Assembly: GCF_026151205.1 (NCBI RefSeq)
Contig: NC_087075.1
Location: forward strand, 6,342,858 to 6,406,857
Direction: 5' to 3'
Length of the DNA: 64,000 nt
Source of the DNA: Bolinopsis microptera
Taxonomy: Eukaryota; Ctenophora; Tentaculata; Lobata; Bolinopsidae
Shown: in pieces, positions 1 to 64,000 of the stretch
Position numbering within the stretch: the first letter of the stretch is position 1
Layout of the letters: every line of letters starts with the position of its first letter
The notes under the pieces: generated by a model
The model's input: the letters and a program-made list of their open reading frames with translations, nothing else
Database searches by the model: none
Told to the model about the DNA's origin: nothing
Program-made: the position numbers and the translations under genes

Positions 1-110
1 AAAACAAGGATAGGAATAGAATATAGCATTCTTAGAATTTTTATTAAGGCTTTTATAGATCTTCTATAATTAACGTCGAAAGTGAGATAAAATAAACTTT
101 AGAATAACTA
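1..110. repeat. Dispersed repeat, copy A
   Basis: The stretch is closely matched at 21838-21940: both contain ATAGCATTCTTAGAATTTT, then a TTATAATTAACGTCG block and AGTGAGATAAAATAA or a near variant. There is no coding potential. It is an unclassified interspersed repeat, cut by the window edge. Confidence 0.6.
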
Positions 111-275
111 GCAGGAAGTGGGGATGGTGCAAAGGAGGGCTAGCAGGGCTGTTAGGAGTTGCAAAAACATTATCCTGGTTTAAGATTACTGAATAGTGAA
201 TACTGATAATTTATAAGTATGATTTTTATTTTAACTTAAACCATAATTGTTTAATTATTACTTGCCAATGGGTAT

Positions 276-602
276 TTTTTGTGAAACTTGATTTCGAGAC
301 CAACCAAATTTTCCCAGAAAAATTCAGAATATGGCAGCCAGATTTTGTTGGAGGCCTAAATCAAAAATCTGCGTATGCCCAAATATGGGCATATGGTTTT
401 TGGCTCATAACTCAGTCATTTTTTTGTCCAATCTTTACGAAATTTCATATACGAGTTCAGGAGACCACTAGCTACAAGTAGATCACCATAAATCTGGGTT
501 TTGGGCATGTTCAGGGTATTTGGCTAAATTTGGCCTAATTTGGACCAAATATGGGCGTGGTTGCCCTGCGCGCATCGTTTGGCGGTTGGGGTCCCCCCGC
601 CC
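276..602. mobile_element. Degenerate relic of the piggyBac-like element
   Basis: It shares long blocks with the element at 3921-4860, including GTGAAACTTGATTTCGAGAC near one end, GCATATGGTTTTTGGCTC, and the end block GGCGGTTGGGGTCC. It ends in CCCCCCGCCC followed by TTAA at 603-606, as the intact copy does. The other end has lost its G tract. It is a non-coding, non-autonomous relic. Confidence 0.55.
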
Positions 603-606
603 TTAA

Positions 607-1708
607 CAAGAATAGGACCCAAATCCCAATCATTGGTAGTCAAATGGTAGCTATTAGCTAATTTTCTTAACCGAATACAGTTAAACCCTGATTAATATTG
701 AACAAAATGCCGAACGTTACAGAAAATCTATAATACATTAAATTGGGGTCATAACAACTGTAAGTGTAAGGTAACAAACCAAGCAATTATAAAATGACCC
801 TGCCCTTCAATCACGATGCTGATTGTTGTTGCATGGGAACTTGCCGGTAGACAGTTGACACGTCATAACGATACAGTCCAATAAAACTAAGGCTACCTTC
901 TGATATCTGGACCTCAGACCGCTGCTTATATAATATTCTCAATCCCGCCTCCACAGGGCTCTCTGACTACAGCAGTCTTACCGGCGCAGCTCGTTTTACA
1001 GGGCCTCCCCACACCATGTCAACTTATCAGCCTATTTTAAACCACCGCGGTGCGTTTATTGATAAAAGCTCTTTGTTTCTTGAATAATGCTTCAACACGT
1101 GCAAATTCTTAAAGCGCATGTTCACTACAATGAAAACACTCTCAATTTTTGTTCGAATTCTAGGGAAGGGCAGGATTCGGTTCCGAGAAAGTTAGTTTAA
1201 CAAAAGGTACAGTGGAGCTGCACGTGCCTGCTTCACTTCTTTACTCACCAGTTGGTGTTATGAGGTCCAGGAATAAACACATGCTCATAAACTAATAAAT
1301 CCTTAAATGTTTTTACCATTTATTTAGTCTGACTACCTCTTCAAGGGTAATTTAAGATTTATTCCAAACAATAACAGTGCAGATGGTTAAAGTTAACGTG
1401 TTTCTTTATTAGCCATCTGACCGCGGTTTACTTTCCAGTTCAATGGAGTTAATTTCATCCTGCTGGATGAAATTTCTATTCAAGTAATGCTTTTCAACTC
1501 CAGGACCGTTAATGTGTTGTTCCACTAAATTAACACGACCATCTTGAGGATGACCTGATCAATCTTCACCGTCTGGATATGAAGAAAATTATTGCGTTAA
1601 AAATCTTACTACTATCCGATAGATCCTTGCATGCTAGGATTGGCTCTAACTTATCTGCAAGACATGTTCAGATACTTACAAAATAGTCAATCATTGAAAC
1701 TTATTATC
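607..1708. other. Non-coding stretch
   Basis: I see no exon with credible splice sites and no element termini here. The base composition is ordinary for the window. Confidence 0.5.
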
Positions 1709-1924
1709 CTATCTTTCAAATTCTAAGTTTAGTGGCCTGGGTGTTGTCTGTGAGAGCGAGGTAGCAGCGGCAGGGACATTTAAGAGATTTGCTCTTCTGG
1801 AAACGCCAAGCAGAGGAGAGGACGGTGTCATCCGATTTTTTCCTGCTGTAGATATATCCGTCAGAATCAAGCACCTGTTGACATCATCTGAAACAATTGA
1901 GGAACCTGGAGAAGGAGAGCATGA
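1709..1924 (-). CDS. Candidate terminal exon, possibly the receptor's C-terminal tail
   Basis: On the minus strand an acceptor (TCTATCAACAG) precedes 71 open codons and a TAG stop. The product is rich in Ser, Thr and Pro, with short pieces such as SCSPSPGSSIVSDD and SLSQTTPRPLNLEFER. It looks like a disordered cytoplasmic tail. The exon begins in phase 0, which fits the phase-0 end of the last certain exon of the glutamate receptor (5736), 3.8 kb away. That link is inferred from phase and composition only. It could belong to another gene or be chance. Confidence 0.3.
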   Translation of the reverse strand, partial: SCSPSPGSSIVSDDVNRCLILTDISTAGKNRMTPSSPLLGVSRRANLLNVPAAATSLSQTTPRPLNLEFER

Positions 1925-2786
1925 CTGTTGATAGAATGCGATACTACTACCTTCTATCTTCCAGTATATACAGCAGTGTGTCATAATTATTGTGTATTGG
2001 CGCGTAGACGATTTTGCGTAAAATTTTAGCTTACCCAAGCTTTCAGAAATGATCAATCTGAGGGTTTGCTTCTGACACCCTGCTGTATACCTAAGACCAC
2101 TTGATCGGCTCATTCCCCTTGCATGCCTTTGGCACGTACGTCTCACATCCCCCCCCCCCAGAGCAACCGTCTCCTATGTGATCTACGAGTCGAGCAGTCA
2201 GATATCATGTTTACTTTTTAATCATAATGTACAGTTTCCTAATCCAAAGTCTCCCAGTGATCAACCGAGGGGAGGGGCTTTTCCAAATGGGAAAATTTTG
2301 CAGAATTACAAAATTTTGCTAAATTGTAGCTTTTGTACTTGTAGTTGTACCTTATTTGTTATACGTTGTAAGGTTGTATGACCCGCCGCGCACGAGTGCA
2401 CCCTGCTCCCCCTGTATCGTACCACCATAGTGAAACGACCGTGGGGGTTACAACGTGATACAATACCTTATATGGTTCAGTTTTAAAGGTACGTACCGTA
2501 CAGTCATTTTTAAAGGTACGTACCGTAAGTACTTCTTTTCTTAGATATCCCTTGAAAAGCCGAAACCCCTATCCAAAGGGGCAATTTTGGGGGTCACAAA
2601 GGCGCATATCTCGAGACTTACATATGGCGCTTTACCTAAACTTTTCACGCAGTTGTATGGCCAGGAGACGTATAATCGGTGAAATCGAAATCGGAGCAAA
2701 TATGAACATAAAATTTATCAAATAGGACTATAACTGATAGTGACGAATCTGTGCTAAAGAACCTGAAACCTGTAATCTCACTACAG

Positions 2787-2904
2787 GTACACAGAAGAAA
2801 TTGCAGCCTTGAAAAGAGATGTCGAGAAGAGTGAACAAGTTAAAGAGGCTGAAGTCGAAGCTATAAAAAAAAAGATGGTGCTATCCGATATTCACCTGCG
2901 GAGG
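2787..2904 (+). CDS. Orphan coiled-coil exon, kinesin-5 stalk-like
   Basis: An acceptor (CTCACTACAG) and a donor (AGG|GTAAAG) bracket 118 open bases. The translation starts YTEEIAALKRDVEKSEQ and stays strongly charged and heptad-like. The TEEI..LKRD pattern resembles the start of the kinesin-5 (KIF11/Eg5) coiled-coil stalk just after the motor. No motor or other kinesin exons were found nearby, so this is either a stray duplicated exon or part of an unrecognised gene. The kinesin assignment rests on one short similarity. Confidence 0.3.
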
Positions 2905-3805
2905 GTAAAGGGAATAAGAGGGAATAAAAGAAAAATAGAAATGACTTTTTGAAGCTTATTGGACTTATTATCATATCGTACCTTAATTAGCTCTTAAATT
3001 ATGATTTCAATCGGTGTGTCTGACTTTTCTCGATAATTTGTTGACTAGTTTAATTATTGATCACAAAAAGTATAAGGTTTATTTATTGGGTAAAGTTAAT
3101 ATTACATGTTTTGTTCAATGTTAATAATGAAAAATATCATTAAGACAAAATTCAAACTGAAACCGTGTTTTTATTCGCCTAAATTTCTGGAATTGATAAA
3201 ATCTAAAACATTTGTGAGCACATGTCCATCTATAAACAAGCGGTTTTATATTATAATTATTTCGTTGCGCCTGTTTTTGACGAGTCAAGTTATTCAAAGT
3301 ACTTGATTTGAATTGGTAGTGGTCAAAGTAAACTGGTTCATAGTAAATCAGTTGAATTTGAAGGTTTTGGTTGATCATCATCCACTGGAATCAGGCCATC
3401 GCCCTCTTTTGAGTGGAATAGTAACCATAGCAACAGTTACGTAACCACAGCAACAGCATTGCTGCTGTCTCTTAGAAGCTTTCTTAAGCGGATGCGCTTG
3501 TTTTGTTTCCTGTAGAGATCAGAATATAAAAATAGAGACAGTTCAGTAATAAAAAACTTCCCATTCAATAATTGCAATCAGGGTTCAGATAAAACCAAAA
3601 TCGAGTACATCGACACAGCTTTGTTATTTGGCTATTTTAAGTTACGCAAATTACCTGATTTTCATGAAAATGGAACTCAAGCCTTGGCAAGCAACTTCTT
3701 AACCTCGTGCGCAGGTTTCTCGGTTACCAACTGAAAAGTTGTGACGTCATATTATTACGTTATAGTATAACTCACCACACGGTTCTATGACGTCATAGTG
3801 ATTAA
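2905..3805. other. Non-coding stretch
   Basis: It is AT-rich with no convincing exon. A short minus-strand open stretch near 3337-3410 reads as an acidic, proline-containing peptide ending in TGA, but its acceptor is weak, so I do not call it. Confidence 0.4.
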
Positions 3806-4960
3806 CCTAAAGTAAAGGTATATTTGCCATGCAGGGTTGTGTGAAATATATCCTTGTGTTTAACCTAAAATAAAGGTAAAGCCATACAGGGTGGCATGTA
3901 AAATATATCCTTGTGTTTAAGGGGGGGGGGGGGGGGTTCACCCTGATTTTTTTGTGAAACTTGGTTTCGAGATAGCAGTTGACCAACAAACTAGGACCGG
4001 TGACCAAACTTTTGAGGGGGTCCCGGACCCCAACCGCCAAACGGTGCCCGCGGGGCAGCCACGCCCATATTTGGTCCAAATTAGGCTCAATTTAGCCAAA
4101 TACCCAGAGCATGCCCAAAACCGAGATTTTATGTGCTCTTGTAGCACATAAAAAATTCGGCGGCCAAATTCTGAATTTTGCAGTGCAAATTTTGAAATTT
4201 GGCCGCCAAATTTTTTTAAAGGCCTAACTCAAAATTCCAATACAAAACTTAAGGTCGAAATGCGATTCTACGTTGATTCTGAAAATTTCATGTAAAAATA
4301 TTGAAACCCTATTGAGTTCTATAATTGTTTTGAGCGAAATCAGTTTTGCAAATATCGCGAACTGAGATATGGGCGGTTTTGTTCATTTTTTGCGATTATT
4401 TAAACACAGAATACACAGTTAGTTAGATACTGAGCTGATAATCATAGAGAATGTGTAGTATAGACTTAACTTCCATATAAAGTTAGTTTTATTCAAAAAT
4501 ATTGATATTTGACCAATTTATGGGCCAAAATCGATCAAATTTGGTGCGTATGCCCAAATATGGTCATATGGTTTTTGGCTCATAACTCAGTCATTTTTTG
4601 TCCAATCTTGATGAAAATTCATATACGAGTTCAAGAGACCACTAGCTACAAGAAGAGCACATAAAATCTCGGTTTTGGGCATGCTCTGGCTAAATTGAGC
4701 CTAATTTGGACCAAATATGGACGTGGCTGCCCCGCGGGCACCGTTTGGCAGTTGGGGTCCGGGACCCCCTCAAAAGTTTGGTCACCGGTCCTAGTTTGTT
4801 GGTCAACTGCTATCTCGAAACCAAGTTTAACAACAAAATCAGGGTGAACCCCCCCCCCCCTTAACCTAAGGTAAAGGTAATCATGCCATGCAGGGTGGTG
4901 TGAAATATATCCTTGTGTTCAACCTAAAGTAAAGGTAATCATGCCATGCAGGGTGGGAGT
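3806..4960. repeat. 58-bp tandem repeat split by a transposon
   Basis: Units of about 58 bp (TAACCTAAAGTAAAGGTAAT, then CATGCCATGCAGGGTGG, then a GTGAAATATATCCTTGTGTT block) occur about twice at 3806-3920. They resume about twice at 4861-4960. The piggyBac-like element sits between them at a TTAA inside a unit, so the array predates the insertion. Confidence 0.75.
3921..4860. mobile_element. piggyBac-like MITE, TTAA target duplication, poly-G/poly-C ends
   Basis: The element is 940 bp with long terminal inverted repeats of about 220 bp (3921-4150 against 4640-4860). TTAA lies directly outside both ends (3917-3920 and 4861-4864), and the interrupted tandem repeat reads through once element and one TTAA are removed. 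TTAA duplication is characteristic of piggyBac and some Kolobok elements. No transposase is encoded. Unusually, the outermost TIR bases are a G run on the left and a C run on the right. Confidence 0.75.
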
Positions 4961-5599
4961 ACCTTTACAAAACGAGTGCTGACAGTGTAATTCTGTGCTT
5001 TCTTTTCGTCATTAACTGCTATCAGATCGTTTAGAACTTTCTAAAATAACGCAGTGTAACTATGGTAACTAGTAATGTAACTATAGTAACTAGTTAACGA
5101 CTCAACTATTAACGGGTGATACTCGTAAAATATTTGTTCCAAATATTACTATTAGGTTGTCATGCAGAGTCCTATCAACTATTAGTTAGGGATTTATGCA
5201 ACATGTCTGTGAACAAATTTGCGACAAGCAGTTTTCTGCAGGAATGTGTTGTCTATAGTGTCAGGAACCACAAAAATATATTCAATCTGGATCTGATGGG
5301 GAAAAAAGTTAAAGCAAATTTTGTCCAGTCATCATAAAGATCGCACTTAAAAAATGTGTAACTGTCGTTAAAAACTATAGGAAATTAGGCGGGGTCGTCT
5401 TATGGCAACTCAACAAACAGGCGGATCCAGATGACAAAGAATTTGTGGCAACTTCTGTCGAGGGAAAGATAATATTAGTCTTTGAAAATATACCATAATC
5501 TGACTAACAAAACTAAAAGTAACTTATCAGATATCATACAAAATATGGGAAAGGTATGTTTCTGATAAACAAAGCAGGTATAACGGAATGAAAACGACC
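4961..5599. other. Non-coding stretch downstream of the receptor's last certain exon
   Basis: There is no confident gene. On the minus strand near 5418-5460 an acceptor (CCCTCGACAG) is followed by 13 open codons and TGA in a phase compatible with the preceding receptor exon, so a short alternative C-terminus is possible but weak. Confidence 0.35.
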
Positions 5600-5740
5600 T
5601 GTCACAGTGATATAAAAACTAAATGTTACCTAAATGTTACCTAAATGTTACTTATATGTTACCTTAAGTTCCTGTCACAGTGATATAAAAACTAAATGTT
5701 ACCTAAATGTTACCTAAATGTTACCTAAATGTTACCTTAA
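5600..5740. repeat. 11-bp tandem repeat containing the exon-15 donor
   Basis: ACCTAAATGTT is repeated in two clusters, each followed by ACCTTAAGTTCC and preceded by CAGTGATATAAAAACTAA. Read on the minus strand each unit is GTAACATTTAG. The first unit is the 5' splice site of receptor exon 15 (CTTAAG|GTAACATTT). The larger block is itself duplicated. Confidence 0.8.
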
Positions 5741-5893
5741 GTTCCGGGTTCCTATTCGGGCTCCTCTTTCCCTTCAATAGTTCCAGAATAAAGACTATAA
5801 CAGACAGTGCAACAACAGGCAGGATGATAGCCATAGTTCCCACTACGGAGAAGACGTTGATCTCACTTGAGCCTGGTTTAGCCGCCAGAGTTC
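5736..5893 (-). CDS. Receptor exon 15: TM4 and start of C-tail
   Basis: The acceptor CTCCAACAG joins in phase 1. INVFSVVGTMAIILPVVALS is the start of TM4, followed by the basic stop-transfer stretch KGKRSPNRN. It ends CTTAAG|GTAACA in phase 0, so the protein continues in another exon. Confidence 0.88.
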
Positions 5894-6190
5894 CTGTTGG
5901 AGTTAGACTGGATAATACCTTATTTGGGCATCACGTGTGTTAGACGGGATCTGATTTTTGGAGTGCTATAATTTTGCTTCACATTATCAATCAATACAGA
6001 CTAATTATGAAATTATTTATAGTTTAAAAATAAACAATAATATAGTTTATAAATAAACAATAATCTTATTATATATCTTTTAAGTATAAAGGTCCAGTCC
6101 CAGAGAGATTAAGATCTCACTTTATTAGCGTACGGACCAGTGGCGTAACGAAGGGCCCCGCTGACCCCGGTGGGGGGAGGGGGCGCCGTG

Positions 6191-6237
<47 letters not shown>

Positions 6238-9200
6238 AAATCGTCGTTTGAATGTGTGACAATTTCGAAAACTTAACTAAAGTACTAGCAAAACTGCGCG
6301 TTTTGCTCTAGATACACACTTTTTTAGAGATTTTACCGGCGTATCCTCTAAAATCACCTAATTTGTTCAATTTTAGAGAGGGGCACCAAAAAGGGAGGGG
6401 GCGCCAACAGGGGGCGCTTTTTCGGCGGGGGGCGCCAACAGGCAACGTTACGCCACTGGTACGGACGTGTAATAATAATAAACACTTACCAGTGCAGGTA
6501 CGTACTACGGACGTGTAATAATAGTAAACACTCACCAGTGCAGGTACGGACTACAGACGTGTAATAATAATAAACACTCACCAGTGCAGGTACGGACTAC
6601 GGACGTGTAATAATAGTAAACACTCACCAGTGCAGGTACGGACTACGGACGTGTAATAATAACTACACTCACCAGTGCAGGTACGGACTACGGACGTGTA
6701 ATAATAATAAACACTCACCAGTGCAGGGTCCAGCCGCCCAGTTCCTCCACGCTGGCAGTATCTCGTTCTTCTCCTTCATCTGGATCAGACCCTCATTTAT
6801 CAGCTCTATCAGGGGACTGTCATCAGGCAGAGCGAATGAGAGCTCGTACTCTAACAGCCTGTAGTTGCATGTGTGTTTATGTGCGTTTTAGTAGTGTTTA
6901 TGTGTGTTTTAATTGTGTTTATGTGCGTTTTAGTAGTGTTTATGTGCGTTTTAGTAGTGTTTATGTGCGTTTTAGTTGTGTTTATGTGCGTACTCTAACA
7001 GCCTGTAGTTGCATGTGTGTTTATGTGTGTTTTAATTGTGTTTATGTGCGTTTTAGTTGTGTTTATGTGCGTTTTAGTAGTGTTTATGTGCGTTTTAGTT
7101 GTGTTTATGTGCGTTTTAGTAGTGTTTATGCTCTCAATTCCTCAACAGTTATCAATTGTTTTTATACTGACTTGAGAGTTTTGTTTAGTGCTAGTAACAA
7201 GAGTTAATTACTATATTTCTGAGTTTAAAACTAATATAATGAGTATCTTAGTTATACATTCGTCCGGGCGTTTGAGTGAGAATCTTAGATATAACCTGTG
7301 AGTGGATATTTTGAGTCCGCAAGGTTCAAAGTTGCTGGTGTACTCTAGAGGAGCTGAACCGTAGAGGAATGCGTAGTCACCTTGTCTGGCACTGTTTACA
7401 CCTTCCTGGTATGAGGGGACATTCTTCATCCTCCTGGAGAGTGGTTTGTTACTTTCAACACTACTATTTAACAAATAAATTCTTCATTCTCCTACAAATA
7501 TTTTATCTGAATTGTGGTGTTTTACTGCCAACTTATAACATTTCTCGTGGAGATGGTATTAATCAGCAATTTTATCCTTATTCAAACACAAAGATTTGTT
7601 TTCTTCATCTTTGCATAAAATATCCCCACATATTCTGTGTAAAAGAAACAATACCTTATTTGGGCATCACGTGTGTTACCTGACGAGGCTAGCCATTTCC
7701 TGATCGGAGGTATTGCTCAGCAGCATGTCCGTTATCGAACCCTCCACAGTTCCAGTAGTCATTCCTGTACATTGTACATTGTTATTCCTGTACATTGTAC
7801 ATTGTTAAATATACTAGAGGTAGTCTTATTCCTGTACATTGTACATTGTTAAATATACTAGAGGTAGTCTTATTCCTGTACATTGTACATTGTTAAATAT
7901 ACTAGAGGTAGTCTTATTCCTGTACATTGTACATTGTTAAATATACTAGAGGTAGTCTTATTCCTGTACATTGTACATTGTTAAATATACTAGAGGTAGT
8001 CTTATTCCTGTACATTGTACATTGTTAAATATACTAGAGGTAGTCTTATTCCTGTACATTGTACATTGTTAAATATACTAGAGGTAGTCTTATTCCTGTA
8101 CATTGTACATTGTTAAATATACTAGAGGTAGTCTTATTCCTGTACATTGTACATTGTTAAATATACTAGAGGTAGTCTTATTCCTGTACATTGTACATTG
8201 TTAAATATACTAGAGGTAGTCTTATTCCTGTACATTGTACATTGTTAAATATACTAGAGGTAGTCTTATTCCTGTACATTGTACATTGTTAAATATACTA
8301 GAGGTAGTCTTATTCCTGTACATTGTACATTGTTAAATATACTAGAGGTAGTCTTATTCCTGTACATTGTACATTGTTAAATATACTAGAGGTAGTCTTA
8401 TTCCTGTACATTGTACATTGTTAAATATACTAGAGGTAGTCTTATTCCTGTACATTGTACATTGTTAAATATACTAGAGGTAGTCTTATTATAGTCTTAG
8501 AATAGTCAATAAATGGTCGTGAAATAGTGTGGAACCTGATTTTATCTGATTGTAATAGATCTCCCATATAAGTCTCAATATTCTTGTGGATCCTACCCTT
8601 ACCTGATTGTAATAGATCTCCCACAGTCTCGATATTCTCATGGATCCTACCCTTACCTGATTGTAATAGATCTCTCACAACCTCAATATTCTTGTGGATA
8701 CTCCCCTTACATGATTGTAATAGATCTCCCACAGTCTGAATATTCTTGTGGATCCTACCCTTACCTGATTGTAATAGATCTCTCACAACCTCAATATTCT
8801 TGTGGATACTACCCTTACATGATTGTAATAGATCTCCCACAGTCTCAATATTCTTATGGATCCTACCCTTACCTGATTGTAATAGATCTCTCACAACCTC
8901 AATATTCTTGTGGATCCTGCTTTTACCTGCTTGTAATAGATCTCCCACAGTCTCAATATTCTTGTGGATCCTGCTCTTATCTGATTGTAATAGATCTCAC
9001 ACAGTCTCAATATTCTTATGGATCCTACCCTTACCTGATTGTAATAGACCTCCCACAGTCTCAATATTCTTGTGGATACTACCCTTACATGATTGTAATA
9101 GATATCCCACAGTCTGAATATTCTTGTGGATCCTACCCTTACCTGATTGTAATAGATCTCTCACAACCTCAATATTCTTGTGGATACTACCCTTACATGA

Positions 9201-12200
9201 TTGTAATAGATCTCCCACAGTCTGAATATTCTTGTGGATCCTACCCTCACCTGATTGTAATAGATCTCCCACAGTCTCAATATTCTTATTGATCCTGCTC
9301 TTATCTGATTGTGATAGATCTCCCACAGTCTCAATATTCTTATGGATCCTACTCTTACCTGATTGTAATAGATCTCCCACAGTCTCGATATTCTTATGAA
9401 TCCTACCCTCACCTGATTGTAATAGATCTCCCACAGTCTCAATATTCTTATTGATCCTGCTCTTATCTGATTGTGATAGATCTCCCACAGTCTCAATATT
9501 CTTATGGATCCTACTCTTACCTGATTGTAATAGATCTCCCACAGTCTCAATATTCTTATGGATCCTACCCTTACCTGATTGTAATAGATCTCCCACAGTC
9601 TCAATATTCTTATGGATCCTACTCTTATCTGATTGTAATAGATCTCACACAGTCTCAATATTCTTATGGATCCTACCCTTACCTGATTGTAATAGATCTC
9701 CCACAGTCTCAATATTCTTATGGATCCTACTCTTACCTGATTGTAATAGATCTCCCACAGTCTCAATATTCTTATGGATCCTACTCTTACCTGATTGTAA
9801 TAGATCTCCCACAGTCTCGATATTCTTATGAATCCTACCCTTACCTGATTGTAATAGATCTCCCACAGTCTCAATATTCTTATGGATCCTACTCTTACCT
9901 TATTGTAATAGATCTCCCACAGTCTGAATATTCTTATGAATCCTACCCTTACCTGATTATAATAGATCTCCCACAGTCTCAATATTCTTGTGGATCCTAC
10001 TCTTACCTGATTGTAATAGATCTCCCACAGTCTCAATATTCTTGTGGATCCTGGTTACAGTGAGGTAGGCTGCCAGGTTTGCTGTATAGAGGGATATGAG
10101 GACCAGACATATAATCCACCAGGCGGTAACCAGGACTCTTGTGGACCAGCACCGGGGAGTGGCATCAGGAGGTCCTATCTGGTGGGGTAACGAGTAAAAT
10201 TACCTTATTGCGTGAACGGATATTAAAATGAACGCTCGAGGGGCCACTACTCAGGACAAATAACGTCCAATATATATATATATATAATAAGGTAAATTCT
10301 AGAAATGCAAGCCGTGAAATATTTGACTAAATACTAATAGGGGTTTTTAACCCTAAATAAACCGGTATGCTGCCTGTAACAATTACTACTCGGACCTCAC
10401 CTGCAGAAATGAGCAGATTATCAACCAGATACTGTTCAGCAGATTGAGACTCTTCATTTCATCATGTATACCCTGCTGCTCCCCAAACGGGCAGCCCTTC
10501 ACACTGAAGTCTCCGTTTAAACTAGCAGTGCACTGCTCACACTTACAACAGAGCAGCTTCTGTTTGGTGCCGCCGTAGTAACCGTAGGGGGAGAAGTGGT
10601 CGAATACCCATATCAGGACGCAGAAAACACAACCTGCTAACACAATAGCTATCCACAGCTCCCTGCTGAAGGGGCGCAGGAAGAAGAAACTGTCTGTTTT
10701 GAACATTGTGAGAGGGTCGAATCCGTCTGCTCCCACTGCTCCTCCTTCCTAAATAAATAAATGAATAAAATCAAAGTTTATACTGCAATTTATCGGTAAA
10801 TATTTGAGTCAGTTTTATTAGAAACTGTAAAGGATCGAATCAGACCATGAGTCTGTTTATAGTAGTACACCCTACTAAGGATATTATATCCTGGATTTAA
10901 AATATTATGAAGGAGCAGTACCTGCATTGCCATCACTATTCCTCCAGTCAGTAGGGGCACAGCGAAATCTACAACTCTCTCCCGGGCGCTGTTGATACCA
11001 AAAGCTACTATTCCCATGTCTATTTCCCGTCTTTTTAACATACCAATGAGACCATCCCACTCTTCTTCGTTCTCAGAGACCGGAGCTCCAAAGTTTCCTG
11101 ACGGGTCCTCAACAAAAGTGAAAGTAAAATCATACTGTTTAGCGAGCTTCTCTACAATATCAATGTTGAGCCCCTCGTAGCACCTCAGCTGGTCCTTGTA
11201 CAGACACTTATCATGACCTGCCTCCTCATAAGTAAACTTTACAAAGGGGGGATCCTTTACCACACCCAGGCGGAGGTGCGTGCTAATCGTGTTCTTCAGC
11301 TTGGTGTCACCCCCGTAGAACTGGGGTTTGGATTGCAACCCTATTCCTTTAGATTCCTCGAATTTACCAATGTCGACTGGCACACCTGTGTAGAAAGTTT
11401 GGATTTAAAACGTTATCATCAAATAAGATTAAGGCACCTATTCCTTTTTATTTGGTAATATACGTAATATATGACATTTGAATTTTGTCTGTATGCACAT
11501 GTTGACTAATTTATCATAGCAATATTGGCTAAGTAAAGGGCGAATAGAAGAGTATCTCAAAGAAGAGTATCTCAAATATGCAATAGAAAATATTAAAGAA
11601 TAAAACTATAAAATATCCAAATGATGAATATTAAAATGAAGGATGGCTTGTCTAGAAAGATGAAATAACTTGTGAACAAATGCAAACTAATAATTAAATA
11701 ATTAATAATTACTAACTAATAATTAACTAATAAATTACCTGTTCTAACATTGACTATCGTGTAAGTGTTCTTAGCAGGACCGCCCCATTTTGAAAAGGAA
11801 ATGTTTCCACCACTCACTCCCCGAAATGAGATCTCTTTCATGGCTCTAGTTATGAGGTACCCCTCCTTAAACCAATTCACAGCCGGAATAGTGTACCCGT
11901 GGTCATCCGCTCTTTTTACCCGTTTTAAACTCCCGTTTTTATTTTCACTTTCACTTTCACTTTCAGTATCAGTTTTATTGATGTCAAGGCTTTTTAGCTC
12001 GCATCTCACGGTTGGATCATCAAAAGTCAACTTTCCTTGTTTGTTAAGGTAGTCCAACGCTTTTATGAGCGCCATGGTGCTATCGTATACCTATAAACGA
12101 TATATTTCAGATCCAATGTAATTAATTTCACACGAAATGATAGCAAAAATAAAAAGGTAAGCATAGCTCAGGTCAATTATGAGCAAATCATATCTTCCAT

Positions 12201-15200
12201 TTTGCCATCTACTTTAATGCTTCCCAGCTCCTTGGTATTGATTCTACCACAATTATCATGCTTTCGCCAATACAAACAACCATTCGTAACCTTCCGCTTT
12301 ACATTTTTAAGGGTGGATGGAAAAATTAAAGCTGGATCACCTGAGCACTGAGAGAGTCTATTCTGTTAATTCTGGTACTCCTTGCCTCCTCCATCGCTTC
12401 TACAAGTCGGTCGTGTTGAGGAGAGTCTTCATTGGAGACCCTCCCTAGTAGCAGTAATCCGTCGTAGTAAACTGGCAAGTTGTTTCTTTTGTCATCCTGG
12501 AGGTAATATTGTCAGAATGATTCATTGAAATTGTACTGTAATATTAATACTATGATTGCATAGTTGAATCAATAATGGCTGTTTTAGAGTTAAAATTACG
12601 TGGAATGCTTATGATTACTAATAAATCTAAATGACTTAATATCCAGCTCATGAATCCCGTGCCCTTTAGAAAAAACTAAAACACCCACCAAGTCATTAAC
12701 AGCACTATTCCCGCTAATCCAGAGGAACTCTGGTCCAACCAGTCCAACTTTGTTAGCCTGATCTAGAACTGTGTTGATGAAGGAGCTCTTCACGAATAAT
12801 ACAAATATTCTGATCCGCTTTTCTTTGATAGCCTCCAGTTCTTTACTGTGAGATGTTTTGGTTTTAACTTAATCGGATTGAAGAATGTTCCTTTTTAAAT
12901 TGTGATCTGACTCACATTCTGTGTTAAGTAAAGTGGGTAAAGTAAAGTGGGTAAAGTAAAGTGGGTAAAGTAAAGTGGGTAAAGTAAAGTGGGTAAAGTA
13001 AAGTGGGTAAAGTAAAGTGAGTAAAGTAAAGTGGGTAAAGTAAAGTGGGTAAAGTAAAGTGGGTAAAGTAAAGTGGGTAAAGTAAAGTGGGTAAAGTAAA
13101 GTGGGTAAAGTATAGTGAGTAAAGTAAAGTGGGTAAAGTAAAGTGGGTAAAGTAAAGTGGGTAAAGTATAGTGGGTAAAGTAAAGTGGGTAAAGTAAAGT
13201 TGGGTAAAGTATAGTGGGTAAAGTATAGTGGGTAAAGTATAGTGGGTAAAGTATAGTGGGTAAAGTAAAGTGGGTAAAGTAAAGTGGGTAAAGTATAGTG
13301 GGTAAAGTAAAGTGGGTAAAGTAAAGTTGGTAAAGTAAAGTGGGTAAAGTATAGTGGGTAAAATAAAGTGGGTAAAGTAAAGTGGGTAAAGTAAAGTGGG
13401 TAAAGTAAAGTGGGTAAAGTAAAGTGGGTAAACTAAAGTGGGTAAAGTAAAGTTGGGTAAAGTAAAGTGGGTAAAGTATAGTGGGTAAAGTATAGTGGGT
13501 AAAGTATAGTGGGTAAAGTAAAGTGGGTAAAGTAAAGTGGGTAAAGTATAGTGGGTAAAGTAAAGTGGGTAAAGTAAAGTTGGTAAAGTAAAGTGGGTAA
13601 AGTATAGTGGGTAAAGTAAAGTGGGTAAAGTAAAGTGGGTAAAGAATAGGGGGTAAAGTAAAGTGGGTAAAGTAAAGTGGGTAAAGTTAAGTGTAGATAT
13701 TTCAGAGCCAACTTTAACAATAGTGCTATGACTAAAACGACTCACTTTATGTTGATATTTCGTGCAAAAGAGGAGGCGGGCAAAACAATATGATCCTTGA
13801 CGACCATTCGCTGACGATGCGCATCAACCTCAAACTTAGCACTCAGACTAGCACCTGAAGAGTTTAGTAACCATGGTAACACGACAGTGTACTGTTTTAG
13901 ATAACATTACCGTTCAAAACAAATACAGGTAGTTTATAGATCTAAGAACATCTTTTTATTAACAACACGTTGATCACCATTGAGAAATGAGCCACAAAAT
14001 AAGACAATGTGTTTCAGATGGGTTAACCAAACAGATGGCTTCAAAAGTAAGCATACATACAGGGTGGCCCATAAGTGACTACCCACACGCAACCTCTTAA
14101 TAACTCACGTAATTCGTCTCCAAATTGCACCAAAATTTCAGAGATTATAGATATGGGTCAAACTTAGATTTCCTGAAAGTTTCGTAAGCCACGCCCAATT
14201 ACAGTGGGCGTGGCGTGACACTCCCTTTTTTTCACTATTGTCTTCATAAAATGAGAACGCTTTAAGCTAAGAACTCAAAATTTTTTGCACACATTTGGCT
14301 TGATAATTGAAAACTTTTCCCAAAGTTTCAAGTTCATTGGTTAAAATATGGCTAAGTTATGACCATTTCAAAACTCATCGGATACGTGATCCGAGCACTC
14401 AGTCAGTGATCTCGTCACTTGGTTAATGGCCTGTTTGGCTCACATGCACATGCACCGCTTGATTGGTTGCAGCCTGCTTATGGGCCGGCCTATACAGCTG
14501 ACTGCACCTAAAACGCTATCACACGAATTTATGGTGGTGTCACCATTTCAGGGCTTGTTAGCCCTGCTGGTCACGGTGAACGGACCGAATCACTACATGA
14601 CTGAATCCCTAACGGACTGAATCACTACCAATCACTATTGGTAGGGATTGAGGTATATTTTAGGACTAAATCACTACCGGACTGAATCACTACCGCTAAT
14701 ATCTAAACCCAACCACTTTGATATGATCCCTACTGAACTTTGCAATAAAGGCATAATTATTTCATAGTCCACCAGCACCGACTGAGGGTAGAAGGGTCCG
14801 TAGGAGTCCAGTTCGTTGAGGATGTTCTCGTACATGATGGTGCGCTTCCCGGGTAGGAGTCCAAAGGCTGCAGGGATTCTCCATCCAGTAGGGTGTAAGG
14901 CGTGGACTGTGAAGAGTTGAGTAAACAGGTCTGGAGAGGTCTTAAAGGTTCCATCCACGACGAGGTGATCTGACTGATAGATGATGTTGATGTTGTCTGC
15001 AGTACCAAGGAGGATAGATCTTCTGGTGTTGGTGTCGTAGGAGGAGTCCCAGAGCAACATAGTGTCACCACCGGGAGAGGTCAGGTAGTTAGGAGGAATC
15101 ACCAGGTCTTCTAAGGAGATGGGGTTGACAGGATGGGAGTAGGCTGCCATTCTGGCTCGTCTGACTAGTCGTGCCAAGGACTTGGGATCACAGTTGAGCC

Positions 15201-18200
15201 GGGACGAGGCTTCGAAGGATAGTCCAGCGACAGAGTCTGCAACAATCTGCTTAGTTGAGTTCTCAGTAGTAGCTGCGAGGGTCTTCATTTTAGACTTGGA
15301 GCGGTGGGCTGCAATTTCTGCTGGTTGAGATTCGTGGTCATGAGGGGTAGCAGAACAGAAGGTGTCCTGGACAAGGATCAGGCGGGACTTGCACTTGTTG
15401 CACTTCCAGTAGGTCTTGTCTTCCCTCTTTCTGTTAAGGTGGTAGAGGTGACCATCGTAGAGGACGTTGCGGCTGCCTTTCTTTCTGCCAGGAATAAACT
15501 CGATGGATGAGGAAGACATAGTGGTATAAGATAAACACAGGCGTTGCGGGTTTATATATTATTCCCGCTAGCTGATTGAGATACCGAGCATGTGAAGGTT
15601 CACATCACTGTATTGTCGTATAGCAGGTCATTATGGATGACTTGATCCAAACCAGTTCTCGTTAGGGCTCCTCGTTGCGTACGTAAGTCTGTGTATCACA
15701 TGTCTGACAGGCCCCATAGCAAGCACTCCATGAGAGCACCGGCTCAGATCACGTCATGATATTAGACTAGTGAACTAAGATCAACTGGTAGGGATTGAGG
15801 TATATTTTAGGACTGAATCACTACCGGACTGAATCACTACCAGTAGCGATATTTGCGTGGTAGTGATTCCGTCCGGTAGGGATTCAGTCCTACAATCGCT
15901 GGTCACAGGTTCCTTACAATCAATAAAAAGGAATGAACCATCCATTGAATCATCGAAAATGGTTCACTATCCTCCCTTTACTGCAGAACAACGATTGTTC
16001 GTCTACCTGAAGAAAGAAAATGGGGAGTTCTACCCTCAGATTAAACGACAATTTCAGATGAAATTGTCGTTTCCGGGTCGGCAGAAGACGAACTGCGAGG
16101 ACTGTAGAAAACATCACGATGGTTGTTGGTGACGTGATGGACACACCTAAGATTGGCACCCGGAAACGAGCTCCTGCCTTAGACATCAGCAGAACCCTTC
16201 AGCGAATCCTAAAGCAAGACCTTTCTAACCGGGCCTACCGAATCACAAAGAAACACAAACTTTTGGACCGTGATTTCCAATCGAGGATAGATTTCGCCAA
16301 CACATTCCTGTCCAAGCAGAATGTGGATCCCTACTTTGAGGACGAAATCTGGTACAGCGACAAGGCCATATAAACGGATATGTCAACTCCCAGAATGCAA
16401 TTCACTGGGGCTCTACTAGACCGGATGAAGTGGTGGAGAGAACGGCTTTTCCTGAAAAGGTCACGATCTGGTTTTTATCGTAAAAATTTGTGTTTCCCTT
16501 TCTAGCAAAGTCATCATCGGTATCCAATCAAAGCCTAATGAACCTCATTAATACACGCTAACGCCTTACTCTTGATCAGATTGGGTGACGAGATCACTAA
16601 TTGAGTGCAAATATCACTGACTGAGTGCTCGGATCACATATCCGATGGATTTTAAAATGGTCATAACTCAGCCATATTTAAACCAATGAACTTGAAACTT
16701 TTGGAAAAGTTTTCAATTATCAAGCCAAATGTGTGCAAAAAATTTTGAGTTCTTAGCTTAAAGCGTTCTCATTTTATGAAGACAATAGTGAAAAAAAGGG
16801 AGTGTCACGCCACGCCCACTGTAATTGGGCGTGGCTTACGAAACTTTCAGGAAATCTAAGTTTGACCCATATCTATAATCTCTGAAATTTTGGTGCAATT
16901 TGGAGACGAATTACGTGAGTTATTAAGAGGTTGCGTGTGGGTAGTCACTTATGGGCCACCCTGTACCATAGATATCGTCAGTGTTGATAACAGCAACTTG
17001 ACTGTCCTTTAGCTCCAGCATCATTAGGATGTCAAATATAGCGGACACTTGTTCCGTATCCAGGGGGTTGAGATGGAACATGTTTTGTAACCAAAACGCG
17101 TCTTCCAGAAACGTTCCTGACGAGAAACTTTTTTAGAAAATTCACTCCCCGATTTTCGTAAGGCATCCAAAAAGACTAAGACAAGTGTGCGTTCACATAG
17201 TGTTGGACAATAATGCAATTGCAATCTATCACTGGGTCCTCGGAGTGGATATTGCCACGTGATGCCCATATGAGGAGTGGATATCCTGCTCGCTTTTCTT
17301 GAGAACTCTTAATAATATATATACCATATAGCCAGCTGCCAGGGCCAAGATATTCACACTTTCACACTATACCAGGGACAAAAGAAAATCGCGATCATTT
17401 TGGCCAAAAATCGCGGTATCGCGACAAGCCAAACAGGCAAACAGGCGACATATAAAATTTGTCGCAAAAAATGGGAAAAATCGCGATCCTGCACATGCCG
17501 CGATTTCCTTTTGTCCCTGCACTATACCGTTCTGGAGGTTCTCTGATATTCCTAACTGATACCCATCGTTCACAACTTATTTAGATATGAGTGATGGACA
17601 TAGTTACAATGCGGAGGTGGCGATAACACCAAAGTTAATATAACGACACTTATCTCAGATAACATGTGACTCAACAAAAGTTTATTAAACAGTTGATACT
17701 GGAAAATTAAAGTAGTATTTCTGTGCAACTACTACAGAAGTTGTATAACACTCGACCTCCGCATGATCCAGAGGATGTCATGGTCACCATTTTACCTTCA
17801 CACAGACATCGAACGCTGCAAGAAGATGACGATCAGACCTCGTTATTGTTTAAAATCAAAGTTATAGATGTAAATAAACTGACCACTGGCAGTGGGAGTG
17901 ATGTTAGGTATTCCCAGACTGGAGGTTATGAGAGAAACAGCTTTAGTCTGTTCGTAGTGGTACGGGCCGACCACAGCCACCATCGGGTGATCCTTCAGCA
18001 TCTTGCAAACTGTACAAGTAATTGTGATTAGTAATTAATAATTTCTAATTATTGATAAAATTATTACTGGTTATCGACCAAAAAAGTTAAGAACAAAGCT
18101 CGGTTTGATTTCTCAAAAGTATAGTTTCAAACATCTACGATAAACAAATAAATACACTAAACAAATAAATAAAATAATTCACTTATTTATCAACCAACTA

Positions 18201-18831
18201 AATCTATAAGAAAATTCAACCTTGCAGTTGAGCGATGAAGGGTGAAGCATAATAATTCTCAATGAGGGTCTCCACCGCTCTCAGCTGAACATTAGGGAGG
18301 ATGTCTGGGTCGGAGTTAGCATCTTGCAGTGCCAGGTTGAAGGGGGTCAGGTAGCTCGTCATATTGCGGGAGTGGTAGAGCACACCTTAGTTATTAAGTT
18401 ATTTTGTTAGAGCACGCCTTAGTTATTCAGTTATTTTGTTATTTATTCGAACAAATTGAAACAATCAAAATGGTGGGCAATCGATCCGTTTCATGATATG
18501 TATAAAACAATATACATAATACCAATCATAATACCAATCATCAGGGCTTATGATGCTCCTGCTTAACTGCAGTCGAGCACTCTCTTTGGGATTTATTTAT
18601 ATTATGTATGGCCTGGTTTGATCGTATTAAACTACTACTACTACTAGTAGAAATAGTAACCTAAAATCAATGACATTGTAGTTCATTAAATACGTTGTAC
18701 AAAAATAATTGAAATCAAGTAAAATTACCTAACTTACCGATGTGGAGTTCCTTCTTGACATTTGTTGATAAATCTTCACTTTCACTTTCACCCTTAACGA
18801 CACAAAACAGGAACAAGCATATTGAGAACAT
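5736..18831 (-). CDS. Ionotropic glutamate receptor subunit, 15 exons
   Basis: A ligand-gated cation channel subunit of the plasma membrane. Exons in order: 18738-18831, 18221-18385, 17884-18009, 16967-17116, 13746-13854, 12689-12845, 12341-12496, 11739-12090, 10922-11385, 10401-10748, 10007-10178, 7680-7764, 7296-7433, 6719-6858, 5736-5893. Codon phase carries across all 14 introns and gives 938 residues, normal for the family. The order is signal peptide (MFSICLFLFCVVKG), amino-terminal domain, S1, TM1, pore loop, TM3 (SLYTANLAAYLTV), S2, TM4. Exon 6 ends at GTGGGT by phase; its frame stays open further. The last exon ends in a donor, so a further C-terminal exon should exist (1709-1924 is a candidate). 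The introns hold large minisatellites and transposons. NMDA, AMPA or delta class was not assigned. Confidence 0.92.
6138..6458. mobile_element. hAT MITE, 8-bp target duplication GTACGGAC
   Basis: Its 13-bp ends are perfect inverted repeats (CAGTGGCGTAACG and CGTTACGCCACTG). GTACGGAC flanks both sides (6130-6137 and 6459-6466); 8-bp duplications are typical of hAT elements. The interior has a G run of about 45 bases and no ORF. A second family member is at 41858-42130. Confidence 0.88.
6459..6720. repeat. 46-bp tandem repeat containing the exon-14 donor
   Basis: About six units of ACGGACGTGTAATAATAATA, AACACTCACCAGTGCAGGT and ACGGACT. On the minus strand each holds CCTGCACTG|GTGAGTGTTT, the exact end of receptor exon 14 plus its donor. 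The true exon end is the unit at the 6719 side. Confidence 0.85.
6719..7764 (-). CDS. Receptor exons 12-14: ligand-binding segment S2
   Basis: Exon 12 (7680-7764) reads MTTGTVEGSITDML. Exon 13 (7296-7433) carries GDYAFLYGSAPLEYTS and EPCGLKI. Exon 14 (6719-6858) carries YELSFALPDDSPLIELIN and ends GPCTG. The position of the acidic residue that binds the ligand amino group (GluA2 E705, GluN1 D732) is Gly in FLYGSAP. The family GST motif of S2 reads GSI. Confidence 0.9.
6845..7135. repeat. About 21-bp tandem repeat with duplicated exon-14 acceptor
   Basis: Units of GTGTTTATGTGCGTTTTAGTA lie immediately upstream of receptor exon 14. The acceptor region itself (GTACTCTAACAGCCTGTAG and the following TTGCATGTGTG) occurs at 6846-6875 and again near 6990-7020, inside the array. 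Confidence 0.8.
7761..8495. repeat. 44-bp tandem repeat containing the exon-12 acceptor
   Basis: About 16 near-identical units of ATTCCTGTACATTGTACATT, GTTAAATATACTAGAGGTAG and TCTT. On the minus strand each contains AATGTACAATGTACAG|GAAT, which is the 3' splice site of receptor exon 12. The real exon lies at the 7764 end. The uniformity suggests recent or ongoing expansion. Confidence 0.9.
8556..10060. repeat. 54-bp tandem repeat derived from exon 11 and its donor
   Basis: About 28 units of GGATCCTACTCTTACCTGAT, TGTAATAGATCTCCCACAGT and CTCAATATTCTTAT. The minus strand reads the end of exon 11 (HKNIETVGDLLQSG) plus GTAAGAGTAG in every unit. The unit is 18 codons, so the exon-11 frame stays open across several units until CCCACAG mutates to CACACAG, giving TGA near 9646 and again near 8999. 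Confidence 0.93.
10007..10178 (-). CDS. Receptor exon 11: TM3 gate; its 3' end founds the 54-bp array
   Basis: IGPPDATPRCWSTRVL leads to TM3 (WWIICLVLISLYTANLAAYL), a near-perfect match to the family gate SYTANLAAF. It ends HKNIETVGDLLQSG with donor TCAG|GTAAGAGTA. The last 45 or so exon bases and the donor form the unit of the tandem array that follows. Confidence 0.93.
10401..10748 (-). CDS. Receptor exon 10: TM1 and pore loop
   Basis: FFFLRPFSRELW leads into TM1 (IAIVLAGCVFCVLIWVF), then HFSPYG, a cysteine-rich cytoplasmic insert (CCKCEQC), and the re-entrant pore loop LLNSIWLIICSFLQ. The glutamine that ends the exon aligns with the AMPA-receptor Q/R site, so an unedited glutamine pore is expected. 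Confidence 0.92.
10922..11385 (-). CDS. Receptor exon 9: ligand-binding segment S1
   Basis: LRLGVVKDPPFV opens S1, followed by the GLNIDIVEKLAKQYDF block and DMGIVAFGINSARERVVDF. The arginine of NSARERV aligns with the family's alpha-carboxylate-binding Arg (GluA2 R485). The Pro-Leu-Thr that normally stands seven residues before it is replaced by Ala-Phe-Gly. The exon ends MAMQ in phase 0. Confidence 0.92.
11739..12090 (-). CDS. Receptor exon 8: ATD end and linker
   Basis: It begins VYDSTMALIKALDYL in phase 0 and contains ADDHGYTIPAVNW and TYTIVNVRTG, the usual run-up to S1. A GAAAGT hexanucleotide run encodes ESESESE in the middle. The donor is ACAG|GTAATT in phase 1. Confidence 0.88.
12341..18831 (-). 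CDS. Receptor exons 1-7: signal peptide and amino-terminal domain
   Basis: Exon 1 (18738-18831) starts at ATG 18831, encodes a hydrophobic signal peptide and then GESESEDL from GAAAGT repeats. Exon 2 has NLALQDANSDPDILPNVQL, the typical LIVBP-like fold start. Exon 3 contains MVAVVGPYHYEQTKAVSLI and exon 4 contains QVAVINTDDIY. Exons 5-7 finish the bilobed domain, with EFLWISGNS and VYYDGLLLLGRV as landmarks. In the family this domain directs subunit assembly and allosteric control. Exon 4's donor is altered by a transposon insertion (14060-16963). Confidence 0.85.
12928..13690. repeat. 14-bp minisatellite in a receptor intron
   Basis: Over 50 copies of GTGGGTAAAGTAAA with the variants AAAGTATA and GTTGGTAAAG. 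It lies between receptor exons 5 and 6. Long open frames through it are repeat artefacts. Unlike its neighbours it does not contain a splice junction of the gene. Confidence 0.95.
14575..15897. mobile_element. MULE-like element nested in the mariner, 9-bp target duplication
   Basis: GCTGGTCAC flanks it at 14566-14574 and 15898-15906; 9-bp duplications are characteristic of Mutator-like elements. Its degenerate ends share GAATC.CT and GGAC motifs, and both subterminal regions contain GGTAGGGATTGAGGTATATT and repeated ACTGAATCACTACC. It encodes one minus-strand ORF with FLYWCH and MULE features. Confidence 0.75.
14674..15519 (-). CDS. FLYWCH zinc finger plus partial MULE transposase
   Basis: 281 codons from ATG 15519. 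The start is a FLYWCH-type finger (KTYWKCNKCKSRLIL, then the HDHE histidines). It is followed by the beginning of a MULE transposase core, with SDHLVVDGTFKTSPDLF (first catalytic Asp context) and LHPTGWRIPAAFGLLPGK. The second catalytic region (VDYEIIMPLL) is just reached before the frame is lost, and the rest of the transposase is missing. It is probably inactive, or a 3'-truncated non-autonomous copy. Confidence 0.75.
   Translation of the reverse strand: MSSSSIEFIPGRKKGSRNVLYDGHLYHLNRKREDKTYWKCNKCKSRLILVQDTFCSATPHDHESQPAEIAAHRSKSKMKTLAATTENSTKQIVADSVAGLSFEASSRLNCDPKSLARLVRRARMAAYSHPVNPISLEDLVIPPNYLTSPGGDTMLLWDSSYDTNTRRSILLGTADNINIIYQSDHLVVDGTFKTSPDLFTQLFTVHALHPTGWRIPAAFGLLPGKRTIMYENILNELDSYGPFYPQSVLVDYEIIMPLLQSSVGIISKWLGLDISGSDSVR
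15958..16373 (+). pseudogene. Decayed mariner-type transposase
   Basis: The first piece (MVHYPPFTAEQRLFVYLKKE) resembles the helix-turn-helix domain (DUF4817 type) of mariner-like transposases and ends at a stop near 16132. A second frame continues with RTLQRILKQDLSN, KKHKLLDRDFQSRIDFAN and DEIWYSDKAI, matching the stretch before the first catalytic-domain Asp. The remaining DDE domain is absent. Confidence 0.6.
17373..17519. mobile_element. 147-bp hAT MITE, target duplication CACTATAC
   Basis: Perfect ends CAGGGACAAAAG and CTTTTGTCCCTG, with CACTATAC repeated on both sides (17365-17372, 17520-17527). The interior is rich in ATCGCGAT-type palindromes. It lies in the receptor intron between exons 3 and 4. 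A damaged relative is at 54458-54600. Confidence 0.9.
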
Positions 18832-19635
18832 TGTCACTGGTACTTTCGGTTCTGTTACATAGCGAATAATCGTATTAGATATAAATTTTACAGATCCGGC
18901 GAAAGCGAACGATCACAACAAAGAAGGGTGATTGTTGATTAGCAACAAATTGGGCAGTATAAATAAAAAATAATCACAACTTTTTCCTGCTGACTATTAT
19001 ATATTATATAAACTGTATATTCATAAACTGAACTAATCTTGAGTTGAAATTAACTGCTTTCTTTTTAACAAGCGGTAAATTAGTTTATTTATCATTATAA
19101 ACTGATCTTGAATATCTCATTGGAGGAAATATTAGAAATCACTATAACATGAGCTATGACCAACTTTAAACTGTAATTAACCAATTAATTAATTAATTAT
19201 TAACTGAGTAAGTACGGTTTATTGTAACAAGGAAATTGTGACCATGATTAAATCCACGACGGGGAGTAATTATTAAAACTACGACGGGGAATAATAAGGA
19301 AATAATAAAGTAATAATAAGTCCGGGTGTTCGAGTGAGGATAGCCGGGGATTCTTGGCAAATTATTATTGAAATGAAATAAAGTGCTTGTATTCCGCCCA
19401 TATGGTTAGCAATAAACCACCAGAGTCCTAACCCTCCTCACGTCCGTAAATGGAGTTGTCTTTGTATCATATAGGAATGCATAGGAAGCTGAAGGTTTAT
19501 TGATATATTATTACACACTGCACTAATAAATAAAGATACACCCACCAACAAATCATAAGAACAAAAACAACAGCAGTTATCAAATACGGTCATATAAATA
19601 ATGTTTAAGGCTTATACCTTTGAATAATTAACAGC

Positions 19636-19684
19636 ATTAATTACTATTGAACGTGTACAGTGTACACGTTCAATAGTAATTAAT
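19636..19684. repeat. Near-perfect 49-bp palindrome
   Basis: Two 24-base arms (ATTAATTACTATTGAACGTG plus TACA, and its complement) surround a single central G. The half-site CCATTGAACGTGTACACG recurs at 19724-19741. Confidence 0.9.
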
Positions 19685-20410
19685 GTAATTAATAATTAGT
19701 AATTAGTAATAGTAATTAATTACCATTGAACGTGTACACGGGATAAAAAGAATGTTAAGTATGCTCCAATAGCAACAATATCAGACAACATGCACGACAG
19801 GGTAGAAGTGTGCACTCAATTACTCGAACAGATTGCAGATATGACCTAGATTACTGCAGTTAATTGCCTTGCAAACAGCAGGTAATCTTTAATAGGGCTA
19901 CTATTTAAGCTAATTAGGTTACTCGTGATCATTGGGTTACCAGACAATTTGACTAAAAAACATGATGAATATTCAATATGGCAGAAACTGCAAACTGGTG
20001 ACGTATCCTTATATGGGCATCACATGGCTGATCTAACCGGCTAATTTATAGTAAAATGATCAAAGTATATCAATTAGAGGCTTAATCAAGTAAAGGAAGT
20101 GTTAACGATTTTGGAAAGTCACGTACGTTTAAAAGAACAACCATTAATTAACTTTAGAGCCAGTAAAAATGGAGACTGCATTTTACTGCATCCTACATCG
20201 TCTCCAGCGACGATATGGCGACATCCCCCCCCCCCCCCCCCTACATCGTCTCTAGCGCTTGAGAACTTTATAATATAACACTCAGATAATTTATTTTTTA
20301 ATGATTATGTGTATACTTTGGGAGTCCTGGCGTGCAGCTAGCAGGAGTTGCACGCTGTGGACACGGCGAGAAGGCTTCCCTTTTACCGTAGAAGGCCAGA
20401 AACCGTTACC

Positions 20411-20453
<43 letters not shown>

Positions 20454-20550
20454 GATCAGATAAAGAATCAGTAAGAGAATGTTTGGGAGTGGTAAAGCAC
20501 TCGGAGGCGTGTTCTTATTTCACCCATGATGCATTTAGAGAGTATAACAG

Positions 20551-20658
20551 ACCCTTGATGATATGCAGCCAGTTTCAGTTGCGATTATCCCGTACTAACT
20601 CTGAGTACTCTTAGTACGTGGTATTCGCAACTGAAACTGGCTGCATATCATCAAGGGT
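20551..20658. repeat. Inverted repeat with perfect 34-base arms
   Basis: Arms at 20551-20584 and 20625-20658 are exactly complementary, beginning ACCCTTGATGATATGCAGCC; the loop is 40 bases. A transcript would form a long hairpin. The loop motif GTACTAACTCTGAG recurs just outside at 20669. Confidence 0.9.
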
Positions 20659-21837
20659 CGTGCAATTACGTACTAACTCTAAGCAGTGCATTGTTGCGGC
20701 GTGAGACAAGCGCATTGACTTTGAGAGGATAAACGAATTATTAATTAAGCAAGCTGTTCGAAACGTTTAACTTGTTAACCCTTCAAGTTTTTACATGAAT
20801 AATGTATGTTTGTAAGTAGTATGTTTGTTTGCTGGGCACCTCAACGTTGTCTAATTGACCAGGAGAATGTCACCTAGAACGTGCGGCATCTTCCCGTATA
20901 TAATGTATTCATACATTATAATGTGTGAATTAGTAGACATCTTGGTTTAGTTGAGGGACTTTATGTTCGCTTCCCTGCAATTCAAAAGGCTGGGATGACA
21001 AATCAAATAAATTGATTCTAAAAAATTAATTATCATTTTTATTGTAGGAGTAGTTTTTTGGCTGAACCTGGTAACCTGGTAACCTGGTAACCAGGCATAT
21101 GTTACCAAAATGTGGCTGATTATATGGAAGTATGATAATATATAAGGCCAGTCGAGATATGTTTCAGTTACAAATTCAAGTGCTCAATTAATTTGGTAAA
21201 ATATTCCCCAATATAATTTATACACTGTAACACTGTAACACTATAAAGCACTGGTAAATCAAAATTATTAAATTAAGCCACAAAAAAAGCATTGTCAGGA
21301 CAATATAATCAGTTCAATGTTCATCGTATTTCACCTCCCTACTATAATAACGATCCAATCATCCAAGGATTTTTTCTCAGCAAGGACATGATCTAATGAT
21401 GCTTCTTTAAGTGCTTCACTAGGACCTCGTCAATCCGGTGCCGAATCCTCCCAGAACCTCCCATTGGTCTCGTAGTTTATCTAGTATCTTACTTGACACA
21501 ACCTGAACATATGATGTGATGATAATTGATATTGGAATACCTAGACATATTATCATGTAAACATGTAAAACTATTATTTTCTGTAATAAAACATTCAAAA
21601 GGTTGTAATACGATCCACAGTATTTCGAATTGTACCAACGAAGAGTATGATGGTGCACAGAAGTTTTAGAATTTTATAATTAATTAATTAATCTATATTA
21701 TAATTTAAACTTGACGAAATTTCCCCGGCAACGGGGACATAGAAGAAAAAACACCGAAAATCGACCTCAAAATGACCCTCTGGTGAAATCAAACCCAGCT
21801 CGCAAATGGAGTTGAAACCTCGCCATTTTTAGCAGGG

Positions 21838-21940
21838 TTGTAGAAAAAGGATAGGAATAGGCTATAGCATTCTTAGAATTTTGATTTAGGCTTTAGATTT
21901 TTTATAATTAACGTCGGAAGTGAGGTAAAATAACCGTTAG
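21838..21940. repeat. Dispersed repeat, copy B
   Basis: Matches 1-110 (ATAGCATTCTTAGAATTTT and TTATAATTAACGTCG). No ORF. Confidence 0.6.
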
Positions 21941-22097
21941 AATAATGTCGTTTTTTAGCAAAGGTTTACTGCGCTGTTGCGTAGCAACGTTAAAATGCAC
22001 GTGCGCGAGCAAAAACATCTTAACTACGCGCGTTGTTATGCTGTATACTACGTCATAATTTCAAAACTAGCTCACATTTACGCTCACGCTATGACTT

Positions 22098-22985
22098 ATA
22101 TTCATAACTTTGGTTGTGATTGGTATTTTTTGATGCGGTAAAAAGTATCGTTTTGGGAATCCGAATACTAACAACGCTGTTGCCATTGTTAGATAAATTC
22201 CATTATGTCTACAGTATAACAGAGCTATATGATGAAGAGAAATTAAAACATAACTGATTTTTAAAATTTCCTCGAACAAAGCTTTGTCAAGAACACACGA
22301 TCCTAAGGATCCTAAGGATATCTTGGTGCTGTCAAGTCGGGGCAATATTGCAAAGAATCCCGTGTTCAAGGATTGTCTTCATAACTAGCTATTACTTACC
22401 TGAGGACCCCAGGCTATTATGTTCCTTAACATATAAGATAATAAAGATTTGGCGGAATGACAGGCTGAGCGCGGCCCAGTAAGCTATTACTTATTTTCAT
22501 AGCAATCAATTTTCATATAATAATTTCATATAATGATAATAATTTTGAATTAACGTTTTGTCAACCTACGTAAATATCCATTTATTAACCTATTTGATTT
22601 AGGATCTAAAGTCATTTGATAGATTATGTCATTTTACCAATTTCATTCAGCACAAATTTCCTTTTTTATTTATCACAATTCTTTCATACGTAAAAACTTC
22701 AATTTGAACAGATCTATCAAATGAGACGATGAGGGACCTGACATTTACCGAAATGATTCAAATGTGTAATTCATATATTTTCAGTGAAGCAGGGTTCGGG
22801 AACTAAAGCATATTTGTTGGATTGTTTGACCATTGACTAGCGATGACCGATAAATACCTATATATATTTATAACTTTGGTTGTGATTGAAATTTTTTGAT
22901 GCGGTAAAAAGTATTGTTTTGGGGCTATATGATGAAGAGAAATTAAAACATAACTGACGCTTAAAATTTCCTCGAACAAAGCTTT
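22098..22985. repeat. Pair of dispersed repeat copies
   Basis: 22098-22290 and 22866-22985 share ATAACTTTGGTTGTGATTG, TTTTTTGATGCGGTAAAAAG, ATGATGAAGAGAAATTAAAA and AATTTCCTCGAACAAAGCTT. The second copy lacks about 70 internal bases. Unclassified and non-coding. Confidence 0.7.
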
Positions 22986-23231
22986 CGACTAGCGGCGGGT
23001 TTCTAGTTAATTATAATTTTATAACTGATTTAAATTATGATAAATCCACCACACGACTATTGACTCGGAAAAGTGGAGTATGTCCCAGGGATCAACATAC
23101 AGGGCATGTAATCCGCTCTTCAGTGATCGTTCCGTGCCTCTCAGTAGCTTAGAGAATAAGAGATGGTCTCCGCAAGAATACGTCCCCAAGTAGAGAATCC
23201 TCAAAGCAAAGTCAGAACACATCCCCGGGGA

Positions 23232-23432
23232 TCAGAACATCTTTCCTACTTCCCCTACTTCCCCAGCCATTAGTTGCCTCTTGTAGACGTTTAGCTTTAG
23301 AAGTTCACCTCCAAACATATGGTTGCGGAATGAAGCACCCATTGTCGCCGTCTGGTGGTACTGTCCTATAGCTATTGTTCCTCCCATGGTCAGTTTTACG
23401 TCACCAGATGCTTCCTGTGCTATTGGCAAAAT
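23232..23432 (-). CDS. Pentraxin/LamG-like exon fragment
   Basis: The minus-strand frame reads VKLTMGGTIAIGQYHQTAT and NHMFGGELLKLNVYKRQLMA, the pattern G.l.lGQ ... F.Gel..l.ly.r.L at the end of pentraxin and laminin-G-like domains, which bind ligands through a beta-sandwich. It reaches TGA at 23232. An acceptor lies near 23428-23440. A following open frame (23019-23222) could be a continuation after a frameshift, but I cannot show it. No other exons of this gene were identified, so it may be a gene remnant. Confidence 0.45.
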   Translation of the reverse strand: MLPIAQEASGDVKLTMGGTIAIGQYHQTATMGASFRNHMFGGELLKLNVYKRQLMAGEVGEVGKMF

Positions 23433-24007
23433 ATAGTCTTAGTCTCAAACCCCCATGTTATGCAGACGTCACAGTCTAGTTGTCGAATTTCAACTATCGG
23501 TAAAGGTCCAATAAAACTACTAGTTGTTTAAATTGGCCGAAATTGCGAAAACTGAATTGTCTGAACGTCACGTGTCAGACATTGTATGACACGTGACACG
23601 TGACAGTGATTGTTGGGTGACCAGGATGCTGATATGTTAATTTCTGTGTAACAAAAATATGCCTCACCTCTCCACCGAATCCATTTAATCTAAAATATAA
23701 TTAATGACATTTACCCGCAGCGTATATATTATAGTATATGTAGTATATAGTAGTATTAGACACAAATACTTGGCGGGCTGCCAAATTAACTAGCTTTGAT
23801 TTGCCAATTTCAGAAGCAATTATAATTGTAATTATAATTATAAGCTCATAAGCTGGCTTTAAAATTATTATCACGCCTTATTTTTATCGGTCGACTTATA
23901 AAATATAATCTTAAGCTGGAATATTTCCGATTTCTGATATAATCGTCCTTGACAATCGTATATCGTATCATCATCAATCTTTATGATGTAAACAAATATT
24001 TTTTAAT

Positions 24008-24159
24008 ATGTTGGTCGGAGTAGTCGTGCTGTTTTTGTTGTGGACAGTTTTGCCCATCACCGCTTCAAATGTGGACCAGTGCGAGAGGTGTCAAGAGTTT
24101 CGATTACAAACTGATTATTGTGCACCACATGCAGGTACTATGTACGTTTACTGTCATTT

Positions 24160-24190
<31 letters not shown>

Positions 24191-25911
24191 CCCGTGGTAA
24201 ATTGTTTTAAATTGTAGCTTGCATTATGAGGATATCCTAATTTAATATTCAACTAGTCAATAGTTGAGTTACCCCAAGTTACCCCATTCTGGGACATGTT
24301 GAACTTTCGCTTTCGCTTTTTATGTGGTATTATTATTTCACTTTTACTTTCACTTTCACTTCACAGTGGTTCTGGGACACGTAAGACGTAGAGGGTGGTA
24401 CGACGAGGAATACAATTACTATAACGTCAATGTAAACCAGATCTTTAGAAGAAGGTAATGGTAATTATAGACCAATTAGTAATCAATATAACCGGGAAGT
24501 TACTGGAAAGTAATCAGGGCAATTGAGCCTTAATTCATGAGGTTATTACATTTATAACGATTTTGTTTACGATGACTGATGAGACACCACTTTAACCCTC
24601 GAGTAATTTTGTTTTGATGGATTTTATAGTCTCACAATCAATTATATTCTCAGGACAGTTGAATCATTTTTACTATCAGTTACCACCCCAGTTTCAAGAA
24701 CGGGCACTGTTCGTATTACCCCCAGTTACCCCCTAGTAACCACATAGTTACCACCTAGTAACCACCTATTTACCACCATGTTACCACCTAGTTACCACCT
24801 TGTTACCACCTAGTTACCAGCTAGTAACCACCTAGTTACCACCTTGTTAGTTGTTACCACCTAGTTACCACCTATTTACCACCTTGTTACCACCTAGTTA
24901 CCAGCTAGTTACCATTTAGTTACAATCTAGTTACCAGATAGTTACCACCCAGTTACTATCCAGTTACTATCCAGTTACCACCTAGTTACCACCTGGTTAC
25001 CACCTAGTTACCACCTAGTTACCATCCAGTTACTATCTAGTTACCACATAATTACCACCTAGTTACCATCCAGTTACTATCCAGTTACCACCTAGTTACC
25101 ACCTAGTTATCACCTAGTTACCACCTAGTTACCACCTAGTTACCACCTAGTTACTATCCAGTTACTATCCAGTTACCACCTAGTTACTATCCAGTTACCA
25201 CCTAGTTACCACCTAGCTACTATCCAGTTACCACCTAGTTACCACCTAGTTATCACCTAGTTACCACCTAGTTACCACCTAGTTGCTATCCAGTTACCAC
25301 CTAGTTACCACCTAGTTACCACCTAGTTACCACCTAGCTACTATCCAGTTACTATCCAGTTACCACCTAGTTACCACCTAGTTATCACCTAGTTACCACC
25401 TAGTTACCACCTAGTTACTATTCAGTTACCACCTAGTTACCACCTAGCTACTATCCAGTTACCACCTAGTTACCACCACAGTTTCAAGATTAAAACGGGC
25501 ACTGTTCGTATTGTGACCCCCCGAAAGTGTGGCAAAGAGCTAAAAGTCGGACAACTTTACATTTTGGGAATAGAAGTAAACCGAGAATTTGACTCAAACC
25601 CTCTACAAATCACCAGGTAATCTGAGAAAAAAAGACGATTTAAATTTCGGTTCGTTCATCGATGATATATAAAAAAATTCTATAACCTGTGACTCAGGTG
25701 CACCTTGGCAATGAAGTACAATGATGTCTCGTCTAACTTAAGGAATGCGATGGTGAGAAGGAGAATAGACTGCACGTGCGGTGTGTCTTCTTGTGGGCAT
25801 ACCACTTGTAACTCTGCTTTTCAGGTTAATTTCACTTTCACTTTCACTTTCACGTTCACTTTCACTTTCACTTTCACTTATTGTAACTCTGCTTTTCAGT
25901 TTAATCTTTGA
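24008..25911 (+). CDS. TIMP-like secreted metalloproteinase inhibitor
   Basis: Exons 24008-24134, 24367-24454, 25482-25616 and 25698-25911 (or to a donor at 25824) join with consistent phase. Exon 1 encodes a signal peptide (LVGVVVLFLLWTVLPITAS) and CERCQEFRLQTDYCAPHAVV, which matches the TIMP N-terminal Cys pattern and the NTR/OB-fold start. Exon 3 has VRIVTPRKCGKELKVGQLYI, the conserved CG..L..G.LY segment. Exon 4 has CTLAMKYNDVSSNLRNAM and CTCGVSSCGHTTC, like the TIMP W..L...Q..GL...Y..C.C.I..C....C region. Length (about 150 to 180 residues) is a little short. If exon 4 reads through the TTTCAC run it ends in a run of Phe-Thr repeats. TIMPs block matrix metalloproteinases; here the first Cys is four residues after the likely cleavage site. 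Confidence 0.8.
24696..25481. repeat. 11-bp minisatellite bounded by two copies of the exon-3 acceptor
   Basis: About 65 degenerate copies of GTTACCACCTA (variants GTTACTATCCA, GTTATCACCTA). At the left end TTACCACCCCAGTTTCAAGA and CGGGCACTGTTCGTATT occur at 24688-24724. At the right end the same sequence is the true exon-3 start (acceptor at 25481). Confidence 0.9.
25808..25899. repeat. TTTCAC hexamer run flanked by a duplicated exon end
   Basis: TTGTAACTCTGCTTTTCAG occurs at the end of TIMP exon 4 (to 25824, then GTTAAT) and again ending at 25899 (then TTTAAT). Between them are about eight TTTCAC units. The frame stays open across the whole block to TGA at 25909. Confidence 0.85.
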
Positions 25912-26162
25912 GGTGCAGTCTCTGTTTGAGTGGTATTGTTGCTTATTTTATTTCACGCTGGATCGAGGAAAGAAAAATGTTTTTTTTGCAGTATAAGATC
26001 GAAATTGCATAAGAATAATGTAAAATTACACAAAGCTCAGCTTATTATTTTGCGCTGTTAAATTGTATATTTATAATTGCATAACTTGGATAGTTTTAAG
26101 TTTTAATGGTTTCCTCCTTCTCCTAATATACCTAGTAAACAACCTTTTCATTGTGTTAAACT

Positions 26163-26533
26163 TTACAGATTTCTGTTACCTCGCTCCGCGACGCTAAGAT
26201 ACGTTCTCTTTGCCTTTCTACCACGTCCTTTTGTAGCCGCTATGTTGAACAAGGTTTGCTGGATATATAATCTATCGTCTAAAGATATTTGAATCTGACG
26301 ACGTAACACTAATTCAATATTTAATAGAATACTTTCTCCAGTATAGCGCAAAGTTTTATTTATGGTTTTAGTTGAAACCAAACTTAGTCCAGTGAAGAAA
26401 TATATTTTATATTTTATAAATTCCTTGCTTTTAAGGGTGCTGCTGGACGCTAGATTTTGAGGAAGTTTCAAGTTGTTATGGTGAAAAAATAAAGCCCGAG
26501 CGATCAGAGTTTCCTCCCATTGGTGAGACATTG
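26163..26533 (-). CDS. Unrecognised 123-residue ORF
   Basis: The frame opens at ATG 26533 (MSHQWEETLIARALFFHH) and runs without interruption to TAA at 26163. The middle contains KTINKTLRYTGESILL and the end is basic (KGRGRKAKRTYLSVAERG). It is intronless and I do not recognise a family. A longer frame upstream is only the 16-bp satellite. It could be a lineage-specific gene, an exon or a transposon remnant; coding status is uncertain. Confidence 0.35.
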
Positions 26534-26592
26534 TATTAACGAAAAGGATCAAGGTTAAATCAGCTATAAGAAGATAAGACAATGTATAAGGG

Positions 26593-26900
26593 GCACAAGT
26601 GTGTAATTGTACACGTGTGTAATTGTACACGTGTGTAATTGTACGCGTGTGTAATTGTACACGTGTGTAATTGTACACATGAGTAATTGTACACGTGTGT
26701 AACTGTACACGTGTGTAATTGTACACGTGTGTAATTGTACACGTGTGTAATTGTACACGTGTGTAATTGTACACGTGTGTAATTGTACACGTGTGTAATT
26801 GTACACGTGTGTAATTGTACACGTGTGTAATTGTACGCGTGTGTAATTGTACGCGTGTGTAATTGTACACGTGTGTAATTGTACACGTGTGTAATTGACA
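26593..26900. repeat. 16-bp minisatellite
   Basis: About 19 copies of TGTGTAATTGTACACG. The unit holds the palindrome GTACAC/GTGTAC, so long transcripts or single strands could fold. Open frames on the minus strand are repeat artefacts. Confidence 0.95.
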
Positions 26901-26999
26901 ATTGTACACGTCATGTGTACCATACTGTTCTCTTATTATTCTAATGTAGCACGTGTAGTGCGTATGTTGTATTAAAAGTATCGTCGGACCCATCGTCTT

Positions 27000-28359
27000 A
27001 TCGTATACTATATATAGGGGGGGGGGGGGGGGGATGCACTTAGGGGGATGTGTAATGTGGTTATTTTGTTTAATTTTTGCGCAATACTGTTCAGTTATAC
27101 CATTTACAGCTGAATCTATTTCAGAGAACTACGAGATCGAGAAAAGAGAGCAATAAAAAACCATAATAATTTATTCTGTTCTGCTATCCTATACCTGGGG
27201 ATTGTATAACCTGTATGTTTACAAACACACGAACACATAAACAAACACCCGAATGAAGAAGTGGCGGAATGACAGCTGTGACCATGTTCCTAAGATGCGA
27301 CAATGTCGCCTAAAATGCGACAATGTCGCCTAAAATGCGACAATGTCCTGTAGGATGCCTATTTAACTTAATTAAAACTACATTGTTTATTTGATACGTG
27401 GTTATTAGGTACTGCTTTTCAGCTAATTTCTAAAACTGTGTTTTACACTTACAGTCAGAGGATATAAATTATAAAGAATCAAGCTAGAGGGTAATTTTAA
27501 TTTTCTTTTCAACTAAAACGATTGTATTTGTTGGTAATTATTGTTTCTCAGAAGAGCAAGGTTGCAGCGTGTGTAAAAAAAACTCGCTCAAACTTACACA
27601 GATTATCTGTCCTATTACCTATAACCACCATACGTATACTTTATGGAAAGTTTCAAGAAAATCGTACGGTATGATCCGACATAAACTATTGTCCGAATAA
27701 CCTATTTTCTGAGTCGGACAGATGTCGCTGTCGGACAGATGTCGCCCAATCGACGTTTTTGAGCACGTTTACAAATTTTTTTAGCTCAAATATTTCAGTG
27801 AATCGAAAAATTCGGGAAAATTTGGCCATGGAACTAGAGGGTAAAAAAGTGAGTTAAGTAGGACCCGATTTGTTAATTTTTACTTTAAATCTAGGAACAG
27901 TTATCGAATCTAATAAGCTTAACGGTGATTTTATTTCCACCCTCTTTCACATTAAGGGGATGTGACAAAAATGAGTATACACACGTTGAGTCTCATTAAA
28001 TTAATCAATCTTTTATGTAGTTAAAAGACAAACGATATACAATATCATTATGAACCGTACAAACTTAAAGTTTTCATAACATACTCTCAATCTGTTAGTG
28101 GTAATACTTAATGTTCTCAGGAAAATACCCGCACGGTGTCAATTTCAAATCTCATAATAAACAATAAAGAAAATGAGGTAATGGCCAATAAAATATAGTG
28201 TGAAAAGAAGTAAAACATCTTGTAACAAATTACTTAATTCAGAGTTTTAGTCCACGAAAAGTCTTAAATAGCCACGACAACAATACACAATAGTTCCTCC
28301 ATGAATGATCAACCTGATTCTTCTTGCTAACTATAAACTGTCTTTATTCCAGGTAACTT
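27000..28359. other. Intergenic stretch
   Basis: A G run at about 27018-27034, three copies of the 20-bp unit GCGACAATGTCGCCTAAAAT at 27297-27346 (itself palindromic, GCGACAATGTCGC) and CAGATGTCGC repeats near 27720-27745. No exon identified. Confidence 0.6.
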
Positions 28360-28505
28360 GGGGGGGGGGGGGGGGGGGTGTGTCAACCATATTAAAGTAT
28401 ATCAAAATGTAGGTTTTTTTCCGATTTTGACCCGGGGATATACTTTAATATACTTTAATATGGTTGCCCCCCCCCTCCCCCCCCCCCCCCTCCCCCCCCC
28501 CCCCC
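28359..28505. mobile_element. Small inverted-repeat element with G and C homopolymer ends
   Basis: It starts with a run of about 19 G followed by TGTGTCAACCATATTAAAGT and ends with ATACTTTAATATGGTTGCC followed by a C-rich tract of about 38. AACTT precedes and follows the unit, a candidate 5-bp target duplication. It is too short to code and lies just beyond the stop codon of the F-box/WD40 gene. Confidence 0.5.
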
Positions 28506-28517
28506 AACTTTGTATTC

Positions 28518-29256
28518 TCAAGATTTGGTAAAGTCCCACAACTTGACAGTTTTATCGTAACTACCCGAAACTATCTTTAGATCGTTAAATTGTAGGCACG
28601 TGACGCCGTCAGTGTGTTCTCGCAGTGTTACCAGTCTCTTTCCGCTCTCTAGTGACCACACCTGTAACGTGGTTATCAGGGTTATTCTCATGCCAAAATA
28701 TCCAAAATATCCAAAATATCCAAAATATCCAAAATATCCAAAATATCCAAAATATCCAAAATTTAACCTGGATCATTTGATAAATTGATACATTTGGTCG
28801 TGTTTACAATTAATAAAGCTGGTATGTAGAAGAGGCAATATTATGCTTTTAGTGTTATCGTCACTACTTTAACAAGATTTCTTAGCGTTATCAATTTACA
28901 GTAATGGGACACAGCAGTTCTAAGACCGATTAGTGCATTTTTGTTTGATAAGTAGTTCTAGTCACTGCTAATCAGCTTACGAATTTTGACTGATTAAATT
29001 TTGCTTTTGTTACAATTTTTACGTTTGAGTTAGTAAGCTATGATGATTATATATGAATTTCACTTGCCACACCTGTATAAGTTTAAAGTGGTTATCGGGG
29101 TTACTCTCATGTGAAAATATCCAAAATATTACTTGTCAACTTTGCCTCTCTCGCAATTTCTACAAGGATTTTGTTTGAATAATGGTGTCAACAAGTCAAA
29201 CATTGAAATACAAATGTGTATCATATTGTATGTAGGATGTGGGGGGGGAGGGGGGG

Positions 29257-29287
<31 letters not shown>

Positions 29288-32200
29288 CTATTTACCTTGA
29301 TTGTTTTATCATCAGCAGCGCTAACAATCCTCCAGGTATCTGCTTGTAAACATCTCACAACACCAGTGTGTCCTTCAGCACTGGGCAGGAAAGGGAGACG
29401 TTACAGATGAAAACAAATATGGAACTCTTAAATCAGCTGAGAAAACTTGCGAATAAATTTGTCTGTCCAACAAGCTGTATTTCATTTCAACATACCTCGC
29501 CCAGTCGAGTGTTTGAATACACCTCTCACTTTTGATGTCCCAAACTTTTATTTGGGTATCTAAACTCCCAGATACTATCCGGGAATGGTCGAAGTGTATG
29601 CACGTGACAGCGTTGTTGTGACCAGATAGTGTCGCCAAACATTCTCCTGTATCAAAACTCCACACCTATCAAGGTGTTTATTACATAATAGCGGTATGAT
29701 TACATTAATTACTTATTAGTTATTCATCAATTTATTTTTAAAACTTTTTTGTAACTCGGTAAAAACGTTTTTATGTATGTTGAGACGAACCAAAAATCGT
29801 TCATATCCCATACAAACATAGAACATAATATTATCTTTAGACAGTAATTTAAGTAGAAGTGCCCCTAACATTCAAACAAAATCGGTGATTACAAACCTTA
29901 ATAGTGTTATCGCAGGAACCACTGACTATCTTGCTGCAATCAAACTGTACACTCAACACAGCTGCCAAATGTCCACGTAGAGTGGCTAGACATTCCCCAG
30001 TGCTCAGTCGCCATTTCTTTAGGGTGTGGTCGTAGGAACCACTAACTACAACCCCTAGACCTACCTGATTACAAGAATACAAACATGTTAGGAATGATAT
30101 ATGGAAATTTAACGGTGGACTAGTGACCACTCAGAGAATTATTCGAAGCCGCCATTTTATTTTAGGAAAACAACAACATGGTTGACTGCACGTTTTATGT
30201 TATGTTTTACTTTGCGGACGAAAACGCCGCGCAGTCATCCGATAAGATTGATTTAGTTTTTTCTCATAGTTTGCGGCGCGCGTTACAATTTACATTTTAT
30301 CCACTGTGACCGAATATTGTGCCCATCGTTGTCCAATTACTTTAGATCTGGGAGCAATGTCAAATTGCTAATTAGTGATTACCAATTAGTGATTGCTAAC
30401 AAAAATACAACCTGTAAACATCTGACTGTATGACTGTGGCCCACCATAGTTACAGTACATCTACTTCTTGACCATCCAACTCCTTCAGCAAGATCCCAAA
30501 CTTTAATCGTACAATCGCTTGAACCTAAAATAAAAATAAATATATATATATATGTGTGATACTAAAAATGTTGTGTACATAGTTAATGATAATATTTGTA
30601 AGTTAAGTTATATAGGATGTACTTCAGACTCTTTAAAGGTTAGATTTAGGAACCATAAATCCCACATTAAAACCCAAAGAAGGACTTGTGAACTTTCCTG
30701 CCATTTTATAGATAATGAGATTTTGCACAATCTTGACCGTACCACCACTAAGTTGTTTACCAGTACTTTAAGTAAGGACATTAATGTTTCGATTATAGAG
30801 CAAGTTGACGTTGGGAATTTTGAGCAATGTGCCCAGGATAGACTAAGTATATGTAAACAAAGGGAGAACTTTTGGCAAAACCAGCTTAAAACTTTAAAGC
30901 ACTTTGGAGGGATGAATGTTAGAGAAGAAAGATGATTTTTTTCTTGCATATTTTATTTTCTCACCTCTACCACTCATTTGGGATTTCCACCCACCATAAC
31001 TTGAATTGCTGAGTTACATAAATTTCTAAATTTTAAATTTCTTTTATTTGATTGATTGATGGATTGATATTTTGAATAAATTTACTAACATGTCTTTATA
31101 TCAGGATGACTGTAAAGGTACATTTTACCGACATTTGAAGTCAAGGCGTTGTTTTACTGATAGTTGTGGCTGACTAATAATATATATATATATATATAAA
31201 ATATCATTATTCAACCTTTCGTTGGTCAACCTTACTCGACGCTTCATAACATATATTCTAGAATATCTAAAAGATAAAATACAGTATCCTGTATCAAACA
31301 TTCGGAAAGTTTACACCACAACAAAACTAAATTCGATCAATATTAAAATTAAATTAAACTGTGAGAACTAACCGCTGACAAGTTGGTTATTATTGAGATG
31401 CAAGCACCTAACAGTGAAAACTTACCGCTGACAAGTTGGTTATTATTGAGATGCAAGCACCTAACAGTGAGAACTAACCGCTGACAAGTTGGTTATTATT
31501 GAGATGCAAGCACCTAACAGTGAGAACTTACCGCTGACAAGTTGGTTATTATTGAGATGCAAGCACCTAACAGTGAGAACTAACCGCTGACAAGTTGGTT
31601 ATTATTGAGATGCAAGCACCTAACAGTGAGAACTAACCGCTGACAAGTTGGTTATTATTGAGATGCAAGCACCTAACAGTGAGAACTAACCGCTGACAAG
31701 TTGGTTATTATTGAGATGCAAGCACCTAACAGTACCACTATGTCCTCTTAGTGTTAATCCGCCCCAGGGGGTGTTGGATCTGGTGCTCCATACTTTTATA
31801 GTCTTATCAGAACTACCACTAACAATTCTGAAGTCGTCGAACTGTACACATGTGATGCCCTGTGAAATGTCAATTTCGTATTTTGGGGATTATACAAAAT
31901 TGGATGTTGGTAAATTAATCATAATCATGTGATGCTTAGATGAAAACAGCAATGTTCAATAATCGCCATTGATTAGCTCGCTCTAAACTTACAATAAACC
32001 GTGTTAACATTCACCTGTGTATGTCCCTCAAACGTCCTCACGTAACAGTTACCAGTCAACCAGTTGTGTTGTAATTTGTACCTCTCTATGAACACTCGTC
32101 TCCAAGGTATATACCCGTACCGAGACTTGAATATCTCCAATTGTTTTGACGCTACCTGAATAATGTGTTTTATAAGCTGTGCTGTAAACATACAGATAGG

Positions 32201-35200
32201 TTAGACTGTAATTATAATTAGTAGAATTACACTTTTATCTACAGCAGACAAATTAATACAGGGAAGTGTGGGAAAGTAACTCCTGTATTTAAAGGGTGGA
32301 AATGTAGTGAAAGTTGAGAGAGACGGGCAGACTGTGTTTCTACTGGCATGGTCTTGACTCTTGACAAAAGTTGGTTATATTTTGAATGATCCATATCAAA
32401 TATGGAGTTATGATAATAATATAATGCTACATTATTTATACAGCTTCAAAATTAGTATCGTGACAGAACTTAGCACTAAATATAGCTGATAAATAAGCTA
32501 TATTTATCTGTGACGTTTTTTGGGTGGTAAAAACTGTCGCAAAAGTTTTATTCTGGCAAGATTTTTGTGTGGTATCATAAGTGATGGAGTACAACATTTG
32601 CCGTATAAAATTGAATATTCAATACAATTATTATACCACGTTCTCACGTTAATTATATTCTGCAGAAAATACAAGCATGGCTTCGCAGTGGTTACGATAG
32701 TTGCACACTATATATATAATTAACATTCCAATAATATCTGACAGTGAACTTGAGCTTCTAAATTTAAAATATCTAATCACGTGACACAAACCAACCAACC
32801 CGTGAACAGTACACAGCTAAAAGTTACCTTTGCTCCGAGCCTGTAAAAAGGTCTGAAACACAAATCTCTCCACAGCTTTGTGTCACAACTCAAACGATAC
32901 CAGTATTTGTTAACTTTCTGACACTCTGCTAGGGAATACGCGTCCAAATATCCCAGTATCTGAAAATAGCAGTTTTAATCACCTGTTAATCAGTTGGTAA
33001 TTAGTAATTACAATATCAATCATTATAAAAACAATGTCATTATTGTAAAGTGGGATGTTTATTCTTGAATAAGGATGTTGAGTAGTTCCGAATTCTGATA
33101 TCTAATGTTGTTTATTTGGAGCCATCTCAGCAGACACCACATGATCTAATATTGAGCCTTGTTGTAAGATAACGATTTATAACTATATATAAATCAGATA
33201 ATACATTAAGAATGTACACACTGAGGAGGAAGTTTCTAGAATATTATATATATAGTGATTATTTGAATTGCTTAATAGTGACATAATTTGTAAGGTGATA
33301 TCTATACGATATAATTTGATAACTGTACATAGAGATTAGAGATGCCTCAACACGGTACCTACCCCTTAGTTCCATACGCAAACAATACAGTGAACAAATT
33401 CACATTTTATTTGCGAAATAAAATTGTACGGGCGAATTAATTTGCACACAGTAATCGATACGTGTATCGGTGGTGCCGGGCAGGATTAGGACTGCAGCTA
33501 CTCGAGTTTTAATTAGGATACACAAACAGAAACTTGGGTGCGGACAACAAAATGCAATTATAATATCGATTACGACCACAGCGAGTATATTATTTGAGTG
33601 AGAAAAATTTAATACGTGAGCACGTTCACGATTTTATAAAGCTCAATTAATTAATTGAGTGAATCGAAAAAAGAGAACCAAAAAATAGGACATATTTTTT
33701 TGAGCGTAGGGATGGTAGGGATATCGTTTAGTGTGTTATACAGTAATATTAATAATACACTACATATTTTACAATACAATACTATTACTAATATAACAAG
33801 AAATACACTACATTTACAATACACACGCGCTACCTATCTGTAGATATCTGTATTTATTAGACGTTCTTCCTTGTTATTGTACTTTTAAAAGTGTTAATTT
33901 ATTTGATTTGTCACTTAAAACAAAGAATATGTGGATCAAGGTAAGGTAATAAATATGTGTGAATATGAACACAGTATAATAAATGACAACCTTACATCCA
34001 AAGAGATAGACAAAGTAGAACTTAAGGCAACATAACGAATATATAATATGGATTAATATTATAGTGGGAAATCAATTATAAAGCATTTAAACAAGAGTGA
34101 AATGGCTCATTATTATAGCACACATAACGCTGAAACGAACAGGGGTTATATTTAAACTTATCATAATCTTATTTTATGATAAACCATCCAGATTATTGGA
34201 TGATTTATTTGGTTATTGCTTGCTTATTGAAACTTATTATCTCCTGCTTCAAGAAGTTATTATGGAAACTACGAACTGAACTCATACGACTCGATGATAC
34301 TAACTTCCTATTCTTGTTCATAGTATGATACGTTGTTTGTGTTATGTGTATATGGTTCACTATTCAGTGAGGGTGTGCTATCTATGTCATACCTAATTAT
34401 AATATAGTCCTGTCCAATGTCCATGGTGTCAGTTCATGTTTGAATGTTTCAGTTTGATGTTATTGTATAAAGGTGTTTTGAGCACTACAGCGTTCTAGGG
34501 ATCAGGCCCTCGATACTAAGGGCTGAGTGCTTGAAGATGCAAATGGCAGACATTCCACCAAATCCCGCCAGCACCCCTAACATCATTCAGAAGCTTATGG
34601 ATCTGAAGAAAACCATTACCTGGTCCTACTTAGCCATGAAAAGGCAATAGACATTGGTAAAGTTATATAATACAAATTTGCAGAAAACCCGAGAAGAGTG
34701 GTTTTGAAGTAATTTAACTGTTTTTTTGTAACCCTACATTCTAAAATGGTCGAGATTGAACTGTTAATTAACATTGTTGTTTTACTCTAGAAACAGAAGA
34801 AATCCCTTAATAGAAACAGCCATCGATATATATAGCTGCGCCCCCGAACCCCTGCCGTGGCTCCTTCGGTGGCGCTTTGCGCCACGTCACCCTCCCAGAA
34901 TTTCACAGCTGGATCCATGCCTGCTGAACTGTAAGGGTGGTATGGGCTTCAAATATGTTGCAACATTCCTAACACAAAATTGTTGCTTATTGTCCAACAT
35001 GATCCACTTCTTAAAATAACGAGCTGCAATCTTCATAAAGGCAGATTTATTTTATTGTGATATCAAGTAATTCCTATCCTTAAGGGAGGCTCAAAACTAG
35101 ATGTGAAAAACTACAGACCAATATCATTGCTCTGCACCTTTTCAAAAATCTATGAGAAACTCATGCACAGAAGAGTCCTTGACTTCCTAGAGCGACATAG

Positions 35201-38200
35201 CACTTTATTTGAAGGACAATACGGTTTTCGGCGGGTCGGTCGCGTGAACATGCGCTCCTTGATGCAACCAACACGATTAGACACAACCTCTCCAAAAAAG
35301 AGGTCTCTCTACTCCTCCTACTTGATTTTAGCAAAGCGTTTGATGTAATTTCCCACGATATTTTCTTAGACAAACTGTATCATTATGGTATAAGAGGACT
35401 AGCACACCAATGGTTCAAGTCTTATTTAAGTTCCAGGAGTCAGTATGTTTCAATAGGGGGCACAAATTCTTCCTCACAGTCCATGAGACATGGAGTGCCG
35501 CAAGGCAGTATTCTAGGACCTTTACTTTTCATAATATATATCAATGACATGCCAAAAATCAAATCGTACGCTAAATTTGTTTTATATGCTGACGACGCAA
35601 ACATAATTATATCAGGTAAAAATCATCAAGAATTACTACAAAAGATGACATAATTTTCACCTTTATTGATAAACTGGGTAGATCAAAATGGTCTTTCGTT
35701 AAACCTTAAGAAAACGTGCTACATGCTCCTCAACACCTGACGTAAATATTCAAATTGCAGGCACCACTATTGAGCGAAAAACTGAGGCCCGATTTCTTGG
35801 CGTAATTGTTGACGAAAAATTGACCTGGACCAGTCACATTACTGCTCTTAAATCGAAAATGATGCGGTATATTGGTATTATGTACAAAATAAAAAGTCGG
35901 CTGCCGATTAAAGTTAGACTCCAGATATACCAAAGCTTTGTACAGTCTCATATAAACTATTGTTCATTGATATGGGGTTTTGCTGCAAAAAGCCATATAG
36001 ATGCTATATTCAGCAAACAGAAGCAAGGAATAAGGGCTATTATGCCTGGCTTCGTAAACTACTACTTTAAGGAAGGTGCCTTACCACAACACACAAAGCC
36101 ATTTTTCAGTGAACATGAAATTCTCACTGTGCATGGTCTTATCGTTTACAACTCAATTTCAACTGAAACGAATATAATCTAAGTTTAAATTAAGTCTATT
36201 GTCTAATTAATCGCATGCAACAGGGAGCAGTATGAAAATCACACAACCCAGCATATATAGAAAATACACTAAATGACACGAATTTAAATAACAACTTGCA
36301 ATTACTGACTACCAATATAATAACCGCTCGCAAAACTACCCCCACTTAGCGTAGATAAGCAAGCATTTCACTGCCGCTAAATTCCTTTTCCATACATTTA
36401 TCTCAATCGCGCGCTCATAATTACTGTAAGCGCTGAGTTACCGGCCAAAATCATTAATCACTGATGGTAAAATTTTGCACAAAATTTAAAAAACAATAGT
36501 CCAAGCTGTTCAGTGCAAGTCTAAACTTCTTAACCTATAGGATCGATATTATGGATGTGTAATATCATGTGTAGCGTGAAGCGTCGTGTTTTTAAATCTG
36601 TAGTTCATAGTACTTCATGATCACAGTGTACTTTTTGATAACAGTGTGCAGTGCCCTTTCCAGAGGGTTAAAAAAAAAAAGAATTTTTAACATTACTATT
36701 TTCTATCTATTACTGTTTGTATTATAATTTTGAGTAAACATTAATCGAGTAAACCGCTCGATTCCCAATCAATCAGTAGCTCTTCTTATATCTCCGAACC
36801 ACTACATCATTCTTTAGCATAATGCGTTGCTCTTACAACTTTACTTATAGTTTATTTATATCATGCAAGGAAGAATGCCTCAATTCTGCTTGTAATTATC
36901 AGTGATAATAACGTCGGGGGAAAGTTGGCAGAACGGCGGTAAAAGGCGTTAGTTATAGGTAAAAGATTAAATAAAGACATATTTATAAAGGAGCTAGAGG
37001 AATGTCAGGAATGTCTGATATTATTCCGTATCAGACAGTGCAGATGTAGAGCCAGATAATCTGAGGTTCTGCCGCTGTTCTGGTGTCCACTTGTACGACC
37101 ACTATTCTAATTTACCATACCAATTTACTACGAGATGTTGGGCCTACTAAGATACCGAGATTACAGAGCATCTCACAGAACTTAATGATAGAATACAATA
37201 TGAAGTTTACAGATTGGAACATTTCTTATTAGTTGTAGAATGATGATATTATCTGAAAACGGTGGCTATATCAAACTGGGCAGTGGGCACCCGGTACAAC
37301 AAAATCTACAACTTTAACAGTACAGAGTGAAGACAGGTTCTGGAAATTGTCCAAGAAACGTGCTGGAACTTTGTCAGCGCCTGCAAGACTGGCACGTGCC
37401 AACTGCCAAGCAGATCTTTAGTTTTTTTGTTAAGTTATAGGTCACGTGACATTTTTGACCAATGCGTGTCATAGTAGTAGGTCATGTGATACGCGTCATC
37501 AGAACACGTGACATGATAAACCAGCACACGGAATAAAGACGAGATATCACTCAACAAAACCAAACTAGAACTGGGTTGAGTGAATAGGAGAAGGAATTAT
37601 TTACAAAGTGGGAAAAACAGCGGTATGGATCAAAATAACACCGCCCCTTATTTTCTATATCCCCTCCCTTGGCAGTATCCCGGAGGAGTTTATACAGCCA
37701 TTAAACAAAAACCCACCTCTAAGCTGAGTCCAGGTGGCAACCAGTAAAGTATATCAGTACAGTTGTGTGGACAGTTAGCATGAAGTATTGGAGCCATCAG
37801 GGTCGACAACAGGTGGGTTTGGGGAGAGTTGGAAATTTCTAGAAGTTGTTTTAAAAAGTCGTTCTTCTGGGCGTCATCAAATTCTTCGTACCATCCCAGC
37901 ATTGTTCGTAGATGTGTGTGAAACTGCACTGTCGGAACTCCTTGCTGAAGAGGGTGCAATTATGGTTTTATGTGGAAATGAAATAAATATCAAATATTGT
38001 AGGGTAAGAAATTGTTAATATGTATAATAATATAAGTCCTGCAATACGAAATAAACTGAGTGTTTATGGTTGATGATTTGTTCAACGTTTAAAAAATTTC
38101 GTGGAATGTTAATAATCACCCGTGTTTCAATGCGAAGAATCGTTTTCATAATATGATTACTGAAAATAGCAAGGGGAAGTAAGGAAAGGGCCCACAAACC

Positions 38201-39004
38201 CGGGGTCGTCGGAAGCGTTTCCTCCGCCCAAATGACAGAAGAGGGCTGTCTTCCTCTACACTGCACCTCTTAGTCGAGTCAGGGCATGACCTATGGAATA
38301 TTGCTGTCTTTAGATCAAGTTATGAAGGAATTCTTATCGACAATGCCAGCGCGGAATTATTTACATACCACATCTTCGTAAATTAAATAGTTAATCAAAA
38401 CTGTTTACATAGACGATGTACAGGAATATAGTTTTGATTAAGTACATTGAACGTAAAATATTTGAAGTTCGGCCAATAAATTTTTGCTGGAATGTAGCAT
38501 TTAACCACGAACCTTCTAACATGACAGTTTCTAGTTTCAGCACTCAGAAAGGAAGAAGTACTGTCTCCAGCAGAAGTACTGTCTCCAGCAGATTCAGGGA
38601 CATTCTCGACTTCAGAGCTGCAGTTGGAAGGAGGTAAACTCGTCTTCCGAGTCAGGGTAACATCTGTTGTCAGGGATTGGGAACCAGGCGAGATCATTGA
38701 TGAACTGAAAATATCTAAATTTCATTAAAATTCGTAGAATCGTTTGGATCCCATGACGGTTACTTTAGTAAAATCATATAACAAATTCACGATAAAGAAA
38801 AATGCATACTTATCACACTCACGGTCTGGTTGATTTCTCAGGAATAGTAAGAGAAAGAAGGGGACAGGGGGTGTTCCAGGACCGGCGGTTATCACCAGCT
38901 CGACAGGAACAACAAACCGGACAGTGGCAAACAGGTGTGTTGGAAAGTTGAGGGAGGGAGCGGGAGAGATGTTGGACCGGGGCTTGGAGGGGCTTCTTCA
39001 TCAT
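28518..39004 (-). CDS. F-box/WD40-repeat protein (SCF substrate receptor)
   Basis: Exons: 38823-39004, 38513-38704, 38161-38266, 37717-37944, 32828-32959, 32015-32155, 31691-31859, 30412-30524, 29897-30064, 29496-29665, 29296-29380, 28518-28661. All phases agree and give 609 residues, like beta-TrCP. The N-terminus is Ser/Pro/Cys-rich. Exon 4 holds a helical segment (MLGWYEEFDDAQKNDFLKQL) like the beta-TrCP/FBXW7 dimerisation region and ends LPPGLSLE. Exon 5 continues ILGYLDAYSLAECQKVNKYW, completing an F-box that recruits SKP1. Seven WD40 repeats follow (for example RIVSGSSDKTIKVW), ending WDFTKS. The role is substrate recognition for an SCF ubiquitin ligase. Exact orthology (FBXW7, FBXW1/11 or MET30) is unsettled, and a 5' exon above 39004 is possible. 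Confidence 0.88.
28661..29125. repeat. 9-bp array and duplicated acceptor of the last F-box/WD40 exon
   Basis: Next to the acceptor at 28661, about eight copies of CCAAAATAT fill 28692-28765. The acceptor neighbourhood (CCACACCTGTAACGTGGTTA then TCAGGGTTATTCTCATG) reappears in diverged form at 29068-29122 (CCACACCTGTATAAG ... GTGGTTATCGGGGTTACTCT), again followed by AAAATATCC. Confidence 0.7.
29238..29287. repeat. G-rich tract inside an intron
   Basis: Nearly 50 bases that are almost all G, starting 10 bases from the donor of exon 11 of the F-box/WD40 gene. On the transcribed strand the intron therefore begins GTAAATAG and then a long C tract. Confidence 0.8.
30552..31100 (+). mobile_element. 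5'-truncated Penelope-like retroelement (GIY-YIG endonuclease)
   Basis: The ORF 30552-30935 encodes VVYIVNDNICKLSYIGCTSD, then KVRFRNHKSHIK, then FWQNQLKTLKHFGGMNVREE. The Y..(I/V)-YIG-R-H pattern is the GIY-YIG nuclease that Penelope-like elements carry after the reverse transcriptase, and the ending L.T..HFG.MN is typical of their C-terminus. The reverse transcriptase is missing. It lies antisense within an intron of the F-box/WD40 gene, with an AT-rich tail to about 31100. Confidence 0.7.
31369..31740. repeat. 53-bp tandem repeat containing the WD-exon donor
   Basis: Seven units of GCTGACAAGTTGGTTATTAT, TGAGATGCAAGCACCTAACA and GTGAGAACTAACC. On the minus strand each reads the end of F-box/WD40 exon 7 (CACCTTGTCAGCG-like end, NNNQLVSG) plus a donor that is GTTAGT in most units and GTAAGT in two. 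The unit length is not a multiple of three, so only the exon-proximal donor (31690) preserves the frame. Confidence 0.9.
32960..37716. other. Large intron of the F-box/WD40 gene
   Basis: 4.8 kb between exons 5 and 4. It holds AT-rich DNA, a LINE fragment (35040-36183) and CACGTGAC-type motifs around 37440-37510. No other exon was identified. Confidence 0.6.
35040..36183 (+). pseudogene. LINE reverse transcriptase fragment, frameshifted
   Basis: In order: KNYRPISLLCTFSKIYEKL, LLDFSKAFDVISHD, RHGVPQGSILGPLLF, YADDANIII (catalytic YADD near 35585), NGLSLNLKKTCYM, RFLGVIVDEKLTW and INYCSLIWGF. The order is that of a non-LTR reverse transcriptase and its C-terminal part. Several frameshifts and stops separate the blocks and the 5' part is missing. 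It lies antisense inside an F-box/WD40 intron. Confidence 0.85.
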
Positions 39005-39599
39005 GAAGCTAGTGGAGGTTTTAATCGTTAATAGTTATAATGATATCTAATTACGACACATACTTCTATCCCCTGAAACTTGGATGCACTGTTGCGTAGA
39101 ATTATGTGAGTTATTCAAGAGTTGCGTATGGGCAGCGAATTTTGGTTAATCCTGTACAATAATCATGACCTTATATGGTAATATAAACTTGATTCATGAC
39201 TAGTAAGACATTCTATTAGTAATTTGAGGGTCAGTAGCAATACAATAAAGCGATTATATAATGAAGTTTTACTCTGATCATACAAATAAAATTATACCAG
39301 GATTACTAGCCTGAGCCAAATTATGATAAAAAATGATTAAAATTAAAATATTTCCATGGATAAAAAGCACAACATAAAAAATTGTGGGGGGTTCAGCCAC
39401 ATTTTCACTCATCCCCAAACCCAAATTTCGCGTTGTTTTTGGAGTTTAACAGTGTATGAATTAAAAGCGTGTTCTGGATTTACAGTATAAATTGTTGAGC
39501 AAAGGAATTAAAAGTATATACCATTATCAAACTGTAATAGTGGCAATACTGCAACTATCATCACATTCTAAAAACAAAGATCACACTGATTTTAACGGA

Positions 39600-41734
39600 T
39601 CAAAATTTGCTCTTGAATTCTTGTAACTTATCCGCACTAAGATTTATGTAGCCTCTTCCTCTACCCATACACTTTCTGGACTCAGGTAGCCCACTCTTCT
39701 CTTTTCCATGCTCAGAGAATTTGTTGGTAACTTCTTCAGGACTCATGAACATACTTCTCCCTTCTGTAAGATCACGTGGTATGTGAGTTTCTTTTTTAGC
39801 CTGGAAGAGTTTCTCTGGACTAGCTTCCGGAAACTTCTCCATGAGGCTAAAAGTAGGAATGTCCTGTCTTTTAGTTGGACATATTACGGCACATGGTTTA
39901 TTGATACTGATGGGCAAATTTGCGATATTTGCTTGTGATATAACTGGAGAGATTCTGGGACGTTGCTGACAGAAACCTCTTCCCATACCAGGTTCAAGGG
40001 GAGCAATGTTGGCTTGTCTGGTAAGTTCCGCTTCTATTTTAGCAAGAGCTTGTCTCTTCTTAGCAGACTTCTTTTTGGAAGATTTACTAACTTTTGGACC
40101 CTGGTTTGCAGGCTCTTGTGATTTTTTGTACAGTTGCAAAATCTCATTTGGTTTGTAAATTACACTTTCTGGTGCTTCAACAGGTAAAGTATCATGTGAC
40201 TCCTCAACAACTCCAGATTTTGTGACATGACTGAAGAATGCACACTCAGTGTGCCTATCTTTGCAAGTGAAATTGGTATCAATATCAGTGAAATTGGTTG
40301 TACCAACCAAGGTTTCAAGCTCGTTTGGCAGTTCTCTGGCACTGATGTTATGTTCTGTCATCCAACTGAATGCTTGTTTTATTCTAGCTGTAACTTGCTG
40401 ACTATGATTAATGGTTTCATTAGAATAGTTCATAGTGTACCTCACTTCAATTCTCTTGTTCTCTATGAATAAAGGGTCAGTTCTAAATGCTTTAAGAGCA
40501 GCAGCAGCATCAGCATCACAATGAAATACGACAAATGCACTGATTCCTGAAACGATAAATATACAGGGTGGGCCAAAAGTCAGTGTGCAAACGTTGGGTC
40601 TTATACCTCCGCCGTGTTTTATATTTGAGAGCTGTTGCTTTGTAGATGGCATACTGTACTTACTGGTTCGAGGACTCCGTCGTCAAAATTTGAAAATTTG
40701 AATATTTTAGACCACGCCCATTCAAGATTAAAACACCTATATTGTTTTCTCTGAACATGCTGAACGCCTAATTTTTTCAGAAACGGTAGATTATCAAATG
40801 TTGCATATGATCTGAAAACATGAGGCAAAACGGGTTAGAAATGACGAAGTTATCAAGCATTTTGTGTATCTCGTTAACAAAATTGACTGGGTGATTATGT
40901 GACACCGTGACACGACACCTTAATTGGGCACCCTTAACAATTCCCATAATGTTTAACGGGGTAGTTAACGGGGTCACCTTATCACGTGATTAGGTAAACC
41001 AATCACCTGATCACACGTAATGAATAAACTCGTTATGCTTCATATCTCGGTCATCTGAGAAGCTACAATTCTAATTTTTTCAGGACAAACGTAATTCGAA
41101 TGGCCAAACACAATTCAATAACATTTAGCTTGATCCGACTATCCTAACTATCAAATAAATGTGAAAATGAACCTCCATTTGAAAAAAATGAACGCGAATA
41201 TTTTTCGAGTTGACAAATTCCTCGAACCAGTGGTGGTACTAAGTCATACCAGAAGGAAGTATTTCAATTGGGCACTCAGTGACTGAGCTATTAAGGCCAA
41301 CGTTTGCACACTGACTTTTGGCCCACCCTGTATATTTCTATTAGGTAAAATGAATCAGAATGAGACACAATAACTGTTATTTAAATAAAAATGGGATGAC
41401 AAATTAATGGGATAGATCGAGATAATCTTGATCAATTCTATCAATATTAATCAAATACATGCAATGGATGAACAACAGCTCTAAGTAAATATGGATAATT
41501 TGGATGAGATTATCATTTACCTTTTACTCCTTTGTGAAGTCTAACATCTTTGCACTGAACACCTGTAGGTTGAAGGAGAGCTTGAACTTTAGCAGGATTG
41601 GCATCAGGAGGGAGTGGGGTAAAGAATAGCTCATGAAACCGTGTTCCCATAATTGTTTTCCGGTGGGCTTCCTTGTATCTTGAAGTTGGGGCCTCCTTGT
41701 ATCTTGAAGTTGGTCTCTTTCCATGATTTCTCAT
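39600..41734 (-). CDS. RRM RNA-binding protein, two exons
   Basis: Exons 41521-41734 and 39600-40546 join in phase 1 and split one RRM: FHELFFTPLPPDANP and CKDVRLHKGVK before the intron, then GISAFVVFHCDADAAAALKA and RIEVRY after it (RNP1-like SAFVVF). The remaining 270 or so residues are low-complexity and basic (KSSKKKSAKKRQALAKIEAE), with GRGF and GRGRGY motifs near the end. The total is 386 residues if ATG 41734 is the start; an acceptor-like TTGTTCAG just before it may mean an upstream exon. Near the start the octapeptide PTSRYKEA is repeated by a 24-bp duplication. The role is presumably RNA binding; the family is not identified. The intron contains a mariner-type MITE. Confidence 0.78.
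40564..41330. mobile_element. Mariner-type MITE, copy 1
   Basis: 767 bp, with ends CAGGGTGGGCCAAAAGTCAG and its complement and TA on both sides. The inverted ends extend over GTGCAAACGTTGG. No transposase. It lies in the intron of the RRM gene. Relatives are at 45482-46040 and 52056-52768. Confidence 0.88.
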
Positions 41735-41857
41735 ACTGAACAATTATTTTGTCATTATTTTGAATGAATATGAATGAATTGTTCACAGTTTTGAAACAAA
41801 ATCACAATTTTCGATACCAATAAATTTTCCTTCAAACAGTAGCCCGCACAGCAGGGC

Positions 41858-42130
41858 CAGTGGCGTAACGAAGGCCCCAGTCCCCACTGTGTGGGGGCGA
41901 AATCTTAGGGGGGCACCAAATCGTGGGAAAATTTGGAAAAACTTGACTACAGTACTAGCAACACTGATATGAGCGTTTTGCTCTAGAAACACTTTTTTAG
42001 AGATTTTACCGGCGTATCCTCTAAAATCATCTAATTTGCTCAATTTTAGGGAGGGATGCCAAAAGGGGAGGGGGCGCCAACAGGGGGCGCATTTTCAGCA
42101 AGGGCGCCAACAGGCAACGTTACGCCACTG
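41858..42130. mobile_element. hAT MITE, second copy of the CAGTGGCGTAACG family
   Basis: The same 13-bp ends as 6138-6458, with flanking 8-mers AGCAGGGC and AGCGGGGC (one mismatch). The interior is homologous, including AGATTTTACCGGCGTATCCT, and lacks the long G run. Confidence 0.87.
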
Positions 42131-42214
42131 AGCGGGGCGCTTCAGAAAACAACAAATTCACCCTACTGTAACTTGTAATGGGATCCCAAATTAAGTCCAG
42201 GCTGCACCACCACG

Positions 42215-43170
42215 AGTTATAGATAAATGTATAAAAACACTTTACTGCAAAGCTAATAAAATTCTTAAACTTGTTCATCAGTATATGAAGAGTAACTTGC
42301 TGCATATCAACATAAAGAAATGTTGTTATATCCACTTTAAGCCGAACTGTAGAAATGAACCAGATTCAAACACCAATGAATTAGAACTGACACTAAATAA
42401 TATAGTAATTAAAAAGGTGGAGGAAACTAAGTTTCTTGGAGTCATTATTGACCAAAAACTGAACTGGGATGCTCACTTAAGAGCGTTAAACCGTAAATTG
42501 AAATGTGAGATAGGTAGACTATGTGGAATTAGACGCTGTGTACCTAAAAAAACTATATAAGGACCTGTACCACACCCTTTTTGAATCACACCTATGTTAT
42601 GGAATATCTGTTTGGGGAGGTGTATCAAATAATAAACTAGAAGCCATATTTAAAACACAAAAGAAATGCATAAGAATTCTCTTTGGTGATAATGATGCAT
42701 ACTTCAATAAGTTCAAAACATGTGCCAGAGTAAGGCCTATCACTAGGGATAAGACCGGTAAAGTTATCAAGCAGATGTTAGGCAAAGATTTCTTTGAACT
42801 AGAACACAGTAAACCAATCTGTAACGAGTATAACTTCCTGACTGTCCACAATCTTCATAAGTTGCACTGTTTACTGGAAATGTTTAAAATTAATAAGTTC
42901 CAATCACCAGTCTCAATGTTCTCTTTATTCAACAGGTCACCAAGACGAGACAACTACTTCATCCCACCCACTCCATCCTCACTATTCATCTATCAATCAA
43001 CTAGTATTTGGAATCACTGCCGTAAGTCAACAAGTGAAATAGACTTCTCCACTCCCATCAGTATATTCAAGAATAATCTTAAGAAATCTTTGTTAGAACT
43101 ACAATCTAAATATGACCGACAGCTTTGGTGCAGTTACAACTTTGATGCAAATGAATTATCATTGAAATAG
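42215..43170 (+). pseudogene. LINE ORF2, C-terminal half
   Basis: The frames read LLHINIKKCCYIHFKPN, TKFLGVIIDQKLNWDAHL, FESHLCYGISVWGG, IFKTQKKCIRILFG and SIWNHCRKST, the region after the catalytic core of a non-LTR reverse transcriptase. The frame shifts in the run of seven A near 42545. It ends at TAG 43170. Confidence 0.85.
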
Positions 43171-43396
43171 GTTGATTTAGTAAACATAATCATATGAGTA
43201 AACCACGGTGTTATTGCAAAAAACCATGACAAGGGTATCAGACCTATATTAATCTAAGAGACGACACAAAACGAATCATCATACAACAAATTTTAAAATC
43301 CTGCGGCACAGGATCCTGTTGTTTTCCTACTCTACCTCTCCCAAACCCCTCTCTCCTTCTCCTATCTTCAGGTTTATTCTTCAATTTTTTTTAAAA

Positions 43397-43993
43397 TTAG
43401 ATAGCAGATATAAGTAAAATACAATTTTTTAAGTAACTTGTTATATTACAAATATCATTTATGTACAGTATGAACAGTAGAGGTCCGAGCACACTCCCTT
43501 GGGGGACTCCAAATTCTACAGGTAATTCATCAGATTTTACATCAAGAACGTCCACAAATTGTTTTCTATTAGATAAATAACTAGAGATAAGATTTAGAGC
43601 ATTTCCTCGGATACCATAGTTATTTAATTTTGTTATTAGCTTAGAGTGGTCTAGGGTATCAAAGGCTTTAGAAAGATCTACGAAGACACCTAGTACGTGC
43701 TGCTTTTTGCTAGTTAACGATTCAATATGTTCTACAGAATAATTAAGTGCATGACTAGTGGAATGCCCTTTTCTGAAAACAAATTGGTTTTCATGAATTA
43801 TTCCCTTAGAGGTTAAGAAACTATACAACCTAGCATATATCAGTTTTTCTAGTATTTTCCCAAAAACAGGTAGTGTCGATACGGGTCTATAATTTCCTAA
43901 AAGCTGTTCATCTTCCTTTTTGTAAATCGGACTAATTCTCCCTGTCTTAAGTTCTTCATATTTTCTTTTAAATGAAGTAATGGCATTATACAT
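43397..43993 (-). pseudogene. LINE ORF2, N-terminal reverse transcriptase half
   Basis: GNYRPVSTLPVFGKILEKLI, VFVDLSKAFDTLDHSKLI and FGVPQGSVLGPLLFILYIND. It stops before the YADD motif. Orientation is opposite to the adjacent C-terminal half. Confidence 0.85.
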
Positions 43994-43999
43994 TGTTTG

Positions 44000-45480
44000 T
44001 TATCGTATGTATGTTGTGTATAGTGTTTGCTGACTGGGTATATGCTATATATTTTGAGGCTCACGACGTCTCGTCCCATGGGTGGAGTTGTAGGCTGAGT
44101 ATGTGTTCAAATCTCCTTACTTCGTATGGTGAAACATTGAAAGGTTTGCCTTAGCCTTTGGGACGAGTGTTTGCCCACCGGGGATCCAAATATATGATTA
44201 TCATGGACATTACTTTGACACATAAACTAATCAAACGACTTTAATGATTCCAGAAAATTTTACTAACTGCATTTAGCTAGTTTATAGTAAATACACACGA
44301 TCGCAGAATAGAGGAGCACAATTGGGTTCCTTGTTCTGCGACTGTGTTTCCTCGGTGGGCCGACAGGTTTTTGTTGTGTAGTAGTGCTGGGGAAAAAAAC
44401 GCTTTAACTATCAATGAGAGTACAAATTTTTAATTCTTGACCTTAGTGCCACAGTTTCTGTGGTAAAAACAAATTTATAGTTAAACGTGATATATTGTAG
44501 AAGGGCATGATTTACTCACATCACTAAGCATCTGGATGGATAATTAGCACACAAAGATAAACTGACCTTTAAACATGACCACCAGCTATACCACGTAACC
44601 ATAGCTCCGAAATAAATAAATTGCTCTACATAGAAACATCTGGCCTGATCCCATCACATTGTGGTCCCCAGGGGTTCGGTAAAGCCCTTACAGGCAACTG
44701 GGTCCTTTTACCAGCCACAATAAAATTGATCATGCCAGTACTGTCATAAACTGTAACCAACTATTTAAAAATTAGATATCTTTTGCTAAATTTTAAATTT
44801 TAAGTCATAGAGCAATCTTCTCAATTTTAAAATTTTTAAGAATTATATTTTACCCTAACTATGATGTGGTGGCATTTCATACTTAACTAAATTTCAACTT
44901 TGAAAGTAAATAGATTATTAGTGACAACAAAATTATAGTTTAAGACATCCATTCTGCATTGTGTTTCCAATATTAGAATTTATGATATGTATTGATTGAA
45001 TAATTGGTAATAAATTTAACTTTTGTTTTATTAACTTTTGTTTTATTATATTGAGATTACCGATCAACGTTCAAGATTTAAAGAAAAGATAAGTTATTAT
45101 ATTGAATGATCAAAATGGTGCATTCAGCAAATAGCTACTTCAAAAGATTTTAAAATATGAACTCCAGTAATTTTATTTCTCTAATTCCGTCGAATCTTAC
45201 ACATCTAACAGTGATCCCTGAAAACCAATCCAGTATCAACCAATCATATTTTAGAATTCTCTAAGATTATCAAGTACCACTGCCCATACTCCCTTTATGA
45301 GGCTATCAACATTTCAAACCGTGCAACGAGTCTAACGGTTATTCTTCTAAATAAATCAAATACCTTTTTGTTTAATGCAGCCAAGCTTTGGAACACTGTT
45401 CATAAAAAATTTTAAACATCAAGCAATTGCCTATAAACTTCCATTAACTTGATAAAATTGAGAACGAAAGCACTATTAAT
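44000..45480. other. Non-coding stretch with a decayed LINE tail
   Basis: AT-rich. Near 45370-45420 the plus strand reads NAAKLWNTVHKK, matching the conserved AAKLWN..P motif near LINE ORF2 ends, with many stops around it. Nothing else recognised. Confidence 0.45.
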
Positions 45481-45481
45481 A

Positions 45482-46040
45482 CAGGGTGGGCCAAAAGTCA
45501 GGGGGCATACGTTGGCCTTAATAGCTCAGTCACTGAGTGCCCAATTGAAATAATTCTTTCTGGTACGACTTACTACTATCTCTGGTTTGAGAAATTTGTC
45601 AAATCGAAGAATATTCGAGTTCATTTGTTTCAAATGAAGGTTCATTTTTGCATTTATTTGATAGTTTGGATAGTCGGATCGAGCTAAATTTTATTGAATT
45701 GTGTTTGGCCATTCGAATTACGTTTGTCCTGAAAAAATTAGAACTTAAGCTTCTCAGATGACCGAGATATGAAGCATAACAAGTTTATTCATTACATGTG
45801 ATCAGGTGAATGGTTTACCTAATCACGTGATTAGGTGACCCCGTTTACCACCCCGTTAAACATTATGGGAATTGTTAAGGGTGCCCAATTAAGGTGTCGT
45901 GTCACGGTGTCACATAATCACCCAGTCAATTTTGTTAACGAGATACAGAAAATGCTTGATAACTCCGTTATTTCTAATCTGTTTTGCCTCATGTTTTCAG
46001 ATCATATGCAACATTTAATAATCTACCGTCTCTGAAAAAA
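45482..46040. mobile_element. Mariner-type MITE, copy 2, truncated
   Basis: It begins CAGGGTGGGCCAAAAGTCAG after TA and matches copy 1 in reverse orientation up to the ATCTACCGTCTCTGAAAAAA region. The remaining one third and the second end are missing. Confidence 0.8.
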
Positions 46041-46670
46041 TAAAATATGTTCTTGTCTGCTTTAACTGATACTAAATAAAATTGTTGCTTTCTTGAAATT
46101 GTTGTTTTCTTGATAATATCATGGTGAAGAAGATAGACTTTTGAGACATATGACAAAAACGATGGGAATTGGTATTGATGAGGACTCCAAATCAATGAAG
46201 ATACATGAAAATCTGTATTGTAATTAAATTATACATCGAAACAATAAACAAATATAGGCAAACGAGTATAGTTCCGAAAGTATAAAATGTGATTCAAACA
46301 ATATATATATATTCAATTAAATCAAGTAATGAAAATGGTCCATTGTTACAAATATTTTTGAAACAATAAAATATACACAAAATTTATAGGAGTGTCTAAA
46401 AATACCCCGGAAACCTTACTGGTTGGAGCCTAATTTGGAAAGTAAAAGAGCTAGAGACGTCCGGTTTTTTTGCAAAATGTTCGTTTTGTAAAAGTAACGT
46501 TTCCTCCCCAAGAGGAAAATTACAAATTAGGGACATTGTAGATTTTTACTTTTTAGTTATCTCAAAATTTTCAAAAAAGTCTTACTTTGGGCTGTTCAAA
46601 AGTTTGCAACTTAAAAAAACAAATAAAAAAGAACTTAGCGGATTTCTGTACTCTGATTGGCTGAATTTTT

Positions 46671-46874
46671 GAGGACTTCGCCGCTTCGACGCGCCGCGCA
46701 AACTAGCATTCTTGCTTCGCATCGTTCTTGCGTCGTTCTTGCGTCGATCGTTGCTCTGCTTCGCGTCGCAGAGCAGCGATCTCGACGGATTGGCGTCAAT
46801 CAAGCTGAATTTCAATTCACTAATTGTTGGAGGACTACGCCGCTTCGACGCGCCGCGCAAACTAGCATTCTTGC
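46671..46874. repeat. Two GC-rich direct repeats
   Basis: GCCGCTTCGACGCGCCGCGC followed by AAACTAGCATTCTTGC occurs at 46671-46714 and again at 46830-46874, about 115 bases apart, with CGTCGTTCTTGCGTCGATCG between them. It is much more GC-rich than its surroundings and not obviously coding. Confidence 0.8.
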
Positions 46875-47943
46875 AGAGCAACGATTTGGAAAAGTTGACA
46901 TCATCAATCAATATATTACATGATTAAAATGTTGCTGAATGCGCGTGGCATCTTTTCGGCAGCTGCCTAACTTGTAGCCGCTAACATCAATGCCGCCGCG
47001 CGCGCCAAGTGTTGGGGTGCATTCTCATTGACAATTAAACTTGGTCAAAAATATTTATATACAATTCCTAGATTAAATCAAAAATCATGTTAATGTGAGT
47101 ATTCAACACTACTCGACAACAAATAATTGCCGGCCCATCAAAGATTCAGTCGCCGAAACAAAATCAAATGTTTGCTTTTTCGTTTCGGGAACTGTTTGAA
47201 CTCAGTATTACATCCGGCCGGCTAATCATTTTTTATAATGGTTAAAGAACAAAGTAAAAATATTTTCCTCGATGGGCCGGCATTCGCAACCGCGAAACAT
47301 TTTGAGTATAACAAACGATGACACCACCACCAGCCTTTAATTGATAAGTCCATGGGATAAAGTAAAATTTGTAATTTCATATTGCCTATCACCTATCACC
47401 TATGTTACTTTGCATATACTGCTTCTAGTTACACGCTAGCGATCTCAGTCCCCAATAAACTTGTGACCCAACAGAAGGGATTGTGGAAGGACACGTACAT
47501 TTTTCATTAACACGTGCCCTGATTACCCCCTCCGTTGAGCTACGGGGAACGTCTGTAGTCTAGTAGTCAGATCGTTAATAAATTTTAATTTAAAATTGAT
47601 TGCCGGGCGATGGTGTCAGTGAGAAATGTTAAGTTAGGTGAACATTGGTACAAAATTATTAAATAATATAGCAGTTTATCTCTAAGTTAAAATCACTATT
47701 TGTTAAAGTATACAAACAGTTCCATTCAAAAAAACAAAGTCCGAGAGCAGAGAGAAGATTTGGAGACTATACACGCATATGTGGGGTTTAAATTTGGTAT
47801 TAGTAATTTTAGGGTTCGACCGAAAATGTTGGTCGGTTAGTTTTCTTAATAGGGAGCAGTCACTGTTATTAGAATTTTAGATTAGGAGCAACAATTAGAA
47901 TCTAATTTGACATATTGTGGCCCAGAAATCAGTGAATGGCAGT
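46875..47943. other. Non-coding stretch
   Basis: Includes a GC-rich patch (GCCGCCGCGCGCGCCAAG near 46990) and CACCTATCACCTAT short repeats near 47390. No exon or element ends recognised. Confidence 0.5.
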
Positions 47944-47959
47944 AAAATGCTAGCGCGCC

Positions 47960-48280
47960 TTGTTATGCGCACTAACATACTTGCTGCTGAAAATAAAGAA
48001 GTGTATCCATGATAATGTCGTTTGTGCGGCAGCCCCTGCCGATACCTGGATTATATTGTGTCCTCCTGTCCTCAAAGACAATATCACAAATTTCATTCCT
48101 GTCTTGTGCAAACTGGTCAACCAGTCTCTAGCTAAGGGCACATTCGACGGTTTGAAGACTGCTGACATTATTCCTACCATTAAGGACCACAAACTTGATC
48201 CAAATGACTTCAAGAGCTATGGACCTATATCTAACCTCTCTTTTCTGGGTAAACTCATCGATTTCGTTTCGAAATCCTAA
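47960..48280 (+). pseudogene. LINE fragment upstream of the RT core
   Basis: NFIPVLCKLVNQSLAKGTFD, LKTADIIPTIKDHKLDPNDF and YGPISNLSFLGKLIDF match the CR1/L2-like region leading into the reverse transcriptase fingers (YRPISNLSF). Truncated on both sides. Confidence 0.8.
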
Positions 48281-48313
48281 GAACAACAGTGATTTCTCTA
48301 AGGGGGGACAGAG

Positions 48314-49542
48314 TAGGCTATCCACTCCGATAATCGTAACCGATAATTATCTCCGATAATTCGTTAAAAAAAGTTATCTGTTTATCTAGATAAAACATAT
48401 TTTTATCGGTATAAAAATTTACTAGATATTACCGAAAATAATGCCTCAATACCGTAAAATTGAAAAAGAAATATTAGTGTTTTTGCCTTTCCATGGAATC
48501 TAAGAAACAGTCCCAAACGTCTTCTAGTATGATAGAAGAGGTAGTTTACTTAAATGTGAGGTTTATTTACATTTGTATACCTATGGATTGTATGGAACTG
48601 TAGAACTGTATGAACTGTTGAAATCCAGAGAAGGTTATTGACATTGTTCTCTTGAGGGTATTGGCGTTTTACCTTATAATTATTCTTGAGACGGGAACGA
48701 GCATGTTACTGTTAACAAGAGTCAAAAATACCGGCAGGGCACTCAATTAAATTCTGTAAGTGTTCTGGGCGTGAAACATTGTCTTCAGGAGAAGGAATCT
48801 GTTGCTCCAAGTTATCAACAGGATAAGAAAACGGTTCACTGAATCACTTTAAATGCTTGACTGTTTCGAGGAGAATTGGTATTTGGTACACTACTGTTCT
48901 CAGGAGAAGGAAACCCTTGGTCTACTGTTTTGAAGAGAACTAGTACACTACTGTTCTCAGGAGAAGGAAACCAGTGGTAGATACTGTTTTGAAGAGAACT
49001 AGTACACTACTGTTCTCAGGAAAAGGACACCCTTGGTCTAGTACTGTTTTGAAGAGAACTAGTACACTACTGTTCTTAGGAGAAGAAAACCGGTGGGGTC
49101 TACTGTTTTGAAGAGAACTAGTGCGTTACTGTTCTCAGGAGAAGGAAACCGTTGGTCTACTGTTTTGAAGAGAACTGGTACACTACTGTTCTTAGGAGAA
49201 GAAAACCGTTGGGGTCTACTGTTTTGAAGAGAACTAGTGCGTTACTGTTCTCAGGAGAAGGAAACCGTTGGTCTACTGTTTTGAAGAAAACTGGTACACT
49301 TCTGCTCCCCGGAGAAGAAAACTGATACTCTAATATTTTCAAAAGAAAGGAAGTGGTACTTTAGCAAGATTACTGGTAAACAGTAATAAAAGTCGACAAT
49401 TAGTTTTTGCGAAATTTGGAAAACATTTTAGCTATGGCCTTCAGCAGAAAAATTATCGGTTTTATCGGTTTTATCTAGATAAAACCTAAATCTTTATCTG
49501 TTTATCTAGATAAAAGATTTCATACCGATAATGGATAGCCTA
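48314..49542. mobile_element. hAT-like element with perfect 8-bp target duplication GGACAGAG
   Basis: 1.2 kb. The ends TAGGCTATCCA and TGGATAGCCTA are inverted repeats, flanked by GGACAGAG at 48306-48313 and 49543-49550. Subterminal regions contain many TATCTAGATAAAA and CGATAAT repeats. No transposase was seen. Its centre is a tandem array (48885-49330). Confidence 0.85.
48885..49330. repeat. About 60-bp tandem array inside the hAT-like element
   Basis: About eight units with CTACTGTTTTGAAGAGAACT, AGTACACTACTGTTCTCAGG and AGAAGGAAACCGTTGG. Copies differ by short indels. Confidence 0.85.
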
Positions 49543-49949
49543 GGACAGAGGTGCGAGAAAGAACTTTGTTGATATAAACAGTTTAGATTTGAATTTGGAG
49601 CCACAAGGCAAAGGTTGATATTCAAATATTTCTCCCAATATTTGAGATAGGGAATATATTGATTTTTTGAAGGGTTGTTTTTATATAGGGTCATTGTGAC
49701 AATTATGTGTATATTGTTTGAATAATTTTACGAATGTTAAAACTCATCGAAACAGTTGTGCTGTATAATAATGAACTAAGGCAAATATCTAACTGAAATT
49801 TTAGTGGAAAATCGTTCATTTTTCGAAGAATTTGTGCCCAAATTTTCGGTCGCCCAAATGAGTTCAAATTTTCTGCCCAAATTTTTCGGGCTCAAATAAA
49901 TTGTGCTCAATATAATGGCACACAAATTTTTGGGAACTAAGGTATATAA

Positions 49950-50400
49950 ATATGATCATCTAGGAGACACTCTGAAAGACCTTCATTGGCTGCCTATTAG
50001 TTACAGAATTCAATATAAGTTATTGCTTCTTGTCTATAAATGTCTTAATGGTATGCAGTCACTCAGATGATTTTAAATCAGGACACTTAAATAAAGACAC
50101 ATACTCTGCCCACAATAAGGGGCCATAATTTTTAAATTATGTAACAGTATAGAATTATTATTATTATTATTTAATGGTATGGGACCAGATTATTTAAGTA
50201 ATATGTTTAAATATGCCAATTATAATTTCATCTTATCTATTTGTCTGAACATGAACCTAGAGTATCTAATATACACAGTATAATGGAGAAAGATCGTTTC
50301 AGAAAGTTTACCCTAAATTATGGAATGAGCTGCCTCTTGAAATTATTTTCAAAGTTATTTATTTTCAAGGTTATTTATTTTCAAAGTTTTTTTCACTGTA
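49950..50400 (+). pseudogene. Decayed LINE tail
   Basis: LKDLHWLPISYRIQYKLLLL then VYKCLNGM match the conserved L.WLP...RI.YK....VYKCLNG segment near LINE ORF2 ends; LNGMGPDYLSN continues after a break. No intact frame. Confidence 0.75.
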
Positions 50401-50428
50401 GGATTGAATATTTTTGAAATAGGTACTC

Positions 50429-53400
50429 ATGATCACGAATGGCAAAGTTTTGTTTCCTGTTGTGTGTTGCAGGAGACTTTTGGTGAGAGCATCATCCACG
50501 GCCACAGATAAAGTAGGTGAGTTTCTGCAGATCATATCATTTACAAAATTCCTGTGTACATTCTACAGTAAAGTCCCTATTGAACGTGCCAGATTTACTG
50601 GAGGGATTGAACTGTATCATCCTACTCCACAATTTTGTTTCAATAGATATAATTCCTGTTTGGCATATTGGTTGATATATAAGTTTACAGGTGTTGACTT
50701 GAGCTGTAAGCACAATGACAAGACAGTTGTCTTGTCATTAAGAAATGAAGGGAAGATGAACTGCATGACTGAGTACATGGCAAGAACGTTCAAAGTAAGC
50801 ATAAGCATTTAATAAATGTTATAGTATACAATATTTGGTAAAATAATATTTAACAAAATTGTATTTGATAAATTATTAATATTGGTGGGAAATATTAATC
50901 ATATATTTGTTCACATAGTGCGATGATACTTAGTAGACATGTGTGATGATGTGATGTCATAATTTTTACATTACTTTACTCTTACCATCTTCCAGGATAT
51001 TGTGAGAAAATTGCCAGAATCTCACCCAAAAGCTCGATGTTTGGTTGTCACTGGTCATGGTAATAGCTTTGCCGCTGGTGCAGATTTAGCTTGGCTTGAG
51101 GAGCGCAGTAAAACTGATCCTTCCAAAAACATTGAAATTATGAAAGTAAGTTTGGCATTTTCTTTGTACTTTATAACAACACAGCTGTTAATTTATTACA
51201 AAACTTCACGTCTTGTACTGGTGATATTATATTGTTTGATGTAAGATATTGTTTGATGTCAGATAATTTCAGGAATATTATGGATTCTTCACACCTCTTC
51301 TTGAAGCCTCTATTCCTACTATAGCTGCTATCAATGGGCCTGCTATTGGCGCTGGCTTCTGTATTTCAATGTTTTGTGACCTAAGAATAACTGCTGATGA
51401 CGCCAAATTGGGTTTGTGAACAGAACACTAGATCTAACTACTACTAAAATTTGACAGAGCATAGTGTGGAGTGAGCTATGTGCCCATCCTTGGAGAACCT
51501 GGTGGATGTCCTTGCTGTACTGCATTGTTAAACAAGAAACTGAAACCGAGGGGTTCCGTTCAGGCCCTTCACACTTTGTTTCTGTCTAGTTCTAATGTAC
51601 CGTCACAATAGTGACTTAAATATACTCCTTCATAATAATAATACATAATATTATACCACTTCGAGGTCTGACATGGATCAATTTCACCCTATTCAAAATT
51701 GAGAACTGCACACTTAAAATTTTCAGGCGCTAACTTTGTGAAAGTTGGCATCAGTCCTGGTATGGGTGGTTCATTTACCCTGCCGCAAAAGCTTAACAAT
51801 CAGGTTTATTGAACATATCCCATATTAACATTTCGTTTGCTTCAGATTTGATACTAGTATCTAGTAACTACAGATTTGTAGTTACACATCTGTTTCATTT
51901 ATTAGGTACTACACTAGTCTAGTCCACAAGCAGATCAACTTGAGGTACTATGCTTCGTTTCATGTTTTCGTGATTTAATCAAGTCTGGGTTTTACTGACT
52001 AATAATGATAGTTATGGACAATACGGGCTGGTAATTTATTATTATTATTATAATACAGGGAGGGCCAAAAGTCAGTACCCAAACGTTGCATACTGTACCT
52101 ACTTGTTCGAGGATTCCGTCACCAAAATTTGAAAATTCGATTTTTGGGGGCCACACCCAATCAACATTGAATTGCTTATACTGGTGTTTGTGAACATGTT
52201 AGAGACTCCGTTGTAACATATTGCAATAGGCCATTTAATCAGGAGTATGATCTGAAAGATGGTGCGAAACGGATTTAAAATGACGAAGTTATCAAGCAAT
52301 TTTTTTAATCTCGTTAGCAAAATTGATTGGTACTCAATGATTACCCAATTACGGCACCGTAATTGGGCTCTCTACACGATTCCAATAATCGGATCTAGCC
52401 TCAACCCAATTACCTGATCACACGTAATGAAAAAACTCGTTATGCTTCATATCTCGGTCATCTGAGAAGCTAGAACCCCCTTTTTTTTCAGGACAAACGT
52501 CATTTGAATGGCCTTGAAACACTATTCAATAAAATTTGGCTTGATCCGATTTGGCTTGATCCGATTTGGCTATATCCAAACTATCAAATAAATGCAAACA
52601 TGGAACTTTATTTGAAAAAAATGAACCCGAATATTTTTCGATTTGACAAATTCCTCGAATAGAACCAGTGGTGGAAGTAAGTCATACCAGAAATATTTAT
52701 TTCAATTAGGCAGTCAGTGATTGAGCTATTAAGGCCAACATATGGGTACTGACTTTTGGCCCACCCTGTATATAAAGCTATATAATATGAATCGATTGGT
52801 CAATTCCATTTCAATAATCAATTCGCTCACTCACACTGGTATCAGGTATGTAACGATATTACACTCACTGGAAGAACGTTCTCTGGCAAAGAAGCAGAAA
52901 AAATGGGAGTTGTTCTAAAGTCTGTTAATTCAAGATCAATGGTAAATGTTCCTGTTACTCATTTTTCCTTTTCGAAATTCTAAACTCAATATAATAATGA
53001 TAATAATAATAACTAGAAATGTATACATCGCTTTATAGCCAAAAAGAACTCAAAATCCTAAGATTCAGTTCAAGCCGTCTAAAGCGACTCATGAACATGT
53101 ACATAAGAACTTAGCATTTTATGAAGTATGGTTTGTACGAGAAAGATATTATATGATACTTATATGAACACTTTTTCAAATAGATGAGTCTTTAGTCTCT
53201 TTTTAAACACGACAATATCAGTCAATGTTCTCAATTGATAAGGAAGCTGATTCCATACTGAGGGTCCACAGTAACTAAAACCTCTCTCAGTTTTACTATA
53301 ATTTGAGACAGGAGGAACATTTAGGAGGAAATAGTCTTGTTCAGTTTGTAGCACACGTACAGGTTGACTCTTGATGTCGATGCATTTGGTGATATAGTCT

Positions 53401-54842
53401 GGAGCTATGTTGTTGATGCATTTGAACACTGTTAGAGCAATCTTATACTCTATTCGCTGTCTACCTTACTCGGGATTATTACGACGGGTTTATTAACGAC
53501 CGGTTAAAATATGGTTCGGGAAAAATATGGCGAAATTGCTCAAAACCCACCACATTTTCCCGGTCGCCATTTTACCGGTGTCCAACCTTTCAATTTTAGA
53601 TTCAAAAATTTTGTCTCAGATGTAAATTTCCTTATCAGAGATAAGCAGGTTCAGAAATTTTCGCATTGCTAAAACTTGTGAAACAAGTCGAATTATCAAT
53701 AATTGTTGAAAGTAGACTCTAGCAAATTCGTTGTTTTGAATTAGCATTACATGTTTACGTGTATCAAATAACCATTATGACTCAATTTGTAGAAAATCTT
53801 CGAAAGAATGCATCGTTCACATTGTTTAGAATTATGAATAAATGACTGATGAAACTGATTCATGTTATTGACCGTTTTAATTAATTCTAGTTTTAATTTA
53901 ACTGTTACTTTTACTTTGAGTCCTATTTCATTATGTAGAGATAGTCAATACCTAAGAAATTAAAAATTGGCCTATTTAAATCAACTTTGACAATAAGGAT
54001 ATATGACAAGAATTGGGCAAAAAGGTGAATTTTTTGCAATTTTAGCCAAATGAAGTCGAAAAACCTACAACAAGTGTCCCAATAGTCTTCTTTAGTGAAT
54101 ATAAGACAACCATTAAAATATGAGCACCCATACCTATACCCCTTGGGAACCCTAAAAGCTGAGTCGGCGGGTTTATTAACGACCGGTGAAAATGTGGTTC
54201 GGGAAAAATATGGCGAAATTACCCTAAACCCGCCACTTTATCCCGGTCATAATAATCCCGAGTAAGGTAATTGGAAGAAAATGGGCTTTATACAGGTTGT
54301 CCCAAAAACAAGCGACCAAGTCATTGGCAAACATTAGGAATATCATCAAAAGATAGTTTGAAATAAAATATTTGTAGGGCACTTTTAAAACATCCAATAG
54401 TTGATGTTCACTAAGTAAGGTAGCTCATTCCACATTTTTGGTACACTAAACATGAATGCAGAAATCGCGGCATGTACGGAATCGCGATTTTTCCCATTAT
54501 TTGCGACAAATTTTATGACGTATAGTTTAATGTATAATCTGTTAAAAATCGCGGTATCGCGATTTTTGGCCAAAATAATCGCGAAATCCTTTTGTCCCTG
54601 ATGCAGTATCTTTACATTTTCAGGTTCTTGAAGAAAGTTTAAAGTTAGCACAGCAAATTGTAATCTCAACATCCCCAAACGCAATGAAGGAAACTGTTAA
54701 ACTCCTTCGTGCTCCGTACTTGGCAATTATGGAGGCTCAATTACAACAAGAAGCTCATGCCCAGAGTAGATGCTTTGCCAGCAACGATTTTAAGATATCT
54801 CTTGCTTCAGTGAAGAATAAGACTCTTCCAGTTTTTGATTGA
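50429..54842 (+). CDS. Enoyl-CoA hydratase/isomerase family protein, seven exons
   Basis: Exons 50429-50516, 50691-50794, 50996-51145, 51273-51411, 51727-51803, 52846-52941, 54624-54842. Phases agree and give 290 residues, typical of the crotonase fold. The N-terminus ([18 protein letters not shown]) is basic and Ser-rich like a mitochondrial presequence. Landmarks: [20 protein letters not shown] (CoA pocket), [20 protein letters not shown] (oxyanion-hole glycines) and [13 protein letters not shown]. The two catalytic glutamates of ECHS1 (GGGCEL and PEI positions) are Cys and Phe here, so hydration by the usual mechanism is doubtful. Introns 5 and 6 hold a mariner MITE, a LINE with a nested element and a hAT relic. 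Confidence 0.9.
52056..52768. mobile_element. Mariner-type MITE, copy 3
   Basis: 713 bp in intron 5 of the hydratase-family gene. The ends CAGGGAGGGCCAAAAGTCAG and CTGACTTTTGGCCCACCCTG carry one mismatch between them, with TA outside both. The interior is homologous to copy 1. Confidence 0.88.
53160..54290 (-). pseudogene. LINE C-terminal fragment interrupted by another element
   Basis: Before the interruption (54268-54290) the minus strand reads HFLPI, and after it (53160-53463) [20 protein letters not shown], then [20 protein letters not shown] and a stop. Removing 53464-54267 plus one TA restores one frame. Confidence 0.75.
53464..54267. mobile_element. TIR element with TA duplication, nested in a LINE
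   Basis: 804 bp. The ends CCTTACTCGGGATTATTA and TAATAATCCCGAGTAAGG are perfectly complementary and TA lies outside each. Subterminal GGGTTTATTAACGACCGGT and AAAATATGGCGAAATT blocks occur near both ends in the same orientation. No ORF. Confidence 0.82.
54385..54457 (-). pseudogene. Short LINE tail
   Basis: [19 protein letters not shown] matches the F...PK.WNELP motif of LINE ORF2 ends. It is cut by the neighbouring MITE. Confidence 0.6.
54458..54600. mobile_element. hAT MITE related to 17373-17519, one end damaged
   Basis: The right end CCTTTTGTCCCTG and interior GCGATTTTTGGCCAAAAT and CCCATTATTTGCGACAAATT match the intact copy. The left terminus is reduced to CAG followed by AAATCGCG. It ends 23 bases before the last hydratase-family exon. 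Confidence 0.75.
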
Positions 54843-55147
54843 GTTTCGAATCTAAACTCTTAGTGATTTAAAAAAGTTTTTTAGAGGTTTTGTACATTTG
54901 TTTTTAAGGCCGGAATCGGTGGCAGGCAACTATCGTGTCATGAATAATGAACGTTTCTTTATTAAGTTGTAAAATCACATCATGTTAGACTTTATGATCT
55001 GCGAATTTCTTTATCCTTGGTTTATATATATATTTTATATTAGTGCATCTTCTATTATTTTATAAAGAAAAGATTAATATCTTAAAAGATTCAGATTTAT
55101 CAAAGATTTTTACCTATATTTTAAAACGATTTATTAACAGCAATAGG

Positions 55148-56090
55148 ATGCCTGAGTTCGATGACTCTATCGGGGAGCAGTGGCATCAGGATTTTCAAGG
55201 ATTCATGCACCAGTCTCGAGAAAATGGACAATCTGGGTTGGAAGATGAGTTTGGTGCCCAGCAGGAGATTTATACAAAAGTATGTTGCAATTGTCTGAAG
55301 TCTTTTGAACTTCTAATACTGATATTATTTGAACTATTTAACAGAACTTAAAAGTTATCATTTTAAATCTAAATTGTAATATTATTCTTTGAAACCCTCT
55401 GATTATTTTCCCATTAAAAGCCGTACAAATCATTATTGCAGAATGAAATACGATTAATTTCAAACACAGACTAAAATATGTAAATATGTAAATATACAAT
55501 TTTTTTTTCAGTACGCGGAAAACTATGACAACCTGATACACTCAGATTTTGAGCGTTACGTGGGCTTCAATATTCTGGCTAACGCTATCAACGAGAACTT
55601 TGCTGACAAGTCTCTCAGAATCTTAGACTTTGGCTGCGGAACTGGACTACTGGGCCAGGCTCTCCACAACAGAAACTTTAAGAACATCGACGGCTCCGAC
55701 TGCAATTCCGAATTATTGAAACCAGCAGCAGATAAAGGATGCTTTAAGAATCTGTACTGCAGTAGAGGAACAACCAACCTCCCAACCGAACGAGTATACG
55801 ACATTATATGTTCCTCTGGTACATTCTTTCTGTCCAGATCTCATCCCTGTACTGAGGCATTTCCTGATCTACTGAAACTATTGAAACGTGGAGGTACCCT
55901 TATCATCCTCACCAAGAAGTCCTATCTCAATAAGGATTACGTTGACTGGAGTATTGTTAAGGAGATGTTAAGGAAAAACATCATAGAGGAAGTTGAAAGG
56001 GTGTACATTCCTGGGTATAGGAAAGTGTTTGAATTTGAGGAGGATAGGTTGAGTATGGCATCCATCTTACACTATCGAGTTCTTCAATAA
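55148..56090 (+). CDS. METTL27-like SAM-dependent methyltransferase
   Basis: Exons 55148-55279 and 55512-56090, joined in phase 0, give 236 residues. The start is ATG 55148 (MPEFDDSIGEQWHQDF); an in-frame ATG at 55043 precedes an AT-rich, unconserved-looking stretch and is less likely. Exon 2 starts YAENYDNLIHSDFERYVGF, typical of METTL27/WBSCR27, then LRILDFGCGTGLLGQAL (SAM-binding motif I), NIDGSDCNSELL (motif II) and YDIICSSGTFF (motif IV). The SAM fold is clear; the substrate is unknown. It begins about 300 bases after the hydratase-family stop, on the same strand. Confidence 0.88.
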
Positions 56091-56720
56091 TTGAAGTTAA
56101 CTGATTTGTGTACATTTAGTTAAAGTCAGATCTGAATTGTAACAATTTTGATAGTGTATGTTGTTCAGTAGGTCTGTTTGTTCAAAATTTATTGAAAACA
56201 TGTTCTGATGTCGTTACATTTTATTTAATTTAATTAAATCAAGTTGGTTGTTATCGTTATTATTCATAGATTTTAGTGATTACTTTTTCTTGATATAATA
56301 TTTTATTCTGTACTACAATTTTTGCTTAAACTTACTATTTTCCCCGCCCCCTGTTTTGATGTATATTGCAAAAAAAGTTTTGTGTGAATTAAGAAATGGC
56401 CAATCTTCGATTTAGTACTTTTACGTTTTACATGATGCATTTCCATAAATGCAGACTATCCAGTGATGATTTCATCTAGATGTTTCTTCTAGCTTTCTAG
56501 TTTGATTAGATATTTGCAGTTAACAAATCCCTTTAATTTTGAACCTTGCTTTTAATTTTATACACTGCCTTGAGTTCTGAAACTTCTTAGAAATATTTTA
56601 GAGTAATATTGTAAAATGTTATATTTTATAAAACTATAATATTATATAATTTCAGATTTACATTAATTCTTGATATTTCAGGAAACAAAATAATGATTTC
56701 AGAAAAAAAATACACTCCTT

Positions 56721-57497
56721 ATGTTTTATTCATTTCTAAACAGTATTAGACTGGAATTTAAAACATTTTTGTTCAATATCATATTATATGTCAGCCCAAT
56801 CCAGACAATGGATTTAGGAGACCTCTCAATCCGCCCTGTTAGCAAGGCCAAGAACCTGGGATTCCTTTTCGATCACCAAATGAATCTGGACTCTCAAATA
56901 AATGCTGTCTCCAAAGTATGTTATTTGAATCAAAGGGACTTAGCAAGAATCGGTTCGAAGCTTTCCCATGACCTAAAAGTTCAGTTAGTTCACTCCAATA
57001 TCCTCTGTTTCATAGACTACTGCAACTCAGTCTATTATGGTATAACAGAAAAGAATCTCCATAAGCTACAAAAGATACAGAACAATGCTGCTAGATTTAT
57101 CTTTGGTCTTTACGGAAAAAAGATACGTGAACCTATCATGCCTTACCTCAAAAAGCTCCACTTTCTGCCTGTTCGGTTCAGAATTAAGTTCAAAATATCA
57201 CTTCTGGTCTTCAAGTGTCTTAATAACATAGCCCCTCAGTACTTACAAGGACACGTCAATCTAAGGGAAGTACGAAGACGAAGTTCCAGACTAGATGATG
57301 ACTTTTATTTGTTGAAAGTTCCTCCTGCTCCTCATTTCAGACGAACAGATGCTGCATTTATGTTTTGTGGACCAAAAATTTGGAATGAACTACCCTACTC
57401 AGTGAGATCATTATCATCTGTAGAATGTTTTAAAAATGCCCTAAAGACGTTTTATTTCCAACGAGCTTTTGATAATATTTCTAATATTTGTCCATAA
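56721..57497 (+). pseudogene. LINE ORF2 C-terminal fragment
   Basis: An intact 3' frame: KNLGFLFDHQMNLDSQI, KLQKIQNNAARFIFGLY, LKKLHFLPVRFRIKFKISLL, VFKCLNNIAPQYLQ and FCGPKIWNELPYSVRSLS. This is the CR1/L2-type post-RT region. The 5' portion is absent. The open frame suggests a fairly young insertion. Confidence 0.85.
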
Positions 57498-57745
57498 TGT
57501 CTGAACTGATATGAAAGTGCATAATTTTGGTAACTTCATACAAATATTTGTTCATAAAATCTGAACTGTTTAAAAAGTCCATAATCTTGCTATTTCAACA
57601 CTAAGTCTCGCTTGAATGACTTTAATGTACATCTTTGTTGGGTATATTTTAATGTCGAAGCGTGTAATAAATGTTAGAATTTATTTATTTATTTATATGT
57701 TATTTTTATAAAAATAATCGTGATGATCCCAAACTTCTTAAAGCA

Positions 57746-60700
57746 ATGAAGCCTGATGACACTCCCGGTAAATCTTTCGTTATTCCCAAGAAAGCGCGTT
57801 CTGTCGCCCACCAGTTCACCTCCAAATTGGAAAAAGGAACCAGAGATTGGGACAACATTGCTGGGATTCTGAAACACAGTTGCCGTGTAACTCGGAATAT
57901 TGATAGGTAAGTTAAGAATCGAGATCTGGCAGATGTTTTTCATTACCTATAATCTTTTATTTGAAAATAACGTCAATAAACGTGCACAATTTTGAAAAAT
58001 AGTTGGATCAAATCTTAAATAATACCACTATGATATGTAGGTATATTTTACACTGCAACTGTAACTTGAAATTTTAAACAATTGTATAAATTGATTCCCG
58101 TAATTATGTGTATCATTTGAAATTTCAAAGTTTTAAAATATCTCTATTACTTCCAGGTTTATTTTAGAAAACATGTGGTTGATCAACAACGAGAAGCTCA
58201 CTAGCCAATATAACCAGAAAAAACAAGACATGAAAGACCAAGGTTTAAAAAGTTAGAGGTTATTCTCCAAGAAGCTCATAAAATTGTCATCCTGCCTGTA
58301 CTGAATTCTTAGATGTATGAATAGCGTGTAATGAGACCGAAATAAGTAAAAGTCGGTATGTAAATTATTTTATAAACCTCTGTTTGCTTGTAGGACGAAC
58401 ACAGCAGGAACTGAAGGAGCTATTCGCATTTAACCTGTGCTCAGATTTCCGACTAGCAACTAATTTTTGTAAATATGGAATGAAGGCTGGCAACGCCTTC
58501 AGTGGAAATCATCTGGGGGACTGTAATATGGGCGTTTATTTCTACAGGTCAGTTTCTTAATTTATAATGTTTAGACCTGTTTTGTTCCCGAAGCAGTTTC
58601 TTAATTGATTAGGAATAAACTGTTCAGAAATAAAATGTTTGATGCTGAGAAAACAACCAATCACTTCCGTTGAAAGCTCAATAAATCCTACTTTTTACAC
58701 AATTTGGTAGACAATTACTAATTTAATCACATTTTTGAACTTTATACACATACCACCCGCTCAGATTTATAGATACGATGAAGAAGTACATTGGATGGAT
58801 GAACAAAGAATTTACTGGGTTTCTGGTGATATACAAATTAATGAGGGGCCGTGTAAAAAATGTTACAGTACACAAGGAAACAGACTCAATATTGGAACCG
58901 GATCCAAACTACGATTGCCACACTTCCAAGTATACGCTGTCACAGGTAATTAGTGAACTGGAGGAGTCACCAGAGCGGACCAACTACAAACTTTAACTTG
59001 TTTTCGCCTGGTGTAGCCTTTAAAGTTCATCAATATTTGATCCATTTACCCTCAAATCTTAGTGATTGATAACCGTTAACTAGCACAATCGCATCAAAAA
59101 CGTCATTTTTTCTTCCTCTCAACCTCGGTCGGATGACATAAACTAATTACTCTATTACATTTATTGAGAATTATGTCATGTAACGCGATAGAAATATTTT
59201 AAACGGGTCATATCCTGTCCAAACCCAGGATGCACTACATGAAGTTGTAACTTTGTTTGAAAGGCATTAATAAACTAAATATTTAAAATATTAAAAACAC
59301 CTCAGTTTCACACGATGAGATACGCAGATGCCTACATCTCTGGTCGGTACTATGTCTACGAGTTTGATGATAACCTAGAGATAGTAGGAATTCCTCGGCA
59401 GGTGGTCCCGTACGCTATTGTTGAGTTCCGCACTAAACCAGATGAGAATCAGAAGGAGAGGAACCATCAGCCGGTCATGAGATCTATTTCAGAGCTTCCC
59501 TCTTCCAAGTTAGGGAAATATGTGTTTTAAAAAAATTACACGTGCACCCTTTAAACCTGGTTAACTAATTATCTTTAATTGTGATAATATCTAGATTTAA
59601 CGTTTTTTATTACTATTCATTATAATACAATAATACCTTGGCTTTTGAGGGCTTTTGTTACACGTGCACCCTTTATATCTGGTCAACTTATTATGATTAT
59701 CTGAAATATCTAGATTTGAAATCGACAATAATGAGAACAAGGAACGATTAACATTCAAGCAACTATAGTTCAAGCTTGATTACCAAAACGATTTTTTATG
59801 TCTTGGAAGTACTTAGAAATCCTTGAACATCTGGCAATGGTGTAATTTCTCCTAAACAGTTTTGGTGTCCACCTCCTACTATCGACAATACTTATAAACT
59901 GTAAGTTTGTTGATTGATCTAAAGGTGACCCCCTGCAGGACGCCTAAAGAAAATCTGGAAGTAATAATAGACGGAGTACCTTTAGATGCTCCTTTACCTG
60001 CCCCAGAACCAGAGATAGCAGCTAAAGCCGGTCTCCTCCCCACTCCCACTTCTGTTACACCAGCCCTCCTGCCTACTCCTGATGATCCTGAGAAAAAGGT
60101 TTGCAACTGGTACATTTAATTATTTATCTTTCTCCTCCCCACCCCCACTTCTGTTACACCAGCCCTCCTGCCTACTCCTGATGATCCTGAGAAAAAGGTT
60201 TGCAACTGGTACATTTAATTATTTATCTTTCTCCTCCCCACCCCCACTTTTGTTACACCAGCCCTCCTGCCTACTCCTGATGATCCTGAGAAAAAGGTTT
60301 GCAACTGGTACATTTAATTATTTATCTTTCTCCTCCCCACCCCCACTTTTGTTACACCAGCCCTCCTGCCTACTCCTGATGATCCTGAGAAAAAGGTTTG
60401 CAACTGGTACATTTAATTATTTATCTTTCTCCTCCCCACCCCCACTTCTGTTACACCAGCCCTCCTGCTTACTCCTGATGATCCTGAGAAAAAGGTTTGC
60501 TGAGTACAAGTGGTTATATATAATATTTGCTGAGTGGTACATTTAATTATTTATCTTTCGTTCATCACTCACTTTTTGATTGTAGTATATGTATGGTGAA
60601 GCAAGTGAAGCATAGGAAACAAAAGATAATATGCATAATATGCCTAATAAATATTCAAACTACTAGAGGACTACTGCACTTCTATGTGGTGTTATATTTA

Positions 60701-63700
60701 AAAAAAATCTAAATCTTTCAAACAATACATAATTATACAGAATTGAATGCTTCTAAATAAACCCAGTTATAAAAGGAGAAAACCGATATAGCCCTAATAT
60801 CCACTATCCCAGTATGAAACCCAAATTATGTATTGAAAGAGGGGTGACCAAAACACAGTAGTGTGCAGTAAGAAATACCACACCCGCAATAATAAAATAA
60901 ATAATAATAAAATTTGGTAGCTTAAACACAAACTCTAAGCCCAGTGGATAAACCACAAAACTTATGCTCTATTGTGTGAAACAAAGATACTAGATCAAGA
61001 TAACTATCAAGGAGTGTATGCATAGGACATAAAAAGTTTTGGAACGAAGATGACATGCTTGTGAAGCGAGCTAACAGTCTAATTGCTAATAAGTTCAAAA
61101 AGATCATGACATTAGGTTGCATCCTAAACAGTTTAAGCAAATAACATAAAGTTATTATATTGTCAATTAATCGCTCATGCCATAACTTTTCTTAAACAGG
61201 TGAGTTTTTAATAATGTTTTGAACAGATCAACATCAGAACAAGTCTTAATTTCAATTGGTAGTTGGTTCCAGATTTTCGGAGCAACAGTCTGAAACGCTC
61301 TTGGGTGTGATCTTGTAGATCCGACGGGTAGGTGTAAGGAGGAAGTTCTTCTGCTACTCGAACTAACAAATGTTACTAGATCACACAGATATGCAGGAGC
61401 AACACCATTGACTGCTTTGAAAATCAGTAAGCATAACTTAAACTCAATCCTCTCCTTCACCTTGAGCCAATGAAGGGATTTGAGCTTCTCCTCGACTGAG
61501 TCTCTCTTCTTTAATCCAAAAACCAGACGGCATGCTCGGTTCTGAATGTTCTGCAGCTGCGTAATTGAGGCTTGACTACAACCATAGTAAAGTGCATTGC
61601 AGTAGTCAAGCGATGAGATTACAATTGCTTGAGTCAGTGTTCCCATCTGTTTGGTTGTGAGGAATGTTTTCATCTTAGCAAGGTCTCTTAGTTTCAGAAA
61701 ACAGGATGTTTTAAGTTGCTTGATTTGCTCACCAAAGTTTAGTTGAGAGTCGAGACGAAATCCGAGGTTCTTTGCAACAGGTGACAGCCTGACACACGTC
61801 TCAGAGTTAACAAACACGCCCCCTATAGACAGCTGCTGGAGGACAAGCGGTGTCCCAAAGACAAGAATCTCAGTTTTTCCTGCATTGAGCTGTAGATAAT
61901 GTTTTTTCATCCAGTCATTAATTTCTTGGAAACATTTGGGAACATCGTTGATTTATCAACGATGTTCCCAAATGTTTCCTTATAAGGACGGTGGGCTCCT
62001 CGTTTGGCTTGAAACTTTTATACAGCTGATGATCGTCGGCGTAACCCTGGATGGAGAAGTTCAAATCATGTGCTGCTGAGTACAAAGAGCGAATGTAGAT
62101 GTTGAACAGGACCGGACCCAGCACAGAGCCCTAACCCAGCACAGAGCCCTAACATTGGGCCCTAGCAAAAAATTAATTAATCAATGAATTAAAACATATA
62201 ATATTGTACTTATAGAAAATATATCACTCTTAAGGCTCCTTCTCCGAGCTAATGACTCTAAAGTTCCTGATAACATGAACTTTGTCAGGCTCTGCTGTCC
62301 TTTTATTGAGTAGTTGGTCGACAACTTTCTTTCTTGAAAATAAAACTGTTGTAATTTGTAACTCTTCTGGTAGTTGTTCTCAGATTTTGCCACCATAAGT
62401 ATGAAAGTGATACAAAACTTAAACTAAAACTGAAATAACTTAATTTTGTGCAGATATCAGAGAAATTGGATAACTTGCCTGCCAGACCTGACAAACCGTG
62501 GACAAATCCTGGGGATAGAACTCGCAGAGCCAGTAGCACTCACCAGTTCAACGGTAACATATAATTGTATATAATGTAGTGTATGGTCTGTATACGTAAC
62601 ACTGTAACGCTGTAACGCTGTAACGTTACTTATTCATGTTTTATGGGAAACCGTGGACAAATCCTGGGGATAGAACTCGCAGAGCCAGTAGCACTCACCA
62701 GTTCAACGGTGAATTAGTGAAACACGTAACCATTTGGATTTTATTTTAAATTAGCTGATATCAAATTTAAAGCAATCAATAGATCTAAATAGTGCACTCG
62801 GTAATTAAGTGATAGCCCCCAAAATGCCGAATTTCAATTGTGTTTTCAGCTGATCTCAAGTCAGAACTATTGGAAATGCAGGAGAAAAACCTGATATGGT
62901 ACCCGATAATAACCCAGAACAGCAACCATTGGTACACCCCTAGTATCACCCCTGAAGCACTTCATAAGGTCAGATTATTACAGGATTGCTGTCTAAAGGT
63001 CCTGGTTTAAACCGGAACCTTCTACAATCCTCACAACCGGGGACGTTTATCTGTTCGACCCATATCTGTAATTCCTGGAATTTGTGTGCAATTCTGATCA
63101 AAATTACATGAGTTAGTCAAGGATTGCTTCTGATTTTGAGGAGATCTCATCTTGGAATTTCCGTAGGTGATGTCGTGTTATGCCCGAAAGAAGAAAGAGA
63201 AACTACATGAAACATTCGTGTCCCTCAAGATCAACTCCCGCGATCACTATTATCCATGTAACTTCCTCCAGCCTATTAAGTTTGATAACCTTGGGCTCCG
63301 TCAAAAGGACATATTACCCCAGGTGATTAAACCAATTAATAAAGATTTTATGTTGAGGAGTTGTATTTGTAAGATAGTAACAATATAAGTTTGTAAGATA
63401 GTCACAATATAAATTTTTATACGTTATTTTCGTCATGACATTTTTGTTGTGTCCGAAAATGTATTATGTCGTTCATGTTTGACATACATAACGAAGAATT
63501 ATAATTTTGTTCATTTAGTCCTGTTTTAATTGATTAGTTATTATACATGAGGGCAATAATTTCAGAATATTTATCATGAAGTTAAGGAAACAGTGGAGAT
63601 TTACAACATTAGGAAACAGCCAACTTATATTGGGAAGATTTCTGCTAGGGGGAACTTTATTGTCAAGAGTACACTTGTATCAAGAGGAAAATTTCTGAGC

Positions 63701-63703
63701 CAG
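57746..63703 (+). CDS. TASOR/TEX15-like protein (DUF3715), 5' ten exons
   Basis: Exons 57746-57906, 58157-58242, 58394-58547, 58765-58945, 59306-59521 (or to 59473), 59925-60098, 62454-62553, 62850-62968, 63167-63322, 63566-63703; phases agree and the gene runs off the window. The start gives MKPDDTPGKSFVIPKKAR. LTSQYNQKKQDMKDQGR, FCKYGMKAGNAFSGNHLGD and CNMGVYFYR outline the PARP-like fold of DUF3715. FLVIYKLMRGRVKNVTVHKE, DPNYDCHTSK and RQVVPYAIVEFR follow the TASOR pattern. In vertebrates TASOR scaffolds the HUSH complex that silences retroelements, and its PARP-like domain is catalytically dead. Whether this is TASOR or a TEX15 relative is open. Intron 6 holds a LINE and two junction duplications. 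Confidence 0.82.
60030..60520. repeat. 99-bp tandem repeat containing a TASOR-like exon end and donor
   Basis: Five units of CACTTCTGTTACACCAGCCC, TCCTGCCTACTCCTGATGAT, CCTGAGAAAAAGGTTTGC and an AT-rich spacer. Each carries the end of exon 6 (LPTPDDPEKK) and its donor AAG|GTTTGC. The true exon supplies the first unit. Confidence 0.92.
61167..62130 (-). pseudogene. LINE ORF2 fragment with YADD
   Basis: The upstream frame has MLGPVLFNIYIRSLYS and IQGYADDHQLYKSF (catalytic YADD). After a small inverted duplication the second frame reads MKKHYLQLNAGKTEILVFG, KNLGFRLDSQLNFGEQI, LQNIQNRACRLVFGLKK and VAPKIWNQLPIEI. It lies antisense in intron 6 of the TASOR-like gene. Confidence 0.87.
61928..61979. 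repeat. 25-base inverted duplication inside a LINE
   Basis: Arms 61928-61952 and 61955-61979 (starting GGAAACATTTGGGAACATCG) are perfectly complementary with a 2-base loop. The second arm (on the LINE strand) is genuine LINE sequence encoding the lead-in to QEINDWMKKH; the first is an inverted copy that breaks the frame. Confidence 0.9.
62490..62711. repeat. Duplicated end and donor of TASOR-like exon 7
   Basis: AAACCGTGGACAAATCCTGG, GGATAGAACTCGCAGAGCCA and GTAGCACTCACCAGTTCAAC occur at the exon end (to 62553, then GTAACA) and again at 62648-62709 (then GGTGAATT). Both copies end in a usable GT donor. Confidence 0.9.
63050..63140. mobile_element. Decayed mariner terminus
   Basis: GACCCATATCTGTAATTCC, then TGTGTGCAATTCTGATCAAA and ACATGAGTTAGTCAAGGATTG parallel the inverted ends of 14060-16963 at roughly 75 to 80 percent by eye. 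It lies in a TASOR-like intron. A similar relic is at about 39065-39170. Confidence 0.5.
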
Positions 63704-63764
63704 GTAAAATAAGCTGGAAACTTGCCAAAATAAATTGTTTATTATTTTTCAGTTAATAGTTAAT

Positions 63765-63907
63765 AGTACTCTGATCTCCTCGACCGAGAAGATTGCATAG
63801 ATCCAATGGATCCTTAGCTACTCCCTAGACTAGGTGACACTGGGATTCAAACCCTGAACCTTCTGCGCAGAAGGCGGATGCTCTAACTATCAGGCCACCT
63901 AGCCCCT
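63765..63907 (-). mobile_element. tRNA-derived SINE
   Basis: The minus strand starts GGGGCTAGGTGGCCTGATAG, with TAGTTAGAGCATC (A-box-like) and GGTTTGAATCC (B-box-like), so it has a pol III promoter head. The anticodon loop has only six bases and the T stem has a mismatch, so it is not a working tRNA. About 65 bases of unrelated body follow. Confidence 0.65.
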
Positions 63908-64000
63908 TATTTTTGTAAAATATTTTGATAACAATTTAACTTACTAAAACTGCTAAAACGTACTAAAACTGCTAAAACGCATTCTAAATCAGAATTAACT

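Follow-up and report, generated by a model that had tools for sequence, protein, structure and literature searches.

Tandem arrays run across exon-intron junctions of several unrelated genes in the 64,000-nucleotide stretch of Bolinopsis microptera DNA analysed here (the window). We consider these cases to be, probably, ctenophore 'mirages', that is, ordinary in-situ tandem duplications that chanced to include an exon edge and were tolerated. The repeats overlie the junctions and are local in sequence, most copies carry splice-like sites, and array state differs in a partial paralogous copy (L035). The tandem units take in the exon-intron boundary at donors and acceptors alike and vary in length: 44-144 bp for the spanning units in the window, and 77 bp for one in its flank.

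Host genes and their junction-spanning repeats

Judged by sequence similarity, the four host genes are real and, as the first-pass annotation had held, unrelated: a glutamate receptor, an F-box/WD40 gene, a TIMP-like gene and TASOR. The receptor is AMPA/kainate-like, and its exons 8-15 join into a single open frame of 619 aa that closes at exon-proximal sites; its alignment to GluA2 needs no insertion and crosses the exon 11/12 and 14/15 joins, which agrees with the earlier view that the repeats cross real junctions. The best 4 of 189 matches in a PDB search were three ML032222a entries and 4zdm, which we take to be Mnemiopsis and Pleurobrachia proteins. A protein search for relatives gave 21 matches at 21-29% identity, the named ones being from bilaterian animals and one plant. 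WD40 repeats and an F-box back the name of the second gene, and the TASOR-like gene matches the TASOR PDB entry 6tl1 (E 3.3e-15) and Pfam DUF3715. The TIMP domain scores 22.9 bits, slightly below the Pfam cut-off of 23.1 bits. An Rfam search of the window gave no match above the gathering score.

The receptor features are as follows (a slash marks the exon/intron boundary).

10007..10178, minus strand: receptor exon 11, covering M3 up to the beginning of S2 and ending ...TTACAATCAG/GTAAG, from reading frame and GluA2 alignment
8542..10052, minus strand: 54-bp array, ~28 copies, 46 bp of it within exon 11; the unit contains the donor
7761..8490, minus strand: 44-bp array, ~16.5 copies, extending over the exon 12 acceptor and into 4 bases of the exon
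7680..7764, minus strand: receptor exon 12, from reading frame and GluA2 alignment
6845..7130, minus strand: 144-bp duplication built of ~21-bp units, holding the exon 14 acceptor together with 14 bases of the exon
6719..6858, minus strand: receptor exon 14, from reading frame and GluA2 alignment
6460..6727, minus strand: 46-bp array, 5.8 copies, with 9 bp of the exon 14 end and the donor CTG/GTGAGTG
5736..5893, minus strand: receptor exon 15 (M4), from reading frame and GluA2 alignment
5598..5745, minus strand: 73-bp duplication and 11-bp AG/GTAACATTT array at the exon 15 donor, with 10 exon bases

An effect on intron length, also claimed earlier, is plain in receptor intron 11, where 2,191 of 2,242 bases (98%) belong either to the 54-bp array, which begins inside exon 11, or to the 44-bp array, which ends inside exon 12. 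We propose that a local tandem duplication would happen to take in an exon edge and that the spliceosome would go on using the exon-proximal site (the first donor or the last acceptor), as homology suggests; a spanning duplication would therefore lengthen the intron and leave the protein unchanged. Duplications within exons would be purged, slippage or unequal exchange could later expand an array, and intron 11 would hold one donor-seeded and one acceptor-seeded array. Tolerance of this kind, one of the options raised by the first-pass annotation, is plausible.

The other option, selection for decoy splice sites, fared worse, and we regard it as very improbable that selection retains the copies as decoy or alternative sites, for example to allow 18-residue steps in the receptor M3-S2 linker through in-frame 54-bp units. 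The 54-bp unit does equal 18 codons, with 4 stops in 486 codons when the array is read through, and most copies in the junction-spanning arrays retain GT or AG, often matching the true site in strength (GT is intact in 22 of the 27 other copies of the 54-bp array and AG in 16 of the 16 other copies of the 44-bp array). However, these sites are already accounted for, since copy identity is high; donor positions of the 54-bp array are more variable than the remainder (2.6 vs 1.2 variants per position), an excess at third codon positions was looked for in that array and not seen, and units of 44, 46, 53, 73 and 77 bp would disrupt the reading frame.

Intron 11 also bears on whether the arrays record the birth of introns through tandem duplication of exon segments, a mechanism known from potato RdRp and a model for lancelet globins. 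That origin predicts one shared sequence, both intron ends being copies of one segment, yet the donor-side and acceptor-side repeats of intron 11 differ, with units of 54 and 44 bp; moreover, a diverged paralog (L040) carries an intron at nearly this position, one or two codons off at most, in another phase. We therefore give intron birth hardly any credence. Equally slight is the chance of an assembly artefact in which repeats were collapsed or inflated. The 44-bp array is 100% identical across its ~16 copies, and one small contig (C68) seems to repeat a placed locus on C3 (equal match length, score and E-value), but the 54-bp array bears copy-specific substitutions, and re-sequencing of lancelet PGBD5 spoke against assembly errors there (PMC3902484).

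The partial copy of the receptor 3' end (L035) lies 6.4 Mb away, at C4:12.72 Mb, and differs from the window by 4-5% substitutions in long alignments. At the exon 15 donor it has 9.2 units of 11 bp without the 73-bp duplication, whereas the window has 4 units plus the 73-bp duplication. It contains one diverged 44-bp piece of the receptor 46-bp unit.

The features of the other three genes in the window are listed below.

31357..31733, minus strand: F-box/WD40 53-bp array, 7.1 copies, with 43 bp of exon and the donor
31691..31859, minus strand: F-box/WD40 exon, numbered 7 in the first-pass annotation
28693..28762, minus strand: F-box/WD40 9-bp array, ending 31 bp before the acceptor at 28661 and crossing no junction
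24692..24717, plus strand: copy of the TIMP-like exon 3 start with an AG before it, lying upstream of the 11-bp array
24716..25477, plus strand: TIMP-like 11-bp array, ~69 copies, which stops 4 bp short of the exon 3 acceptor (25481) and includes zero exon bases
25698..25824, plus strand: TIMP-like exon 4
25881..25906, plus strand: copy of the TIMP-like exon 4 end, behind TTTCAC hexamer repeats, GT lost
60032..60500, plus strand: TASOR-like 99-bp array, 4.7 copies, with 67 bp of exon and the donor
62454..62553, plus strand: TASOR-like exon 7, predicted (homology support absent for the exon itself)
62648..62708, plus strand: near-tandem copy (~60 bp) of the TASOR-like exon 7 end and a donor-like GT, 155 bp downstream

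Copies of the junctions and relatedness of the units

We curated 50 junctions, leaving out one F-box/WD40 donor (F2). A strict test, which called for 12 exon plus 12 intron bases with at most 4 mismatches and a copy within 1.5 kb, found local copies at 6 of the 50: the receptor 11 donor (26 copies), 14 acceptor (1), 14 donor (4) and 15 donor (1), the F-box/WD40 '7' donor (6) and the TASOR '6' donor (3). Hand-set asymmetric windows, which have no matched background, gave copies at 4 more named junctions, namely the receptor 12 acceptor (16 copies), the TIMP 3 acceptor (1, at -790), the TIMP 4 donor (1, at +75, GT lost) and the TASOR 7 donor (1, at +155). Local copies accordingly accompany 10 of the 11 junctions named in the first-pass annotation, and its statement that donors and acceptors are alike affected holds within the receptor itself (11, 14 and 15 donors; 12 and 14 acceptors). 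The eleventh, the F-box/WD40 '12' acceptor (28661), has no local junction copy and was rejected as a case, the 9-bp array stopping short of it.

The strict junction rate of 12% was not higher than the 12.9% obtained at 3,000 random window positions. Local duplication accounted for 9, 13 and 24% of the sequence in three large blocks, for 19-22% in two receptor-paralog stretches and for 0-1% in three others; one shuffle of the window yielded 0 local duplicate segments.

All 4 of the 4 units searched matched their own locus alone, in a search that skips very common words. A single repeat family is thereby ruled out for these units, as had been proposed from their differing lengths, and they do not resemble introner-type dispersed elements, in which one sequence occupies many introns.

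Comparison with known systems

Lancelet 'mirages' have been described in Adh3, globins, TnC and PGBD5, and splicing is said there to be undisturbed (PMC3087553, PMC3902484). The likeness is close: in Adh3, BflGb6, BflGb9, TnC and PGBD5, minisatellite-like repeats of varied unit length lie over donors or acceptors and splice signals are retained in many copies, and the length instability of the lancelet arrays may have a parallel in the differing array state of the window and L035. Unlike the lancelet cases, ours come from another phylum, reach 28 copies per array, include one intron with an array at each end, and were studied at the level of DNA. Intron gain by tandem duplication (the Rogers model) shares with our cases a duplication that crosses an exon-intron boundary, but no new intron is evident here and the two ends of intron 11 carry unrelated repeats. 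Internal tandem repeats in human segmental-duplication genes are also similar: these minisatellites are variable, differ from one paralog to another and in some cases lie at exon-intron boundaries. In that work (PMC2812944) transcripts were compared, whereas ours is a genomic comparison.

A literature search, judged by title and abstract, found no ctenophore reports of junction-spanning minisatellites. Ctenophora is a new phylum for mirages, a kind already described in lancelets. Their presence in several unrelated genes of a ctenophore makes them a wider consequence of tandem duplication and no mere peculiarity of lancelets, and the 54-bp and 46-bp arrays amount to natural experiments on spliceosome choice among many near-identical donors.

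Array placement inside and outside the window

In the window, which was picked for such cases, 7 of the 14 intronic arrays cross a junction where uniform placement in introns would give 2.57 (P 0.0013), and so do all 7 arrays with units of at least 44 bp (2.25 expected, P 0.00006). Outside the window the junctions are ab initio predictions. The exon finder recovers 47 of the 50 curated junctions, an in-sample accuracy because it was trained and tuned on those same junctions. Once exons of at least 60% repeat and introns longer than 4 kb had been dropped, the 105 predicted introns outside contained 59 arrays, 5 of them spanning a junction (3.87 expected); for units of at least 28 bp the count is 3 of 18 (2.37 expected). 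Window and outside together give 12 of 73 spanning arrays against 6.44 expected (P ~0.02, with the outside part approximated as Poisson). The excess of spanning arrays is limited to the window picked for it, and we attribute the frequent cases there to a duplication-prone region together with ascertainment.

These counts do not uphold the suggestion that a mutational process directed at splice junctions, for example through R-loops or breaks linked to transcription at the edges of exons, gives rise to the minisatellites, and we consider it unlikely. The seven long-unit arrays of the window and the presence of an array at both ends of intron 11 speak for such a process, but the near-expected numbers outside speak against it. 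So do the reliable predicted exons outside, where arrays span none of 60 donors and a single one of 60 acceptors (of 192 predicted exons, 90 remained once repeat-rich or weak ones had been dropped, 23 of these lying in the window). Strong donors outside show no enrichment in repeats either: the share of donor-like sites lying in local repeats falls with score, from 16% below 2 to ~9% at 6-10 and 0 of 31 above 10. Acceptor-like sites outside show no clear trend (13% below 2, 25% at 6-8, 14% at 8-10 and 1.4% above 10), although the higher share of middling than of weak sites counts against tolerance. A broader version, in which ctenophore minisatellites with units of ~40 bp or more arise preferentially at exon edges and serve as a motor of intron lengthening, is quite doubtful; if true, nearly the whole of some introns, such as receptor intron 11, would be made up of one donor-seeded and one acceptor-seeded array.

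Among the 5 junction-crossing arrays found beyond the window, homology confirms one. It lies in an ATP9-type flippase gene flanking the window, where a 77-bp unit in 8.5 copies has the acceptor and 27 exon bases inside it, and the flippase protein alignment passes through the array-bearing junction with one extra residue.

Host genes and junction-spanning arrays

The window covers C4:6342858-6406857. Joining exons 8 to 15 of the AMPA/kainate-like glutamate receptor gene (numbered as in the first-pass annotation; the first exons are unconfirmed) gave an open frame of 619 residues in which Lig_chan and glutamate-binding domains were found, and the receptor aligned with GluA2 across the exon 11/12 join without insertion. 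Among 189 PDB sequences, the top matches to its ligand-binding domain were three ML032222a iGluR entries followed by 4zdm, all of them ctenophore proteins; on this ground the host is well supported as a ctenophore. The second and third host genes are those of an F-box/WD40 protein and TASOR, and the fourth that of a TIMP-like protein whose domain score fell just under the cut-off. The following junction cases were found.

Receptor exon 11 donor (- strand), TTACAATCAG/GTAAG with the boundary at the slash: 54-bp array, 1.5 kb long, its first copy starting 46 bases before the exon end and taking in the donor
Receptor exon 12 acceptor (- strand): 44-bp array of about 16.5 copies, terminating with the acceptor and 4 exon bases; 51 non-array bases of intron 11 separate it from the 54-bp array
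Receptor exon 14 acceptor (- strand): 144-bp duplication
Receptor exon 14 donor (- strand): 46-bp array
Receptor exon 15 donor (- strand): 11-bp array and 73-bp duplication
F-box/WD40 gene: 53-bp array across a donor, including 43 bases of the exon
TASOR: 99-bp array taking in 67 exon bases and the donor
TIMP exons 3 and 4, TASOR exon 7: single or near-tandem copies

The cases originally named in the receptor, TIMP and TASOR genes were retained, together with the 53-bp donor array of the F-box/WD40 gene. The twelfth F-box/WD40 exon, also named, was dropped as a junction-spanning case after junction-copy and array checks.

Placement of arrays relative to junctions

Expected counts were calculated by collapsing each array to its founding unit and placing that unit at random on the intron. 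For the 22 curated introns of the window, which was picked for this trait, 7 of 14 arrays spanned a junction versus 2.57 expected (P = 0.0013), and all 7 arrays with units of at least 44 bp did so versus 2.25 expected (P = 0.00006). Outside the window, in a sample of only ∼170 kb with 105 predicted introns, 5 of 59 arrays were spanning versus 3.87 expected (units of at least 28 bp: 3 of 18 versus 2.37). Pooling both gave 12 of 73 versus 6.44 (P ∼0.02), a figure that includes the window chosen for the trait. At reliable exons, copies that included 6 bases either side of the junction occurred at 4/22 donors and 1/19 acceptors in the window, and at 0/60 donors and 1/60 acceptors outside.

Stronger donor-like sites were commoner in repeats within the window (57% of the 30 scoring above 10) and rarer in repeats outside, where acceptor-like sites gave a mixed picture (25% in repeats at scores of 6–8, 13% of weak sites and 1.4% of the strongest). 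Given the near-expected outside counts and these site-strength trends, a general junction-seeking process is not shown.

Splice sites within the copies

GT was intact in 22/27, 5/5, 7/7, 6/6, 4/4, 1/1 and 0/1 of the other copies at seven donors, and AG in 16/16, 1/1 and 1/1 at three acceptors, as well as in 6/6 other copies in an ATP9-type gene flanking the window. Many copies reach the splice-site score of the true site, so the site in use cannot be recognised by strength alone. Selection for decoy splice sites had been proposed as one explanation; however, among 27 copies of the 54-bp array in register, donor positions carried 2.6 variants per position versus 1.2 elsewhere, and the decoys therefore show no sign of conservation. 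Most simply, the arrays would be explained by neutral tandem duplication, in place, of segments that include an exon edge; it would be tolerated because the exon-proximal splice site (first donor or last acceptor) presumably remains in use.

Recurrence and local origin

Searching the genome (264,652,675 bases, 232 contigs) with four repeat units returned matches only at each unit's own locus, supporting the earlier view that the arrays are not one repeat family. The receptor 3′ end and downstream DNA (window 2686-6137, - strand) have a partial, gapped copy on their own chromosome at a distance of 6.4 Mb (L035, C4:12717000-12720999, ∼12.72 Mb), with 4–5% substitutions in long alignments. At the exon 15 donor the copy has 9.2 of the 11-bp units without the 73-bp duplication, and it also contains a single diverged 44-bp piece of the exon 14 unit. 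L037, a receptor paralog, has a 32-bp array of 22 copies whose end coincides exactly with an acceptor and which contains no exon bases. The ATP9-type gene, 21 kb past the window end, has a 77-bp array of 8.5 copies that includes the acceptor and 27 exon bases; its protein aligns with phospholipid-transporting ATPase IIA across the array junction, with one extra residue there. From the own-locus matches and these three cases we conclude that arrays at junctions recur and arise in place. Lancelet repeats of this type are known as mirages (PMC3087553, PMC3902484). A literature search found no ctenophore reports of junction-spanning tandem repeats.

Exon 15 of L035 is truncated at its 5′ side, adjoining a 34-bp tandem repeat. 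Ten further receptor paralogs (L010-L014, L016-L019, L025) each match inside a single open frame of at least 900 residues; in contrast to the window's receptor gene, their channel part therefore seems to be free of introns. Other repeats and presumed mobile-element fragments, the latter assigned by eye, were as follows.

6194-6233, + strand: G run of 40 bases within an intron of an opposite-strand gene
29241-29287, + strand: G run of ∼47 bases within an intron of an opposite-strand gene
30540-30932, within an intron of the F-box/WD40 gene: presumably a frame of GIY-YIG/Penelope type
35061-36179, 42195-43167, 43400-43999, 56697-57494, 61170-61952: presumably non-LTR reverse transcriptase-like fragments
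L036 (receptor paralog) 1853-3342: 16-bp array of 93 copies, starting a few bases into the intron after an exon-12-like exon
L050-L052 (C9:8000001-8030000): one 54-bp satellite unit, differing from the receptor's, in three separate arrays within 30 kb
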